A stretch of DNA of 64,000 bases from Mesodorylaimus sp. YZB2_4 (Eukaryota; Nematoda; Enoplea; Dorylaimida; Dorylaimidae): contig JASANH010001283.1 in assembly GCA_030248295.1 (NCBI GenBank), positions 434,001 through 498,000 on the forward strand. The letters run 5' to 3'. The notes under the pieces are model-generated. The model did no database searches, was not told the DNA's origin, and saw nothing but the letters and a program-made list of their open reading frames with translations. Both the position numbers and the translations under genes were made by a program. Shown in pieces: positions 1 to 64,000 of the stretch (within the stretch, counting starts at the first letter, position 1; the number at the start of each line of letters is the position of its first letter).

Positions 1-6
1 GGCTTA

Positions 7-384
7 AAAAGGAATATCGTCAACTCCTAAGTCGAACTTGAGAGAACCTAAACTTGCAATAAGTTCCTAGATGCAAAAGAAAGCTCTGCAAAATAGTAGA
101 GGCGTCTGGCCAATTGATCAGCGTCTAAAGGCCCGCAGATATTTGAATTTTTGTGGTAAGGAGACTGAGCGTTGAGAAAAACATGCAAGATTCGAGTTCA
201 AGATCGAACATTCGAGTTTGGGGTTTGCCCGCAAAATTCTGGATGAATTCAAAAATTTGTCGGGCCCGTAGGCGCTGACCAGTGCGGACCAGTTGGCCAG
301 GCGCCTCGAATATTTTGCACCGAGGAGCATGGTGCAATTTTCGTTTTTGCAAAGTTCGACTTGACAGTCGGCGATGTTTCCTTG
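7..384. mobile_element. TNA-target MITE, diverged full-length copy 1
   Basis: A foldback element of 378 bp. The left arm starts AAAAGGAATATCG and the right arm ends CGATGTTTCCTTG; these are diverged versions of the CAAGGGAACATCG terminus seen at 13378 and 18290. The inner arms carry the family hallmark AGAGGCGTCTGGCCAA and its complement. TTA lies directly on both sides (4-6 and 385-387), matching the 3-bp TNA duplications of the other copies. It has no coding capacity. Confidence 0.75.
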
Positions 385-387
385 TTA

Positions 388-1904
388 GAAAGATAGCTTT
401 GGAGAGAGGCAGTATTGATAAGATTAGGAGACGGTCCCTGTATAGGGTCTCTCGTCGCTGATAGCCCAATGAGCTTCATCCAATTTTCGATATCATAAAA
501 TCAGTAACAAGTAGACTGGGTCCTACCTCGGGTTTCAATTAAGATTATCAGGTGCTAAAGCCTTTGTTTAGCAAAACGGATGCACCTGCAGGACAGAAAA
601 TTAGATCGTGATCAACTTTAAGTTGCCGATAAAGCATCTAGGAAATTGAGTCTTTATTGATAGGGTGGTCTGATTGTGAGGTGGTTTCCTGTAGCATAAA
701 AGGGCGCATCGATGCACTCCGAGGAGTCACGACATCACACTGCACTGATGTGACGGTCCCTTGCTTATGCGAAATAAACTGGGCGGCTACAGCCCCTTAA
801 ATAGATACTGATGTAAGCGACGCTCATTTCCGTTGGCTCAAGCAGATATGTCAGCCTTGTCAGTACGACGTTAGGACGCGGTTTGGTCAAGATGCGTTTT
901 ACGCATTGATTCTTCATTTATCTGCCGTCCATGCGGGCATAATTCGTTTTCGCAACGTGTTTTACGCTCACGTTTCCTACAGCGATCTCGGTCGACGAGC
1001 AAACAAGAGCGCCTTCGTCGAAGCGGCACCGACGTACAAGGTAATCTGCGGGGGGGGGGGGGGGGGGCTTTGATCTTCGAAGCCGTGCCCCAGCCAACGT
1101 CATTGGCGCCCGAGTGTCCAAACGTGCTGTGATTTCGTGGTTTGATATCCAGCCAAAACATGTCGCCCTTTGGATGGGGCAGCCCGTTCGAGCAGTATTG
1201 CTTGCGCAGTTCTATGATTTCATCACGATGTTTACGCCTAGGACTCGAATTCGAATTCGATGGCGCCTGAAAGCGGCTGGAGTTCGATCGCCGCGTCACG
1301 CTATGCGCTACCACAAGACAGCATCGAGTGAGGAATGGAGTAAGCAGGAGCGCGTGAGAACGCAATTTGGCATTTCAGCCTAGCCGACTGCATAAAAACA
1401 CGACCAGACGCGTCGACTGGGCGCCTATGGCGGCGGCGTTATTACAAAACGGCTAAAACGTCTCGCACGCATAGGCCACTATACGAATAGTGGAAGGCGG
1501 AGGGACTGGCGCCGTCGTCGCCGCCAACGGTTTCGTCAATAAGTATTTATGCCTGTCTTCTCTCACTCTTCGTCCTCGTCGTCGTGCCTGCCATGCTCAC
1601 CGCCAGCCCTCTTTTTCCTCATCGTTCCTCGCTCGTTTTCGCTAAAACGGCGCTCACGCACGCGCCATCCCCGTCGCCAACGTAAACCACGGCACTGCCT
1701 CGGCGGGGGGGGGGGGGGGGGGGCCCAACCAACGACTATGATGCTCTTAGTAAGCGTACGCGCGCCGACGCCGTCAAACGCTTATAAGCAAAGCCTGGGC
1801 GAGCGGTCCGTCCGTGCGTGGCCTGCGTGTCAGGTACGACCATCGTATCTTTATATCCAGACATACTACATCCAACGCAGACGATTCGAAGCCGAGCTCT
1901 AACT
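388..1904 (+). other. 5' flank of the GMEB-like gene; no gene seen
   Basis: No ORF here looks protein-like. From about 850 the sequence becomes GC-rich and carries two long G runs (about 1051-1067 and 1705-1722) and a short GAATTC-type repeat near 1247. It probably holds the promoter and 5' UTR of the downstream gene. An acceptor-like TCCAACGCAG ends at 1880, 24 nt before the ATG, so a 5' UTR splice is possible but unproven. Confidence 0.4.
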
Positions 1905-4900
1905 ATGGAGAGGAGTGGAGAAAATAATCCAAATCGTCTTGATCCATCGATTATCGATGAGGAGATTGACGATCGAATTAACGGAGCGAATGGTCAGAGT
2001 CGTGGCGATCGAGTGATTATCGATCGCAGTCAAAAAATCAATGCTCTAATGATTATTCGTGATCGATCAACTACTCTTGATTATCGCGATCGATCGAATT
2101 GTGATGGCGATATCGATAAAGATCAAGATGACGACCCTGACGATGTGATCGGGCGAGTATTGAATTTAGCCGATGTGGCCGATCGCGAAGATTTGCGTCG
2201 ATTGTCATCTCGTTCGTCAACTTCGTCATCGATTTCGCCCCAATCACTTCCGGTCACCAGCGCCCCATCTACGACTGGTGGGACATCGTCTGGTGATGAA
2301 GACTTAGTGAATAGTCCAATTTTAACAATCGCTTGCGGCTATTTAACAGCAAAATTACATATGGACCGGTTTTATTGCCCAGGAATTCATCAATTATGTA
2401 TCGAATATAATGGACAATTTTTAACACCAAAACAATTCACAATCGTAGCAGCAAAAGATAAACAAAAAGATTGGAAAGGGGCAATAAAAATTAATCGACA
2501 ACCAGTAAGAATTTTATTTGAACGAAATTTATTAGATTTTTATAAACATAGCGAATATTGTTCTGGACGATGCGTTAGTAAAAGTTACAAACCACTTAAC
2601 GAACCCACGTCGACATCGAATGGTCAAAGTGCCACATCGACTACGAATGGACTCGATTTGGTGCAACAAGCTTCATATTTGACCGCGAATGATCCAACAT
2701 CGGTTGCAGCCATTGGACGAGCAGCTGTGGAAATGGCGGCATTGGCCAACGGATTTGTGGTCAAGAATGAGATGAATGACGAGGAGGAAGAGGAGGGCGA
2801 GCACGTGCATCAACAGCACACTATGTTTGGCGGAAAGAGGAGGGCGAGCATGGGCGGGGCAGACATGGCCACCATGTTTCGTAATAGAACCAACGGGATT
2901 GATTTGACGAGTGCTGTTCATGGATCGTCGTTGATGCAGAATGGTGAGTGGGGGCATTGGGTGCTGTAGGATTTGTATCCACAATATCGTAGCAGATAGA
3001 TGCACTCCAATGCGCCCAAAGACAGGCACTGACTGTGCCAGGATTCACAAGATTGGAAACCGGAGGGTTGTGGTTTGGGGGCACATAAACGTAGGTGGGT
3101 GCGGCCTAAGTCCGACCGATAATAACGGCCGATAATTGCGTGATCGATTATCGGCCGATACCGATAATTAGTGCTGCCGATAATGTAGATTTCCCTATCA
3201 ATAAGAGTTTAGGGCGAGCATAGGGCCTGTTGATAGTGATTATGACGAGGAGCAGGGAGCTACGGATTCTAGATCAAAGAGGTCAGTGCCCAAGAACAGT
3301 CTGGAACTAAATCACGACAAGTCACGATCATCCATACATGCCGACACCCTATAATAGCTTATAATCATTATAGGCTGACCTTCAAAATTTTTGAAAATTT
3401 TGAAAAAACGGCGGGGGATTGCGCAGTCGCGGCCGAGAAGATTTTTTTAAAAAATTCACCTTCATTCTGCGCGCATAAGCCAATTTTGCGCAGTCTATTC
3501 CAGCTTTTGCCTGCTCGATTACGAACTTCGGTGACTGCGCATCGAAGACAGCGAAATTTTGTGATTTTGAGCCAAAAATGGCAAAACTCAGCGATTGCGC
3601 ATCAAAAACAGCGGAATTTAGTCGTTTTGAGCGAAAAGTGGCAAAATTCAGTGATCGCGCATCAAAAACAGCGAAATTTAGTCATTTTGAGCCAAAAATA
3701 GTAAAGTTCAGAGATAGGGAGCCATCCATAAAGGACGTCTACCCTAGGGGGGAGGGTGGGGTGAGCATAAAGTGGATGGAGGAGGGGTTGGCTGCCGCCA
3801 AGTGGACGTCCACTTCACAAAATCGGCGGGTTATCTCGGAAAATTATCGCAATTATCGTAATGTTAACGCTAGAGATACGAGTCAAATTACTAATATTGA
3901 AATCATTAAATGAAACCACTATCCAAGGACTCAGGTCGATTATATTCCAGTTTTCCCAAACATTTTTCATCCCTTTTGGCTTCTCTTTGTCTGAGGCGGA
4001 TAAAACGATTTTAGTGGTGCTGCCAGTGGCTTTGTCGCTCAATCTGGTGTCTTGGTAACCAAGACCTGCAGGGGAGGGAGAGGGGGTTTGCTGGGCAAGT
4101 ACTCTGAATGTGAGAGAGAGCGACTACATCTGCGGCTGAAACATCAACCACGGGCCGACCTCCCCATCCAGGGCGATGGATTCCAGGCGCTAGGCCCCCC
4201 ATCGGGATGTCAGGGATGTTGCCCAATTATAGCACTGACTGATCCGACCCTCGACGTGAGTCCCGATCTCGACTTGGGTGATCCGTTCAAGAAATGAGAT
4301 ATTTTTATGGATAAGGTTCCTAGCAGCCTGCCCTATAGTTCCTTTCCTCGCTGTCCCTGTCCATCAAACCACTCCAAAAACTCAGGAGCACTACCTTGCA
4401 CCTAAAGCGGGATTCGATTCTGATTTTGGAGGAACATTAGAGAAGTTTTAAATTGGATGTGGCATGACACATTTTCAAAAAGAGACCGTAAAATTTTAGT
4501 TCCCAAATTGGCTGATGCAACAGTCGAATCAAACTGAAGACTGAATGACCCATCATTTCGGCGGATCAGTCGATGCTAAGAGCAATGCTGTTTCGAAGAT
4601 AATATTTTCCTTGGGGGGGGGGGGGGGGTCTGCTCAAGTGGGCGTCCATTTTTTAGGGGGGTCCGGGCGAAACGGATGAAAGGTGGATAGGGGGAGGGGG
4701 GAGTCGAAAAATCGCATTTTTCGGTGGACGTCCTTTATGGATGGCCCCTTGCGCATCTAAAACAGCAAAATTTAGTGATTTTGAGCCAAAAATGGCAAAA
4801 TTCAGTTATAGCGCATCAAAAATTGCGCATCAATGATTGCGCATCGAAAACAGCAAAATTCAAAGATTGCACACCAAAACAGCAAAATTTAGGGATTGCG

Positions 4901-6798
4901 CACCAATTTTGACAGGGGGATTGCGCAATTATAGGCTAAAGTTCAGACCGTCGGCATGTATGATAGTATGTCACGCCTTATCATTCTCCAGCAGATGCAC
5001 CACAGAAACTTTTAGTTGCCTATCGAGCTGCTTGATCGGATCGGAAACCGATCCACACCTCCGATCGGCGGATCGGTCGATGCTGGAACAGGGCATTGCA
5101 AGTTTTCTCTAAAATTTAAAAACCATCAATAACTATTCTGTTTTTTTTGTATTGCAGAACCAGTTTTGTATTGGAATTGCGTTAGTCAATTGGGATTATT
5201 CCACGAACTGACTCAAGAAATCGATCAGCAGCTGCAAGTACTCAAAACTTCGTTCGGGGTGCCAGAATTGAGGCCAAAGGGTAAGCACTTTTTCGATCAA
5301 GAGTTGGGTTGGTAGGTAAGTTAAATCTTATGTTTTCCCGCCATGGTTTTAATTTAAATTTTGGGGGAGAAATCTTGAAGTTGAATGCCCCATGCCCATG
5401 CCTAAATCTGTCACATTCTAGACGCGTACAATGCAATATGTTTTTAGCTGCTAAGAAACTCTCAGACTTGGTGCGTGTACTGGATATCGGTGATAAGATC
5501 CAGCAGAAGTTGATCGCAAAACGTACTTATGCCAATGCCCAGTGCGCTCTGCTGGCTACTGAATTGAGTGGTGAGTGACAATTACTATACTCTCTATAGT
5601 GGCTATAGGGTTGTCCCAGTGGGGCGTGCTTCTTGAGCACTAGGGGCCATGGTCGTCTGATCCGTGCAGGCGATCCGTTAGGGGTCAGTCGAGACACTGC
5701 CAGCATCGACTGATCCGACCCTAGGTCTGGATCCCATTCCCGATCTGGCCGACCTAGCACGCTTCATAAAATTAAAGATTGATGGGGATGACGTACCTGT
5801 TTGGTACTGAGTCCTCCCCAACCTGCTCTCTTTCCTCGCTGTCACACTCGGTCAGACCACTACGAAGGACACAGAAGGCTAACCAGCGCCTAAGGCGGTA
5901 TCAAATCTGATTTGACAGAAAAACGGGACTTACCATTATAGTAGCCTACATCTTATCGTTTTTCAACAGATAAAGCGCGAAGCATTTTAATCTGATCAAG
6001 CTTTCAGATCAGATCTAAACCTGATACACTCCTCGGATCGAATTGTTGGATCGGTCGATGCTGGAGTCACTGCATTATCCAGCATCGCCTGATCCGACTG
6101 CCGGGTCAGTCGCACTGGCAACTAAAGTTTTTCGCACTTTATCTGCCGTAAAATAATGAGTGGCATACTGTAATGAAAAAATTCCGTTTTTCCTCTCAAA
6201 TCAGCATCTTATCCCGCTTTGGGCCCTGGTTTGCTCTCCTGTGTCCTTTGGTGTGTCTGACATGACAGTGAGGAAACAGCAGGTTGGTGAGGACCCAGGA
6301 CCCGTGCCCAGTGTCATCCCCATCGATCTTATATTTCGGAACGGATCGGTCGGATCGATATCATGATCAGGCTGATCTGGACCCTGGATTTGATCGGTCG
6401 ATGCCTGCATAGGGCATCAAGCTCCCTAGCTCACTGTAACATTACACATGCTCTAGATGATCTGCATTAGATCTGAAAATCGCAGCAACTAAAAATTTAT
6501 ACTGCAGCAAAAAATTTCTGACCCTTCAATTAATCTTCTGGCCTAATTCTTATCATAATTTCTAGAACTGAGAAAAATTGCAGAAACTCAAGAAAAGAAA
6601 CAACGCGAAGTAAAACGCAAATCTGAAATATTAGATCAATTAATTGGAAGTTTGCAAAATCAGAAAAGGAAACGACGCAATAGTAATGGCATATTTGGCG
6701 CTGACTCATCGACTGGTGCTCCAATATCGATGACAGCCAATGAGCCGGTAACCGACACTGTTCACCCATCGCCAACACACGCCTTGCCAAGTCCATGA
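1905..6798 (+). CDS. GMEB-type SAND-domain transcription factor
   Basis: Four exons: 1905-2943, 5158-5280, 5448-5570 and 6566-6798. Every junction is GT-AG and phase 1, giving 505 residues and a TGA stop. Residues about 138-225 form a SAND domain: CGYLTAKL, then FYCPGI, then the DNA-contacting KDWK motif at 188-191, then LDFYKH and paired cysteines (YCSGRC), as in the zinc-coordinating GMEB subfamily. Residues 1-125 are rich in Asp, Arg and Ser and look disordered. Exons 2-3 encode heptad-like helices (ELTQEIDQQLQ, KKLSDLVRVL) at the place of the GMEB coiled coil. Exon 4 has a basic stretch, KRKRRN, likely a nuclear signal. GMEB proteins bind KDWK-recognised DNA elements and modulate nuclear-receptor transcription. 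The ATG at 1905 is the first in frame. The 2.2-kb and 1.0-kb introns are full of repeats. The family is sure; the paralogue is not. Confidence 0.88.
3531..3714. repeat. 60-bp tandem array, left part, in GMEB intron 1
   Basis: Three consecutive units of 60 bp, each reading GCGCATCAAAAACAGC, then AATTTAGT, then TTTTGAGCCAAAAAT, starting about 3531, 3591 and 3651. The last unit breaks off at 3714 where an element with a CCATCCATAAAGG end begins. The array resumes at about 4747. Confidence 0.8.
3715..4746. mobile_element. Element with CCATCCATAAAGGACGTC ends nested in the 60-bp array
   Basis: The left edge reads GGGAGCCATCCATAAAGG and the right edge is its reverse complement, CCTTTATGGATGGCCCC, about 1.03 kb apart. 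Just inside each end is a G-rich stretch, including a 15-G run near 4614. The 60-bp array stops at one edge and restarts at the other, so this piece was inserted into the array. No transposase is visible. The target-site duplication is not clear; the flanks suggest 2 bp at most. Confidence 0.55.
4747..4950. repeat. 60-bp tandem array, right part, degraded
   Basis: GCGCATCTAAAACAGC, AATTTAGTGATTTTGAGCC and shorter broken units continue the array seen at 3531-3714. It ends in GATTGCGCAATTATAGGC, which resembles the inverse of the start near 3360 (ATTATAGGC and GATTGCGCAG), so array plus insert may together be a larger element of 3360-4950. Confidence 0.6.
5000..6420. repeat. Dispersed GGATCGGTCGATGCTGG repeat in GMEB introns 2-3
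   Basis: Blocks centred on GATCGG and GTCGATGCTGGA occur near 5030-5095, 5690-5760, 6020-6110 and 6340-6410, in both orientations. They are joined by shared sequence such as TCTTTCCTCGCTGTC and CAAATCAGCAT. A related copy lies at 4240-4600, and another inside the element at 53231-54321 (53640-53950). Exons 2 and 3 lie between copies and are not part of the repeat. Confidence 0.55.
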
Positions 6799-7525
6799 TA
6801 GGTATTTGCATGATCATCATCGATTTATCGATTGAATTGTGTCGATTTGGAATTTACGACTCGTCTTTTTATTATTGATTGTTGATTTATCCGATGTTCC
6901 TGTCGACCGATCACTCAGGTGGGAAACTCCACTAATCTGATGATGACTGATCATGATATATCGATTGATCAATGACGATCAATAGTGTTCAGTTTTCTTG
7001 GTCATTGTTCGTCATGAAAATCGTTATGATAATTCAAGTCAATTCTTTATTGCCCAAATCAGTTGATTTGTCTGATCGATTATCGATTTCTTGATCAATT
7101 TTTTGTAGTTTGTCACTTTTCTGTACCATTGATTTTTTGGTAAGATCTGATTATTACTGCGTGTATGTATTAAATGGTGGGCTTTATTCATTCCTGTTAT
7201 TCTGCAGCTGTCATGCTAACTCAAGATTTTCTGTTGATTTTGTGCATCTTGGTATGGGCATGAAATGTGCAATTTTTGAGGTTGATAAGGTGTTTAAATT
7301 CATTAAATTATTATCTTTTGTGTGCGGAATTCCTGAATCGTACAGCAGGAAAAACTGTCTTTGTCTGACTCACTCAGCTCGAACAATACCTCAAAATTGC
7401 AGCTCAGCGCTGAGGAAGCTAAATATTTGCAAGAGGTGCTGCAAGACCTTGTCTCACAAGTCGAAATGCCAGTATCGTTTCCTCTAGACCACACTGGACA
7501 CCAGCAGGCATAAGTCAAGCACTGA
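6799..7525 (+). other. 3' flank of the GMEB-like gene; no gene seen
   Basis: AT-rich sequence with many GATTGATCGATT-like words, probably 3' UTR and downstream spacer. No convincing polyadenylation signal or ORF was found. Confidence 0.35.
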
Positions 7526-7610
7526 GTGACAAGAAAACATGGCCAACCGTGTAGTCGAACTTTACAAAAACCAAAAATTGTAATGTGCTGTTGTGTGCAA
7601 AGAAAAGCTC
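7526..7610. repeat. Solo left arm of the TNA-target MITE
   Basis: TGACAAGAAAACATGGCC, then GTAGTCGAACTTTACAAAAA, then GCAAAGAAAAGCTCTCTGC follow the order and spacing of the left arm at 13378. The rest of the element is missing. A TGA precedes the terminus, as at the intact 13378 copy. Confidence 0.55.
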
Positions 7611-8161
7611 TCTGCTTATCAACAGGCGCGGTAGCTGCCTGTTTAGCCAAGCCACACAGACGCGCAATGTTAAGCGGGCAACTTTGCTCGTCCATAACTC
7701 GACAATAAACCAACAAAAATGCACAATATTTTAGGAGTGAGCTATGTTTACCATGGCCAATGATCATGCAAAATTTCATTCAAAACGGTTCTGCCATTCT
7801 CGAGATCCAAAATGCACGTTTTGCTGTTCCAGGGGGGACGACGGAAGACGACGACGACGACGAAGTACTGAAATCACGTCTACAGCAATAACCACTGAAG
7901 CTACAGACAAAAGAGTTGGTTTTTCTGAAAGCTCTCATAGCGCGAATTATTCTTTTGGGGGTGTGATTTTTAGATTCGAGCTAATCAATTTTTTATGCTG
8001 GTTTTTGGCACAAATACCACCAGCAGGTGAAGTAGTTTTGTTAGCCGTGCGGCGCATACGCGCTGTTTTATGAGTTATTAGCCGTTGTTAGCTGTTTTAT
8101 GGATTAGAGCCTGTCACACTAGACATTTACAATGGAAATTAGACGCGAAAAAGTATTGGTA

Positions 8162-8925
8162 TTTCCAAAAAAAGTCCGTTATCGACAACAAACGGTTAGC
8201 CCAGCCACCGTACTCTGACCAAATGGAAGGCGAGACTAGGTTGGCTGGGCTCCCTCGGCGACAATTGTAGGTTGTGGTGATCAAGTATGCCTCGTACTGT
8301 ATGTCTTGGAAAAAAGTTCTTGCCTACTCCTGCATTGAAGCAACATGCCACAAGCACTGGGTGATTGGTTGGTACAAGCGAAAAAGGGCACTTCCGCAAG
8401 AGTACCTGATATACATAGCTGTTAGTACAGCACCTACCCTAATCGACAATGCTTTGTTCAACAACGAGCTATTCAATCGCAAGCCTGTGCACATGATGAC
8501 TCATCGATACACGGCTACTTTACCTCTCCAGGAACCAGGGTATTTCACCTTTCCAGCTCGCATAACTATCACCCGCATGCTCAACATAAAAGTTATGCCA
8601 TATCTGCATGTACAATGCCGCTTTACAACGACAGTGGCCTCTGGCTCTGCAAGCCCGCCACTGTGATGAGTTGATCCTGGGCCCTGACCACGACATACTT
8701 TATTTGGTGGATACGCACTACACCATCAAAAGTTCAGCTAGCATCGTCGAAATTAGAACGGAAGCAGCCATTCCGTGATGCATTAGATACTATATCATTC
8801 ACAGAAACGTACTCGGAAGCATGCGTCGCCGAGGGAGCCCAGCCAACCTAGTCTCGCCTTCCATTTGGTCAGAGTACGGTGGCTGGGCTAACCGTTTGTT
8901 GTCGATAACGGACTTTTTTTGGAAA
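8162..8925. mobile_element. 764-bp foldback element with perfect 101-bp inverted ends
   Basis: The arm at 8162-8262, starting TTTCCAAAAAAAGTCCGT and ending CCCTCGGCGAC, is repeated base for base as the reverse complement at 8825-8925. The 562-bp centre has ORFs in several frames but none I recognise. Perfect arms imply recent insertion or copy correction. The flanks (TTGGTA left, GTTATT right) show no clean target duplication, so the superfamily is unknown. Confidence 0.75.
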
Positions 8926-8930
8926 GTTAT

Positions 8931-9235
8931 TAGAGGCGTCTGACCACCTGGTCAGCAGTGGTCAGCGCCTAGAGTCCCGCGGATTTTTGAATTTTTGTGT
9001 GGTGAGGAACTCGAAGGTTGAGAAAAAAAGGAACTCTTTCAAAAGCGGGTTTTGCAGGTTTTGGGCTTCGAGTTTGAGCTTCAAACACTTATGGTTTTGG
9101 TTTTTCTCCAAAAAACCCGAAAAAAGGATTCAATAATTTTATTCTAGAATTTTAGGCGCTGATCACTGCTGACCAGTAGGCAGGCGCCAAAACACTTCCA
9201 ATATTTTCCAAAGAGCTTTTTTTGCAGGTATGTAG
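8931..9235. repeat. Degraded TNA-target MITE, core only
   Basis: TTAGAGGCGTCTGACCACC and TCAGCAGTGGTCAGCGCC at the left and GGCGCTGATCACTGCTGACC at the right are the inner arms of the family; the outer termini are absent. It abuts the 8162-8925 element directly. Confidence 0.65.
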
Positions 9236-10250
9236 AAACGATAGCTTCTGGTCAGGTAGGTTGAGAACAGACTGTTCTCGTTAGTACTGTTCAAGATGCT
9301 GAACAGGTGGTTGAAAACAAGGTAAAACTGAACCTACAGTATGCTCTATCTGAAAATCCAGTTTTTCTTCATAAAAATTTCGCGGGAGGAAGTTTTCGCA
9401 GTCCAGGCCATCCGCGAAAACGGCGAAATCAAAGTGATTTACAGTAGTAGGAATGTGCCCTGGGTAGGAAAGATCAAGATGGCGTGAAAAGATGTTTGTT
9501 TGGACTAGGTTGGAATAGAATGCCAGTCTGGTGTACTTAATGGTGCAAACTTATGAGCATTTGTGTAGCGTTCGAGTACAACTCTGATCCGAACGTTTTC
9601 CACCTGAGTCCTCTGATTACACAGCAACCTCAGTTAACAACGACTTTTTTGGCAGTCCAGAGCGGTTGCTGTACCAACATCACGTTATCAGTGCAATTCC
9701 ACAAACAAAGGATAGAATAAGGGAGTCAGTCAGCATGACTTGCACATTCATACATCTGTAGGCCTAACAGGACAAGGATATTAGGAACGACATGATTACC
9801 ATAGTGCTCAAACTACATCTTCGCCCACCGCCTACAGTGCTCGGTGCTTCAAGTTAATGTATGTTCAAAAGTTACGGGCACAGTACTCGTGTTTACAAGA
9901 AATTCGGCCTTAATCGGTCACACATGCTTGTCCTTCAGTATTTCGTCACTTTTATATTCCAAATACCATAAAAACGAAATGAACCTGATAATTAGCACTT
10001 GTGAAAGAAACATCATAACTAAAAATTTGAATTTCCCGCTTTCTGCTATCAACTAATAAAACCTGAGGATCGAACGGGAGTGTGCGCGAAAAATTGCTCA
10101 CCGAAAAAATTTTTTATCCCTGTTTCTGTCTTCTGGGTGGGCCGCTAGAAAAGAGAAGAAACAAAAAGTCGAGTTAAATTTATCATCGAGATTCCTTTTA
10201 CGAAAAATAAAAGTGCTCGACTCGGCTTTTGCGAAAGAAGAAAGGCTTAG
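9236..10250 (+). other. 5' flank and likely non-coding first exon of the F-box gene
   Basis: No coding ORF is recognised. The sequence AAAGGCTTAG at 10241-10250 is followed by a consensus donor GTAAGT, so the bases before 10250 are probably transcribed as a non-coding first exon. Where transcription starts cannot be seen. Confidence 0.4.
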
Positions 10251-10523
10251 GTAAGTTTGCATTCTTTCGAAAAATTCTTTTTTATCTCACGTCAGCAAGG
10301 AATTTACAGTATGTTGTCCCCACTCAAAATTGCAATTGAACTTCTCAAATACTTTTCTTTTTTTTGCAAGATGTTTTTCAGCTACCTATTCTTGAATTTT
10401 CCAATATATGTTGTTTTTCAAAAAATTGTAAAAAACCTTGGGGTTGATTGATTGTCGGGTGGTCCTGTTGAAATGTTTATAAACTAAAGCAACTTATCGA
10501 CAACGCAATTCTCGATTTTTCAG
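10251..10523 (+). other. 5' UTR intron of the F-box gene
   Basis: A donor AG|GTAAGT at 10250/10251 and an acceptor CTCGATTTTTCAG ending at 10523 bound 273 bp of AT-rich sequence, 29 nt before the F-box ATG at 10553. The acceptor could instead serve spliced-leader trans-splicing. Confidence 0.5.
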
Positions 10524-10552
10524 TTTAACGAAATTATAATAAGAAAATTAGA

Positions 10553-12334
10553 ATGGATTTGTGCGATCGATGTCCTGACGATGTTTTGATCAATATTTTC
10601 AAACATTTGGATTTACCAACTCGTCTACACGCATCTTTGACATGTCATCGTTGGCATCAATTATTAACCGATTCACGATGTCGGATGGAAAATGTAGCCG
10701 TTTTAAATATATTCGAAAATCGTATATGGGAACAAAATATAAATGGCGGCACGAAAGAACGTCTTAAACCAACCATGTTAAATAATGCACGACGTCTAAT
10801 CAGTTTAGCCGATCATATTGGTCAATGTGTTTCGTTGAAATTATGGTTCGAAGATCCCGAATTTGTGGTACGCGCGTTGGAAGTACTTCGAGGACGAGGT
10901 TTGCGATGTCGTTGTTTGGATTTATACCCATACGGGCGTCAGTTGCCATTGAGGCAAGTACGCGAATTATATCCAGATTTGGAAGCTTTGATTTTACGAC
11001 CACACGGATCCGAATATTTTTGGTCCGGGATGCCATTTGGCGAATGTCCGGATTTCCCAAATTTAGATACTTTAGTTTTGGAAAGTTTGACTTTAACGAA
11101 CGATGTCCGATTGCCGTTATCAGTTACACAAATGGAATGGTCTCATCGAGATGATACAGCTTTTGGTGGTTTTTTGGATAAATTGGAAAGATGTCCATCG
11201 GTGAAATATCTTTTAATCGGTCACGTCGAATTGGATGATCAAATGTGTCAAAGATTATTACGAATTATACGATACACATTACGTCATCTTCTCGTAGTCG
11301 TATTCAAATTCGTTAAATTTCCCGCCATTCGTTTCGATTTGGACGGAGATGATGAATCGAGTAAAAAAGCTTGTAGTTCAACAACTGAAAATAATCAACC
11401 GCAAACGCCGTTGATTAAAGTTGCCAAATTCGATTTATGTTACGGCGACATATATCATACGGTTAATGAATTCGTAAGAGTTTTTGGCGCGCAAATGCAA
11501 ATCGTTGGAATCAATACTATTTTAGAAGAAAGACAATTGGCGAGCGTTTATCGTTTAATGCCAGTTTTACGAAAACGTGATTTATTTTTACAATTGGGAA
11601 TATTACAACGCGCAACTGGCCCTTTCAGTAATCCAGCCATCAATGTGGACAACAATAACGCTGGAGCGGATAGAGTTGGAGGCGGAGTCGGGGGCGGAGC
11701 TAATGGCGAGAGTAATTTACTACGACCGCCATTGGAATTATGCGATACGGTAATGAAATTGGACGTATCGTTCGTTGATTCTTTTCCATTACTCAATAGT
11801 ATACTTACTTGCGGAATTTATAAAAATTTATTGGAATTGAAATTTATTCAATGTAAAGCATTGAATGATTCGTCGTTAGAAGTTGTAGCAAAATTCTTTT
11901 TTCGTTTGAAACGATTACAATTAAGTTCGTGTAGCGAATGTACGGATCGTGGATTGATGCATTTCGTGCGTTATTGGGATGATCGACGATCGAAACAATT
12001 GTGCATCGTTTGGCGTGTTGGTGGTAACGAAGCTACAGCTTGCAGTATTCCATCCTTATATTTACGTTTAATGTTAGAAAGAGCAACGATGTTGGATGGA
12101 AAACGTATTAGTCGAATTAAGAAGAAATTACCGTCGGATGGAGAAGGTGAACGACTGGTTATTTGGTCGAAAAATGGTGGAACTAATGATAAAATCGTGT
12201 CTAATTGTGGTGGCGCCAGTGCAATAAGTCAAAAATCGAGTGAAAAAATGTTGGTATTTCAAGATTATTGCGAAAATGAGTTGCATTGGATTTTGGGATT
12301 CGCATTGACTGTGGATGGAGGCGAGGCGGAATGA
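10553..12334 (+). CDS. F-box protein with leucine-rich C-terminal region
   Basis: A single uninterrupted ORF of 593 residues starting ATGGATTTGTGC. Residues 6-47 form an F-box: CPDDVLINIFKHLDLP, then CHRWHQLL, which docks Skp1 in SCF ubiquitin ligases. The rest has irregular leucine-rich segments (LDLYPYGRQLPLRQV, LKRLQLSSCSECTDRG) expected to form the substrate-binding surface. A low-complexity Gly/Asn insert lies near residues 365-385. Codons favour A/T third positions throughout and no frame break is seen. An AATAAA at 12675 fits the 3' end. An absence of introns over 1.8 kb is unusual beside the split genes nearby and might mean an old retrocopy, but the upstream 5' UTR intron argues against that. 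The substrate cannot be inferred. Confidence 0.85.
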   Translation: MDLCDRCPDDVLINIFKHLDLPTRLHASLTCHRWHQLLTDSRCRMENVAVLNIFENRIWEQNINGGTKERLKPTMLNNARRLISLADHIGQCVSLKLWFEDPEFVVRALEVLRGRGLRCRCLDLYPYGRQLPLRQVRELYPDLEALILRPHGSEYFWSGMPFGECPDFPNLDTLVLESLTLTNDVRLPLSVTQMEWSHRDDTAFGGFLDKLERCPSVKYLLIGHVELDDQMCQRLLRIIRYTLRHLLVVVFKFVKFPAIRFDLDGDDESSKKACSSTTENNQPQTPLIKVAKFDLCYGDIYHTVNEFVRVFGAQMQIVGINTILEERQLASVYRLMPVLRKRDLFLQLGILQRATGPFSNPAINVDNNNAGADRVGGGVGGGANGESNLLRPPLELCDTVMKLDVSFVDSFPLLNSILTCGIYKNLLELKFIQCKALNDSSLEVVAKFFFRLKRLQLSSCSECTDRGLMHFVRYWDDRRSKQLCIVWRVGGNEATACSIPSLYLRLMLERATMLDGKRISRIKKKLPSDGEGERLVIWSKNGGTNDKIVSNCGGASAISQKSSEKMLVFQDYCENELHWILGFALTVDGGEAE

Positions 12335-12700
12335 GTTGGAAAAATGAAAGAGGTTTCGTGTTTCTTCCTTTAGATTCACTGTACAGTGGCTCAAGCGAGT
12401 GTATTTGTTAGCACTGGGGCATGTAGTGACAGTGCCAGGGAACCTTTTTCGATTTTTTAACCCATTTGGATTTGTTTTTTGCTTTTTAGATAATATGCAT
12501 TTCTGTTAGCTTTTTGACTGCACAATTTTCTAGTGGAATTGCATCGTTCTTCTTGCTAGCTTGACATATAACGGCTGTGGTGGATTTATCGTTTAAAAAA
12601 TGTTTTCTTTAAATAATTGTGTTCAGGTCGGAATCTTTTGCTTGCATGTAACTTTCAGCTTTTGATGTGAATTGAATAAAAACATTTTTTTGTGATTTGA
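12335..12700 (+). other. 3' UTR of the F-box gene with polyadenylation signal
   Basis: AT-rich, non-coding sequence after the TGA. AATAAA sits at 12675-12680, about 340 nt past the stop, followed by T-rich sequence, so cleavage near 12695 is likely. Confidence 0.5.
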
Positions 12701-13975
12701 GAGTGTGAAAAGTGTTTGATTCGGGGCGCATGACGCATGATATGATGAAGCATGAGCATGAAGATACAGTTGGAAAAAGGGCAAGAAAGATTGTCAGTGT
12801 CTCGAGGCTTAGTCATCTGACAATAACTATATCACTTTATTCGCAACGCTACAGCTGCCTTTGGGGAGTCTGTCTGAACAGCAGCAGTACACAGGACAGA
12901 ATCACGTTGGCTTTGATTCTGACATCGGCAAGCATCTGTGTGCGAGTGATTATACACTGTGCAGTGCAGGCCACCTCTCCTTTGCTTGTCGCCGAGCAGA
13001 CCAGCCATCCTAAGCCCCGATTCCACTGTGTGCATTGGCTTGTGACAGACTTTTTTGGAAATAATAAGACCGTTTTCCTTTTTTGCTACAAACTAGTTTG
13101 GCCCAAAACACCTCACCGATCGATCATTTCATACTAGTCAGAAACTCTTACTGATGAAATGCACAGATTTTTCGAATATAAACTAAGATATACAGGCGGC
13201 AGAAAAAAAAAATTAAGTACTTCTTTTATGCATCTGTCACGCCTGAAACCTTATCTCTGACTGGGCAAAAAGTCATGGACCACCCTCATATTCCATGTTC
13301 GCGATAACGTTCCTCTGTCTCGCGGAAGGAAGAGAAACAAAAACCAAAAGTTCTAAACCGTAAATAAGTCGAATTGACAAGGGAACATCGCTAGCCGTCA
13401 AGTCGAACTTTAGGAAACCGAAAATTGTATCATGTTCCTGAGTGCAAAAGAAAGCTATGTGCAAAATATTAGAGGCGTCTGGCCAACTGGTCAGCAGTGG
13501 TCAGCGTCTAAAGTCCTGAAGTTTTGTGTGTTAACAAAGCTGAGAGTTGAGAAAAACACGCAGGGCTCTTTCCAAACTAGGTTTTTGGGTTCGGAGTTTC
13601 GAGTTTAAGCTTCCAACACTCTGGTTTGCGGTTTTTTCCTGAAAAACCTGGAAAATCCAGCAGAATTTGAAACTTTCGCTGTACTCTACGCGCTTACCTC
13701 AACTGACCAGTTGGCCAGACGGCTCTGAAATTTTGCACAAAGCTTTCTTTTGCACATAGAATAATTTTACAATTTTTGGTTGCTCAACGTTTGACTTAAC
13801 GGTTGGCGATGTTCCCTTGTGAGAGCCTCGTGGTTGGAAAACAAAAGTGCTGTTGAAAAGCTACTCTCTGCCACAAACAAATTTGCTCCAACTAAACTAG
13901 TAAACTATGTAAAAAGGGGCAATCTATCGGAGACTGAAGCCAGCCTGAAAACAACTGGGTCATTCCAGTTCACGT
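12700..13975. repeat. Interspersed repeat family A, copy 1, interrupted by a MITE
   Basis: 12960-13377 joined to 13823-13975 matches 43740-44285 almost continuously; shared words include CACCTCACCGATCGATCATT and GATGAAATGCACAGATTTTT. The 12700-12890 part, with CAGCTGCCTTTGGGGAG, occurs in inverse orientation at 43250-43500. A partial third copy lies at 29985-30370. No coding capacity was recognised. Confidence 0.75.
13378..13819. mobile_element. TNA-target MITE, intact copy 2 (442 bp)
   Basis: The terminal inverted repeat starts CAAGGGAACATCGCTAG and ends GGCGATGTTCCCTTG; the arms extend about 145 bp with AGAGGCGTCTGGCCAACTGG inside. TGA flanks it exactly (13375-13377 and 13820-13822). The uninterrupted equivalent at 44153-44155 in repeat family A has a single TGA, which proves the boundaries and the 3-bp duplication. 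Non-autonomous, with no ORF of note. Confidence 0.9.
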
Positions 13976-14019
13976 CAGCGTTACCAGGTCTGTAACACAA
14001 TAATGCCCCAGATGCAGGT

Positions 14020-14360
14020 TCAGATTGCCCTAAAATTGCCCTAAACCCAACTTCCAGAAAAACCGCAAAGAATACCCTTAAAAAAGTGTCTGCCAGACAC
14101 CCAACATTATTCCAACCAAGTCATGATTGCGTATTCGAATACCATATCAGTTTTCGAAGGCGCCAACAACTTCCGATGCTTCTTCGACATCTCCACCCAG
14201 CTTCCCATGAAGGAAAACACCCTTTGGAACAGCGGCATTGTCGAGAGAGCTAAGACAAAATGCCAAAATCTCAGATTGCCCTAAAAATTGCCCTAGAAAG
14301 GCCATTGCCCTAAAACCTGCCCTGACAGCTTAAAATTGCCCCAGATCTAGGGCAATTACC
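14020..14360. repeat. Scattered ATTGCCCTAAAA motif cluster
   Basis: The word ATTGCCCTAAA or a close variant appears at about 14026, 14037, 14276, 14289, 14304 and 14335. The spacing is irregular, so this is not a clean tandem array. Confidence 0.5.
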
Positions 14361-14380
14361 CTGCGCCTGGCAGCACTGGT

Positions 14381-15316
14381 TCACGTTCCATTGACTATGG
14401 AGCTGAGGTCACCTGGTGAGGATGATGATAATGGAGCTGGATCTCACCTAGGCCTATTTGATAGTGGTGTAACTTATTTATCCTGGCTCCCTCTTTCGCC
14501 CTGTGTACCCGGCCTAGACCCTATGTCTTGTTGTGCAAATTCGGTGACCAAGGTTTTGATTATGTTGGGAAATGTTATTTGTTTTCGACAGAGCAGGTCG
14601 CAGCCAGCAAGTATAAAAGGACTCCTCTTGCTGGCTGCAACCAGAGATCGTATTTTTCTGCCGCATGGTCTTGAAGTGTATTGATATTTAATTGTGCACT
14701 TCTATGGCGAGAATCTGCCAGGCCAAACGATCGAATCATCGATACCAGCCTATCGAAACTTTGGAAAGCAACATTGAGTGTTGCGTGGTTAGGACGTAAC
14801 CGAACCTTGAACCAAGCACGTTACACCGACACAATCGCAACAACACAAAATTACGCAGGCCACAAAAATGTTCTCGCCTGGTAGCTCCTATTTGTTAAAA
14901 GTATCACGAGCGCAGCAAGAATAGTTTCACCGCGATACATCAAAGAAGCACGACGCCTCTTGAGAAATTCCTTTCATGTTTTTTCTTCTACTATGTTTTC
15001 TTCGGCAATATACACGCAGCCTATGCGGTAACGTGGACGGCGTGTACATTCTCAAAGAAAACAGGTTGTAAATGTGTCCAACTTACATTTTTCACGCATG
15101 AATAATGACTAGAGACAGTGTATTTGCATCTTAGCGCGTCAAAAATGTGACTTTGTGTGCGTCGATTTCGATAATACCGCGGTTTTCACAACGAAATGTT
15201 GATGTGACACATTTTTGCGCAATCTATTTTTCCAACAGTCAGATTTCTATATATAAGCAAAACATAAAATCAGATTCCAAATCAGCATCTCGTGACTAAA
15301 TATTTAATCAAAAGCT
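14381..15316. other. No gene recognised
   Basis: Unique-looking sequence. 14985-15060 (TTTTCTTCGGCAATATACACG and the following bases) weakly resembles 30450-30510, so it is probably an old repeat edge. The last 300 bases are AT-rich and likely hold the 3' UTR of the minus-strand gene that ends at 15317. Confidence 0.3.
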
Positions 15317-18300
15317 TCAGGGAAGATTAAAAATCAATAAAAATGGGCCGAAGCTGCAAATCAGGGTCACAGTAATGGTCAAATTGAATTCTGAAAGAGC
15401 CGTGCCCTTGGACTTTCCTAATTTTTCTTTAAATGTGGCCATCGTAGCATTCATTTCTTTTTCGTTATTACACAGGTCACCCTTGCAGTAGCACGCCATG
15501 CACTTTGCTGCGATGCTTTTGTCGGTTTCTTCCAGATACTCGCAATTGCTCTCGTCCTCCTCTTCATCACTACACCCGAGAATAACAACCCCTCCCTTTG
15601 AGTCGCCTAAAAAAATTAACCAATCGTTCGAAACTGCAAAATTTACAAGATTTACAATTTCATAAAAAAATTGTCCAAGAAAACTCGACAAGTGGGATCC
15701 TTGCATGACATCCTTAATTATCTTTTCCTTTTCACCAGATATATTGTTTTTCACGGGACTAATTTACGAAGGGATCATCTCCAACCGCAAAATCGAACTT
15801 CGCGAAAGAAAACAATGTGCAAAAAATATGATGTAAAAGAAAGGTCTCTGCAAAATATTAGAGGTGCCTTGTCAACTGGTCAGCAGCGGTCAGCGCCTGA
15901 AGTCCAGTGAAAGTTTCGAGTGATTTTCATTCATTTGTGGTTCATTTGATCAGCTATAGACCAGCATTAGGATCGAATTGAAAAGCACTTCCTTTATCAC
16001 TTCGGATTGACAAGAATAAGTTTCAGTCCAAAATTACAAGAGTGGAAGTCATAGTCCCAGTTACTGCTGGCGTTGAGTCTGTGAGCACACCTCAATCAGC
16101 CAAGGACACGAATTCGTGTAATTTATACCCGATCACACGTGATGATTAGAATTTTTTGAGGGTGCTTATCAATGCAAACATAAATAGGCTACTGCACCAA
16201 CTTTACGGGGTCACTTTTCTGTGGCAGATTGAGGTTAAAACGTACTGATATTATCCGTCATAAAACAGATTGTAATTATGGTTGCAGTTATTTATAAGAA
16301 GGTTTCTGAGAGACTCGACCCATATTGAATATACTTTGGATACAGAATGCTCCCACATGGATCGAGAGTTCCTACAAAACTGATTGTCTTGCCGGGAGGA
16401 AAATTTTTTCAAAATGTCCATAAATGTAAATAAAGCACGTTCAAGGTCAAACTGACCACTTTTGATTAAATAGAAATTAGTTCAATAAAATTAGCCCAGC
16501 TTTAAACGTTCTTGAAATATTCGAAAAAACTTCGTGTTAGCTGTGATCAGACACAATCGATAATGGCGAAATTATAAAGCCGAAGCCTCCGTTTTTTCTC
16601 TGAAATAGTAGCCGGGGTCAGAACATCATAAAACAACCCTAATTTTCACACCATCACAATTATTGGGCACGTAGTTGATGACTGATAACCATTTCACAAA
16701 TTTTATCTTACCATAACCGATAATTATAGCTGCTGATTATTTGAAGTGATTAGTATTGGCTCATCTTTTACCCCATGAAAAGAGCTTTAGAATGTTTTTT
16801 TCCGCGCCTAAATTTGTTCTTTTTTTACTCGAATCGGCATAAAGTGCCCCCAGCGCGCTACTTTTGAATTTCTCGCCCGCGTGCCGTGCTTATTGAATGG
16901 CTGCGCTTCCGGCTGCCAACTCTGGAAATCGCGCTCGGACTAACTTTTCTTTTCTCGTGAAAGACAGATTCTCTAGAACAAAATTAGACCTGACACGTAT
17001 AGAGAAAAAGTAATGAAGTGATGAAGCCACCACGGCTCCCGGTAAGTCTACTACAGGTCCTGGTCCTGGCTCCTGGTCTACTGCTGTAGATCCATGATGA
17101 GAAGTGTCCATCTGGTCCAGCCATTATTAATACTGTAAATCGTTTTGGACCAGCTCAGCACCCAACAAACATACTAGTTTGTGAGTGAGTTTGTTTGAAA
17201 CCACTGTTTTGAAGACTTATCTTTTGCGAATGCTACTCATACCCTATAAAATATAGCCAGCTCCAACTTTGCAATCTATTCATTGCGAGAGATAATGATC
17301 TTTTAATTCTTTAACTGAGGTGTCACAGGGGCTCACTCGATATTTAATATGACACAAAATTTGCTCTCCTAAATTTCCTGATTTCTTTTCTTTGGAAGAC
17401 ATGATTTCAACGATAATGCGATGCCACGTGATGGGAAATGATTAGGAAGATATGCTGTGTACTACCAGCGATTCGCCGTGAATCGTGCAATTTGGATTGG
17501 TGACATGGATGGGCGCGTCGCGGGATACTACATGGACCAATGTAGTACATGGATGGGCCCATGTCTACATGAGGGCTAACGCGCCCCTCATGTACAGTAG
17601 TACATGTGCCACAATAACAATGACTTACCGAAAAGTTTGTGAAATGAAACTGGGAAAGGTAGTACATGTGGTTTGATGCGCCTTTGGAGCAGGCCGGCCC
17701 AGGCTGACCAAGGCTTTACGGTTGACAAGTAGACCACGAAAACTAGCCTCATTCATGTCACCATCAAGTTGCCGGGCAGGATCTTTCTTGGTCACTTTTT
17801 GTCAGCCTGGACCGGCCTGCTCCGAAGGCGCATCAAACCACATGTACTACTTTTCCCAGTTTTATTTCATAATTTTTTGTTAATAGAGAAACTGTAAGCA
17901 TGTCAGGAAAACAGGTACAGAGTTGCAGAGTTTTTGTATCATGCCCTATCACAAAAAAATATTTGTAAATATGGACCATAATTTCTGTTACTGAACATTT
18001 GTAAAAAGACCACTTTCATAAATTTTTGGTACTGAAAGAAAGTGCCCTCCTACTGACTCTTGCTAGAGCGAAGCACAGAGACAATAATGTGAATAAAATG
18101 GGCGTTCGAATAAGAGGCTCGACCATGATAATACTTGTAAAATTAAAATTAAAATTGAGATATGAGACTTGGAATACGAGACTAATCATGGCACCTATTT
18201 GGTGACCAGTTTGGGAATTTATAGGTCAAGGTTTTTCATCTGTCTGTAACTGACGTGACATACAATGTGATGGAGACAGTGAAGGCTCACAAGGGAACAT

Positions 18301-19007
18301 CGCCAGGGACCATTGAACAACGAATTTGGGAAAACCTAAAAATGTGACATGTTCCTGGGTGCAAAAGAAAGCTCTATGCAAAATATTAGGGGCGTCTGGC
18401 CAACTGGTCAGTTCTTGGTCAGCGCGAAGAGTACAGTGAAATTTTCAAATTCTGCTGGATTTTTTGGGTTTTTTCAGCAAAAAAAACCCCAAACCTGAAT
18501 GTTAAAAGCTTAAACTCGAAACTCCGAACCCAAAAATCTAGTTTGGAAGGAACTTTGCGTGTTTTTCTAAACGCTCAGCTTCGTTAATTAACACACAGGA
18601 CTTTAGACGCTGACCACTGCTGACCAGCTAGCCAAACGCCTCCAATATTTTGCACATAGCTTTCTTTTGCACCCAGGAACATATTACAATTTTTGGTTTC
18701 TCGAAGTTCGACTTGACGGTTGGCGATGTTCCCTTGTCAGCTCGTCCTTTGTCGCCAGGGCACCAGGGTCGACCCTACCCGTACCAACCAAAACTTCCAT
18801 CTTGGCAGATTGAAAAATTTAAAAAAACTTTTTCAAAAAGCGTTCTTCGATGCAGAAAAATAAGCTATCACTTACTGGTCTTCATAGCGCACATCGTAAC
18901 GGAGCAATATTTGCCTTGGCAGGTGCCACAGGGGCCTGATAGTAATGTCATTTCATTGACGTTGGTAGCATTGCAATTATGACATGTCACAGCGTTTATT
19001 TTAGTAC
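15317..19007 (-). CDS. Ly6/ET-module-like secreted protein, gene 1 (signal exon not found)
   Basis: Two exons are clear on the minus strand: 19007-18876 and 15606-15317, both GT-AG and phase 1. The first has six cysteines (VTCHNCNATN, CGTCQGKYC, VTMC). The second has CMACYCKGDLCNN, the CxC...GDxCN signature of Ly6/ET-module folds, then a hydrophobic tail (TVTLICSFGPFLLIF) typical of a GPI-anchor signal. By analogy with its three paralogues a signal-peptide exon should lie upstream of 19007, but I could not find one, so the gene may be partial or the exon may be beyond a repeat. The 3.3-kb intron holds a 447-bp MITE, a hairpin element and other repeats. An acceptor reading TTTTTAAG at 19008 is slightly unusual. 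Function unknown; expected at the cell surface. Confidence 0.6.
15775..15905. repeat. TNA-target MITE fragment (left arm)
   Basis: CGAAGGGATCATC, then AAATCGAACTTCGCG, then AGAGGTGCCTTGTCAACTGG and CAGCGGTCAGCGCCTGAAGT match the left arm of the 13378 copy in order. There is no right arm. It lies in the intron of Ly6-like gene 1. Confidence 0.6.
17641..17870. mobile_element. Hairpin MITE with 70-bp arms
   Basis: The left arm (17641-17711, with GGTTTGATGCGCCTTTGG) is the near-perfect inverse of the right arm (17801-17870), spaced by about 90 bp. A partial relative lies at 41246-41405. It sits in the intron of Ly6-like gene 1. Confidence 0.7.
18060..18289. repeat. Interspersed repeat shared with 52330-52530
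   Basis: GGCTCGACCATGAT, GGTCAAGGTTTTTCATCTGT and GTGATGGAGACAGT occur in the same order at both places. This copy ends exactly where the MITE at 18290 begins. Confidence 0.7.
18290..18736. mobile_element. TNA-target MITE, intact copy 3 (447 bp)
   Basis: Begins CAAGGGAACATCGCCAG and ends TTGGCGATGTTCCCTTG with long inverted arms. TCA flanks it on both sides (18287-18289 and 18737-18739). It is inserted in the intron of Ly6-like gene 1. Confidence 0.88.
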
Positions 19008-19335
19008 CTTAAAAATAGTTTAGTCGTAGAAAAGCGAGAGGGTGCCTGGCAAGCGGAAATTCCTTGAAATCATTGATGATGGAAGTAGAAGTCATTCAGG
19101 AACTCAGGACTGTATTATGGGCACCATGCATATTTATAACGTATTGTAATGTTTTTCATGCACAAAACAGATCTGACTCAAAGGAAATCAGCTGTATCAT
19201 TCTTATTCCTAAGTCGTCCTCTGTCGCCTAGGCACCAGGGTCGACCGTACCCGTACGCTACCCGTAACAACCAAAACTTCCATCTGGACAAATTAAAAAA
19301 TTTTAAAAACTTTTTCGAAAAGCGTTTTTCGTAAT
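18741..19335. repeat. Direct repeat pair flanking exon 2 of Ly6-like gene 1
   Basis: 18745-18850 and 19212-19330 share GGCACCAGGGTCGACC, then CCAAAACTTCCATCT and a run of A ending CGTTTTTCG or CGTTCTTCG. The six-cysteine exon (18876-19007) lies between the two copies, so recombination between them would delete it. Confidence 0.7.
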
Positions 19336-19339
19336 GAAC

Positions 19340-22072
19340 GAAGGCTTTCCGACTTTTTGGGAATTCGAAGAAGGAGCAACTGGCACCTGTGAAGCGAAAA
19401 CTGTAACTAAACTGTAACTTGACACCAAATCATCACACATTCGCACCATTCCATACCACTCTCGCCCTTGGTAATGGTGCGGGTAGAGTGGTATGGGGGT
19501 TTCCCCTTTTGTCAGGTATCAGATAATACTGTAGGCCTGTCTGGTATATACTGTATCAGTTGCATATTCATCGCCCATACAATCGCCCCCTTGTTTATTA
19601 GCCTCGTATTTGAAGCCTGCTCCTGTAGAGCCTACTAGGAAACAACCGTTGCTCACCTTCCAGCCCCACACACGCGCCCTACATTTGGATGAACTAGGGC
19701 CCTTTTCCCCTACCCCACGCCCTACATTTGGATTAACCATTCTTAAGAAAGTTCGGTCACACTACTGTTCTAGAATCGTTTTCATCCTGGTGCAGTGGGG
19801 ATCCAGGTCCCCACTTCGAGATCGATTCTCGCTTTAGAACAGTAATGCATTCTGGTGCGACCAGGAGATCAGTTCTGGACTGAATCTCGAGTTTTCAACT
19901 TGGAGCCTCTTTGTCATCTTCATCATATTGCATGAAAATCCCACATAGAGGGGTACAGTATATCTACACCTGATTTGAAGGTCTGAATCCAGAAAAATTA
20001 AAGATTTCTTTGCGCAAGATGCGCTATCGCAAAAGTATTCACAACGACCACGCATATCTGCTAGCACCTTCTGTTTTGAAGGGGTTTTTCGTATCCAATA
20101 ATAGTTTGAATGCCGCATAAAAAGAGTTCAAAAAGTGTCTCAATGCAGATCAGAAGAACGAAGAGGATAGGAGGTCGTAATAATTGTTGAATGTGAAAAG
20201 AAGCCTCGACTACTAGAGTACGAAGCCGGGATAAGAATCACCCCTAATGAGAGAGACCGTTTGCGCGCAGAGGCGTTTTTTATCGTAATACATGCCCCTG
20301 AGACTGCAACTGCAGGTAGCACATTGGCTGCCATTCGGGACCTCTCAGCAGATCAGACGGATTATAAGTTATGTTTGGTAATTCTGCCCCACTTTTGCTA
20401 TTTTCTTTCCCAAGTAACACGAGTCCTTTGCTTGGAGCTCTCACATAAGCCTACAGTAGATCAAGTCTGATATGGAATTCGAGTGCCGGATATTTTGAGT
20501 ATCAGCGCCAATGTGCAGATTTTTCTGCCTCGGAAAGCCTTAAGAACAGTTCTAGAGCAATTTCAAGGTAAGAATGGTTCCCGAGAACCATTGCAGAATC
20601 GTTCCCTATGACTCGTTGCGACTGCAGGTTTGGATGGGTGATATTTCGAGGAGTAGATTCTCCGCCATCCCAAACGCCCGCAACATGTGGGGCCGATAAT
20701 AAGGGGTCATGCCTCCTACAGACGGGGAGCCTGAGGCCAAAAAAACAAACGCAAGATGCGCCTGCGAAAGGGGCCTAACTTATCAAAGCACCTTGCCCCA
20801 ACATCTTCCGAAAAATCAATGCGCTGCAGCCATCTGAATTGGGGCTGATTAACAAGTTCTGCCTCCATCTCACAAGTCACTCATGAGAAGGGCCCGAAGA
20901 GTCGAGGTGGGACGGTCGTCCGTCAGACTTGTGACTTATCGCCCGGCTCTCTGTACTTGCAAAATGTCCGTCCTGGACGGCTCACAGGCTCCTTGTAAGA
21001 AGCCATCTCTCACTCTTTCACTTCTGAATGTGAGTTTGTTTGTGATGAAACGCGGATACGTGTAAAATAGACGTTTGTGGCGCTTTTAACACTTGGAAGT
21101 GCCTCGGTGAAACTTGGCCCCAGGCGGCGGAAGAAGTGAGAGATCAAAGTCTCTGGGATAAAAACCTCGAAGTGGAGGCAGGTTAGGTCGTCAATTGATT
21201 TCTCAACCTTTATCTGATCCATCTTTAATTCTTGATGACCTTAGACAGACCAGCAGAGAAGAAGCCGCCGCCTTCCGCTGTCGCTGCTGACAGCTTTTGG
21301 ATCAGTTTCACCCATCTGCAACAGAAATTAGGAATGAGGATAATAGCAGTCGTATTTGGGCGATCAAGCTATTCCAGTTACATACAGTATGCTGAAGTAC
21401 TGAATTGGCAAAAAGTGCTACCTTTGAGTCAGTTTTTAGATATAGTGGTTTGACAGTGACTGATTCACGAAATCAACTGGCCCCTGAAACCGTGTACAAT
21501 TTACTTAATAAACGCAATTTCGATCAGAAGCCCTAATTTGCGTGAAATAATTTCTTCAGCGTCAGAAATAAATACTGCGTTCATTTTACAAAAACAAGTT
21601 TTTCAGAAGAAAATCGGGTTGGGTCGTGTTAGGAAGGAATTTCACGAAGGGTTGGGGTCCGGTTTCGAATTCACACTTTCGGTCATTCACACTTTAGGTT
21701 TTGGATTTGGGCGTATTTCGCGGTTTCTGGCTGTCAGTCACCCACTAGTATTCCAAATAGGAATCTCTTACTGATACCCGGTATGTTTTGAAAAATCAAA
21801 TTTTCAAAATCTTGATTTTTCGCGTTTTCAAAGGGGTGAAGTATACCGCCTCCATGCCTGAGTGTCTATAACAGCCGAAAACAAGCTGCCCGCGCTCTCC
21901 AGAGTGAGATATACGGATGGTAATACTGTAATTTTGCAATAGTGAATATAAATGCTACTCAGGTAGAATTGATGGAGTGGAGTAAATATTTACTAGAAAA
22001 AGAATCGATTCTTAGTCATTTCAAAGTTCAAAGTCATTTCTTACGATCAGAGAAACCACCCGTTTAGTCGAA
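19340..22072. other. No confirmed gene; one weak exon candidate
   Basis: Mostly unrecognised sequence with short direct repeats (CGCCCTACATTTGGAT twice near 19675-19735). On the minus strand, 20060-19975 is bounded by a TAGCAG acceptor and a CAG|GTGTAG donor and encodes a cysteine-containing stretch (GRCEYFCDSASC). It could belong to another member of the secreted family, but nothing links it to one. Confidence 0.25.
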
Positions 22073-22445
22073 ATGTGGCGTTTTCTGTCCAGGCAGAAGC
22101 AGAAAGATTCTGAAAGAAATCTTCCTGATCCAGAGCTTTCCGAGAACCCAACTGAAATCGTTATAGCGTCAGTTTTGGCAGCTTCTCAAGCGACTGCAAG
22201 TAAACGCCGATATTCGTACAATCATTATGACGCCACTTTCCGACACAAAGTGGCCCGATATGCAATTGCAAATGGCGATGGAAATGCGGTTCGAAAATTT
22301 TCAAAATGTTACGGACGTCTTTCGTTCACCTCTTTACTTCGTGGATCTGCCCTTCGACAGACACACACTCCTGCTCTATACGGATCAATTCATGCCACAG
22401 AAACCGGATCAGACAGACAAAGCAGGCATCAAAGGTGTACGGTAG
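22073..22445 (+). pseudogene. ORF with psq/pogo-type helix-turn-helix, frame-disrupted
   Basis: Starting ATGTGGCGTTTTCTG, the frame gives a basic N-terminus, then SYNHYDATFRHKVARYA and GNAVRKFSK, the pattern of HTH domains in pogo/Tc1-like transposases and transposon-derived host proteins (YxxxFKxKVVxYAxxxGNxxAxRKF). Protein-like sequence then continues in a different frame (FRSPLYFVDLPFDRHTLLLY) to a donor-like AAAG|GTACGG at 22439. Either the ORF carries a frameshift near 22310 or it is misassembled. No DDE catalytic domain is visible downstream. The family call is by pattern only. Confidence 0.4.
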
Positions 22446-22873
22446 GCCTAGAGATCGAGCCAAATGCGTCCATGATATTCAGCCCCTCTTTCTATCTTTA
22501 TCGCATGCCGTCATTGATCTCTTCCTTTCCTTTATCGTCATGCTCGTCCTCGATATCCTCGTCGTCGATTTCTCCAATCATCTGATCGGCGGCGGAGGCT
22601 CTGGTGACGCTAAGGACGTGGCGCTCCGACTTGCAAATATCGTGAATAAAGTACCTGTGCACTGCCTGTAGGTCCGACCTGTCTCTAATTGTGCGGTGCG
22701 TTATTTTTCTATTCTCACTCTTCCCCTGCGCAGAAACCCTCTTCCTTTCTTTTTTGCCCCTACCCTCGTACCACCCGAATATACCGACGAACTATACTTC
22801 GCAAACAGTTATGCTAGCGTGCTCACGCGATATCTTTCAATGTCCCCCTATACTGTACAGAGAAATGACCTAG

Positions 22874-23283
22874 TCATATCCTCTTCCCTTCTTTGGCGTG
22901 CATTTCTGTCTCTGACTCATATGCCATTACGACTCCTTTCTCAACCATATCTTTTGGCCTCTCTGCCTGTAAAAACTCCATAAAACTACCAACATCCGCT
23001 TTCAACACTTGTTGTAAATCAATTGTGTGCGCTAAGTCCTGCCCGAAGTACTGCGCGGTTGCAAAGACACGGTTTACAGTCTGGCCTATCGCCATGCTTA
23101 GTGCGAAATCTGTATCTACGTAAATACGCATTAGTTCGTTCCGTGAGCTCACGCTGCACCTGTTCGTTGTCTCGGCACCACATTTAACAATATCTGCCAA
23201 AGACAGGGCAGCGAATACGGTAACCAGCCCTATATTGCTATCGCAGGTGTTGCTTGCACTGGTGTTGTTAATGAGAACTCATC
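22874..23283 (-). CDS. Unknown ORF, probable terminal exon
   Basis: An open frame running from just after a TGA near 23283 to the TGA at 22876. It encodes a mostly helical, soluble-looking segment (ALSLADIVKCGAE, IYVDTDFALSMAIGQTVN, HTIDLQQVLKADVGSFMEF). Amino-acid composition and the lack of low complexity make it look genuinely coding, and there is no ATG near its start, so it is probably a 3' exon. An AG candidate lies near 23263. I do not recognise the family. It lies 3' of Ly6-like gene 2 on the same strand, with a 0.2-kb gap. Confidence 0.4.
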
Positions 23284-23494
23284 CGGAAATTCCTCAAAAG
23301 TTGGCCATATTCACCCTGTCGACATACCAGCCTTAAATTTTTTTACGTTACGCGGAATGAGTCCCCAAATAGAGTTTTAACAACAAACTTTCTCTGAACC
23401 TTCACATACTCCCTTGTATTTGTGTTTGTCAATCAAAGGCAAAGAATCGCACAGAGAAATTATATTTTTGCGTGTAAACATGAGTCTGAAATTT

Positions 23495-26419
23495 TTAATG
23501 AGACAAAATTAGCATCAAAGAATTTATGAAAGAAGCCCATAATCCAAGCTTCGCTTTTGTCAGTCCGCCATCGGCTCCCCCCACAAGGGCAAACGCTTTC
23601 TTCATTTCTTTATCATCATTACACGAGTCTCCAGAATCGCAATAGCATTGCCCGCACTCAGCGACGCTGCCAGAGGTTGTCTGTGACACTTTTTTGCATC
23701 CAGCTTTTTCATTTGGTTCACATTCAAAATGTAAACTGAAAGCCCCGACGTCTAAAAGAGCGTTCAGAGTATTTTCTGACGAAAACTAGTAAAATTAGCT
23801 GCACACTCTAGGGAAGCAGGTATGTTTGACCAAGTAACGTTATTCGATGTTGAGGAGGAGAAGCCATTGCAGATTTGATGTGAGTTCTGACCCATGCAAG
23901 CGAATCGAGCACGTTGCCTCACGATCAATGCAAAGAGTCCTCACAATAAAACTACAGGGCGAAAAGATGGATAAGGTTTGTTGGGGCACGTAATTGTGAG
24001 ATACACAGGTGATGGACCCACATGAAATAAAACTTGGCTAGTAAAAATTTCAAGCCCATGATTTATTGAGCTTTTTTAAGTTCTCTGTGTCTTTATCGCT
24101 AAGCTTGTTTATCTTCACGCCTGGGCTCCTTACCACACAAAAATTCAAAAATTCTTTCAAAATTTTTCATAAAATGCTTTCCAGCATATTTGTAGGATAT
24201 TTTAACCATATCTAAGTACCCGTATATTTTTTCTGAACTTCATATCATTACTGATCGGAGAAGACTTTCACAGAAACCCCTTTCGAAGTAGCTAGGTAGA
24301 TTCAGTTGCTAGTAGATAGCGGGGCCGACATATACCTACTGCACGGGGAATTGGCCGTCGCATAAGTCCCTGGATAGCGCAGCAAACAGGCACCCAACGC
24401 GACTGTACTTTCTACCTGCAGTTGTGGATGCTGCTGCGCATACCCCTACAGCGCAGACGTTGGATTCGCATGTCGAGGCCGCGTTGCAATCCGAATTAAG
24501 AATTTCTTCTTTGTCATTTACGAATCGTACTTGTTCAATGCATTTACGACATTTTAGACTGCTGCACATTTGGCCTATAATGAAAAAAGCAGGAAACACC
24601 AGAATTCTATTCAGCGACCTCTTCTTCAATTAGTCTATGAGCTCGATAAGGATAAATAGTCGAGCTTCCAATAGGAGAAACGGCTTTCGGTCCTTCACCC
24701 TTCCGTGCACAATTAACAATCACCTCTGCTTCTGGGTTTTCAATTTGTTCCAGGCAAAACCCTCCGGCGACACTCGTCGGTCGACACAGTGCCGATCAGG
24801 CCCGGCGATGAGTTAGCCCGAGTCATTCGAGGTCATAGATGGAACTTTTTGGAAGGCTAGACAGCACTTCACAGCAGTACCAGAGAGACAGGAACGGCCA
24901 CAACAAAACACAAAGCGGCTGCTTCGCTGTGGGGCTTACCTATCCATAACATTACTTGTTGTAATACTTGTTAGTAGACTAAGGCGACCTTACTTACCTG
25001 GCCTAGGGCCAGGACTGTGACAGGGAGGTTACGGGCAAGGGCCACAGATATGGTATTTCCCATTTAGGGATACGGTTGGTAAAAATACTTCATTCCAGAG
25101 ACTTTGCGTATGCTTATGCGTATACGCAAAGGAATGCGTATGCGTATTGCGTAATACGCAAATTGCGTACCCCACAAAGTATGCATACAAGTTTAGCGTA
25201 TTGCGTATTTTTTTTCAGTCAGTTCCTAGCCCCAAACTGTGACTAATTATGTACCCTCGACTAAAAATATCAACGATCATAGCAGCTGCAAGGTCATTTT
25301 GGCATGGCAGTACATTTCGCTGCCGCTTATGGCAGGCTGTAAACGTAAAAATAGAAAAATTCCTGTCAGCTTCGATCATGGATTCTTTCCAAGCACTCTT
25401 ATCTCCCACCCAATCGGTGCCTTAATTGTCATGAAAAGTTTCAGCGCGGTAGTTTTTTAAACACTCGTTCAGCGAGGGCGGAAAATGGTGGCGGCGACGG
25501 CTACGAGGGTACAAGGTAATATTTAGCTTTATATAATCCAAAAACCTAGTACAGACTTTGGCTTTGAGGCAGCAGACCTGAATGACTGACCAAGTATCTT
25601 TGACATAACATTATTGACCCTATTCGATGATGAAAGCAAGTCTTTTTCCAGCACTCCGTATTATATATACACCGCTCTGCAGAAGCGCAATTCACTGGCT
25701 GCCCGATTATGTGAAGAAACATGCTGTAGACGCTTCCTTGGCATTTTCCTCATACAGTACGTAGGCTCGCTTTGAGAGGATCATCATTGAGCAACCTCAG
25801 AACTACTAACTAGTGAATCATTTCGCGGAATCGAATACAAATTCCTCCACCCACCCCGCTTGGTCTCACACAATGTACACACACACACACACGTACTGTA
25901 CCTTACTGAGGAGGCTAAATAAATTACCTTAGTAGCAAACTCGCTACAAACGATTATACTTACTTCTTACTGTGAAGCCTGGATAGGGACCAATGCATGC
26001 AAACGCGCAGGGGCTCTTGCGCTAAAAACTTCTCTTTATGCTGGGGGCTTAATATGAGGCTTTCATGAGAGCTTTATTGCGACATTAGGATAATTTAGCT
26101 CAAGCTGCTTATATTGGCGCACCCATTATATATATTGCGTACAAGCCAGTTTGCGTGTGCGTACACGCGTACATCGGTTAGAATGCGTCTGCGAATGCGT
26201 ACGCGTGTACGCATCCAAATCTCAATGCGTAATACGCAAACTTTGCGTGTGCGTATTTTTTACGCAACCAACTGTATTTAGGGTCTGGTTTATTTGCAAC
26301 CAGAGGAGCTAAGATTTTGGAGATCTGGTAGGCAGCAATAGCAGGGAGTAATAGCACAACAGTTTTGTTTCTCCGGCCATCACACCTAGCCCTGTAGAGT
26401 GTGTCAATTTCCTTATTCT

Positions 26420-26467
<48 letters not shown>

Positions 26468-27442
26468 CTGTGTGTCCCCGCATTCTAGCAGACAATAGAT
26501 TCTCGTTGCACACGTACAGGACTCAAATTTGAATATGCTATCTGGCATCTACTAATTTATCATGTTCGGGATCACAATAATCAGGACTAATTGATAATTA
26601 GGTGATTTATTATACATAGTGATAAATGGGTGATCAGAGTGACCAAGGGATTATCAAAGTGAATCAGAGTGATCATTGAGGGATCAGAGTGATCAGTGAG
26701 TAATCAGAGTTATCAGTGAGGGATCAGAATGATCAATGGATTATCAAAGTAAATCAGTGAGTGACGATCAGAGTGATCAGTAAGTGATCGGGGTAATAAG
26801 TGAGGGATTAGAGTGATTAGTGAGTTGTCAGAAGGACAGGGAGTTTTCAGCCTAGGCCTAGTCTAAAAGGAAGAAGCAAGAGCTCCTTCTTTCCTGCTAG
26901 TTTTGTTCTGGCATTCTCATAAGCTTTATTAGTGCCTGCAATCTATATTGGCTTATTTGATGGTATCAACCTGTATGGGTTGTGCTAGATTGAAGCATGC
27001 GGAGCTAATTGCCTTGCTAGTAAGGGCATACACCGCCATAGTAAACAAGATTGAAGAAACTGCAGTTTCTGTATGTTAATAAAGCTTCACCAAAGCTGAC
27101 ACCAAACTTATAATTGTTTAAATGAAGGAGAATAAGTCTTTCTTCTCAAGTTAAATCACATCAGGTGCCAATTGATGGCTGGGGTGGTACACGTGAGACA
27201 ATGAATAATCACACTATGTGAGCAAATAACACCGTAGGTTGAAAGTTAGCAGATAACAAGGCTATGAGAACTTGAACAGGCCAGACCCACGACATTTAAA
27301 GAGAGTAGATTCAATTCTGTCATTTTTCTCCAACCTGGTCAGCTTTGTTCCAGAACAGCTGGCTAAGCAACATTGGTAAAAAATATGCTCGCTTACGTGA
27401 AGACACCAGAATGATAAAGAATAATAACGACTTGTACTTCAT
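23495..27442 (-). CDS. Ly6/ET-module-like secreted protein, gene 2
   Basis: Three exons on the minus strand: 27442-27397, 24574-24416 and 23751-23495 (46+159+257 nt = 153 residues plus stop), all junctions GT-AG and phase 1. Exon 1 is a signal peptide (MKYKSLLFFIILVSS). Exon 2 carries SLKCRKC and four more cysteines. Exon 3 has CGQCYCDSGDSCNDD, the CxC...GDxCN signature, and ends in a hydrophobic tail (GLWASFINSLMLILSH) suited to GPI addition. The 2.8-kb first intron contains a Tc1-like element, a TG repeat and a tandem array. A TTTTAG acceptor 59 nt before the ATG suggests a 5' UTR or trans-splice. Expected to be an extracellular, membrane-tethered protein; its partner is unknown. Confidence 0.75.
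25073..26274. mobile_element. Tc1/mariner-like non-autonomous element rich in TACGCA
   Basis: The left end reads TA|CGGTTGGTAAAAATAC and the right end GTATTTTTTACGCAACCAACTG|TA; a TA dinucleotide flanks both sides (25071-25072 and 26275-26276), as for Tc1/mariner insertions. Both ends carry palindromic clusters of TGCGTATACGCA-type words (25110-25220 and 26130-26265). The centre holds a short CA repeat and no transposase. It lies in intron 1 of Ly6-like gene 2. Confidence 0.6.
26405..26466. repeat. (TG)n microsatellite
   Basis: About 25-30 TG dinucleotides, preceded by GTGTGAGTG. Confidence 0.95.
26625..26835. repeat. Degenerate GATCAGAGTGATCAGTGA tandem array
   Basis: About a dozen imperfect units of 16-20 bp built on GATCAGAGTGATCAGTGAG. 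Unit length drifts, so this is an old minisatellite. Confidence 0.85.
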
Positions 27443-28330
27443 GGCATCCACCAAATGCAATTAATTCTTCGCGGCTGATAACACTAACCAAATTGAAACT
27501 CCTAAAATTGGTGCAACTAAATTTCGTTATCAGCATTTGGTAATTAACTTATGAATCTCGTGCTGACTGTACATAAATTTATTTATCGTTTATTTATGAA
27601 GCGGTCATTGCCGCCAGAATGTAGTTACACACAAGTCTACTGCGCCGCTGCTCGACCTCTTCGCACGCTTTGATTCTCTTTAAGAATACGGTATATTCGT
27701 TTCCTTTAAGTATAGATTCATAGTCAGCAACAGAGCTTAATGATCAGATGATGTGAGATGCCCATGAGTTTCGTTCCGCTCTTATCGCGAAAGCGACTTT
27801 TACTGTACTGCCCCTAAATTTCTGCGCACCATAGCGTCGCCAAAATCCGCGATGCAACAGCATGCTTCTTTGCTAATTATAATTCACACAACAACCCGGC
27901 GGCTAATCTTATCGAACCAGGATTGAAATAAGCGACATTTTGTTGCCGCTAGTCAGAACCAAACAAATTGTAGCAAAGCTCAACTGGCTGTTCTATTGCA
28001 GCGAAGATCAAGAAACACCCACAATAATTCTAGGTTTATAAATGTTATTACAACACAAGCCGTTTTGACTAATAACTTTTTTATTTTCGCACTGTTAGTT
28101 GATGCGAAAGGATTTAAGGCACGTGGGCTGGTCCTATTTTGGTCCTAGTTTGGCTCCGAAACGCTGATCACTGTGTTTTGGATACTTTCAGTTCGGTCGC
28201 GGTTCGGTTTGGCTGCTTGGTCGAAGCTGGCACGCAGCAGTTCCATTTGCGTTGGAATGCTTGGCATGCGTAGGAGAGAATACTACGAACCGAGATTGTC
28301 CGCGTCGATAGTCATCAGTGGTCAGGCTGA
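27443..28330. other. 5' flank of Ly6-like gene 2; otherwise no gene seen
   Basis: The first 100 bases hold the acceptor at 27501/27502 shared with the paralogues. The remainder is AT-rich with no ORF I can support. A weak protein-like stretch begins just after it at 28332 (SQHSDSPPKRSHRDYSPVF) and ends near a GAG|GTTTTT donor at 28469; it is unsupported by any neighbouring exon. Confidence 0.3.
27501..27502 (-). promoter_or_regulatory. Splice acceptor 59 nt upstream of gene 2 ATG
   Basis: On the minus strand AATTTTAG|GAG. The same acceptor and neighbouring bases recur before genes 3 and 4. It is either the end of a 5' UTR intron or a spliced-leader trans-splice site. Confidence 0.5.
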
Positions 28331-28539
28331 AATACTAAATTGACAGACTCATGCTCCCGAGCCGGAGAAAGTCAACATTCTGACTCGCCACCTAAGCGTT
28401 CTCATAGGGATTATTCACCAGTATTTGAAACTTCTTTTGCTGACAGTGTCCCTCATTTTGTACTCGAGGTTTTTTTAAAATTTTTGCCGGTTGTGTATCG
28501 GTGCAGTATAGCACAGTTATGGTTGGTAACAATACCCAA

Positions 28540-28740
28540 TTGGAATGTGTATGTATGTTGTGTACAAATATACAAAAGCTTATAGATGTGTATGTATATT
28601 GTGCAAATACACATTTTGTGTATTTCCAAAGTATTGCATATTTTTTGTATATTGTATATATGGACTAGCCATTCACATTTTGTGTATTTCCAAAGAGCTG
28701 TATATTTTTTATATATTGCATATATTTTGCATATTATAGA
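28540..28740. repeat. AT-rich direct repeat of about 75 bp
   Basis: ACACATTTTGTGTATTTCCA occurs near 28607 and CACATTTTGTGTATTTCCA near 28676, each followed by AAAG and TATA-rich sequence. Two clear units and a partial one. Confidence 0.7.
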
Positions 28741-30370
28741 CCAGCCAACCAGACGCCTAATGCTGAGGGACGATTTTCGCCGGCTAACAACTCGAAACCG
28801 GTTGGACGGTTGGATGCTGTTTCACATGAGCAACCAAAACACGCCAAAGCTGTAGCGCTGCGAGGCTTATATATGAAATGTGATGTGTATACCCCGGATT
28901 GGGTCGGGTATATTCGGGTCGGGTCCCTTCACCCTCGAGTGCGCATAAGCGTTTGGTGATGTGGTAAAACATGAACATGATGGGTCGGGTCACTTTTTTT
29001 GAAAGGCTGGGTGAAACGTGTCAAAAATACAGCAATTTTGCTAGTTTCTACTATTTAGCAGTATTACAATGTTTCGATTCCTTGTATTACAATGTTTCGA
29101 TTCTGCGTAACTTTTAGGAATGTCAGACAAATTGCAAGATGTGACAATGACCGAATTTTCCGAGTAATTTCTGCAAAAAGAAAGGTCCATATCTCAGAGC
29201 TCCTATTAATTGTCTTAGCAACACTGATAAATGGCTGGGACTAGCCATAGTCTGAGAAGGATTTGATAATCTTTGATAACAGGTCATTGGAATATCTGCA
29301 ATCACATTTGATTTCTGAATGTGACAAGTAAAGTCTTGGGACCTGGCTGGAGAAGCCTGCTATTCAGTCTGATTCCAAACCACAAAAAATTGAACAAATA
29401 ATAGTCCCCTCGACCACCATTCACGTTAGTATTGCGAAACAGTTCGCTTGTTCAAAAGTCTTAGTACCTTCCACTCCTCCATCAGTAGCAATGTTATGAC
29501 GAGCCATATGACTCCAGCACAATAGGACTTTGTAAGCAGTACCTTCTGTGACGACTGAATGCACACTCTTGGGTGGCTTAATATCTGTTTAGGTAATTTT
29601 ATATTTAGCCAGTATAGCCTGTCTGATTGCAAAATTTATGCAAGTAGTCAATATTATTTGGATTGCTTAAATCTTGCTAAAGACTAGCAGACAGACTTTA
29701 GTCGCTTTCAGATCTACCAAGGTATTTTTCAAATAATTAGACTACTATAGTCGTAAAGATGAAGGAATGCTGTTTTGGAAGGTGAACTAGGGATAGCAAA
29801 AAATGAAAATTCGGGTGCGTATAATCAAAACCCTTTCATCCTTTTCACATGGTCACCTTTACAGCAAAATCACCGCATATTCCGAGGATTTGTGCAAGGT
29901 TTTTATGTTCGGGAACTTCAGCTGCTATAGCGAATTCGGGTCAACCCGACCCGTCGGGTTCAACCCGACCTGATCCGGTGTCTAGTGATGTGGCTTATCG
30001 TTACATGCCTAAGCCTAAACCCCCCTTCTTCCAACTTTATGTCCATGCTCATGGTTTATAATACCAGCAATGAGCCGCTCGAGGATGAATGGACACATGA
30101 CACAAAACGATTTCCCTTTTCCGCGAGTCACACTCGCTACTAACGATAAGATCAAGCGCCAAAACGCATAGCCCGTGAGTTAGACACTCCCAGCCCACTA
30201 TACAGTATAGGCCACGAGCACAGGGTTACAGGATCCTCTGCTCATTGCCAGGATCAGTCGTCCTGTTGATATTCACGCAGAAAAACCCGCTTATGCTCAG
30301 ACATTTTTCTTAATCTGTGGTTGCGCTTAGCAGAGGCCGAAAAGACCAGCCATTCTAATCGTAAGCCGGA
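28735..30370. repeat. Repeat block: family G copy 1 and family A copy 3
   Basis: 28900-29140 and 29640-29830 match 45170-45430 and 45430-45600 (AAAATACAGCAATTTTGC, then AGATGAAGGAATGCT). 29985-30370 matches 43396-43770 (family A; CACATGACACAAAA, GATCAGTCGTCCTGTTG). 28735-28795 is the inverse of 45060-45115. At 29938 is CGGGTCAACCCGACC, a small palindromic cluster. No gene is seen. Confidence 0.7.
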
Positions 30371-30379
30371 TCTAACAAG

Positions 30380-30716
30380 TGGTCCTCTACGGCGATCAGT
30401 TTTTTTCGGAAAGACATACTGCCGCATGAAAGAGATTTTCATCCTACTATCTGTTTTCTTTCGGAATGTATACGCGGCGGTATGCGGCAACGTGGTGGGC
30501 GTGCATAATGTACAGCAAATTAATTTCGCGGCAAAAAAGTTTCGCGGCTTTCCAATTTTGGCCATGTTCGCCGAAAGAATATTTCGCGGTCCCGTGCTTC
30601 ATCCAACTTTTCTTATTTCGTGGTGCTGCAGTGAGGTTGACGAATTGCCTATCCGAGTTTAGCGCGCGAGCTGACTTGTGTCTGTTTGTGCGCGGCGAAT
30701 GTAACCCTCGTGCCTG
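30380..30716. other. No gene recognised
   Basis: Open frames on both strands overlap each other and none is convincing. TTTCGCGG occurs three times near 30527-30597, suggesting repeat-derived sequence. Confidence 0.25.
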
Positions 30717-30930
30717 GTGGGCCATAACGAGTGGGAGAGAGTAATCGATACTCTCCCCTGGCTGGGAGACGTCAACCCCTCGGGTTGATGTTTCAGCCGT
30801 AGGTAAAGTAGCGAGACCTGACTGCTCCAGTTGGAGACCTTATCCCGCCGTCTTTGGCAGGCCGCCTCCCTCCTACGCCTGCCAGGCTTGGTTATACCCG
30901 GCCAGCCTGGCGCTGTGCACCGTAATACGT
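30717..30930. other. Run of five consecutive short hairpins
   Basis: In order: GGGAGAGAGTA/TACTCTCCC, TCAACCC-CTC-GGGTTGA, CTCCA-GT-TGGAG, GGCAGG/CCTGCC and AGGCT/AGCCT. Such clusters can mark element ends or a structured RNA. CAACCC-GAC-GGGTT recurs near 50767 and 29940, so it is probably part of a repeat. Confidence 0.4.
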
Positions 30931-31499
30931 TCAGACTGATGGTGAGTAATCCGACTGTAGTCAGTCTTGTTTAATGCCTGCTCGTGTGCTCTTGCAGCGT
31001 CATCTCTACATGCTATATTCCTTGACGCTAACAGTTTCAGCAGAGGGGACTTCGTTGTCCTGAAAATGATTATGGATGGAATATTTATTCACGGAGCAGG
31101 CAAAATTCTCTTCGGTCAAAATTGCTCGAAGGAACTGCGCCAATAACGCACGGCCTGACGCGCAATGTTTAGAAATCGAGGGTAGCATTTAGGCTGCAAA
31201 TTTATCAGAGCAAGAGCTTGTTGTTTTTCCGCAGGAGGCTAACGCTTCCATGCAATCGCTTATCAAGCTTGAGCTTTTAACTATTTTGAATGAGGCTTCC
31301 ACACCCAGCCTTAAAGCATGGCTACGCGCAGACAAAGTATCTGTGCTGACCTGGCTGGCAAACATCGAAAAAAGCACAACATGAAGCGCAGCTGTCTTGA
31401 TATTTTCAGTGAAATCCTGTTTTATCCATGTTACAAGTACATTATGATTGCTCTTATCGTTAGTTCAAGCAGAAAGAAAAAAAATACTCACCCGACTTC

Positions 31500-31997
31500 G
31501 TAGAGCAGGGCGAGGCTGCACTGGGCAAACTGGAAAATGCACCGCGTCGATTTTCGGGGACTTGTTTTGAATTCCCGATCCTGATGACGTGAATATCGTA
31601 TTTGGTAGGTTCGATTCCACCTGACTGGACTAAACCACTGCCGACGGGAGCAATGCTGAGATTCTGTTGCTCTCGAGCCGAGCCGCCGGCCGCCTGCCGT
31701 TGGTGTCTTCCACGTCTGCTATCCACGTCTGCGAATGCTTCCGAGATAGCCGGCAATCATAAAAATTGACTGTAGTTATATACGAATTTTAGAGTTTACG
31801 CTATAATCAATAGAAGCCATGTCGCCTCGATTAGCCGACTTGGTTCGAAACGATCGTCGATCGCATGCCTGGCAGTGCATCATACAGAGTCGAATCGAAC
31901 ATCCGAAATGGAGGCGTCTACACGATTTTGTGCCCCCTTGCTTTGAATAGACTAAGCTGCGATTATCCGCTGGATTCTAAAACAATTTTGATCCTTT
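31500..31997. repeat. Interspersed repeat family B, copy 1
   Basis: Aligns with 46176-46670 across its length: GGTAGGTTCGATTCCACC, GGCAATCATAAAAA, GCCGACTTGGTTC, GGCGTCTACACGAT. A B-box-like GGTTCGATTCC is present, but no A box or cloverleaf. The preceding 31006-31377 has two short minus-strand frames of no recognised family. Confidence 0.65.
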
Positions 31998-32345
31998 CTG
32001 GTCGATGATTTTTCGAGCCTTCACACTGAGATGTAAAGGTTCGAAAACTACCGATTTTGAACAACGGAAAGTGCCTTCAAACCGCTTTGACGTGAATACC
32101 CATAATTTTTGAAATTGGGAAGGGAGGACGAGTCACTATGCACAGATTCTTAGATTCGTCATACTTTTTTACTTCTGTCACCACAAGTACTCATACATAC
32201 ATGTAGCCGTGAGGCTACATACATTTGCAATAAGGTCAGTTGCCAGACAACACATGGCTAGTCCAGGCACTATCATTTCGTGTAAAACATGTCCCTTCAC
32301 CCTCGTGTGCGCATAAGCGTTTGGTGATGTGGAAAAACATAAACA

Positions 32346-32545
32346 TCTAGTGTTGCAAATGACGTCGGTTTTTCATTTTGACTTTGACGCTGGCCCCGAC
32401 AATTTTTTGACATTGACTTTGACGGGGGGTGGGGGGTGGGGGCAAAATTCTTTTGACTTCGACTTTGTCTTTGACAGGGCAAAAAAACTTGATTTTGACA
32501 TTGACATTGACTCAAAATTTTAATTTTAAAAAATTTTTACAAAGG
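32346..32545. repeat. TAGTGTTGCAAATGAC element with TTGACTTTGA repeats
   Basis: Starts TAGTGTTGCAAATGACGTC and continues with many TTGACTTTGAC-type words and a G-rich patch. Similar starts occur at 48985 and, inverted, at 37137. The far end is not defined. Confidence 0.55.
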
Positions 32546-32559
32546 CCTCGTGGCTCACA

Positions 32560-33041
32560 TGTCGCTCGCCCGGCATCGACTGAAGTGAACCTTACCAAGC
32601 CTTTCCTCAAAGGCTCACTGAACCGGGCTCACTGAACCGAACCTGAACCATACCGAATTCAGCAGATTAAAACGAACCTACATTAACCTACCGACCTAAC
32701 TAAACCGAATTTCCTGTGTCATCCTACATACACGCATTTCCCATTTGTTTTCTTACTAAGATCTTTGCTATTTTTCTCGCTAAGTCTTCCCAATTTCGTT
32801 GCAAAGATCTTTGTCAGATTTTGAACAGATCTTACTAAGAAAGCCGTGATGCCGACAGAAAGACTTACTACATTATTGCCAAGAGCAACCTAAAATTCTG
32901 AATCTATTTTTTCATATAACTAGTTACTCTACAGTTTTATCTGCTTATTCACTTCATGACGCGGGAGAAAAAAATACAAAAAACCTGCGGAATACTGTAA
33001 AGCAATAATGAAAAACGGAAAGAAGCTCAAATCTGATCGCC
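32560..33041. other. Spacer; contains CTTACTAAGATCTTTGC-type words
   Basis: No ORF is supported. TTACTAAGATCTTTGCTATTT near 32752 recurs at 40674, so this is partly repeat. The last 60 bases are the 3' flank of the minus-strand gene. Confidence 0.3.
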
Positions 33042-34942
33042 TTAATCATCGCGCTCACTGATAAACGTGGCCATCTCAATTTCGTTCAGATCGATCGTGG
33101 CGAGCTTCAATTTCACCATTTGCTTGTACATTGACGACAAATCCGTTGGGAACGAGCGTTTTTTGAATTCCGTTGGCGTGGCGTTGCATGATTTTACTTC
33201 GTCCCAAATCGTCCAATTATAGTATGGCTTGCCGACTTTCTTTTCGAGCGTACTCCAGTAGAAAGATTTTTCTTCGATTGGCCACCTAAAAAAATGCTGA
33301 TTATGAGGATTGCCAGGACTGACTGAGGGACTTCGTAAAAGTAGTGTTAAAAAACCGAAAATAATTTTTCCAGGTTTTACAGAAAAAAAGATCGGTTTCT
33401 ATCCTGATTTTTTTCACTGTTGTAGAATTATTCGATTAATTTTAGCACAAACATCCAGAACGACTGAAATGTAACCTGGAAATTTGACACTTCATCACCG
33501 AGCCTCTTACTTATTCTCCCCGACTTTGGCACAAAAACCCGTCTTTCCGACTTTCCCTGGCACTTATTTGATTGCCCAGCATTTCCAGGCACTTCTAGTT
33601 TACCAGATTTATGATAACAAAACCAGCTCACTTTGTTTTTTTAATATCATTTCTAGCTGACTGTGCAGTTTCCATGACTTGGACCACTTCTTCGTTTCCG
33701 ATTAGCAAAGCTCGATAATTTTCCACCCGCGAAGTGACCGTTTCCTCTGGTTCACCATCGAGTTCACACCGTCTGGCCACCACGCGCATTTCCACAATCA
33801 TGCGTTTCAAGATATCTAAAAACGATAATTAATTCGAAAAAATCTAAAATTCAATTTAACGCTTATGTTTAATGATCTGATCGCCGACAGGGTCTCTGTT
33901 GCTGTAGTCTTCGCGGGCGCTTTTGCTGTTCCGAGCAGAGTAAGTAATTCGATAATTTGAAAGATTATGCGCGCCCAAGAATCTGACCAAAAACACGACG
34001 AGCAATGATGCTTGCTTTGGATAAGTCGACTCGGAGGGAGGCAACGTTTAAATCATCCAAGATTTAAATCATCCAATTAACGCTCATACACTCGAATGAA
34101 TGCTAAATTTAAAAACTAGTTCACAGAGAATTTTAGATAATGAAAACCAATTCACCTCTTCTTTTTAAAAAAATTGAATCCCAAACGACCATGTTTGCTT
34201 GCCAGTGTTCGATACCATCGAATCATCGTTTTTGGTGCGGAAAGAGAATTCCTAAAAAATAACCTCCAGAGAAATTTTCTGAAAAGCAAGTGATAAAGAC
34301 ACCATACCTTTATCCAGCAGGTATGACTCAATATTGCTAACGCGCTTCTCCAGGACTCTAAGTTGAGCACCTAGCTGCTTTCCAATAAGGCCGATTTGGT
34401 TAACAATCGAGTCATTCATCTCCTTCAGCACGGCCAGAACAATTTCTTGATTGGTCTGAAACAAGTTTTCCAAAGGATTAAAATTCATTTCAGTTTACAT
34501 TACCTTACCTCACTTTGCGATGTAAGCACATCAGCATTAACATTTTCAGGGGGTGATTTCTTTTTTCGGGAAGCTTTTGCTGAAAATTTATGTGAAATAT
34601 AAATGTGAAATGGCAACTGCAAAAATTTGCGGGGTTCTGCCACTCCCCCAGCTTACCAGAAGGAAAATATTCTGGATCCTCTTCTTGAATATTTCGACGT
34701 TTTGATGGCGATAAAGGAGAGGTACAATGTGGGGCACCGATTTTCCGTTTTAATCTCATGCTTTCACACGCATTGATCTCGGTGGAAAAGCTGGCAATCG
34801 AATTGATTTCATGGTCTTCCACTTCATTATCGTCCATAATTTCGCCAAAACACTCATCTTCATGACGAACCAAATCTTCTTCATCCCCTTCTTCGGCATT
34901 TTCATCTTCTAATAAAAATGCTGAGCAATCGGACATTGCCAT
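33042..34942 (-). CDS. Seven-exon acidic/coiled-coil nuclear-type protein, possibly BEN-like
   Basis: Minus-strand exons: 34942-34657, 34579-34509, 34455-34308, (34251-34156), 33982-33861, 33815-33632 and 33285-33042. Junctions 1-2-3 and 5-6-7 keep frame, ending TAA. Exon 1 is strongly acidic (DENAEEGDEEDLV) and then basic (SPSKRRNIQEED). Exon 2 has ASRKKKSPPE, a likely nuclear signal. Exon 3 is a coiled coil (VLKEMNDSIVNQIGLIGKQL, LEKRVSNIESYLLDK). Exons 5-6 form a compact domain (FLGAHNLSNYRITY, DPVGDQIIKHK, ILKRMIVEMRVVARR) whose pattern recalls BEN DNA-binding domains; that is weak. Exon 7 is unrecognised (WSTLEKKVGKPYYNWTIW). Exon 3 ends in phase 1 while exon 4 needs phase 2, so 33980-34310 holds an unresolved splice or a one-base error. 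The gene is probably real; its function is uncertain. Confidence 0.65.
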
Positions 34943-35109
34943 AACGAAGGGTCCTCTCTTGTCAAGCCTGCAAAATTTCCATGGACCCTTTATGAAAAGC
35001 ACTGAAACAAAGGAAGAGGCTGCACACTTACAATGACGAAAAAATATAGCTTCACTTATTCGTTTGCCATCGCCATGTGCAGTATACTGTATGTAGTTTA
35101 TCATCATCT

Positions 35110-36149
35110 ACACTGTTGTTACAAAATAGTTCAAACGCAAAATCTTTTAACCATTTTTGGAATTCAGGTTTTGAAGTCAATGAATACAGAACCACGTGCT
35201 TTCACTTTTGTTCTAGCCGTGAGAAAAAGAAAGCTTGACTTGATTTTCGCTCCCATGGTGAATGGTATTTGATAGCTGTATGTAATGTGAACTTGATGAC
35301 GTGAGAGAGAAACGGTTGAGTTTTGTTAAAATCCGACAATAGACAAAAGTGATGTAAGGGCGTGAGAGATCATATGCGAATCTTCAATGATTCACATCGC
35401 ATAGCTCACTCAGATACTTTGGTCACTCGAGTTCTGGGTTGACTTGGTCGCTCACCCCTGAAGTACTGTTCAGTTAAACTTCCTAGTGACCCTGATTTTT
35501 GGTTGGCGCTTGGGCTAACTTCATAACCGATTTGGTTCAACAAGTTGATATAATGTATGCATGCTTTCCTGTATATTGTATCGGGTGTGCCATAAAGAAT
35601 GACCCTCTAATGATTCGCTTTCTACCAGCCTTACTAACCAAGTTATCGCAGTAACTTTTATACCATAAATCACATGCTTTGTACATGCTGTGAGATAGCT
35701 GCGTAGATAAGGCTTGCTGACAGTAAATTTATGAAAGAAAAGTGGTGCTTGGGGTTTTTTCACAAAAATTTATTTCAGGTATAAACAAGCGTTATTGTTT
35801 TCAATTCTAGATTAAAAAAATGCAAATGCTTTATTAGGTATATCAATCATGCCATTTCTTAGCTGATCCTAATCTTCATTTGCAGGACCTGATCTATTCA
35901 GACTGACGGCTCAACTCTTTGCGCTGCCTCGCATTCATTTAAGAAGTGCAGAATAATTTACAAAAACGTTACTTTTTTTAGCTACAGCAGGCCAAACAGT
36001 TTAGTCTTGTCGCTGAGGGTATGACATGCCTGTCGTATCCTTATTTGCAATGATCTTAAGTGACTCTGTATTGAAGGTTTAAACGATTTCAAGCAGCATT
36101 ACGATGTGCAAGAATATATTGTGCGCGCGAGGCATATATATTTCTATAT
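35110..36149. other. No gene recognised
   Basis: Unique AT-rich sequence. The last few hundred bases may be the degraded 3' region of the Ly6-like relic that follows. Nothing else can be supported. Confidence 0.25.
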
Positions 36150-36320
36150 TTCTTGCTTCCTTCGATTGTTCGTATTTATCGATCAGAGGCAAAAATTGTA
36201 TGAAACTGGGGAAAAATCGCAGTGCTGTGTTTCATGTCTGTCAAGTGATCATTGGAATCGAACGGAAATTGAAGCAATGATTATGGTCGTCCAAAGTCCA
36301 AACATTGCTAATCATGTTTA
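36150..36320 (-). pseudogene. 3' relic of a Ly6/ET-module-like gene
   Basis: Aligns over about 170 bp with 40285-40440, the C-terminal end and 3' flank of gene 3 (TATTTATCGATCAGAGGCA, CAGTGCTGTGTTTCATG). On the minus strand it still encodes a FGLWTTIIIASISV-type GPI tail. The cysteine-rich part upstream is gone and a stop lies just before the tail region. It marks a lost array member between genes 2 and 3. Confidence 0.7.
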
Positions 36321-36444
36321 AAGGGCAGAAATTTTTATCCACGTATTATTTGCTTAAAAACGAATACCAGCGGCTGAATGATTGGATGTGGGGCGCGGAT
36401 GTAAGACCACAGTAAGATCTTTCATATTTCAGTTTTCCAAAATA

Positions 36445-36646
36445 ATGACTGGCTTGGTTGTTTGCAGTAAGACGTTTTATTGGCGGACGTCGTCGTTGTT
36501 TAGACGTATGGTTACGTCTTCGGATTTCAAAAAAGCCAGCTAATTACGATCCGCAACGCGAAACTGAATGGCGCCAACAACTATTGGCTGCGAAGAAGCA
36601 TCCTGAACGTCCAGACGATACTGTGCTGCCAGAATTACGCCAGTAA
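36445..36646 (+). pseudogene. Small mitochondrial-type protein ORF with one-base frame break
   Basis: An ATG at 36445, 12 nt after a TTTCAG acceptor, opens a frame rich in Arg/Ser/hydrophobics (SKTFYWRTSSLFRRMVTSS), typical of a mitochondrial presequence. It stops at 36541, just after an A6 run (36529-36535). The next frame continues without stop to the TAA at 36644 and reads NYDPQRETEWRQQLLAAKKH then PDDTVLPELRQ. Losing one A would join both parts into about 66 residues. It is either a decayed copy or an assembly error. The family is not recognised. Confidence 0.45.
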
Positions 36647-36829
36647 GGGCTGCACGCAAACGTTGCGTTCGTACTTGAGTTTATAACCAACAACATCATT
36701 AAGTGGCGTTAGACTTTCTTTTTGCTTTGCGTCACCATGTCGTGACTTTGGAGATGGTTTTTAGATGCTTAGAAGTAAATCAATGGTTGCATGGAGTCTA
36801 AATCACTAATTACGGTTAGGTGGTACACC

Positions 36830-37142
36830 ACACTGAAGGTCGAAATTCCAGCCTTCGGTGGGATGGAAACATGCGTGGATCCAGTCAAAATTTAATCGAT
36901 TCCACATGGATTCTCTGCCACTTCTGCATTGGATCCATCTGGACTCCCATGATTTCCATCGATTCCCATGATCCCATGACCTGACCTCTACCTTGACTGA
37001 CCCCTCAGAAGATTTTCTGACCTGACCCTGACCTTGACTAGACCCCAAAAAATTTTCTGACCTCGACCCTGACTTTGACCGTCGGTCAATCTGGGTTTTG
37101 ACAGAATTCTGACCTCGACCTTGAGGTCATTTCCAACACTAA
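36830..37142. repeat. CTGACC/TTGACC-rich element, inverted relative to 32346
   Basis: Many CTGACCTTGACC-type words end with GGTCATTTCCAACACTA at 37126-37142, the inverse of the TAGTGTTGCAAATGACC terminus at 32346. The left boundary is unclear. Confidence 0.5.
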
Positions 37143-37612
37143 TATCCTCTTAGAATCGACGTTTCTTCGATAAAACAATGAGATCGACGAAGTCGGGTGT
37201 AATTTTTGCCATAAGCCATAGACGCGCACACGCGCAAACTAGCATACATGGTTATGAAGCCATTAATTTTAGTTCTATTATTGTGGCTCGCTGTTCTCAA
37301 AGTCATCAGCCACGTAACAGTCAAAAGTTTATCTACTTATTTTATTCCTTATTGAAATAAGAAATTGCAACTTATAGCAATTCATGCTCCTTGAATTATC
37401 GGCCTTCCCTCTTTCCCTCTTTTGGTCGCCATATCACTGCTGAGGGTCGGGGCAGTTGATGATGGCTTATACCATTCTTTGTTTGAGGATGCGAGCCTAT
37501 GTCGTGGCTGAATTTCTATAGCTCATGACAGGTTTCGCTTGTTGCTTACGCTATTCTTCAACAGTTGCTGGCGCAGCTCATATCTAACATTTACCAAAAA
37601 GTTCGGCATTTT

Positions 37613-37670
37613 GGAAGTCTATACTGGAAGTCTATACTGGAAGTCTATACTGGAAGTTCTGGAAGTCTTG
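37613..37670. repeat. 13-bp tandem repeat GGAAGTCTATACT
   Basis: Three perfect units and a partial fourth (GGAAGTTCT, GGAAGTCTT). Confidence 0.9.
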
Positions 37671-38331
37671 GCTAACACAGACTTGTATTCGTATTTACTA
37701 TTTTCTCAAACCATTTTCGCTTCTCGATTTTCAAATGTTTGAAAATTTACCACATGAATTGTTTTCGAGTATGGCAACGAAATGGAAGGAAATGGTGTAA
37801 CTGATCAAAACATGCTTTGCACTAGCACTGTTTCGGTGTTGGAGCTAGGGAACGTACGGCCTATGGCGCTTTTCACCAACACGACTGTCGGAGGTAAGTT
37901 CAAGGAGTGAGAGAAGGATCTGTTTTCTTTTTCTCAAGTCTCTAGCGCTCCTGTACGATGTCGCGAAAGATCACTCATATCGATCAAGTAGCAAAAGGCC
38001 TCGGCCACGCCCGCGGTATCGGCCCAGTTCTAGTTTTTCATTATGAGAGCGCGGCTTAATATAAGACCTCGTGTCTTATAACCGAACAGGCCTAACATCT
38101 GATCCGAAATTCTAAGGGTGCTTGGAATAACCGCTGGCTAGCTATTGCGCGATTATTCTCTGACCAGTTTAGCGTAATCAGTCACGATACAGTATCATCA
38201 ACAAATGCTGGGGCAACAATCTCTTTCAGCAGCATATGTCCGATGTATTGTTTTGTATGATCTTGCCTTGACTGCAATGCGCATATCGTGCACTGATCAG
38301 CAGAAGGACGCATAATCAAAATGTAAACCAG

Positions 38332-38580
38332 ATGTCTCAAGGACCAGAAAAGATGTCTGCAGAAGGAAGGACTTCTTGGAAGTTTATCGATTTGCTTAAG
38401 AAAGATCAAAGCGTCAACGAGCACAAAATCTTGCAGTACATCGCTGGTCATCCTCCTGTTCCCTCCAGGAGACGATATCGTGACTGCGCAGAAAGAATTT
38501 CAAGCATTGTTGGCCGCTGCAATCACGAATGCTTGAACGCGGGTGGAAATGGGGGCTTATCTATTATCTCAGAGGATTAG
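38332..38580 (+). pseudogene. Small unknown ORF, possibly frameshifted
   Basis: Opens ATGTCTCAAGGACC and encodes KMSAEGRTSWKFIDLLKK then NEHKILQYIAGHPPVP, which looks like a genuine protein. After 38465 the same frame turns Arg/Cys-rich and less plausible, while the next frame reads GDDIVTAQKEFQALLAAAI and stops at 38533. The switch lies at GTTCCCTCCAG, which could be a one-base insertion in a C run or a real splice acceptor (CCTCCTGTTCCCTCCAG). No family is recognised. Confidence 0.35.
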
Positions 38581-38599
38581 CTCACAACTTCGACTTCTA

Positions 38600-40374
38600 A
38601 TCTGAGTGCTCAATTTTTGCTCTTCTTGCTGATCCCTAATATGATCTGATGACGTGCTTTATTCTACGTTATTCTGTTCTCAGTATTTTGCTCAGGACAA
38701 AGGAAATTCAAACAGTTTAGCACTTGAGCCCCTCAGCAAAACAACGCTGGTAGGACATTTTAGGTACACTGGAGTCCACTCATAGTCACACCTCATGTCA
38801 CAGTCTGGTTACTATCACAGGTTTTCGAAGCCCCGAATTTTTCCCCTATACTTTGTGTGTATTTTGAGTTCGCTTATTATCACGCTGAATTTTCCCAGTC
38901 CGCTTACTGTCACATAAATTTCTTGGCCAGGCGGGATAAGTCTTGAAAAAGAGTCTTATTTACGCTCTTGGCAGTCTGCAAAATCGTCAAAAACAAGGAT
39001 TTCTCCCAAGAAAACGCTTGCATGAAGGCGCATGGCACCTTTTTGCTTCAGCTTTGATCTGACTGATCCTCATAATTTGGATTTCTTTGGTTACAAAAGC
39101 TTTTAAAACGCGAGGAATATATGAAAATGATACGAAATGGCGGTAAAACGCATAAAAGTGAAGTTTTAGCCATTTTATACTGTACTTCGGTTTTAGTCAC
39201 AGTCCGGATATTGTCACATTTTCTTTCCTTCCGGAGCTGGTGATACTAAGTGGACTCGACTGTACAGGTTTTTTGTGTCGAGGACAAAATGTTCAGAACA
39301 TTTTGTTGAGGATATTATTTTCATGCCGTTTTGCACCAGGGCAGCTCCACGATTTCTTCAGGGCATTTTGCTCAGGATATTCTGTGGTGACACTGAGGAG
39401 GATGAGGTTGGAGACGACGATATCGTGCATATTGACTGAACTCGGTTGTGAGCAGCGAGAATACGGGAAGAGAAATATTGAAATAAACAAAGTTATTAAT
39501 ACTTTTTTGGAAGTTAGACTGTCTATCTTTCTATAACTGATATCTATGTAAAGAATAGTTTCTTTCTGGCACCTGGAGAATGTTTGAGTTTTATTCTTAC
39601 CCTCTGGTTATTCTCCCCGTCTGGGATCCTTAAAAAAAAATTCCTTTGCCAGGGAGAATTTCGAGGAAATTACGGTAGTTACAAACTGGAGCTGAAACTG
39701 TATCTTCTGTCAGAACTGTAACAGCGGTAGGCTCAGCATGTTTTGGAAAGTTATGCCCGACACTTAAGCGTGCTTCTTGAAATAAGATACCCAGAGATTT
39801 GCAGGAGACACTCAACTTGACTCTTGGTCTGGGACTCGCGGATCTGCACAGAACTGCATGCACAAATTTTCAAAATTTTTTGACTTCTCGCGAGATTTTT
39901 GACATTGACTTTGATTTTTGATTGGGGCCAAAAATTTTCTGACTGAATTTGGACGGAATTTCAGAAACGTACGATGAAGGCGCAAAAAAGGAAGTAAGCC
40001 CAACCCAAGCCTGTCGGGCAGCCAATTCCGTTCTTTGAAATCATGGAGCAAGATAATTCTATGTAAGAACCAAGATTGAATAAAGCCTAAGCAAGAAAAT
40101 ATTATTCCACATTTTGCAGCACTTACTTTATTCAAGGAACATTTTGATCACATTTAAAGAAGCCAAGATCAGCAAATTGAGATCATTAAAGCTTAGTTAA
40201 CTTATCAGCTGCGTAATCAATTACATCTGACATAATTATTTGATCATTTGGCGACAGTCCTGCCAAAAGATGAGCCTATTAATCTCTTTTGTTCGTCACG
40301 TTATTTATCGATCAGAGGCAGAAAATTATGTGTCATCTAGGAAAAAATCACAGTGCTGTGTTTCATGTTTGTGA
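38600..40374. other. No gene; repeats and 3' flank of Ly6-like gene 3
   Basis: 38760-38940 repeats CTATCACAGG- and TTACTGTCACA-type words. 39895-39945 has another TTGACATTGACTTTGA patch. 40060-40330 is the 3' flank of gene 3; CCACATTTTGCAGCACTTAC there is matched at 52786. Confidence 0.35.
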
Positions 40375-43099
40375 TCAGTGGAACGAAACGGAAATTGAAG
40401 CAATGATTATGGTTGTCCAAATTCCAAACATTGCTTTTCTTCCTACACTGTCTGGGAGCAGTTTGACCGCTTCATCTAATTGTTTATCATCATTGCATTT
40501 GTCACCCGAGTTGCAAATGCACAGTGCGCAAGTAACGACCACGCCAGACTCCGTCTTAGTTGAGCTGCTGCATCCCATATTTGTCTCAGTCGCACAGTCG
40601 AAAACGCCCGTGATAGCTGACACGTCTAAAACAGCATATGTACTGCACCCCATTTCCCAAATTAGCGTTTTCTCACTAAGATCTTTGCTATTTTCTGAAT
40701 AAGACTCCGTGAGTCCGTGCTGAGATCTCGGTCAGATTTAGCCCAGATCTTAGGCAGAGCAGGGAAATCCTAGGGACGTTTTTAAGCTTCTGACTTAGAT
40801 CCTTACATTTCCCTAAGATTGCTCACTGGCGCTTAGATTTTGCTCAGACTTTGTGATAAATACGTGAGATAGGAAATACAAGTGTGCACGATTTTGTCTT
40901 GGGATAGGGCATAGGGTTTGTCACGATTTTGTCACGAGTCCATGCTGGTGAGCATATAAGATCAGCAAACGATAATTTTAATCTCCAGCTCCAGCTTCCA
41001 GCAAGTGTTAGAACTGATTAATACAGGCAAATTAAGATTATAAGTTATTGTTTGTGCGAAGTAGTCTTCACAGATGAAAAAGTCGCAAGTTAACTAGCAA
41101 TAGATAACATAGGCAAGGCTTTCTGTAAATGCGGACCATATGAAAATTGCATTTGAAGTAGAGTATAGTTGTTGTAGGACATGGGCATTTTAAATTAGCT
41201 GACCAGGCTATATTCAATGAAAAAATTTCATAATACAAAACTGAAAGGCTGCAGATGTGGTTTAATGCGCCTCTGGAGCAGGCCGGTTCAGGCTGACAAA
41301 TGGTGATCAGGAAAGATCCTGCCTGGCTATTGGCTGGTCACATGTATTCGCAGTTTTGGGGTTGACAAGTAGACCATAAAAACTAGCCTCAGTGACGATA
41401 CCAACTTGCGGAGAGTGGCTGAAATCAGAAGACTGGTTACCGATACCATAGCTTTAACCTCCATGTCCATGTCCCATAGCCATGTCTGATTTTTGTAAAA
41501 ATATTGCAGGTGCTCTTATTTCCGGCAGAAAAAAAACGCAAAAAATTTCTCGGCTGAATTGTGTCGAGAAGACTTTTTTTTAAAACCTAATGAGCTCGAG
41601 GAATCATTTTCAAAAACTCTTTTCTTAGAAAATCGTTCAACTTTGAACTATGTCATTGACATCAAAGTATGTTCAGTGAAAATTTTAGTCATACGCCACC
41701 ATACATTATACACCTAACACCAAACCACGCTCAAACCATGGCTTTGATTTGATGCTGTGCAATGAAATCTGCGAGTCTCTTGAAGTTGAGAGAAAGATTT
41801 TCTTTAGAATTGAGTTTTTGTGATGTAAACGCATTGGTAGTTTGCATACTTCCCAGGTTATAGTCTCACGTCACTTGCTTACGCACAGCTTATGGTCAGG
41901 CTACCGCAAAGGGTACTTCTGCGAGAATGTTACCAGCTTCTAGCACTAGCTAGCGCGCCTGCTCTGCTTAATATCGACAAGTAAAGTAGTTGTCTACTAG
42001 GGTCTTTAACAGTGTTAAATTTTTCAAATTCCCCACAGACACCTGGAATATTGAGAAGTCGATCCATGTTTACCTTTCCAGATAGCCCAACCAACCCCGT
42101 GCGGCTTGCAAGATAAACTGTAGCTACTTCTTACCGTGTTTCCCGGATGCTCCTCCACATACCAGTACTGAGCAGGCACTGCCATCGCATTTTGCTGCAT
42201 CCGCGCAAGTATCATGGCTTGCTTCTTTGTCACCTTTACTAACTATAGCCGAGGAGCATTGATTACATTTCAGACTGTTGCCCAGGTGACCTGTTAAAGA
42301 GAGATGGCGGGAAAAATTATTTGAACAAAAATTTAATCAATAATCATTTTGTCTGTATGCTCGGCGTCAATCATCACACATTATAATACAAATCAGGGCC
42401 GAGATACAGTTTCCTAGCTTTGTCAAGAAAATTAAATTTTTTGTCGTAACGCTCCAAGTTTTCGCTGGGTAAGTTCGCAGTCCTAAAGCTTTCGCGCGTT
42501 GAAGCACCCTTATCAATGGAGTGATCATCTTATATACTGTATCTGTTTTGTATATTATTTCCAAGCGTCAAAAATTTTGTCAGACTGATGTGTCATTTTT
42601 CAGCAACTTTGTGGAATGGAATTTTAATAAAAGCCATATTTTTACCAAACAAATCAGCATATTGTCCGAAAAGATTGCGAAGGACACACACATGCGTCAG
42701 GCTTATCCGAGTCCGAATGAGGCAACCTAACCAGCAGAAGCTATATATATCAGGAAAGCCATTTAACCAAGATTTGACGCCCTTCAGGAGCCAACCCGCT
42801 GCCTAATTTCGGGGAAGCCATAGATGGACTACGCTGATGTGCTTGGTCAAAGGTGTCGGACGAGAACATGAGTAGATCAGCGCAGTGTCATGCATTCAGG
42901 GGTTTATATATGGGCTGGTAGTGCATAGCTTCTTCCTTGGTAGCCTATATTTTTTCCTGCAAACCTTGGCAACAGAAAGACTGCCGAGGCAGACCAACAG
43001 ACATTGTTAATGATAGCATATTGAACAAGAATGAGCTCACTCACTAAAAGAAACTAAGAAAATAAAAAATAATAACGACTTCTTTGTCACCGAATCCAT
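40375..43099 (-). CDS. Ly6/ET-module-like secreted protein, gene 3
   Basis: Three minus-strand exons: 43099-43045, 42290-42135 and 40625-40375 (55+156+251 nt = 153 residues plus stop), all junctions GT-AG and phase 1. Exon 1 encodes a signal peptide (MDSVTKKSLLFFIFLVSF). Exon 2 has NSLKCNQCSS and CDGSACSVLVC. Exon 3 has VTCALCICNSGDKCNDD, the CxC...GDxCN signature, then a hydrophobic C-terminus (MFGIWTTIIIASISVSF) as a likely GPI signal. Twelve cysteines in all allow six disulfides, more than the eight to ten of ordinary Ly6 domains. An acceptor at 43145 lies 46 nt before the ATG. Intron 2 contains a hairpin-MITE relative. This is the cleanest member of the array. Role unknown. Confidence 0.78.
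41246..41405. repeat. Partial copy of the 17641 hairpin MITE
   Basis: GGTTTAATGCGCCTCTGG, GTTGACAAGTAGACCA and the inverted GATCAGGAAAGATCCTGCC match parts of 17641-17870, rearranged. It lies in intron 2 of gene 3. Confidence 0.6.
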
Positions 43100-43144
43100 C
43101 AGAGAACTGAAGCTGATGAATGATATTAATCGACAATTCGACCT

Positions 43145-43146
43145 CC
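43145..43146 (-). promoter_or_regulatory. Splice acceptor 46 nt upstream of gene 3 ATG
   Basis: On the minus strand TTTTTTTAG|GAGG, at the same place as in genes 2 and 4. Confidence 0.5.
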
Positions 43147-43249
43147 TAAAAAAGAATTTTTTCATCAAACGGTGAAAATTGATTTGAAATAGAGACTTCG
43201 ATTTATTTCCAATTGGTACTATGTGTACGCTGGTGCTGGAACAAGAGCA

Positions 43250-44290
43250 GCTATCAGTATTATTTCCAAAAAAGTCCATGCTTGTCTGCTGTGTACTGCT
43301 GCTGTTCAAACAGTCTCCCCAAAGGCAGCTGTGCTTTTCCTCACGAGCAACCTGCATACTGTATCCGTATGCTAAAACTGTAGCGCTGCGAGGGAAGTGA
43401 TTTGGCTTATTGTTACATGCCTCAACCTCGAGAAACACTCTCAACAATCCTACCTCCCCTTCTTCCAACTTTGTGTTCATGCTCATGATTCATCATATTA
43501 GTGATGATCTGCTCGAGGATGATGGGACACATGACACAAAATGATTTACCTAGCCGTGTCTTGAACATTACCCACTATGAGCATGTGCGCGCATACTGAG
43601 AGTCAGACACTCCTAGCCCACTAGTAGACCCCGAGCACAGGATCACTCCTCTGCTCGTGGCCACGATCAGTCGTCCTGTTGGAATTCATGCAGATAAAGC
43701 AGCTTCTGCCCAGATATTTTTCCTAAACCGTGGTTGTCTTAGCAGTGGCCGAGCAGACCAGCCATTCTAAGCCCTGGCTCCACTGTGTGCATTGGCTGGT
43801 CTAAAAGTTTCGAGTCTGTCATGAGACTTTTTTGGCAATGATAAGACCGTTTTTCTTTTTTGCTAGAAACTAGTTTGTCCAAAACACCTCACCGATCGAT
43901 CATTTCATACTAGTCAGAAACTCTTACTGATGAAATGCACAGATTTTTTTAATATGTACTAAAACATACAGCCGACAGGAAAAACAGCAAATTAAGTACT
44001 CCTTTTATGCACCGGTCACGCCTGAAACCTTATCTCTTACTGGGCAAAAAGTCAAGGACCACCCTCATATTCCATGTTCACAATTACGTTTGTCTGTCTT
44101 GTGGAAAGACGAGAACAAAAGCCAAAAATTCTAATCCGTGAAGGAGTCGAACTGAAAGCCTCGTGGTCGAAAAACAAAAGTGCCATTCTCTGCCTCAAAC
44201 AAAATATGCTCTAAATAATCTATGCAAAAAGGGGCACCCTATCGGAGACTAAAGCCAGCCTAAAAAGAACTGGGTCATGCTCGGGGTGAT
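43250..44290. repeat. Interspersed repeat family A, copy 2, with empty MITE site
   Basis: 43740-44285 aligns with 12960-13377 plus 13823-13975 and lacks the 442-bp insertion: GGAGTCGAACTGAAAGCC carries a single TGA at 44153-44155. 43250-43500 is the inverse of 12700-12890, and 43396-43770 matches 29985-30370. Confidence 0.8.
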
Positions 44291-45159
44291 CTGAACTTCT
44301 GTTCCCTCAGGAGCTGAAATTTAGGATCCGCAACGTTTGTCAAGTTATTATTCGCTAGAATTTTTCTCAACGATATTACGTCCGCATCAAATAAAATATG
44401 TGCTGCCCACGGAAACTCTTTCCACATCATTTATATTCGTTCACATATTCTCAATTCATTATCGGCAACTTTATTGCTGTGCACCAAACCCATCTTCCTT
44501 AGAGCCCGCTGATTGTGAGCCTAGCCAATCAGTGGCTGCGCGCCTCAACCCGTTCAGTTGATGTTTCTAAGCTCCGCGCCGGAAATGAAAAAACAGAAAC
44601 ACCAGCGCCAACTACACTTGATAGTCGATAACTCAAGAATGCCTGAGCCGAAAAAGTTGGCATTTCGCACGCTTCGCAAGATAGGTCAGATCTGCAACTA
44701 TGTCAATTCATATCGAAATCCGTCAAGTACCTGACGAGCGACGGATGAAAAAAGCTGAAAGAGGGACTATTTTAAGGAATAACTTCTCGGAAATTGACGC
44801 TTCAAAAAAATGACCGTCAAAAGGCAGAGTCCAAAAATTTCAGCTTTCATAAAACCTAACATTTAAAAGTGTACGACCTCTGGTTATTGATCTGGGCACA
44901 TGTTGTTCCTCCTTCTCGTCTTCTCCCCCTGAACAAGAAATCGCGTATTCTGGAACTCGACGACGGCCGGACGGATTTCGATACAAATTGGCATGATTGT
45001 AGATTCGGCCGATTCTGCTACGTGCGCAAAAAAATCAAAAATTTTCGTCGAACCGTTCTCGAGTTATTGGCCGGCGAAAAACCTCCTTTAGCATTAGGCG
45101 TCTGGTTGGCTGGTCTAAGCAGGCACTACCGTTCCTGCTGATATCCTATCCCTGATCGA
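44291..45159. other. No confirmed gene
   Basis: A plus-strand frame at 44869-45141 includes RILELDDGRTDFDTNWHDC and KIKNFRRTVLELLAGEKPP, which is somewhat protein-like, but its 3' end overlaps a repeat (45060-45115 is the inverse of 28735-28795). I treat it as repeat-derived. Confidence 0.25.
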
Positions 45160-45600
45160 ATACCTAGACTGTGGGTCGGGTCAGCTAAATTTCGGGTCGG
45201 GTTGGGTCACTTTTTTGAAAGATCGGGTCAAAAATACAGCAATTTTGCAAGTTACTGCTATTAGCAGCCACAGAAACCTTTTCACAGCTGTGCGAATCCA
45301 GGATATGCTTCATGCATGCATGCATAAAGTCTTTTATTCCCCGTTTTTATTTTGCGTAACTTCCAAGAATGCCAAACAAATTGTAAGCTGTGAGAATGAC
45401 CAAGTTATGACAGAGTTGAATCTATTTTTCACGCCTATTATTCTGATTGGTTAAATCTTGTCTCCAGTGGACAGACCCTAGTCGCTTTTAGATCTACTAA
45501 GGTTCCTAAAGAATTATTCGACCACTATTGTGGGAAATATGAAGGAATGCTATTTTATTAACTAGGGACTAACAAACGATGAAAATTCGCGTGCGTTAGA
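45160..45600. repeat. Repeat family G, copy 2
   Basis: GTCAAAAATACAGCAATTTT, GCGTAACTT, ATTCTGATTGGTTAAATC and GATGAAAATTCGCGTGCG match 29010-29830 in order. About 500 bp present in copy 1 is missing here. Confidence 0.65.
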
Positions 45601-45949
45601 TGTCTCCATCTCATATTTTCTGTCGATTGTCGATACTGCGCAACAGTTTTTAGGGGGTGGGCGGCCACAAAAGATGCGGCAGCATGTGATGAGTGATAAC
45701 ACAACCAGTGAGTTTTGTCAAAGCCATCGGGCCAGCTAAAGACCCTTTGCAGCCTTGTCCAAGGCTCTATCAATTCAGGCGGCTTATCCGCGAGCCCGAA
45801 CACTCCATGGACTCGACTAGGCTTTCGAAAAATTAAGAGTCAAAGGTGGACAAAAGCAATCATGCACTCTTCGCGGCGGCCAATCGGAGCAACCAAACAC
45901 ACTGCCCTCTCCTCCGCCCGCGTACATTACTGTTAACCTCTACTGGTGC

Positions 45950-46670
45950 TTGAGTGCTTTTGGCTTATGTGGCCCAAACCACACCTCTCATGAGCGATAT
46001 GGTCGTTCGCAGCAAAGACATACGGCGAGTTTTCACTTCTTCGAACCTGCTCACATTCCACAGAGAACCTCGAAGCATGGCTACGCGCCTGCACAGCACC
46101 ACGAAGAACAGTGGTTTTGCAGTGAAGCACTGTTCACCATAGCCAACAAGCAGCAAGCTTCCAAGATAAAACACTCACCCTGGACTGAATGCACCGCGTC
46201 GAACCAGTGGCCTTGACTTCTGACACACCTCTCGATATTGACAGCTTCGATCTCTTATTCGGTAGGTTCAGTAGGTTTGATTCCACCCGACTGGACTACA
46301 GCGCGGACGAAGCGAACACTGACGAGACCTATTGCTCTCCAGCCGAGCTCAATGGGCGTATTTCACGTCAGTCATCCTGGATGCCACGTCCGCGAATGCT
46401 TCTGAATTTAGTCGGCAATCATAAAAACTGACTGGGCGTCTATACGAATTTTTGATTCTATGCATTAAAAGCACAGAAGCTAGGTCGCCTTGACCAGCCG
46501 ACTTGGTTCCAAGCAATCGTCGATTGCATACCTGGAATTCCGTCATTCGCGGAGTCGACCAGATTTTTGAAGTGAAGGCGTCTATACGATCTTGTGCCTT
46601 TTTGCCACGAATACAGTAGGTTGAACTCTACGCTATCCGCTGAAATCTAGGAGGATTTTGTGCTTCCTGG
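45950..46670. repeat. Interspersed repeat family B, copy 2
   Basis: 46176-46670 aligns with 31500-31997. 46070-46140 (CATGGCTACGCGCCTGCA) resembles 31316-31390, so the element may start before 46000. Several overlapping frames on both strands are repeat shadows. Confidence 0.6.
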
Positions 46671-46679
46671 CTAGTACCT

Positions 46680-47650
46680 ATATCAAATTCATCGAGCCAC
46701 CCACATTGCGCTGTGTTGGACTTTGAACTGCGGGCGCTGCTATCACAGCACTATGACGTGAAGAGACGCGACTATTCATGACTTTGGAATTCGAACAGTG
46801 TTAGACAAGTTACTATCTTGGATACCATCATGCCATGTCATTTCTATCCCTTTACGAGGACTCTAGCGTGAGGCGAAATATCATGGCCAGATCGGATCGG
46901 ATGCCGTGATTTATAAATCACAATCCAAAAATTCGGATCAGATCATACGATCTGAACCACCCGATCCGACGATGTATTTGGTGTTTTGGTATTAGGTATT
47001 TCTAACAAAGTCTGTTCACACACAACAAGCAGCCCAACTTCGCCTCATAAGCTGCGTATACTCTGTGCCATAATGAAATACTGTTATAAGACAGATTTTG
47101 TAAGAAATACCAATACCCATTCGCACCTGTGGTCGGGTTGGGGAGAACCAAAATAGTGTTTTGTCCCAGCCTGTTCTTGAATCTATCTTTACACCGGTGC
47201 CACCACTCAGATATTTAATGGCCACCTAATCGTAAGAAGCCCTACTGCAAATCAATCACACCAACTCACTTACACTACCGTTCGCCTCGGTGCCCGCTGA
47301 TCCGACGCGCACCCAAGACGCTGAGATGAATAAGGGGCTATGCTCAAGAGAGCCCTTGTCCCGATCCGTCCCGTCCCCGTTCAACGTCAACGCCACGCGC
47401 TCGTCCAGTCCAGTCCAGTCGTTCGCCTCGCTGCACCGCCTTGTCGCCTCGCTGATAAGGCGAATAAACCAATAAGACAAGACGAACTCGAAACGACTGA
47501 ATCTGATACCGATCTTCTTACTGAACTGAAGTAAACTGTACAAAATCAGGCACAGTGCACCAAAAGGCGGGTCATCATCATCATAGATCTTCCAATCATA
47601 TCAAATCTCGCGGGGTCTTCACCGGTAACGAGCGCCCTCTAATTCGTCCG
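46680..47650. other. No gene; GATCCGATC palindromes
   Basis: 46888-46972 holds nested palindromes (GATCGGATCGGAT, TGATTTATAAATCA, CGGATCAGATCATACGATC). 47330-47470 is GC-rich with CCAGTCCAGTCCAGTC. No ORF I can support. Confidence 0.3.
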
Positions 47651-48240
47651 CTAGCCGCTGGTCTTGCTCTCTCCGAGGTGGTCGCTGGTCGACATCTTGG
47701 GCACGTGAACGCCACCCGCTGAGCTCGAGGTCGTGGCGACGCCCAATGCTGAGGCGGCGAGTATGTCCCGACTGCAGCACGTGCCCCGTCCAGGCTCACC
47801 ACACTCGGCATAGGACTTGCTCGTACCGTTCATGCTGGTCTCGACCTCGCGATCGCCGCTCGGCGGTGCCGCCGCCCAGCTGGTCTCCACGGCCATTGTC
47901 CAACTTCCAAATTCACGACCTTGTTTTGATCGCCGGGCCGCCTCTAATCCATCGCCTAATCCGTTTGTTTTCGCCAAATTCGAATCGTCCATGGGCGGGA
48001 AGACGAGCACTGTACCAGGATAGTACATTCGCAACAATAGACCGAATTTATCGTCCACTACTCGGTTGACGCAAGCTTCGTATAGAAAAAGTTACCGCCT
48101 TTTATTAAACTGTATGCTACTGAACATCACTTCTACTCACGTGTTATCTCTTTTCTGCATTCCGGCTCCCAGAGCTTTTCCCTCAATCTGGCTATTCCTT
48201 GGTATTTTCTCTCCCAGGCCAGTTTAGCTGCTTTTTCCAT
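47651..48240 (-). CDS. Unknown two-exon protein
   Basis: Minus-strand exons 48240-48141 and 48075-47651 (525 nt; 174 residues plus stop), joined by a 65-bp intron with donor ACAC|GTGAGT and acceptor CTATACGAAG; both sides are phase 1. Exon 1 from ATG 48240 reads EKAAKLAWERKYQGIARLRE; the frame stays open about 40 bases upstream, so the true start could be in an earlier exon. Exon 2 begins VNRVVDDKFGLLLRMYYPG then VLVFPPMDDS, a compact segment, and ends in a Gly/Ser/Thr-rich tail. I do not recognise a family. The non-canonical GAAG acceptor lowers confidence. Confidence 0.45.
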
Positions 48241-48729
48241 CTCCACCGGTAACAAGACTTTTCCCTGATATTTGGGTTCAACTCCTCTCACTTTTCACGC
48301 GAAGTTTACTTGCACACAAGATTCTGTTCATTCCAGTCCCGCTGTGCATTTTGTACCAGTGATTTATTCACCTCCTTCTATCGCTTCCAAGAGGCATCCA
48401 AACAACAATACAAAAATTTGTCAAAATTAAGAACTCGCCATATCTGGCACGCTTTTACCTTCTGCTATAGTCTTGAGACGGCATTTTCCAAAGTACTGTA
48501 CAGGCGTACTGTGCACGTATTTTCTTCGAGTCTATCAAATCCTGATGACCCTGGCTAGGCTTCTAAAGCGCTAAGCGAGGAGTGCACGCATCAAATACAG
48601 TATAACGATGCACAGCCAGCTTGGCAACCACAGGAAATACTCAAGATCAGTGCACTATTTAAAAAAGAAAACTGATTTTCAAGGCACATATCGAAACGAT
48701 CAGCCTAAAATGCATTACTTAAGCTGGGA

Positions 48730-48853
48730 GTATAGTTCGATGGGATGCGTCAAATAAGCTTGCGATGCGACGTTTTAGGCACCTTTTTACATTGTCAGTT
48801 GACCCAAAAGTGCCGCATCGCACGCTTATTTGACGCATCCCATCGAACAATAC
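48730..48853. repeat. 124-bp near-perfect hairpin
   Basis: GTTCGATGGGATGCGTCAAA on the left is matched by its exact inverse TTTGACGCATCCCATCGAAC on the right. The stem is about 45 bp with few mismatches and a short loop near 48785-48805. It could be a miniature foldback element or a small-RNA precursor. No flanking duplication is clear. Confidence 0.7.
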
Positions 48854-48984
48854 TTTGGGCTTTTAACGTATCAACTAAAAAAACAAAACACGCTTCTCAC
48901 AAAGCACTGAGGAAAGCAATCAGCCGTAAATGCAACCGGCCATAAAAAAAACAGACAAGAAGCTACACACATGTTTACTCTGGT

Positions 48985-49250
48985 CTAGTGTTGCAATCGA
49001 CGTGAATGTCAAAGTCAAGATCCTGTCAAATCGTATGTTCATCAAAATCCCATCAAAGTCAATATCTATATCAAAATGAATTTTTGGCCTTGGTCAAAGT
49101 CAATGTAGCTTTGATACAGTTTTGGAAAAAAGATTCAGTTTCAGTTTTAACTAAAAGTTAACTGAATCTCCGAATAGAATCAGTTTCAGTTACAGTTGAC
49201 AGGATCTCAAAAGATTCAGTTAACTGAATTTAACTGAATGATTCAGTTTT
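48985..49250. repeat. TAGTGTTGCAA element start with TCAAAGTCAA repeats and an AGTTAACTGAATC arm
   Basis: The start resembles 32346 and is followed by TGTCAAAGTCAAGAT-type words. At 49117 a TA|CAGTTTTGG boundary begins an arm of AGATTCAGTTTCAGTT and GTTAACTGAATC words. A matching arm ends at 50404 (CAGTTAACTG|TA). Confidence 0.5.
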
Positions 49251-49514
49251 TTCTTAAGAAGCATTTCGCATCAAGATGTGAAGACTTGACGAGAACAATC
49301 TCCACTTTTCTGTATTCAAATAACTACTCTTCCGCATTTCAGACTCGCAGCTCACAATGCGCAGTTAAGACCAAAGTCAACACCAGAGGGTCCCCAGAGA
49401 GCACAACGATGCACGACCGTGTCTCAACAGTCCACCCACCAACAAATCCGCAGACAGACCAAGTACCTGGACCTTGTAACTGTTCTAATTCTAATGCCAT
49501 AGCTCATGATTGTA

Positions 49515-49810
49515 ATTTCTTTTGGTCCAAAAGAAAGCTCTGCGCAAAATATTTAGCTCGTTTGGGCAACTACTCAGCAGAGGTCAGCGGCCGATGTCCT
49601 GCAAATTTTTGGAAACATTCTCGCTTCATCGGGTCTTCTGTGCAAAACAATTCAGAACCAGAAGCCTGGAAAACGGATCCAAAGCCCATAGCCTGGACAG
49701 CGAGTTCAGAAGAGCCCTGCGAGTCTTTCTCAACTTTCTGTCGCCTCGCAACACACGAATTTAAGAAACCCGCAAGATTTTAGGAGCCGACCGCTGCTGA
49801 CGATAACATG
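49515..49810. repeat. Degraded TNA-target MITE
   Basis: CCAAAAGAAAGCTCTGCGC, CAACTACTCAGCAGAGGTC and, inverted, TTTAGGAGCCGACCGCTGC follow the arm order of the family. The outer termini are missing. It lies between the two AGTTAACTG arms, so it was inserted into or carried by that element. Confidence 0.55.
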
Positions 49811-50274
49811 AAGTAAGCATGTCAAGTTCAACTTACTGGTTGGTAAAGCTTTCTAAGATCAAGAAGATGTAACTTCAAAATGTTTGTGATAAAATGATTG
49901 AAACTGAAGAAACCCTTTTTCATAAACTGTAGTTACTTTTATTTTATGATACTGTACCGACTGCTTTTCAACATGGACCTCGCCCTTATAACTCTGTCAC
50001 TCGGCGCTAGCCCGCAGGAAATGATGAAGCACTGCAATATTCGTGGAGATTTTGCAACTTTTCTTCACATTTGGACCGAAATTCGAATAGATCGATTTTT
50101 TTAAAAATAACTAGCGTTTCAAGAATAACAGAATACACCTCTAACTCGCGATTAAGATGATTCCAACCAGCAATTTGTCTAGCTGCCTTTCGTTTCTTTT
50201 TGAAATCTGCACGAAAATCCGCAAACAGATTACTAATTTTCAAAACCGTGGTAGCTCGAAAACTGAACTTAACT

Positions 50275-50410
50275 AATTCTAAAAAGATTCAGTTACACTT
50301 AAATTCAGTTTTGGCGAGGAGATTCAGTTTCAGTTTCAGTTACAGTTAACTGAATTAAATAGATTCAGTTAACTGATAGATTCAGTTTCAGTTTCAGTTA
50401 ACTGTAACAA
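50275..50410. repeat. AGTTAACTGAATC-rich arm, copy 2
   Basis: TTTGGCGAGGAGATTCAG is followed by TTTCAGTTACAGTTAACTG and similar words. The inverse of this block is at 51848-51925. Confidence 0.65.
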
Positions 50411-51847
50411 CGCTAAGTCAATGTCGAAGTCGAAGATTTCTTGGAGCCCCCTATCAGAGTCAAAGCCAATGTCAAAAATCTCGCACGACGTCAAAAAAAG
50501 TTGACATTTTGCGCGCGCATAAGGGTAAGGTTTTTTGCTTCCAACCAGTTCCGACATTAGGTACCAAATCACAAAACCCCACCCATTTTTTGGTTTTTGG
50601 GTTGGGTTGCTGGGTCGGGTTTTCAAACGGTAGATTGGAGTTGTGGAGGTTGACCTTTTTTGAACTGTACTAGGCGGAGTAGCATTACATGGGAGAAGAT
50701 ACCGCGGGGAGAGATGGATTCAACAACCCTCCCCGCAGGACACCTAGTCGCAGGTGCCTGAGACATCAACCCGACGGGTTTCAGCCTCGCCTGGGTACTG
50801 TTTCACCACAGCTTTCGCAATGCTAAAAGCAATGTTTCACGTTTCAGCGATTTCGGGCCATTTTTTGTTCTTTAATTCATTCGTTACAGAATTCGTCAAC
50901 GCTCCCAATAATACTGTCTTGTTTTCCTCGATAAGGCGAAGTATAATCAATTTTTGATCGAGAGACAACGGCATATTGCTAAAAAAATAATATAATAAAG
51001 AATTTTCCTTCTTGAACGACTACATCTTCTAATTATTGATTTTCTTGGTCATCTCTTCACGTTCCACCTATTTTTTTGATTAGAAAGTCTAGCAGACATC
51101 TACTATGCACCTGAAAATGACATTCCGTGGATAAACTTTCTAGCGAAAAGCAATGCTGAAATCCAATAGCTTTTAACAATCCGTGGTGAAACACAGATAT
51201 TATCTATTGCTTGAAAAGCATTGCTAAAGCGGTTGACTAAAAGCATTGCTAATCGCTTTTTGGTGAAACAGTCCCCCTGGAGCGTATGGAGCGACCAGCG
51301 GAGACAACTGATACGCTGTATGCGGCGGCCAGTCAAGGCAACCACATATTGCTCAATGCGTAAGGCGGCCAGCTAAGGCGACCAGATACAACATTCTCCA
51401 CAGGCCAAACACACCTGCCACGCAACCCAACCTAAAAACCCACTTTTGCACTTGGTATGCCTTATTCGTAAGCATGAGTATGTGGTTGATTGGCGCAGCG
51501 TTTTGAAGCTACTGCGACATGATGTCCGTTGGTTTCGAATCGCCAGATCCTGGTGTTTCAAAAACGTACCCAGTGCCCTTGGCAAGTCCAATTCGACATG
51601 TCAGTCTGACTATGACGCAACTGATAAATCGTCTGTCAAGCAGATAAATCGAGCTGTTGACTTGATCTCTTGTCGACTCGCAGTCAGAAATCAGGCCAGT
51701 TAGGTCCTAGTTTGAAAATTTGGTCAGAGTCTATGAAGATCTTGCAGTTTGGCAGGAGGTGGGCTTGAGTTTTTGGATCCCTATCCCAGTCGGGATGGAA
51801 GTTGCGGAGTTCTTTCAGAAGGAATGGGGAGACTGAATCTATCAGTT
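50411..51847. other. No gene recognised
   Basis: Contains GTCAAAGCCAATGTC patches to 50500 and an ATCAACCC-GAC-GGGTT hairpin near 50764. The open frames are short and unsupported. Confidence 0.25.
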
Positions 51848-51925
51848 AAGTGAATCTATTTAATTCAGTTATCTGTAACTGAAACTGAAACTGAATCTCC
51901 TCGCCAAAACTGAATTTAACTGTAA
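51848..51925. repeat. AGTTAACTGAATC-rich arm, inverted copy
   Basis: Reverse complement of about 50290-50365, including CTGAATCTCCTCGCCAAAAC. Confidence 0.7.
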
Positions 51926-52329
51926 CTTTCAGAAGGGAAAGGGGGAATATTTCCTCAGAAGGGAAATCAGGATCTCGGCGGCTGACTTAAAGAATAAAAA
52001 GGAAGGGAGGGATTTGCTTGTTTGTTTACTCGATTGATTTTGAATACAATGATAAATATTGTGCTGCAAATTATTAAAGGACTTGACTGTATATTTGATG
52101 GCTAGCCAGAATGGGGTGTGGGTCATTTACGCGAATAATCAGGAGTCCTGATCCTGGTTGGGATTTAGAGAGTCCGATCCCTATCCAAACGAACGATAAA
52201 TAAGCGAGGCCATGAGGTAACCAGCTCTCGTGGCATCTTCCCTCTGTTCGTCTCCGCGAGATGCACCTCCACCAAGGTCATCCTGTGCCAACACCAGAGT
52301 CCCAGGATGATACTGGGCGAGAAGGTGTT

Positions 52330-52530
52330 TATAGAGTCAGTAATGTGAATAGATTGGGCGTACGAAAAGGCTCGACCATGATTACTTGGAAGATTGAAAT
52401 ATGAGATATGAGACTCGGACTATGAGACTATATTCCACCTATTTGGTGAGCAGGCTAGGGAATTGATGGGTCAAGGTTTTTCATCTGTCTGTAATTGACG
52501 TGAGATACCATGTGATGGAGACAGTAAAGG
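52330..52530. repeat. Second copy of the repeat at 18060-18289
   Basis: GGCTCGACCATGATTA, GGGTCAAGGTTTTTCATC and ATGTGATGGAGACAGT are in the same order. After AAAGGCTCA the two copies diverge; there the other carries a MITE. Confidence 0.7.
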
Positions 52531-52739
52531 CTCATTTTCACTGATCAGGCAGGTTCACCCCAGGCCACAGTAGTCCATGATGATTTGTTTAAAGTTACAG
52601 CGCACTTTCCTCTCTAAAACATCCTTTGGAATTGCCAATGCGCGTAAGTCAGGAAGTTAGCCCTACTGTAGACTGCACTAAGGCTGATTCATTTCGCCGC
52701 AGCTCATTTTCACACAGATTGGAACTGTTAGAGTAGGGA

Positions 52740-53010
52740 ATCTCAAAGAACCAAAGTTCTTACGAGCAGAAGCAAGAGATCGTTATTTCACACTTTGCAG
52801 CACTTTATCCCCTTTATTTCATTTAAAGCAACTAAAATTAATGGGCAGCGATCATGAATTTTTTGTAGATATAATCAACTATACATAATCACAGAAGTAT
52901 TTGATTGGAAAACAAGTCTCCACCAACAAGTGCAAAACTGCTTAGTCGATTAGTCTACTTATCAATCCAAGGCGAAAAATTCCGAATAAAATTAAATTGT
53001 GCGCTTTGTC
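52740..53010 (-). pseudogene. Possible 3' relic of a Ly6/ET-module-like gene
   Basis: TTCACACTTTGCAGCACTTTA and the following bases resemble 40106-40330, the 3' flank of gene 3, and TTATCAATCCAAGGCGAAAA resembles its TTATCGATCAGAGGCAG. No cysteine-rich coding sequence remains. The match is patchy. Confidence 0.4.
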
Positions 53011-53230
53011 TCCGTCGAGTGATTAACGAACCAAAACAAGAATTAAAAAAAATTTAAAATTAACCCATATGCCAAACATGGCTTTAATCGCTCCACTTGT
53101 TTTTTTTTCAGGCGTCGCCTAAAAAATATCCTCTTCTGGTCAGAATTAAGAAGGCGTGTAATTATGTAGACTCCGTCAGACGACATCAAGCCTGGGGTTT
53201 GACTTTGTTTTACCTAGTCTGATTTATAGG

Positions 53231-54321
53231 TCCCGTGACGATTCCCCCACTTGGTCAATTCCCCCACTGAGACGATTCCCCCACTGTGTCGTTTCCCCCA
53301 CCGTGCCTGGTGGGGGAATCGACTCACTGAGACATGTGACGTTTCCCCCACCGTGTCGTTTCCCCCACCATAATTTTTCGCCTGATGTGCTAACCTGACT
53401 TGGGTTGCAACAGGCAGTACGAGTGTGATAGGCTTGTAGAATGTGGGCGGCGTGAAGTAAAATTTCGGTGCTGCAGCTCATGTGCAAGGTATTCAGGCTA
53501 CGAACTTTTTGAACTCCTTCGAGTATTTCAGGAAGGATATTTGACACGTTGCCAATACGAGTGAATGTAAGACCAGGCCAGTTTTCTCTGCTTATCAAGG
53601 CAGCGGTTCAAATTGCAAATGTATGTAAAAACCCGATCTGAGGGGTGAATCAGTTCTCGATCCGATCCGACTGCTGGATCGGCAGCATTGGCAACTGGAA
53701 TTTTCGCTCTGTATATGCTGAAGAATAAGGTTTGGCATACTATGATGAGAAAATCCCGTTTTTCTCTCAAATCAGCATTCAGTCCCACTTTATGCTCTGC
53801 TTATCTCTCACCTGTGTCCTTCGGAGTAGAGAGAGTGACAGCGAGAAAACAGAGCAGGTTGGCGAGGACGCAGTGCCAAGTACGATATCCCCATTAACTT
53901 AAAATTTTTTGAAGCGGATCCGATGGATCGGATCGGTCGATGCTGCCCTTGGACCAGGCGAGAGTGACTTAAGGAGCAAACGTTTTAAGGACGCTATAAC
54001 AGCATGGCATTTGCATGGCAATCGAATAATAAAACAAGATCGCGAACTATTTGAGGCATATTTCAATCTTCTAGGAGTTATGATGATAATTTGCGCATGA
54101 ATGCTATATTCTTGGACGAAGGCTCAAAATTTTGAATGGCCGCAGTTTCTCAAAACTGATGGTGGGGGAAACGACACGGTGGGGGAATCGTGTCATAAGG
54201 GGGGGGATCGACGCATGTATCAGTGAGTCGATTCCCCCACCAGGCACGGTGGGGGAAACGACACAGTGGGGGAATCGTCACAGTGGGGGAATCGACCAAG
54301 TGGGGGAATCGTCTCACAATC
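53231..54321. mobile_element. 1.09-kb element with GTGGGGGAATCG inverted arms and 10-bp flanking repeat
   Basis: Both ends carry about 160-170 bp of mutually inverted sequence made of GATTCCCCCACT units, including the complex word ACCGTGCCTGGTGGGGGAAT. GATTTATAGG lies at 53221-53230 and 54322-54331. Long arms with a 9-11 bp duplication are the pattern of Mutator-like elements, but the outermost 4 bp of the arms disagree, so the class is tentative. The interior has a copy of the GGATCGGTCGATGCTG repeat (53640-53950) and no transposase. Confidence 0.7.
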
Positions 54322-54720
54322 GATTTATAGGCGGAAAGGGAGTTAATGCCGGATTTTCATTCGTTTGCAGTCTTACTAAATGGAAGGGGAAGGTGTCACT
54401 TCTCCTTGCCCACATCTTTTTCTGATCGCGCCACATCTCCACCCGAACCATGTCATTTCACAACAAGTTTGCGGCCATGGCCGACCGTTACCGATATGTT
54501 TGCCCGTACCCGTACCTGAGGCCTGGTACGGCCCGCACCAACGATAAACGGGGGAAAAATTGCCGTTGGGGATACACGCAAGAAACTTGGAAACTGGGAG
54601 GGAACGGTCGACCTTTTCGGATGGCCCCTATCTCATAGCAGGTGTGTCCGGCGGAGCGTGGCGAATAAGACTAGAACGTGAAAGGCGGGCGCAAAGCCAG
54701 TTTTCTTTTTCTAGGACCTG

Positions 54721-55704
54721 GGCCCGGTTCCTGAATCGCGATTAACTTTAACCGGGCAGTCAAGATTAACTGGTTGGTTAAGTGCCTTAACCGGGCAGTT
54801 CACTAACTGGGCAGTTAAGGCAGATTTAACTGGCGTTCCTGAAATCTAGTTAACCAGGCGGTTAACTAACTGGCCCGCTAAATCACTAACTGTGCCGAGC
54901 CAACTCATATTTCTGTACCATAAGACCGCCTCAGTTTCAAGTTGTTTTGAGAATTTGTATCAGAAGGCAATCTGTTTGAAGTCTGCTTATTTTGACTGTG
55001 AATAAAAGTCAAAAAAGAGTGACTCATACTAACCCTAAAATTATGGATGACGGAAATTAACATTAAAAAGCGCTACCAAACCGCCTCAAGTGCCCTCATG
55101 ATCGCTGATACCCCAACCAAAAATTTTGATTGAGTGGATGCTTGCGATTGTAGTAGATGTGTCTTTGATCACCCTGCCCATGACCATGATGTATCCTGAT
55201 GCCAAAATCTTTTTTGCGAGCAATCTATGGCGCCAATAACGCAAGGAACATTCCAAATATGAAAGAATGCTTTTGTAATTTGCCTTTTTTCTTTTGACAA
55301 CTTGACAAACTTATTCAGCTTACGACATATAGCTAACGAAACAGCATGAACCACTTGGCTAACCCTCTATTTTGACACTGCCATTAAAAATGTCCCCAAT
55401 CACTTTAAAGACAGGGCTTCTGTGAGGGTCGAGTTATCCTAATCCCAAATTAGGGACGATCAGCATGTGCGGAAGCAAAGTCATGATGGTTTTTACATTA
55501 TAAGCTGCGCCGCAGCGCAAAAAATGGGATAACCGGCTAGTTAATCTACCTCTCGAGGTAGGTTAGATTTGGGCGGTCAAGTCGCCCGGTTAAATTTTCC
55601 AGTTAACTTTAACTGCGACTCAGGAACGCCAGTTAAAGTTGACTGCCCAGTGATGGTAGATTTAACTGCCCAGTTAAAGTTAATCGCGATTCAGGAACCG
55701 GGCC
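54721..55704 (-). mobile_element. PIF/Harbinger-type element remnant with DDE transposase fragment
   Basis: The terminal repeat GGCCCGGTTCCTGAATCGCG is perfect at both ends. Subterminal regions (54750-54850, 55520-55690) are rich in GGCAGTTAACTGGG-type words. On the minus strand 55354-55169 encodes KRQITKAFFHIWNVPCVIG then AIDCSQ, matching the first catalytic Asp region of Harbinger/HARBI1 nucleases (GxxGAIDG/C). The rest of the nuclease and the MADF-like partner gene are missing. The flanking trinucleotides do not match well. Inactive. Confidence 0.65.
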
Positions 55705-55724
55705 ATGGTCTGCTTCTGATTTAA

Positions 55725-57019
55725 GGGCCGTCAACATTGCACCTCGGCTGCCGAGCCCGCCGAGCTGAGCCAGCCGCGAGCCGAGCCAGCCGAGCTTGTC
55801 AGCTGAGGTGTCGTTCACATTGCGACTATCAGCTGAGCCAGCTGAGCCCGCGGTCGGCTCGGCTTGCGGCTGGCTCGGTTTGTGGCTTGCGGTTGGCTCG
55901 GCTTGGCTGGCTCGGCTGGACTGTTCACATTCAGCTCGGTCTGCGGCTCAGGCGCTCGGCCAGCTCGGCTGGAAAAGTTGAAAATTTTCAACTTTTCTAG
56001 CCGAGCTAGGAAAAATCGTTCTGGAGTTATCAACAGGACAGTAGCCAATCTCGATACAAATATGGATTATGATTAAATTATTCAATTATTGTGAACTTAT
56101 GAAACGGTTTATCGGTTCTAGCTGCTAGAAATCTCGAGAACTGCAAGGTTTAAACCAGGGAACTTGGTAAAAAAAAGCGGATAGTCTGATGGGAGTCGGC
56201 ATCATTTGTGTGCTGAGGGAACGTGTGGGACTGAGGTGTCAAATTTGGCATTGTAATCCAAAACGGGATTAGAGAAATGGTCCCGAGGAAGTCCGCTAAA
56301 TAGTGCGATTAAAGATTTACAGAAGGCACGCTAATTGAATTTAGAAACGAGCAACTACAGTAGAGTTGCCCAACCCAGCCCTATAGCCCAGTCCAGCCAG
56401 GAGTTGCCCAGCATATGCGTCGATGATGGTATTACTAAAAATGGCAATAGGTGAACCGATTCTAGCAAACCTGTTAACTACTGTAGGTAGATCAATTACT
56501 GTTCCTTCTCATTCTGATCATTAAAGATAGAACTGTTTAACTGATACTTCATGTGCCTACTGATTTAAAAAATATGCTCGTTCGTCAGTGCACGTATGCG
56601 TGGTTGGTATATCTGAGATGCTAAAGGTAAGTTGATGCAACACGTTGTGCATAGGTCATATACTGCTCTTTCGTTCAGCAGACCAATAGCAGCCATATTT
56701 TAGTTTCATTTTTTTGATTTTGACGATGATTATTCTCTGCAATAGTCGTGCTCCTGGGGAAACTTTCCGCGAGCCGAGCAAACCGAGCTCCTCAGCCGAG
56801 CCCGCCGAAAAGCAGACAGAATGTTTCAATCGGCGTCGCGGCATCAAATGTGAACGACCCAGCCGAGCTGAGATGACCGCAAGCCGCAAACTGACGATGA
56901 GCCAGCCGCAAGCTGAGCCAACCGAGGCATGCAATGTGAACGCACGTCAGCTCAGCTGACAGCTCGGCTGGCTCGGTTAGCTCGGCAGCCGATCAGCCGA
57001 GGTGCAATGTGGACGCCGC
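55725..57019. mobile_element. GCCGAGC-rich foldback element flanked by TTTAA
   Basis: The left end GGGCCGTCAACATTGCACCT and the right end, inverted, GCGGCGTCCACATTGCACCT are followed by over 200 bp of GAGCC/CGGCTGAGC words in both arms (55740-55975 and 56770-57000). TTTAA flanks both sides (55720-55724 and 57020-57024). The AT-rich centre has no transposase. A TTAA or TAA duplication would fit Kolobok, piggyBac or Harbinger types. It starts only 20 bp from the Harbinger remnant. Confidence 0.65.
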
Positions 57020-57089
57020 TTTAATGGTCAGACAATTCATGACAGGGAATCAGACGTCAGACGTCAACTTCCCTCAGAAGAGGTGAAAT

Positions 57090-60000
57090 TTAAACCAAGA
57101 CTTTTTTCGTGGTCTTACAGAGTCTTATTAGACTTCTTCTTACCGTTGGCCCGACGGAAAAAATTTCAGGTGGTAGCGTCGTTATCTCTTTCCCTCCGTG
57201 TAGTTTGTCCATCGCCATCTTAAATTGGTTTTCATCGTTGCATGAGTCACTCGAGTCGCAAAAGCATAGTCCGCAACGAAGAACCTGCGATTTATTTTCA
57301 CTTCTGCATCCCGTAGTGGTCAAATTCGAGCAGGAAAAAACAGTATAGAGAGTAGAGTTTTCTAAAACAGTGTATGTAGCGTTTTCTTGCAGGAATAATA
57401 AAAAACCGACTCCCAACTTTTCTGACAGGCCCGTTGCATTTAGGGGGCGCCCCCCCCCCCCCATGTTGCGCATATTGTGCCACACCAAGAACGATATCTC
57501 AACAGCCTGATGTCGTAAGGCGATGAAATTTCGTTTCTTGGTGTAACTTTACACTAGACAAAGTTACATTTTGACAAAGTCACAAAAGAAAGGCAAAGTC
57601 ACAAAGTTACATAGTTACAGGAATTTTAAAAAATCTATCAATTCAGGCTCCATTCATACTAGGGGTGGTTATTTTCGCTAAGACTTGCGAACCGTGTGCC
57701 AAAACCGATGAAATTTTGGCGTGGAAAGACCAATAGTTGGGGAAGGCGTGATGCAAAAATCTTTTCAAAATCTCTGCTATCGTTCTATGTATGTAGATAA
57801 TTATGTGCTATTTATGTGCTACGAATGTATTGACCCGCAAGATCGGGAGCTGTGTGCGAGTTGGGGATCCAGCTGTATGTTTAAACGACAGGGTAGAATC
57901 ACTGCTGGTGCCTTTTGGTGTTAATTTTGACTAGGTTTTGCCCTCTGTTTAGCCCTTCGTAACTACAGTACGTCTGTTGAGCGTTAAGGCACGGTGTCGT
58001 GCGTGCTCGACATAATTTTACTGCGCAGAGGGTAAAGAGATAAGACAGCCCAATAATAGTCATCGGATGGATGATGAACCTCATCAATTTTCCAAATAAG
58101 GTTCGGTTTTTTAAGTGTAGAGTCATTCGCCTTATTCTGTCCGCTCCCTCCAAGCTTCGACTATAGGGCCTCCGAAACGACAATGAGTGTTATATACATG
58201 TGTGGTGCCGCAAACGATACTATTTTGCACATGCTGGCGTCCGGCAAGGCGCCGTGGACTAGATTCACTAGTATACTAGGTGGTTCAAAACAAAGAATTA
58301 GTCTAATTCGTGCATCATCGTATTCCTGTATTTCGTTTGAAAAAACCAATAGACAGCATTTATGATTATCTTGATGCGCTCTTCGTTCATCGACTACGTA
58401 GAGTCCGGATTTCGTGCGAGCTCCAGAATTAATTCTCCTAATTGATTTCAAAACCAAATTTCGAGCGTTTCAAGCAAAGTTTCTTATATATTTTTGGAAT
58501 TCCTTGCCACACGATGTGCTACTCTTACAATCAGTTTTGCATCTTTTCGTGACTCCATTTCGAGGTTGATGTTTGACTGACGAAGTATGGTTTTATCTTT
58601 TTATCTTTCTATTTATCCATTTTATCGAGTGATGTTTGAATTCCGAATCCATTGTACTTGCTCTTTTGAGTGCGCATTTATGTGGTTAGGTAAGAGTAAA
58701 ATAGAAATACAAATGGGTTAGACACGAGATCAACAATATCGGCCTGGCAGCAGCGCGTGAAACAGGAGCGATTTTGGATCCATCCATGCCTTCATCAATG
58801 ACAAGGGCGTGATTCTATAATATGATACCGCTAATATCGTTACCTAACCGATTCAGGAAATCTTGGGTCTCCAAGCCTGCAGCCAGCAGAGAGTCTGGAA
58901 GGGTATCCAAATTTGGTGATCGAGATGTTTGGTGAAACCACACCAAGGGCCACTGGGCGATCAAACGCGTCAGCAGCCGGTGTTAGTGACCAATGAAGAA
59001 GCAACTCCTGCTTTTGGCCAGGATTGTATTGCAGCGTTCAAAGTGGCCCCAGTCAAATTCACATTCGCGGATCTCTTCAGCGACAACTTGTCGCATCAAC
59101 GCGAACTGTTAGCTTAGTGTTGAATGTATACGATCTGTTCGAATTACTATCACTAGTAGCTGCGGGGACATTTGCGGGGACCAGGTACCCACCGAAACCT
59201 TTGCTTTGTGTGACTTAATGGAAAAGGTTCGTTCGCCTAGTTCGCCTAGTTCGAAGTGAAAGAGTTCGTGAACGGTCAGGTTGCTTATGTGGGAAGATTC
59301 GCCACGTCATAATCCTGGCTTGGTCCAAGGCCACAAAGCGGCCATCCTCATGTCCGACGCGTTTCCAAAGATGCCACGTCCAGTGCCACTGTCGATTCGA
59401 TCAGCGGCGGACGCAGAAATCGATCGGTTGGCAAAAGATGGAGTCCTGGAGACATTAGATTCTACCGCAAGAATGTCGACTGGTGGCACTCTTACTTTGC
59501 TCCCGAATGCGCGGGGCGCATTGCGCTCAGGCAGTTCTTTTGTTAGCAGTAACACTAAAAGTAAGATTCGGAATCAGAGTCGCGCGCTTCTGTTCCTTCT
59601 CTGGGTGGGCTTCTGCTGTGACCGCAGCGAAAGCAGAGCGCGAAAACGACGGAGTAGTAAAACAGTTTGCAGGGAGTTCTTGCTCACAACTCAGCTTAGC
59701 GCTCGACGCAGCAGTGCCAACAGTATATGTGCATGTCATATCATGTCATGTCATACTTTATCCATAGCCAAGCACCGTACTGGGCACTCGAGGACTGAGG
59801 AACACATATTTTACAATCATTTCTCTGAGGCGGGAGTCGAGCCCTGCCCTCGAGGTGCGCACCCAGCGTGAGATGCAGACTCCTTAACTCGATAGGACAC
59901 AACCCTGGGTGAGTATACAGGACTCCGACATGCGAGTCGATTTTCAATTGCGTTACTATCCTCCAACCATCAGGAAATGTAGTCCAATCTAGAAGTTCAA

Positions 60001-62635
60001 AATGAGCGCCGAAGGCGCGATCTGAGGGCGCGAAGCGCTCGGGAGAGGCTGGGGTGCGGTAAAGAGTGACAGTAAAGAGAAAAGACCCTTCGTTCCTGCG
60101 TCCTAACACGATAAGCAGCTTAGCGGGTGTAAATTATTATCTGTTGTCCTTCTTTACATCACTCGCGGTTGCTCTCCAGTCCGCGACAGCCGTTGGCCCA
60201 ATGCAACCCCTTGTGCGCGCCACTGGGGTTCATCCCTGCATCCCTGCCTAAGAAAATTTTAATCTTGCACTCCGAAAACACATAATGTGTTGAGTGGCAT
60301 GCACCGAAATAGCCCTAAGTTATCAAAACATCTTCTGAAATCGCTACCACTTTCTGAAATATCAAAACGCTGGTCCTCTGATTTAGAGTTTGGGCTTCTT
60401 TGTCCCCGACACTATGTGTTGAGTGGCATGCACCGAAATAGCCCTAAGTTATCAAAACATCTTCTGAAATCGCTACCACTTTCTGAAATATCAAAACGCT
60501 GGTCCTCTGATTTAGAGTTTGGGCTTCTTTGCAAGTTCTGCCTCGATCTGTCACAAGTCGCCCTCTCTAAGTCTCCTCTTTTACTGTACAAGAGCTGGAA
60601 AAATCGTGGTGAAACGCTCATCCATTGTGCTTGTGACTTGATATATTTCTACTGTATATACTTGCAACGTGTTTCTACTGGAGGGTTCACAGGTATGTAC
60701 AGATATCTGATTACCTGCTGGCATCTCTCAGGCCTTCTTTTCTAACTTGCGATTTTGTTTGTGACGAAACGCGAGTACTAATAAAGTGCCTCGGCGAATC
60801 TGGGCCGTGAGCTTACCAATTCAACCAAACGCAGCTCGGCAAGAAGATGAATCGGTCTCTTGATTCCTTTGACGGACTTCTAACTTCTTCACAGAAACTA
60901 TGGGTATATTTCTAATGGACGAAGAATCCTCTAAAGTCAAGTCATTTATCAGGATATTGCTCTCAAGGACTTCAGATCAGCGCAACTCTGTCTGTGTTTT
61001 ACCATTGATGCAATTAGCAACATCATGAAAACCCTTTGCGCAGGACAAGTGATGCGATGTTTTTTTTATCTAAACATGTATAATTGATCCCCAAACTGCG
61101 CAAGTCTAGAAGTAGGTGATCCTGGCCTTGATGGCTAAATTAGGACATCATTATCTTTTATTTATTAGACTGCGCTTGCATGGTAGCGGCTCTTTGGGAG
61201 GACCTACACTTCCAGTCGATGCATTTCACTTTTTAATTTCGCAATCTTCCCGAATCAAGACCCTATATATAGGCTTGATGTTTTTGGGTACGGTACTAAC
61301 TAAGTCACATAAAAACATTTTTTCCGGAAATTACAAGCATAATTTTCAATAAAGAGCGCAATTAAGGGCCGCTCGAGACTTGGGATTATTTGCTTATGTT
61401 CTGAGGATTGCGGGACAAGCCATTTGGGAGGTACCAGTAATATAGCGCAAGCAGCACGGCTTTGTATACTCATTATGAGTTGGAAATATCGATTACTTTA
61501 TATTATTTCATATTTAATAACGTGAAAGTCTTAGTTGACCTTCGTAGACACCCAGAAAATTGTAAGGCTGGAAAAAGTCGATATCCCTGATTCTCTAAAT
61601 GGTCCAGCCATGCAGGTGACTTACTCGGTAAGCCTACTTCTTACCATGGCTTCTTACCTGTTAAGCAAGCAGCTGTTCCGCAGGTTCGGTCTTCGCAAAT
61701 CTTTGAAGCATCGCAGTCTGAGCGAATTTTCTCTTTTCCGTCTTCTTTTGCAATCTCAGTGCAATTACGGCATTTCAGACTGTTGCTCATGTGACCTAAA
61801 TAAAGACAACTGGCGCGATAAAATAAGAACAAATTTGAACAAACAAGCTGCAAGCGACAATAATCATAGACTTTTTATAAGCGAGTGTATTCGCCTCCAC
61901 GGTGTCGGCGTTCACCCATTTCCAGTCTGTGCCCTGAAGGGGCCCCGGGTTCGAGACTCTTCCGCCCCAAAAGGCCTCCTCGTTTATCGACATGGAGGGA
62001 TGAGGGATGAGTTAACCACCACCGAGCTTGCAAAAAGAACTTCAACAAGCTCTCAGACGGCCAGATTTGAACTCAGTCAGAGCCGACTGGCTTCCAGCTC
62101 TGCCGAGCAGATTGGACACAAAGCTTCCAACTTGACAACTTGACCCTCTCACCGATACACCGAAGCTTCAAACTTGAACCTGCAAGCTTCTACTCAAGTG
62201 TGGCCTGTGCTTTGCAACTCGATAACTGCTGCTTGCTCAGTTCTGTCTTTTCATTGCATTCTTCCAGGGAAGCACTAGCTCAATTCTGCCACAGAACCAT
62301 TGGCACCATGTCACACGTAACTTGCCTAGCTCAATTCTCTCATTTGATCTCATGACAGAATTTGAGCTATATGGTCCTCAAACTGCAAATTTCAGATCCA
62401 TACTGTAAGCTTCGACTTTTGACCCCAGTTTCATTTGTTATGTTGGTGCACAAATGAGAGATGACACGTTTAGTGATGCGACACTCCTTCTAAACCCAAT
62501 GTTCAAGAAATCATCAGCTGCGGGGCTTTGATGGCCGCAGACTTATGTTCAGACGTAGCATATTAGTAAACAATAATGCGCATACTCACTAAGAGACACT
62601 AGAATAATGTACAATAATACGGACATCCTCACCAT
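57090..62635 (-). CDS. Ly6/ET-module-like secreted protein, gene 4
   Basis: Three minus-strand exons: 62635-62590, 61795-61658 and 57361-57090 (46+138+272 nt = 151 residues plus stop), junctions GT-AG and phase 1. Exon 1 is a signal peptide (MVRMSVLLYIILVSL). Exon 2 has NSLKCRNCTE and CEDRTCGTAAC. Exon 3 has LRCGLCFCDSSDSCNDEN, a CxC...DxCN signature. Unlike its paralogues the C-terminus (RRSLIRLCKTTKKVLV) is basic, not hydrophobic, so the GPI signal seems lost or read out of frame; the protein may be freely secreted, or the gene may be decaying. The 4.3-kb second intron holds a gypsy-like scrap and a 129-bp duplication. Linking exon 3 to exons 1-2 across it rests on phase and order. Confidence 0.6.
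57449..57464. repeat. Poly-C run
   Basis: About 14 C in the second intron of gene 4. Confidence 0.9.
57540..57625. repeat. ACAAAGTTAC/GACAAAGTCAC short repeat
   Basis: Six or so degenerate 10-12 bp units (ACAAAGTTAC, GACAAAGTCAC). Confidence 0.65.
57660..58900. other. No gene recognised
   Basis: Intron 2 of Ly6-like gene 4. Open frames on both strands overlap; none is convincing. Confidence 0.25.
58920..59560 (+). pseudogene. Ty3/gypsy-like pol fragment
   Basis: A short stretch in one frame (59317-59460) reads AFPKMPRPVPLSIRSAADAE then IDRLAKDGVLE, the conserved start of a gypsy-type reverse transcriptase (RPVPxxLxxxVxxELDRLxxxGIL). Similar protein-like sequence upstream (58929-59117, LVTNEEATPAFGQDCIAAFK) would be the preceding linker. 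Frames are broken and no RT active site (YxDD), RNase H or integrase is seen. It is a dead remnant inside intron 2 of Ly6-like gene 4. No LTRs found. Confidence 0.5.
60285..60531. repeat. 129-bp tandem duplication
   Basis: 60285-60402 and 60414-60531 are identical over 118 bp (start ATGTGTTGAGTGGCATGC, end GGGCTTCTTTG), with an 11-bp spacer. The period of 129 is a multiple of three, so the plus-strand frame stays open through both copies (SKHLLKSLPLSEISKRWSS twice). Whether that frame is translated is unknown. Confidence 0.85.
60540..61640. other. No gene recognised
   Basis: Intron sequence of Ly6-like gene 4. Short unrelated frames only. Confidence 0.25.
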
Positions 62636-62690
62636 TGGATCCGACGATGCACTCAAATATGTGCTGCTTTGATGCTGACTAAATTAAATT

Positions 62691-62692
62691 CC
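62691..62692 (-). promoter_or_regulatory. Splice acceptor 56 nt upstream of gene 4 ATG
   Basis: On the minus strand CACCTTTTTTAG|GAATTT. GGTGCAA-type sequence beyond it is shared with gene 2. Confidence 0.5.
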
Positions 62693-62739
62693 TAAAAAAG
62701 GTGCAAGTCGATTACGTTTTCATCAAAGCGGACCAGATA

Positions 62740-64000
62740 ACTTTCATACTGGACATAAATATAATAAAGGAGTATTTTAACTATTTTCAGACGATTTTTA
62801 CGAAAAAACCATGACACCGTGAATTGGCGCTCGAATTACGTTTCAGTCCTAAATCTTTCCTTATCGTTCTCGAATATGCCAGCCTGTCTAGACCCTAGAT
62901 GAAAATTCTGTCTTCCTTGTGGACTTTAGGCAAACATTGTGATCAAAGCCAATGGTCTGCTTATTGAAACTTAGAAAAAGCGTGATGGGTGACTTTCCAT
63001 CATAAACGTTTTCGCTGTAACACTGGGCAGGCACATAGAAAAATGTTGCGACTGACGATCCTGAGGCCGTATTCCAGAAGCGTTTTCCAGCGAGATTTTG
63101 CAGTGAGGTGACTGGATTCTAGTGAGACGGCTGCGTTTGCTATTACAGAAACAATTACAGTCACATAGTTCCAGTCACTGAGCCCGATAACACAGTCACT
63201 GCGCAAAAAATACCTGAAAGCTATTCCATAAAACTTTGTCGCTTGGAAAGTCCAGTGAACTATCGAAGGTGGCTGAGAAAAATCTTTAGGTGCTCTCGAT
63301 CGCCTGAAACTGTTTTCCAGCGAGCTTTTACCCTATATAAACAGTAGAGTTTTGCTGTGAGTTGTCCCAATTGCAGAGCAGAGATATGGCGGTCTATGCG
63401 AGGGAGGATTTTTTTAGGTTTCCAATGAAAGTAAGGAGGTGCGGAAATTTTAGGACCACAGATAAACACTTCAGACAATTTCAAAAGTGTATGATTCCCC
63501 AATTGATTGAGCACATGCTATCGATGTAGCAAGTGCGTCTTTAGCACCAGTTCGGATGTGACTGTAGAATAAAAGAAAGACTGATCGTTTTACATCCACA
63601 TACTGTAGTGTAATGTTTGTTTCGCATGATTTTCTGCCCGGCCACAGTGGTATTCAGCTTGGTTTTGACATCGATCGGGCGATCCAAGTAGTGGGTGGTC
63701 AACAGTCAAGGCAATAGACAGATTCTCTGCACTTCAAAAAGAGGAAGAGCTTCCACCTTTGATGACAATTTACACGTGATAAGCACGGGCGCAATCTCTC
63801 ACCCAGCTCCACAAGCATAGCATCCCGTAGATTCCCTTCTACCTCACAGGAGAAGTTTCGAGGGGCTGGCTACACTCCTGTGCATATACTCTTGAGATGG
63901 AACATTCGTACTTTTGTTTGGCACTTGGAGCTCTCCTAGAAGCGTCATCAAAAAGGAGAGGAAGTCATGTAAGAAGGTGCAAAAATTCAGGAAAATGAAT
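62740..64000. other. No gene recognised
   Basis: 5' flank of gene 4 and unannotated sequence. 63080-63110 and 63310-63340 share GTTTTCCAGCGAGNTTTT in direct orientation, the only structure noted. Confidence 0.25.

Follow-up and report, generated by a model that had tools for sequence, protein, structure and literature searches.

Organization of the locus

We analysed a window of 64,000 nucleotides (positions 434001-498000 of contig C63) from the genome assembly of the nematode Mesodorylaimus sp. YZB2_4, which comprises 145 Mb in 1067 contigs. Four genes for cysteine-rich proteins lie on the minus strand of the window. Their exons, in window coordinates, are the following:

Gene 1, exon 2: 18876..19007, minus strand; six-cysteine half of the domain, 132 nt
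Gene 1, exon 3: 15317..15606, minus strand; second half of the domain and hydrophobic tail, ending in a stop codon
Gene 2, exon 1: 27397..27442, minus strand; signal peptide (MKYKSLLFFIILVSS plus 1 nt), 46 nt
Gene 2, exon 2: 24416..24574, minus strand; six-cysteine half of the domain with one extra cysteine, 159 nt
Gene 2, exon 3: 23495..23751, minus strand; second half of the domain and hydrophobic, GPI-signal-like tail, ending in a stop codon
Gene 3, exon 1: 43045..43099, minus strand; signal peptide (MDSVTKKSLLFFIFLVSF plus 1 nt), 55 nt
Gene 3, exon 2: 42135..42290, minus strand; six-cysteine half of the domain, 156 nt
Gene 3, exon 3: 40375..40625, minus strand; second half of the domain and hydrophobic, GPI-signal-like tail, ending in a stop codon
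Gene 4, exon 1: 62590..62635, minus strand; start codon and signal peptide (MVRMSVLLYIILVSL plus 1 nt), 46 nt, followed by the donor GTGAGT
Gene 4, exon 2: 61658..61795, minus strand; six-cysteine half of the domain, 138 nt, with a phase-1 intron on either side
Gene 4, exon 3: 57090..57361, minus strand; second half of the domain (C-x-C-x5-C-N) and cationic tail VRRSLIRLCKTTKKVLV, similar to the tail of gene 5 (see below), ending in a stop codon

The six junctions of the original prediction (24416/23751, 27397/24574, 42135/40625, 43045/42290, 62590/61795 and 61658/57361) are all placed on GT...AG sites, and the spliced models reproduce the predicted lengths of 153, 153 and 151 residues for the joined products of genes 2, 3 and 4. 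The signal exons of genes 2, 3, 4 and 5 measure 46, 55, 46 and 46 nt, every one of them a single nucleotide longer than a whole number of codons. The six-cysteine exons of genes 1 to 5 (132, 159, 156, 138 and 156 nt) consist of whole codons in all five cases. Thus both introns are in phase 1. Exon lengths and splice sites fit the proposal that the four minus-strand genes share one plan with phase-1 joints, and in gene 1 this plan is represented by two exons.

A strict scan for signal exons returned a single splice-compatible exon for each of genes 2 to 5, with two possible ATG codons in genes 4 and 5. For gene 1 the strict scan, which asked for a short hydrophobic exon with an in-phase donor, found no signal exon in 19008-23400, and a relaxed scan of 19007-23480 gave a single poor candidate. 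With a looser donor the minus strand of the whole window yielded six rows, four of which represent the three known exons and two of which are others. Gene 1 might, through alternative or read-through splicing, be supplied with a signal exon by gene 2 or by a different gene upstream. The phase would fit and no convincing signal exon was found between genes 1 and 2, but a missed unusual first exon, or exon loss, is the simpler explanation, and we regard the sharing of a signal exon as very unlikely.

A potential intron at a GTAAGA site within the tail of gene 4 was considered, but we favour a coding reading. The corresponding stretch of gene 5 terminates at the same codon. Over these 18 codons, admittedly a small sample, the two genes differ at 4, 4 and 7 sites in codon positions 1, 2 and 3, and pS is 0.5 versus a pN of 0.21, again for 18 codons only. 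The common end, the distribution of the differences over the codon positions and the excess of pS over pN together are why we read the tail of gene 4 as coding.

Upstream of the known first exons we observed acceptor-like sites. The one belonging to gene 2 is:

TTTTAG: 27502..27507, minus strand; acceptor-like site 59 nt before the start codon of gene 2

Corresponding TTTTAG sites are found on the minus strand at window positions 43146 for gene 3 and 62692 for gene 4, and at 79872 on the window scale for gene 5, with distances to the start codon of 46, 56 and 49 nt, respectively. Hence all four genes with a known first exon have such a site. Trans-splicing or a leader intron would fit this arrangement. 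A search with the spliced-leader family RF00198 gave no match, but it is uninformative, since the controls gave none either.

C-terminal tails

The tails come in two types. In genes 1, 2 and 3 the last 18 residues have a mean hydropathy of 1.67, 1.12 and 1.54, and these tails are hydrophobic and GPI-signal-like. In genes 4 and 5 the corresponding values are 0.16 and -0.63, and the two genes have a cationic stretch in common which contains six (gene 4) and seven (gene 5) lysine and arginine residues.

Relationship between the genes

The five genes are divergent, with pairwise identities of about 18-44%. The highest identity is that between genes 4 and 5, with 62 of 140 residues, and around their first exons these two can be matched over 181 columns with 76% identity. 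We built leave-one-out profiles and searched with them all open fragments of at least 15 amino acids from a six-frame translation of 107 kb. In ten out of ten tests the omitted exon came immediately after the training genes, with E values from 3.8e-5 to 4.3e-18 in nine of them. The tenth, the six-cysteine exon of gene 1, is not significant on its own (E = 0.16, with the next noise match at 0.24). The pattern C-x-C-x4-5-C-[N/D], which was derived from the genes themselves, occurs at four places in the fragments of the 107 kb and these are exactly the four genes of the window. Furthermore pN is smaller than pS in all ten gene pairs, with dS near saturation. The leave-one-out ranks, the twelve shared cysteines (see below) and the low pN argue that the genes are real, divergent paralogues. 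We thus confirm that the gene cluster of the original prediction is real.

Extent of the array

The array was thought to end at 62635. It does not: a search of the genome with gene 2 first detected a matching exon past the end of the window, and this exon turned out to belong to a fifth gene, on the same strand and with its own signal exon, 13.8 kb past the window end in the flanking sequence:

Gene 5, start codon to end: C63:513822-511798 (79822-77798 on the window scale), minus strand
Gene 5, exon 1: C63:513822-513777, minus strand; signal exon
Gene 5, exon 2: C63:513184-513029, minus strand
Gene 5, exon 3: C63:512042-511798, minus strand

A search for additional copies in the remaining 7.4 kb of C63 past gene 5 was negative. 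As the contig stops at position 521239, additional members of the array might be located on a different one.

When genes 1, 2, 3 and 5 served as queries against the genome at E values of up to 10, no other close copies appeared among the matches listed, and the copy counts from these searches are lower bounds. Weak matches of the same queries are located on contigs C8 (E = 0.047) and C70 (E = 0.075). The locus L021, with an E value of 0.075 to gene 5, was dropped, as the matching stretch lacks the cysteine lattice when read on the correct strand. A divergent relative with 40% identity to part of the last exon of gene 1 (E = 7.5e-10) lies at C47:669042 (L024). In its surroundings a six-cysteine half and a tail like that of gene 1 are visible by eye in frames that disagree, which suggests that this relative is decayed or misassembled. 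Possibly it represents a sixth, broken member related to gene 1. Near this locus we also observed two COX1-like fragments (C47:671918 and 674854), maybe nuclear mitochondrial copies.

Within the window there is one fragment of a known member:

Truncated copy of gene 3: 36173..36309, minus strand; corresponds to the last coding bases and the 3′ flank of gene 3 (40302-40435)

This copy comprises 137 bases, is 85% identical over 139 columns and is situated about 4 kb downstream of its source. In addition, the stretches 32735-32834 and 40651-40752, the second of which lies inside the intron of gene 3 just before exon 3, are 75% similar. The likeness possibly marks a further piece of a decayed duplicate.

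The truncated end of gene 3, the disagreeing frames of the C47 relative and the missing signal exon of gene 1 could be taken to mean that the cluster is decaying and that some of the copies are non-functional. In genes 2 to 5, however, the frames are open and the splice sites and the twelve cysteines preserved, and pN is below pS in every one of the ten pairs. We therefore judge this explanation to be unlikely.

The cysteine lattice

By order, twelve domain cysteines can be recognized in all five genes, and five of the eleven gaps between them are constant (2, 4, 4, 2 and 1). The twelve cysteines span 79-89 residues in each of the five genes. In exact register there are 11 cysteine columns in the automatic alignment of four genes and 10 in that of five, with cysteines 3 and 7 shifted by gaps. 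The number of twelve that had been proposed is correct for the domain in all five genes and exceeds the ten cysteines of the Ly6/uPAR (LU) domain, whereas the totals for the whole proteins are 13, 13, 12, 13 and 15 for genes 1 to 5.

We compared the array with four LU-like proteins of the same genome. Among them L038 alone exceeds the cut-off of a curated LU model; for L041 and L043 the matches to the Quiver/sleepless-type model QVR are sub-threshold, and L026 has no LU match. The protein L026, an open frame of 419 residues (1405-2661, contig C8), carries three cysteine-rich modules with 12, 12 and 8 cysteines. Twelve cysteines are thus not unique to the array, as modules 1 and 2 of L026 hold the same number in other spacings. 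L041, an LU-like open frame with a hydrophobic tail, and L043 have ten cysteines, and L038 has eight.

The known disulfide pairing and cysteine positions of CD59, as given in PMC4839075, served as the basis for matching the lattice to the LU domain. Cysteines 1-5, 7, 8 and 10-12 of the array can be lined up with LU C1-C5, C6, C7 and C8-C10. Here cysteine 5 rather than cysteine 6 was taken as LU C5, a choice that follows from spacing. Cysteines 6 and 9 would then form an extra pair above the canonical ten, one in each domain exon, and judging from the spacing the simplest reading would be one added disulfide across the two domain exons. By eye both are absent from the ten-cysteine protein L041 and from module 1 of L026.

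Relation to the Ly6/uPAR family

PMC4492491 lists as Ly6 criteria at least 10 cysteines in 60-110 residues, a C-x2-C start, a C-N end, a C8-C9 spacing of 0-1 and a C9-C10 spacing of 3-5. All five genes have at least ten cysteines within 60-110 residues and C-x2-C at the start of the domain, with extra Cys just before it in genes 2 and 5. The C8-C9 spacing is 1 and the C9-C10 spacing 4-5 in all five, which is within the LU range. The last cysteine is followed by asparagine in four genes and by serine in gene 5.

The gene plan agrees as well. According to section 4 of PMC6600238 the standard LU gene consists of a signal exon and two domain exons separated by phase-1 introns, and such genes occur in small clusters. 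Ly6 genes typically comprise three exons, the last of which holds the GPI-anchor part (PMC4839075), and four SmLy6 genes are located within a 41-kb cluster in Schistosoma mansoni (PMC4492491). In the array the full three-exon phase-1 plan is seen in genes 2 to 5, and two exons only in gene 1. The second intron lies between the positions of LU C5 and C6, which from the order of the cysteines would be the tip of loop 2. The array resembles the human 8q24 and SmLy6 clusters in having a signal and two domain exons, phase-1 introns, a presumed loop-2 intron, the C-x2-C start, in four of the five genes the C-N end, in genes 1-3 a putative GPI signal in the last exon, and local clustering. It differs from them in the cationic, non-hydrophobic tail of genes 4 and 5, and from the LU domain in having twelve instead of ten cysteines and no Pfam LU match over the cut-off. 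The phase-1 exon cassette of the original prediction, with its exchangeable exons, is therefore ordinary, because a signal exon, two domain exons and phase-1 introns are the LU anatomy as published in PMC6600238. No sign of exon exchange was apparent in the array.

For none of the five proteins is the cut-off of any curated LU model (UPAR_LY6, QVR, CD59) reached. The three Pfam families that had been named for checking, ET_module (PF01684), UPAR_LY6 and Activin_recp, do not appear in the results for genes 1-4 at E values of up to 10 and for gene 5 at up to 5, where the filters of the scan drop most matches above about E = 0.1. The nearest approach is that of gene 1 to QVR (PF17064), with E = 0.063 and 14.7 bits against a cut-off of 27.3, over 85 of 86 profile positions. 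Gene 1 thus aligns over nearly the whole of this profile, albeit below the cut-off, whereas genes 2-5 have no QVR match. The last exon of gene 1 is also listed in the genome-wide QVR search, again sub-threshold (E = 0.126). The filing as LU type therefore rests on anatomy and on the order of the cysteines.

A profile of genes 1-4 found no match among solved structures at E values of up to 10. Against the four LU-like proteins of the genome the array profile gives a probability of 3.6% (P = 0.012), which is weak. In global alignment the score is 16.3, compared with a maximum of 8.6 among 60 column-shuffled decoys and 3.7 for the reversed profile; in local alignment it is 19.2 with a decoy maximum of 16.6 among 60. 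The comparison with the triple-module protein L026 alone was discarded, since a probability of 1.5% is too weak for use. The C-x-C-x4-C-N ending of gene 1 is common to L041, L043 and the modules of L026. As to the yardsticks themselves, L038 is likely a true Quiver/sleepless gene (QVR E = 1.3e-8, eight cysteines in the matched stretch), and L041 matches QVR with E = 3.3e-4, below the cut-off. On contig C5 a group of four weak QVR matches is located at 1106-1120 kb.

In the original prediction the genes were called Ly6- or ET-module-like. The first half of this name stands on the gene plan, the cysteine lattice, the tails and the clustering; for the second half the Pfam scans gave no PF01684 match. 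The array shares with the ET module its occurrence in nematodes and the richness in cysteines, but the Pfam model matches none of the five proteins, and a filing as ET module or activin receptor was rejected for this reason. A genome search with PF01684 also returned nothing, but it says little because its controls were silent too. One might still propose that the genes belong to the nematode ET module or to another curated nematode cysteine-rich DUF family rather than to plain Ly6. The C-x-C...CN ending and the multi-cysteine pattern would suit such a family, and L026, whose modules end similarly, has a sub-threshold match to DUF7622 (E = 0.021). As PF01684 does not appear for any of the five genes even at the permissive thresholds given above, we hold this assignment to be improbable.

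It is also conceivable that an unrelated family of secreted cysteine-rich proteins arrived at an LU-like order of cysteines by convergence. This would be in line with the lack of a family model over the cut-off and with the weak profile likeness to the other LU-like proteins. However, the plan of the genes, the position of the intron, the motifs at the ends and the GPI-type tails all fit LU together, so that convergence appears quite improbable to us. We prefer to see the array proteins as divergent members of the LU type, whose gene plan is already known and which would be set apart by one additional pair of cysteines and by tails of two kinds.

Proposed origin and function

Exon plan, phases, twelve-cysteine lattice, tandem orientation and tails are read from the sequence. 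On this basis we consider it very probable that the locus is a nematode tandem cluster of at least five LU (three-finger) genes with a three-exon plan, which arose by local duplication.

We suggest the following course of events. Local duplication would have given rise to the tandem cluster of at least five LU genes. In each gene the signal-peptide exon would be joined to the exon for the first half of the domain and this in turn to the exon for the second half and the tail. The protein could then enter the secretory pathway and adopt the three-finger fold, in which ten cysteines would follow the LU pairing (1-5, 2-3, 4-6, 7-8 and 9-10). A sixth disulfide might connect cysteine 6 (exon 2, after LU C5) with cysteine 9 (exon 3, before LU C8). 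The products of genes 1-3 would be GPI-anchored on the cell surface, and genes 4 and 5 would yield secreted products with a cationic tail. By analogy with the family, the finger loops might bind and modulate an extracellular protein partner, for example a receptor or a channel, and the copies, having diverged in loop sequence, might serve different partners or tissues.

A more far-reaching view would make the array a nematode LU subfamily of its own, with the extra 6-9 disulfide joining the domain exons, a division into GPI-anchored (genes 1-3) and secreted cationic (genes 4 and 5) products and, owing to the phase-1 joints, a gene 1 that possibly borrows the signal exon of a neighbour. We regard this combination as unlikely.

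The array adds to the nematodes a small, clearly organised cluster of Ly6 type which is missed by the curated models. It suggests that the LU gene anatomy can outlast sequence similarity. With their additional pair of cysteines and their two types of tail, the genes would offer a modest test case for the diversification of LU proteins after tandem duplication, and the general view of the LU family is left unchanged.

Other features of the window and the genome

From the 366 open fragments of at least 60 amino acids in the window, ten were scanned for domains and two of these exceeded the cut-off. One is an open frame with a SAND domain at 1788-2966 on the plus strand (E = 1.7e-21), the other a frame of 593 codons with an F-box domain at 10553-12331, also on the plus strand (E = 1e-8). 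An inverted pair of short tandem arrays with a 17-base unit is located at 53237-53378 and 54152-54313.

Elsewhere in the assembly, COX1 matches are found on both strands within 3.2 kb at C73:251445-254668, in a palindrome-like arrangement on a contig of at least 254 kb. Probably this is an assembly artefact or a nuclear mitochondrial copy. A COX1 locus is open under genetic code 5 and likewise under codes 4 and 9. Finally, the assembly can be recognized as that of a nematode by PF01484, the presumably nematode-specific N-terminal domain of cuticle collagens, which has 133 matches at E values of up to 0.001.
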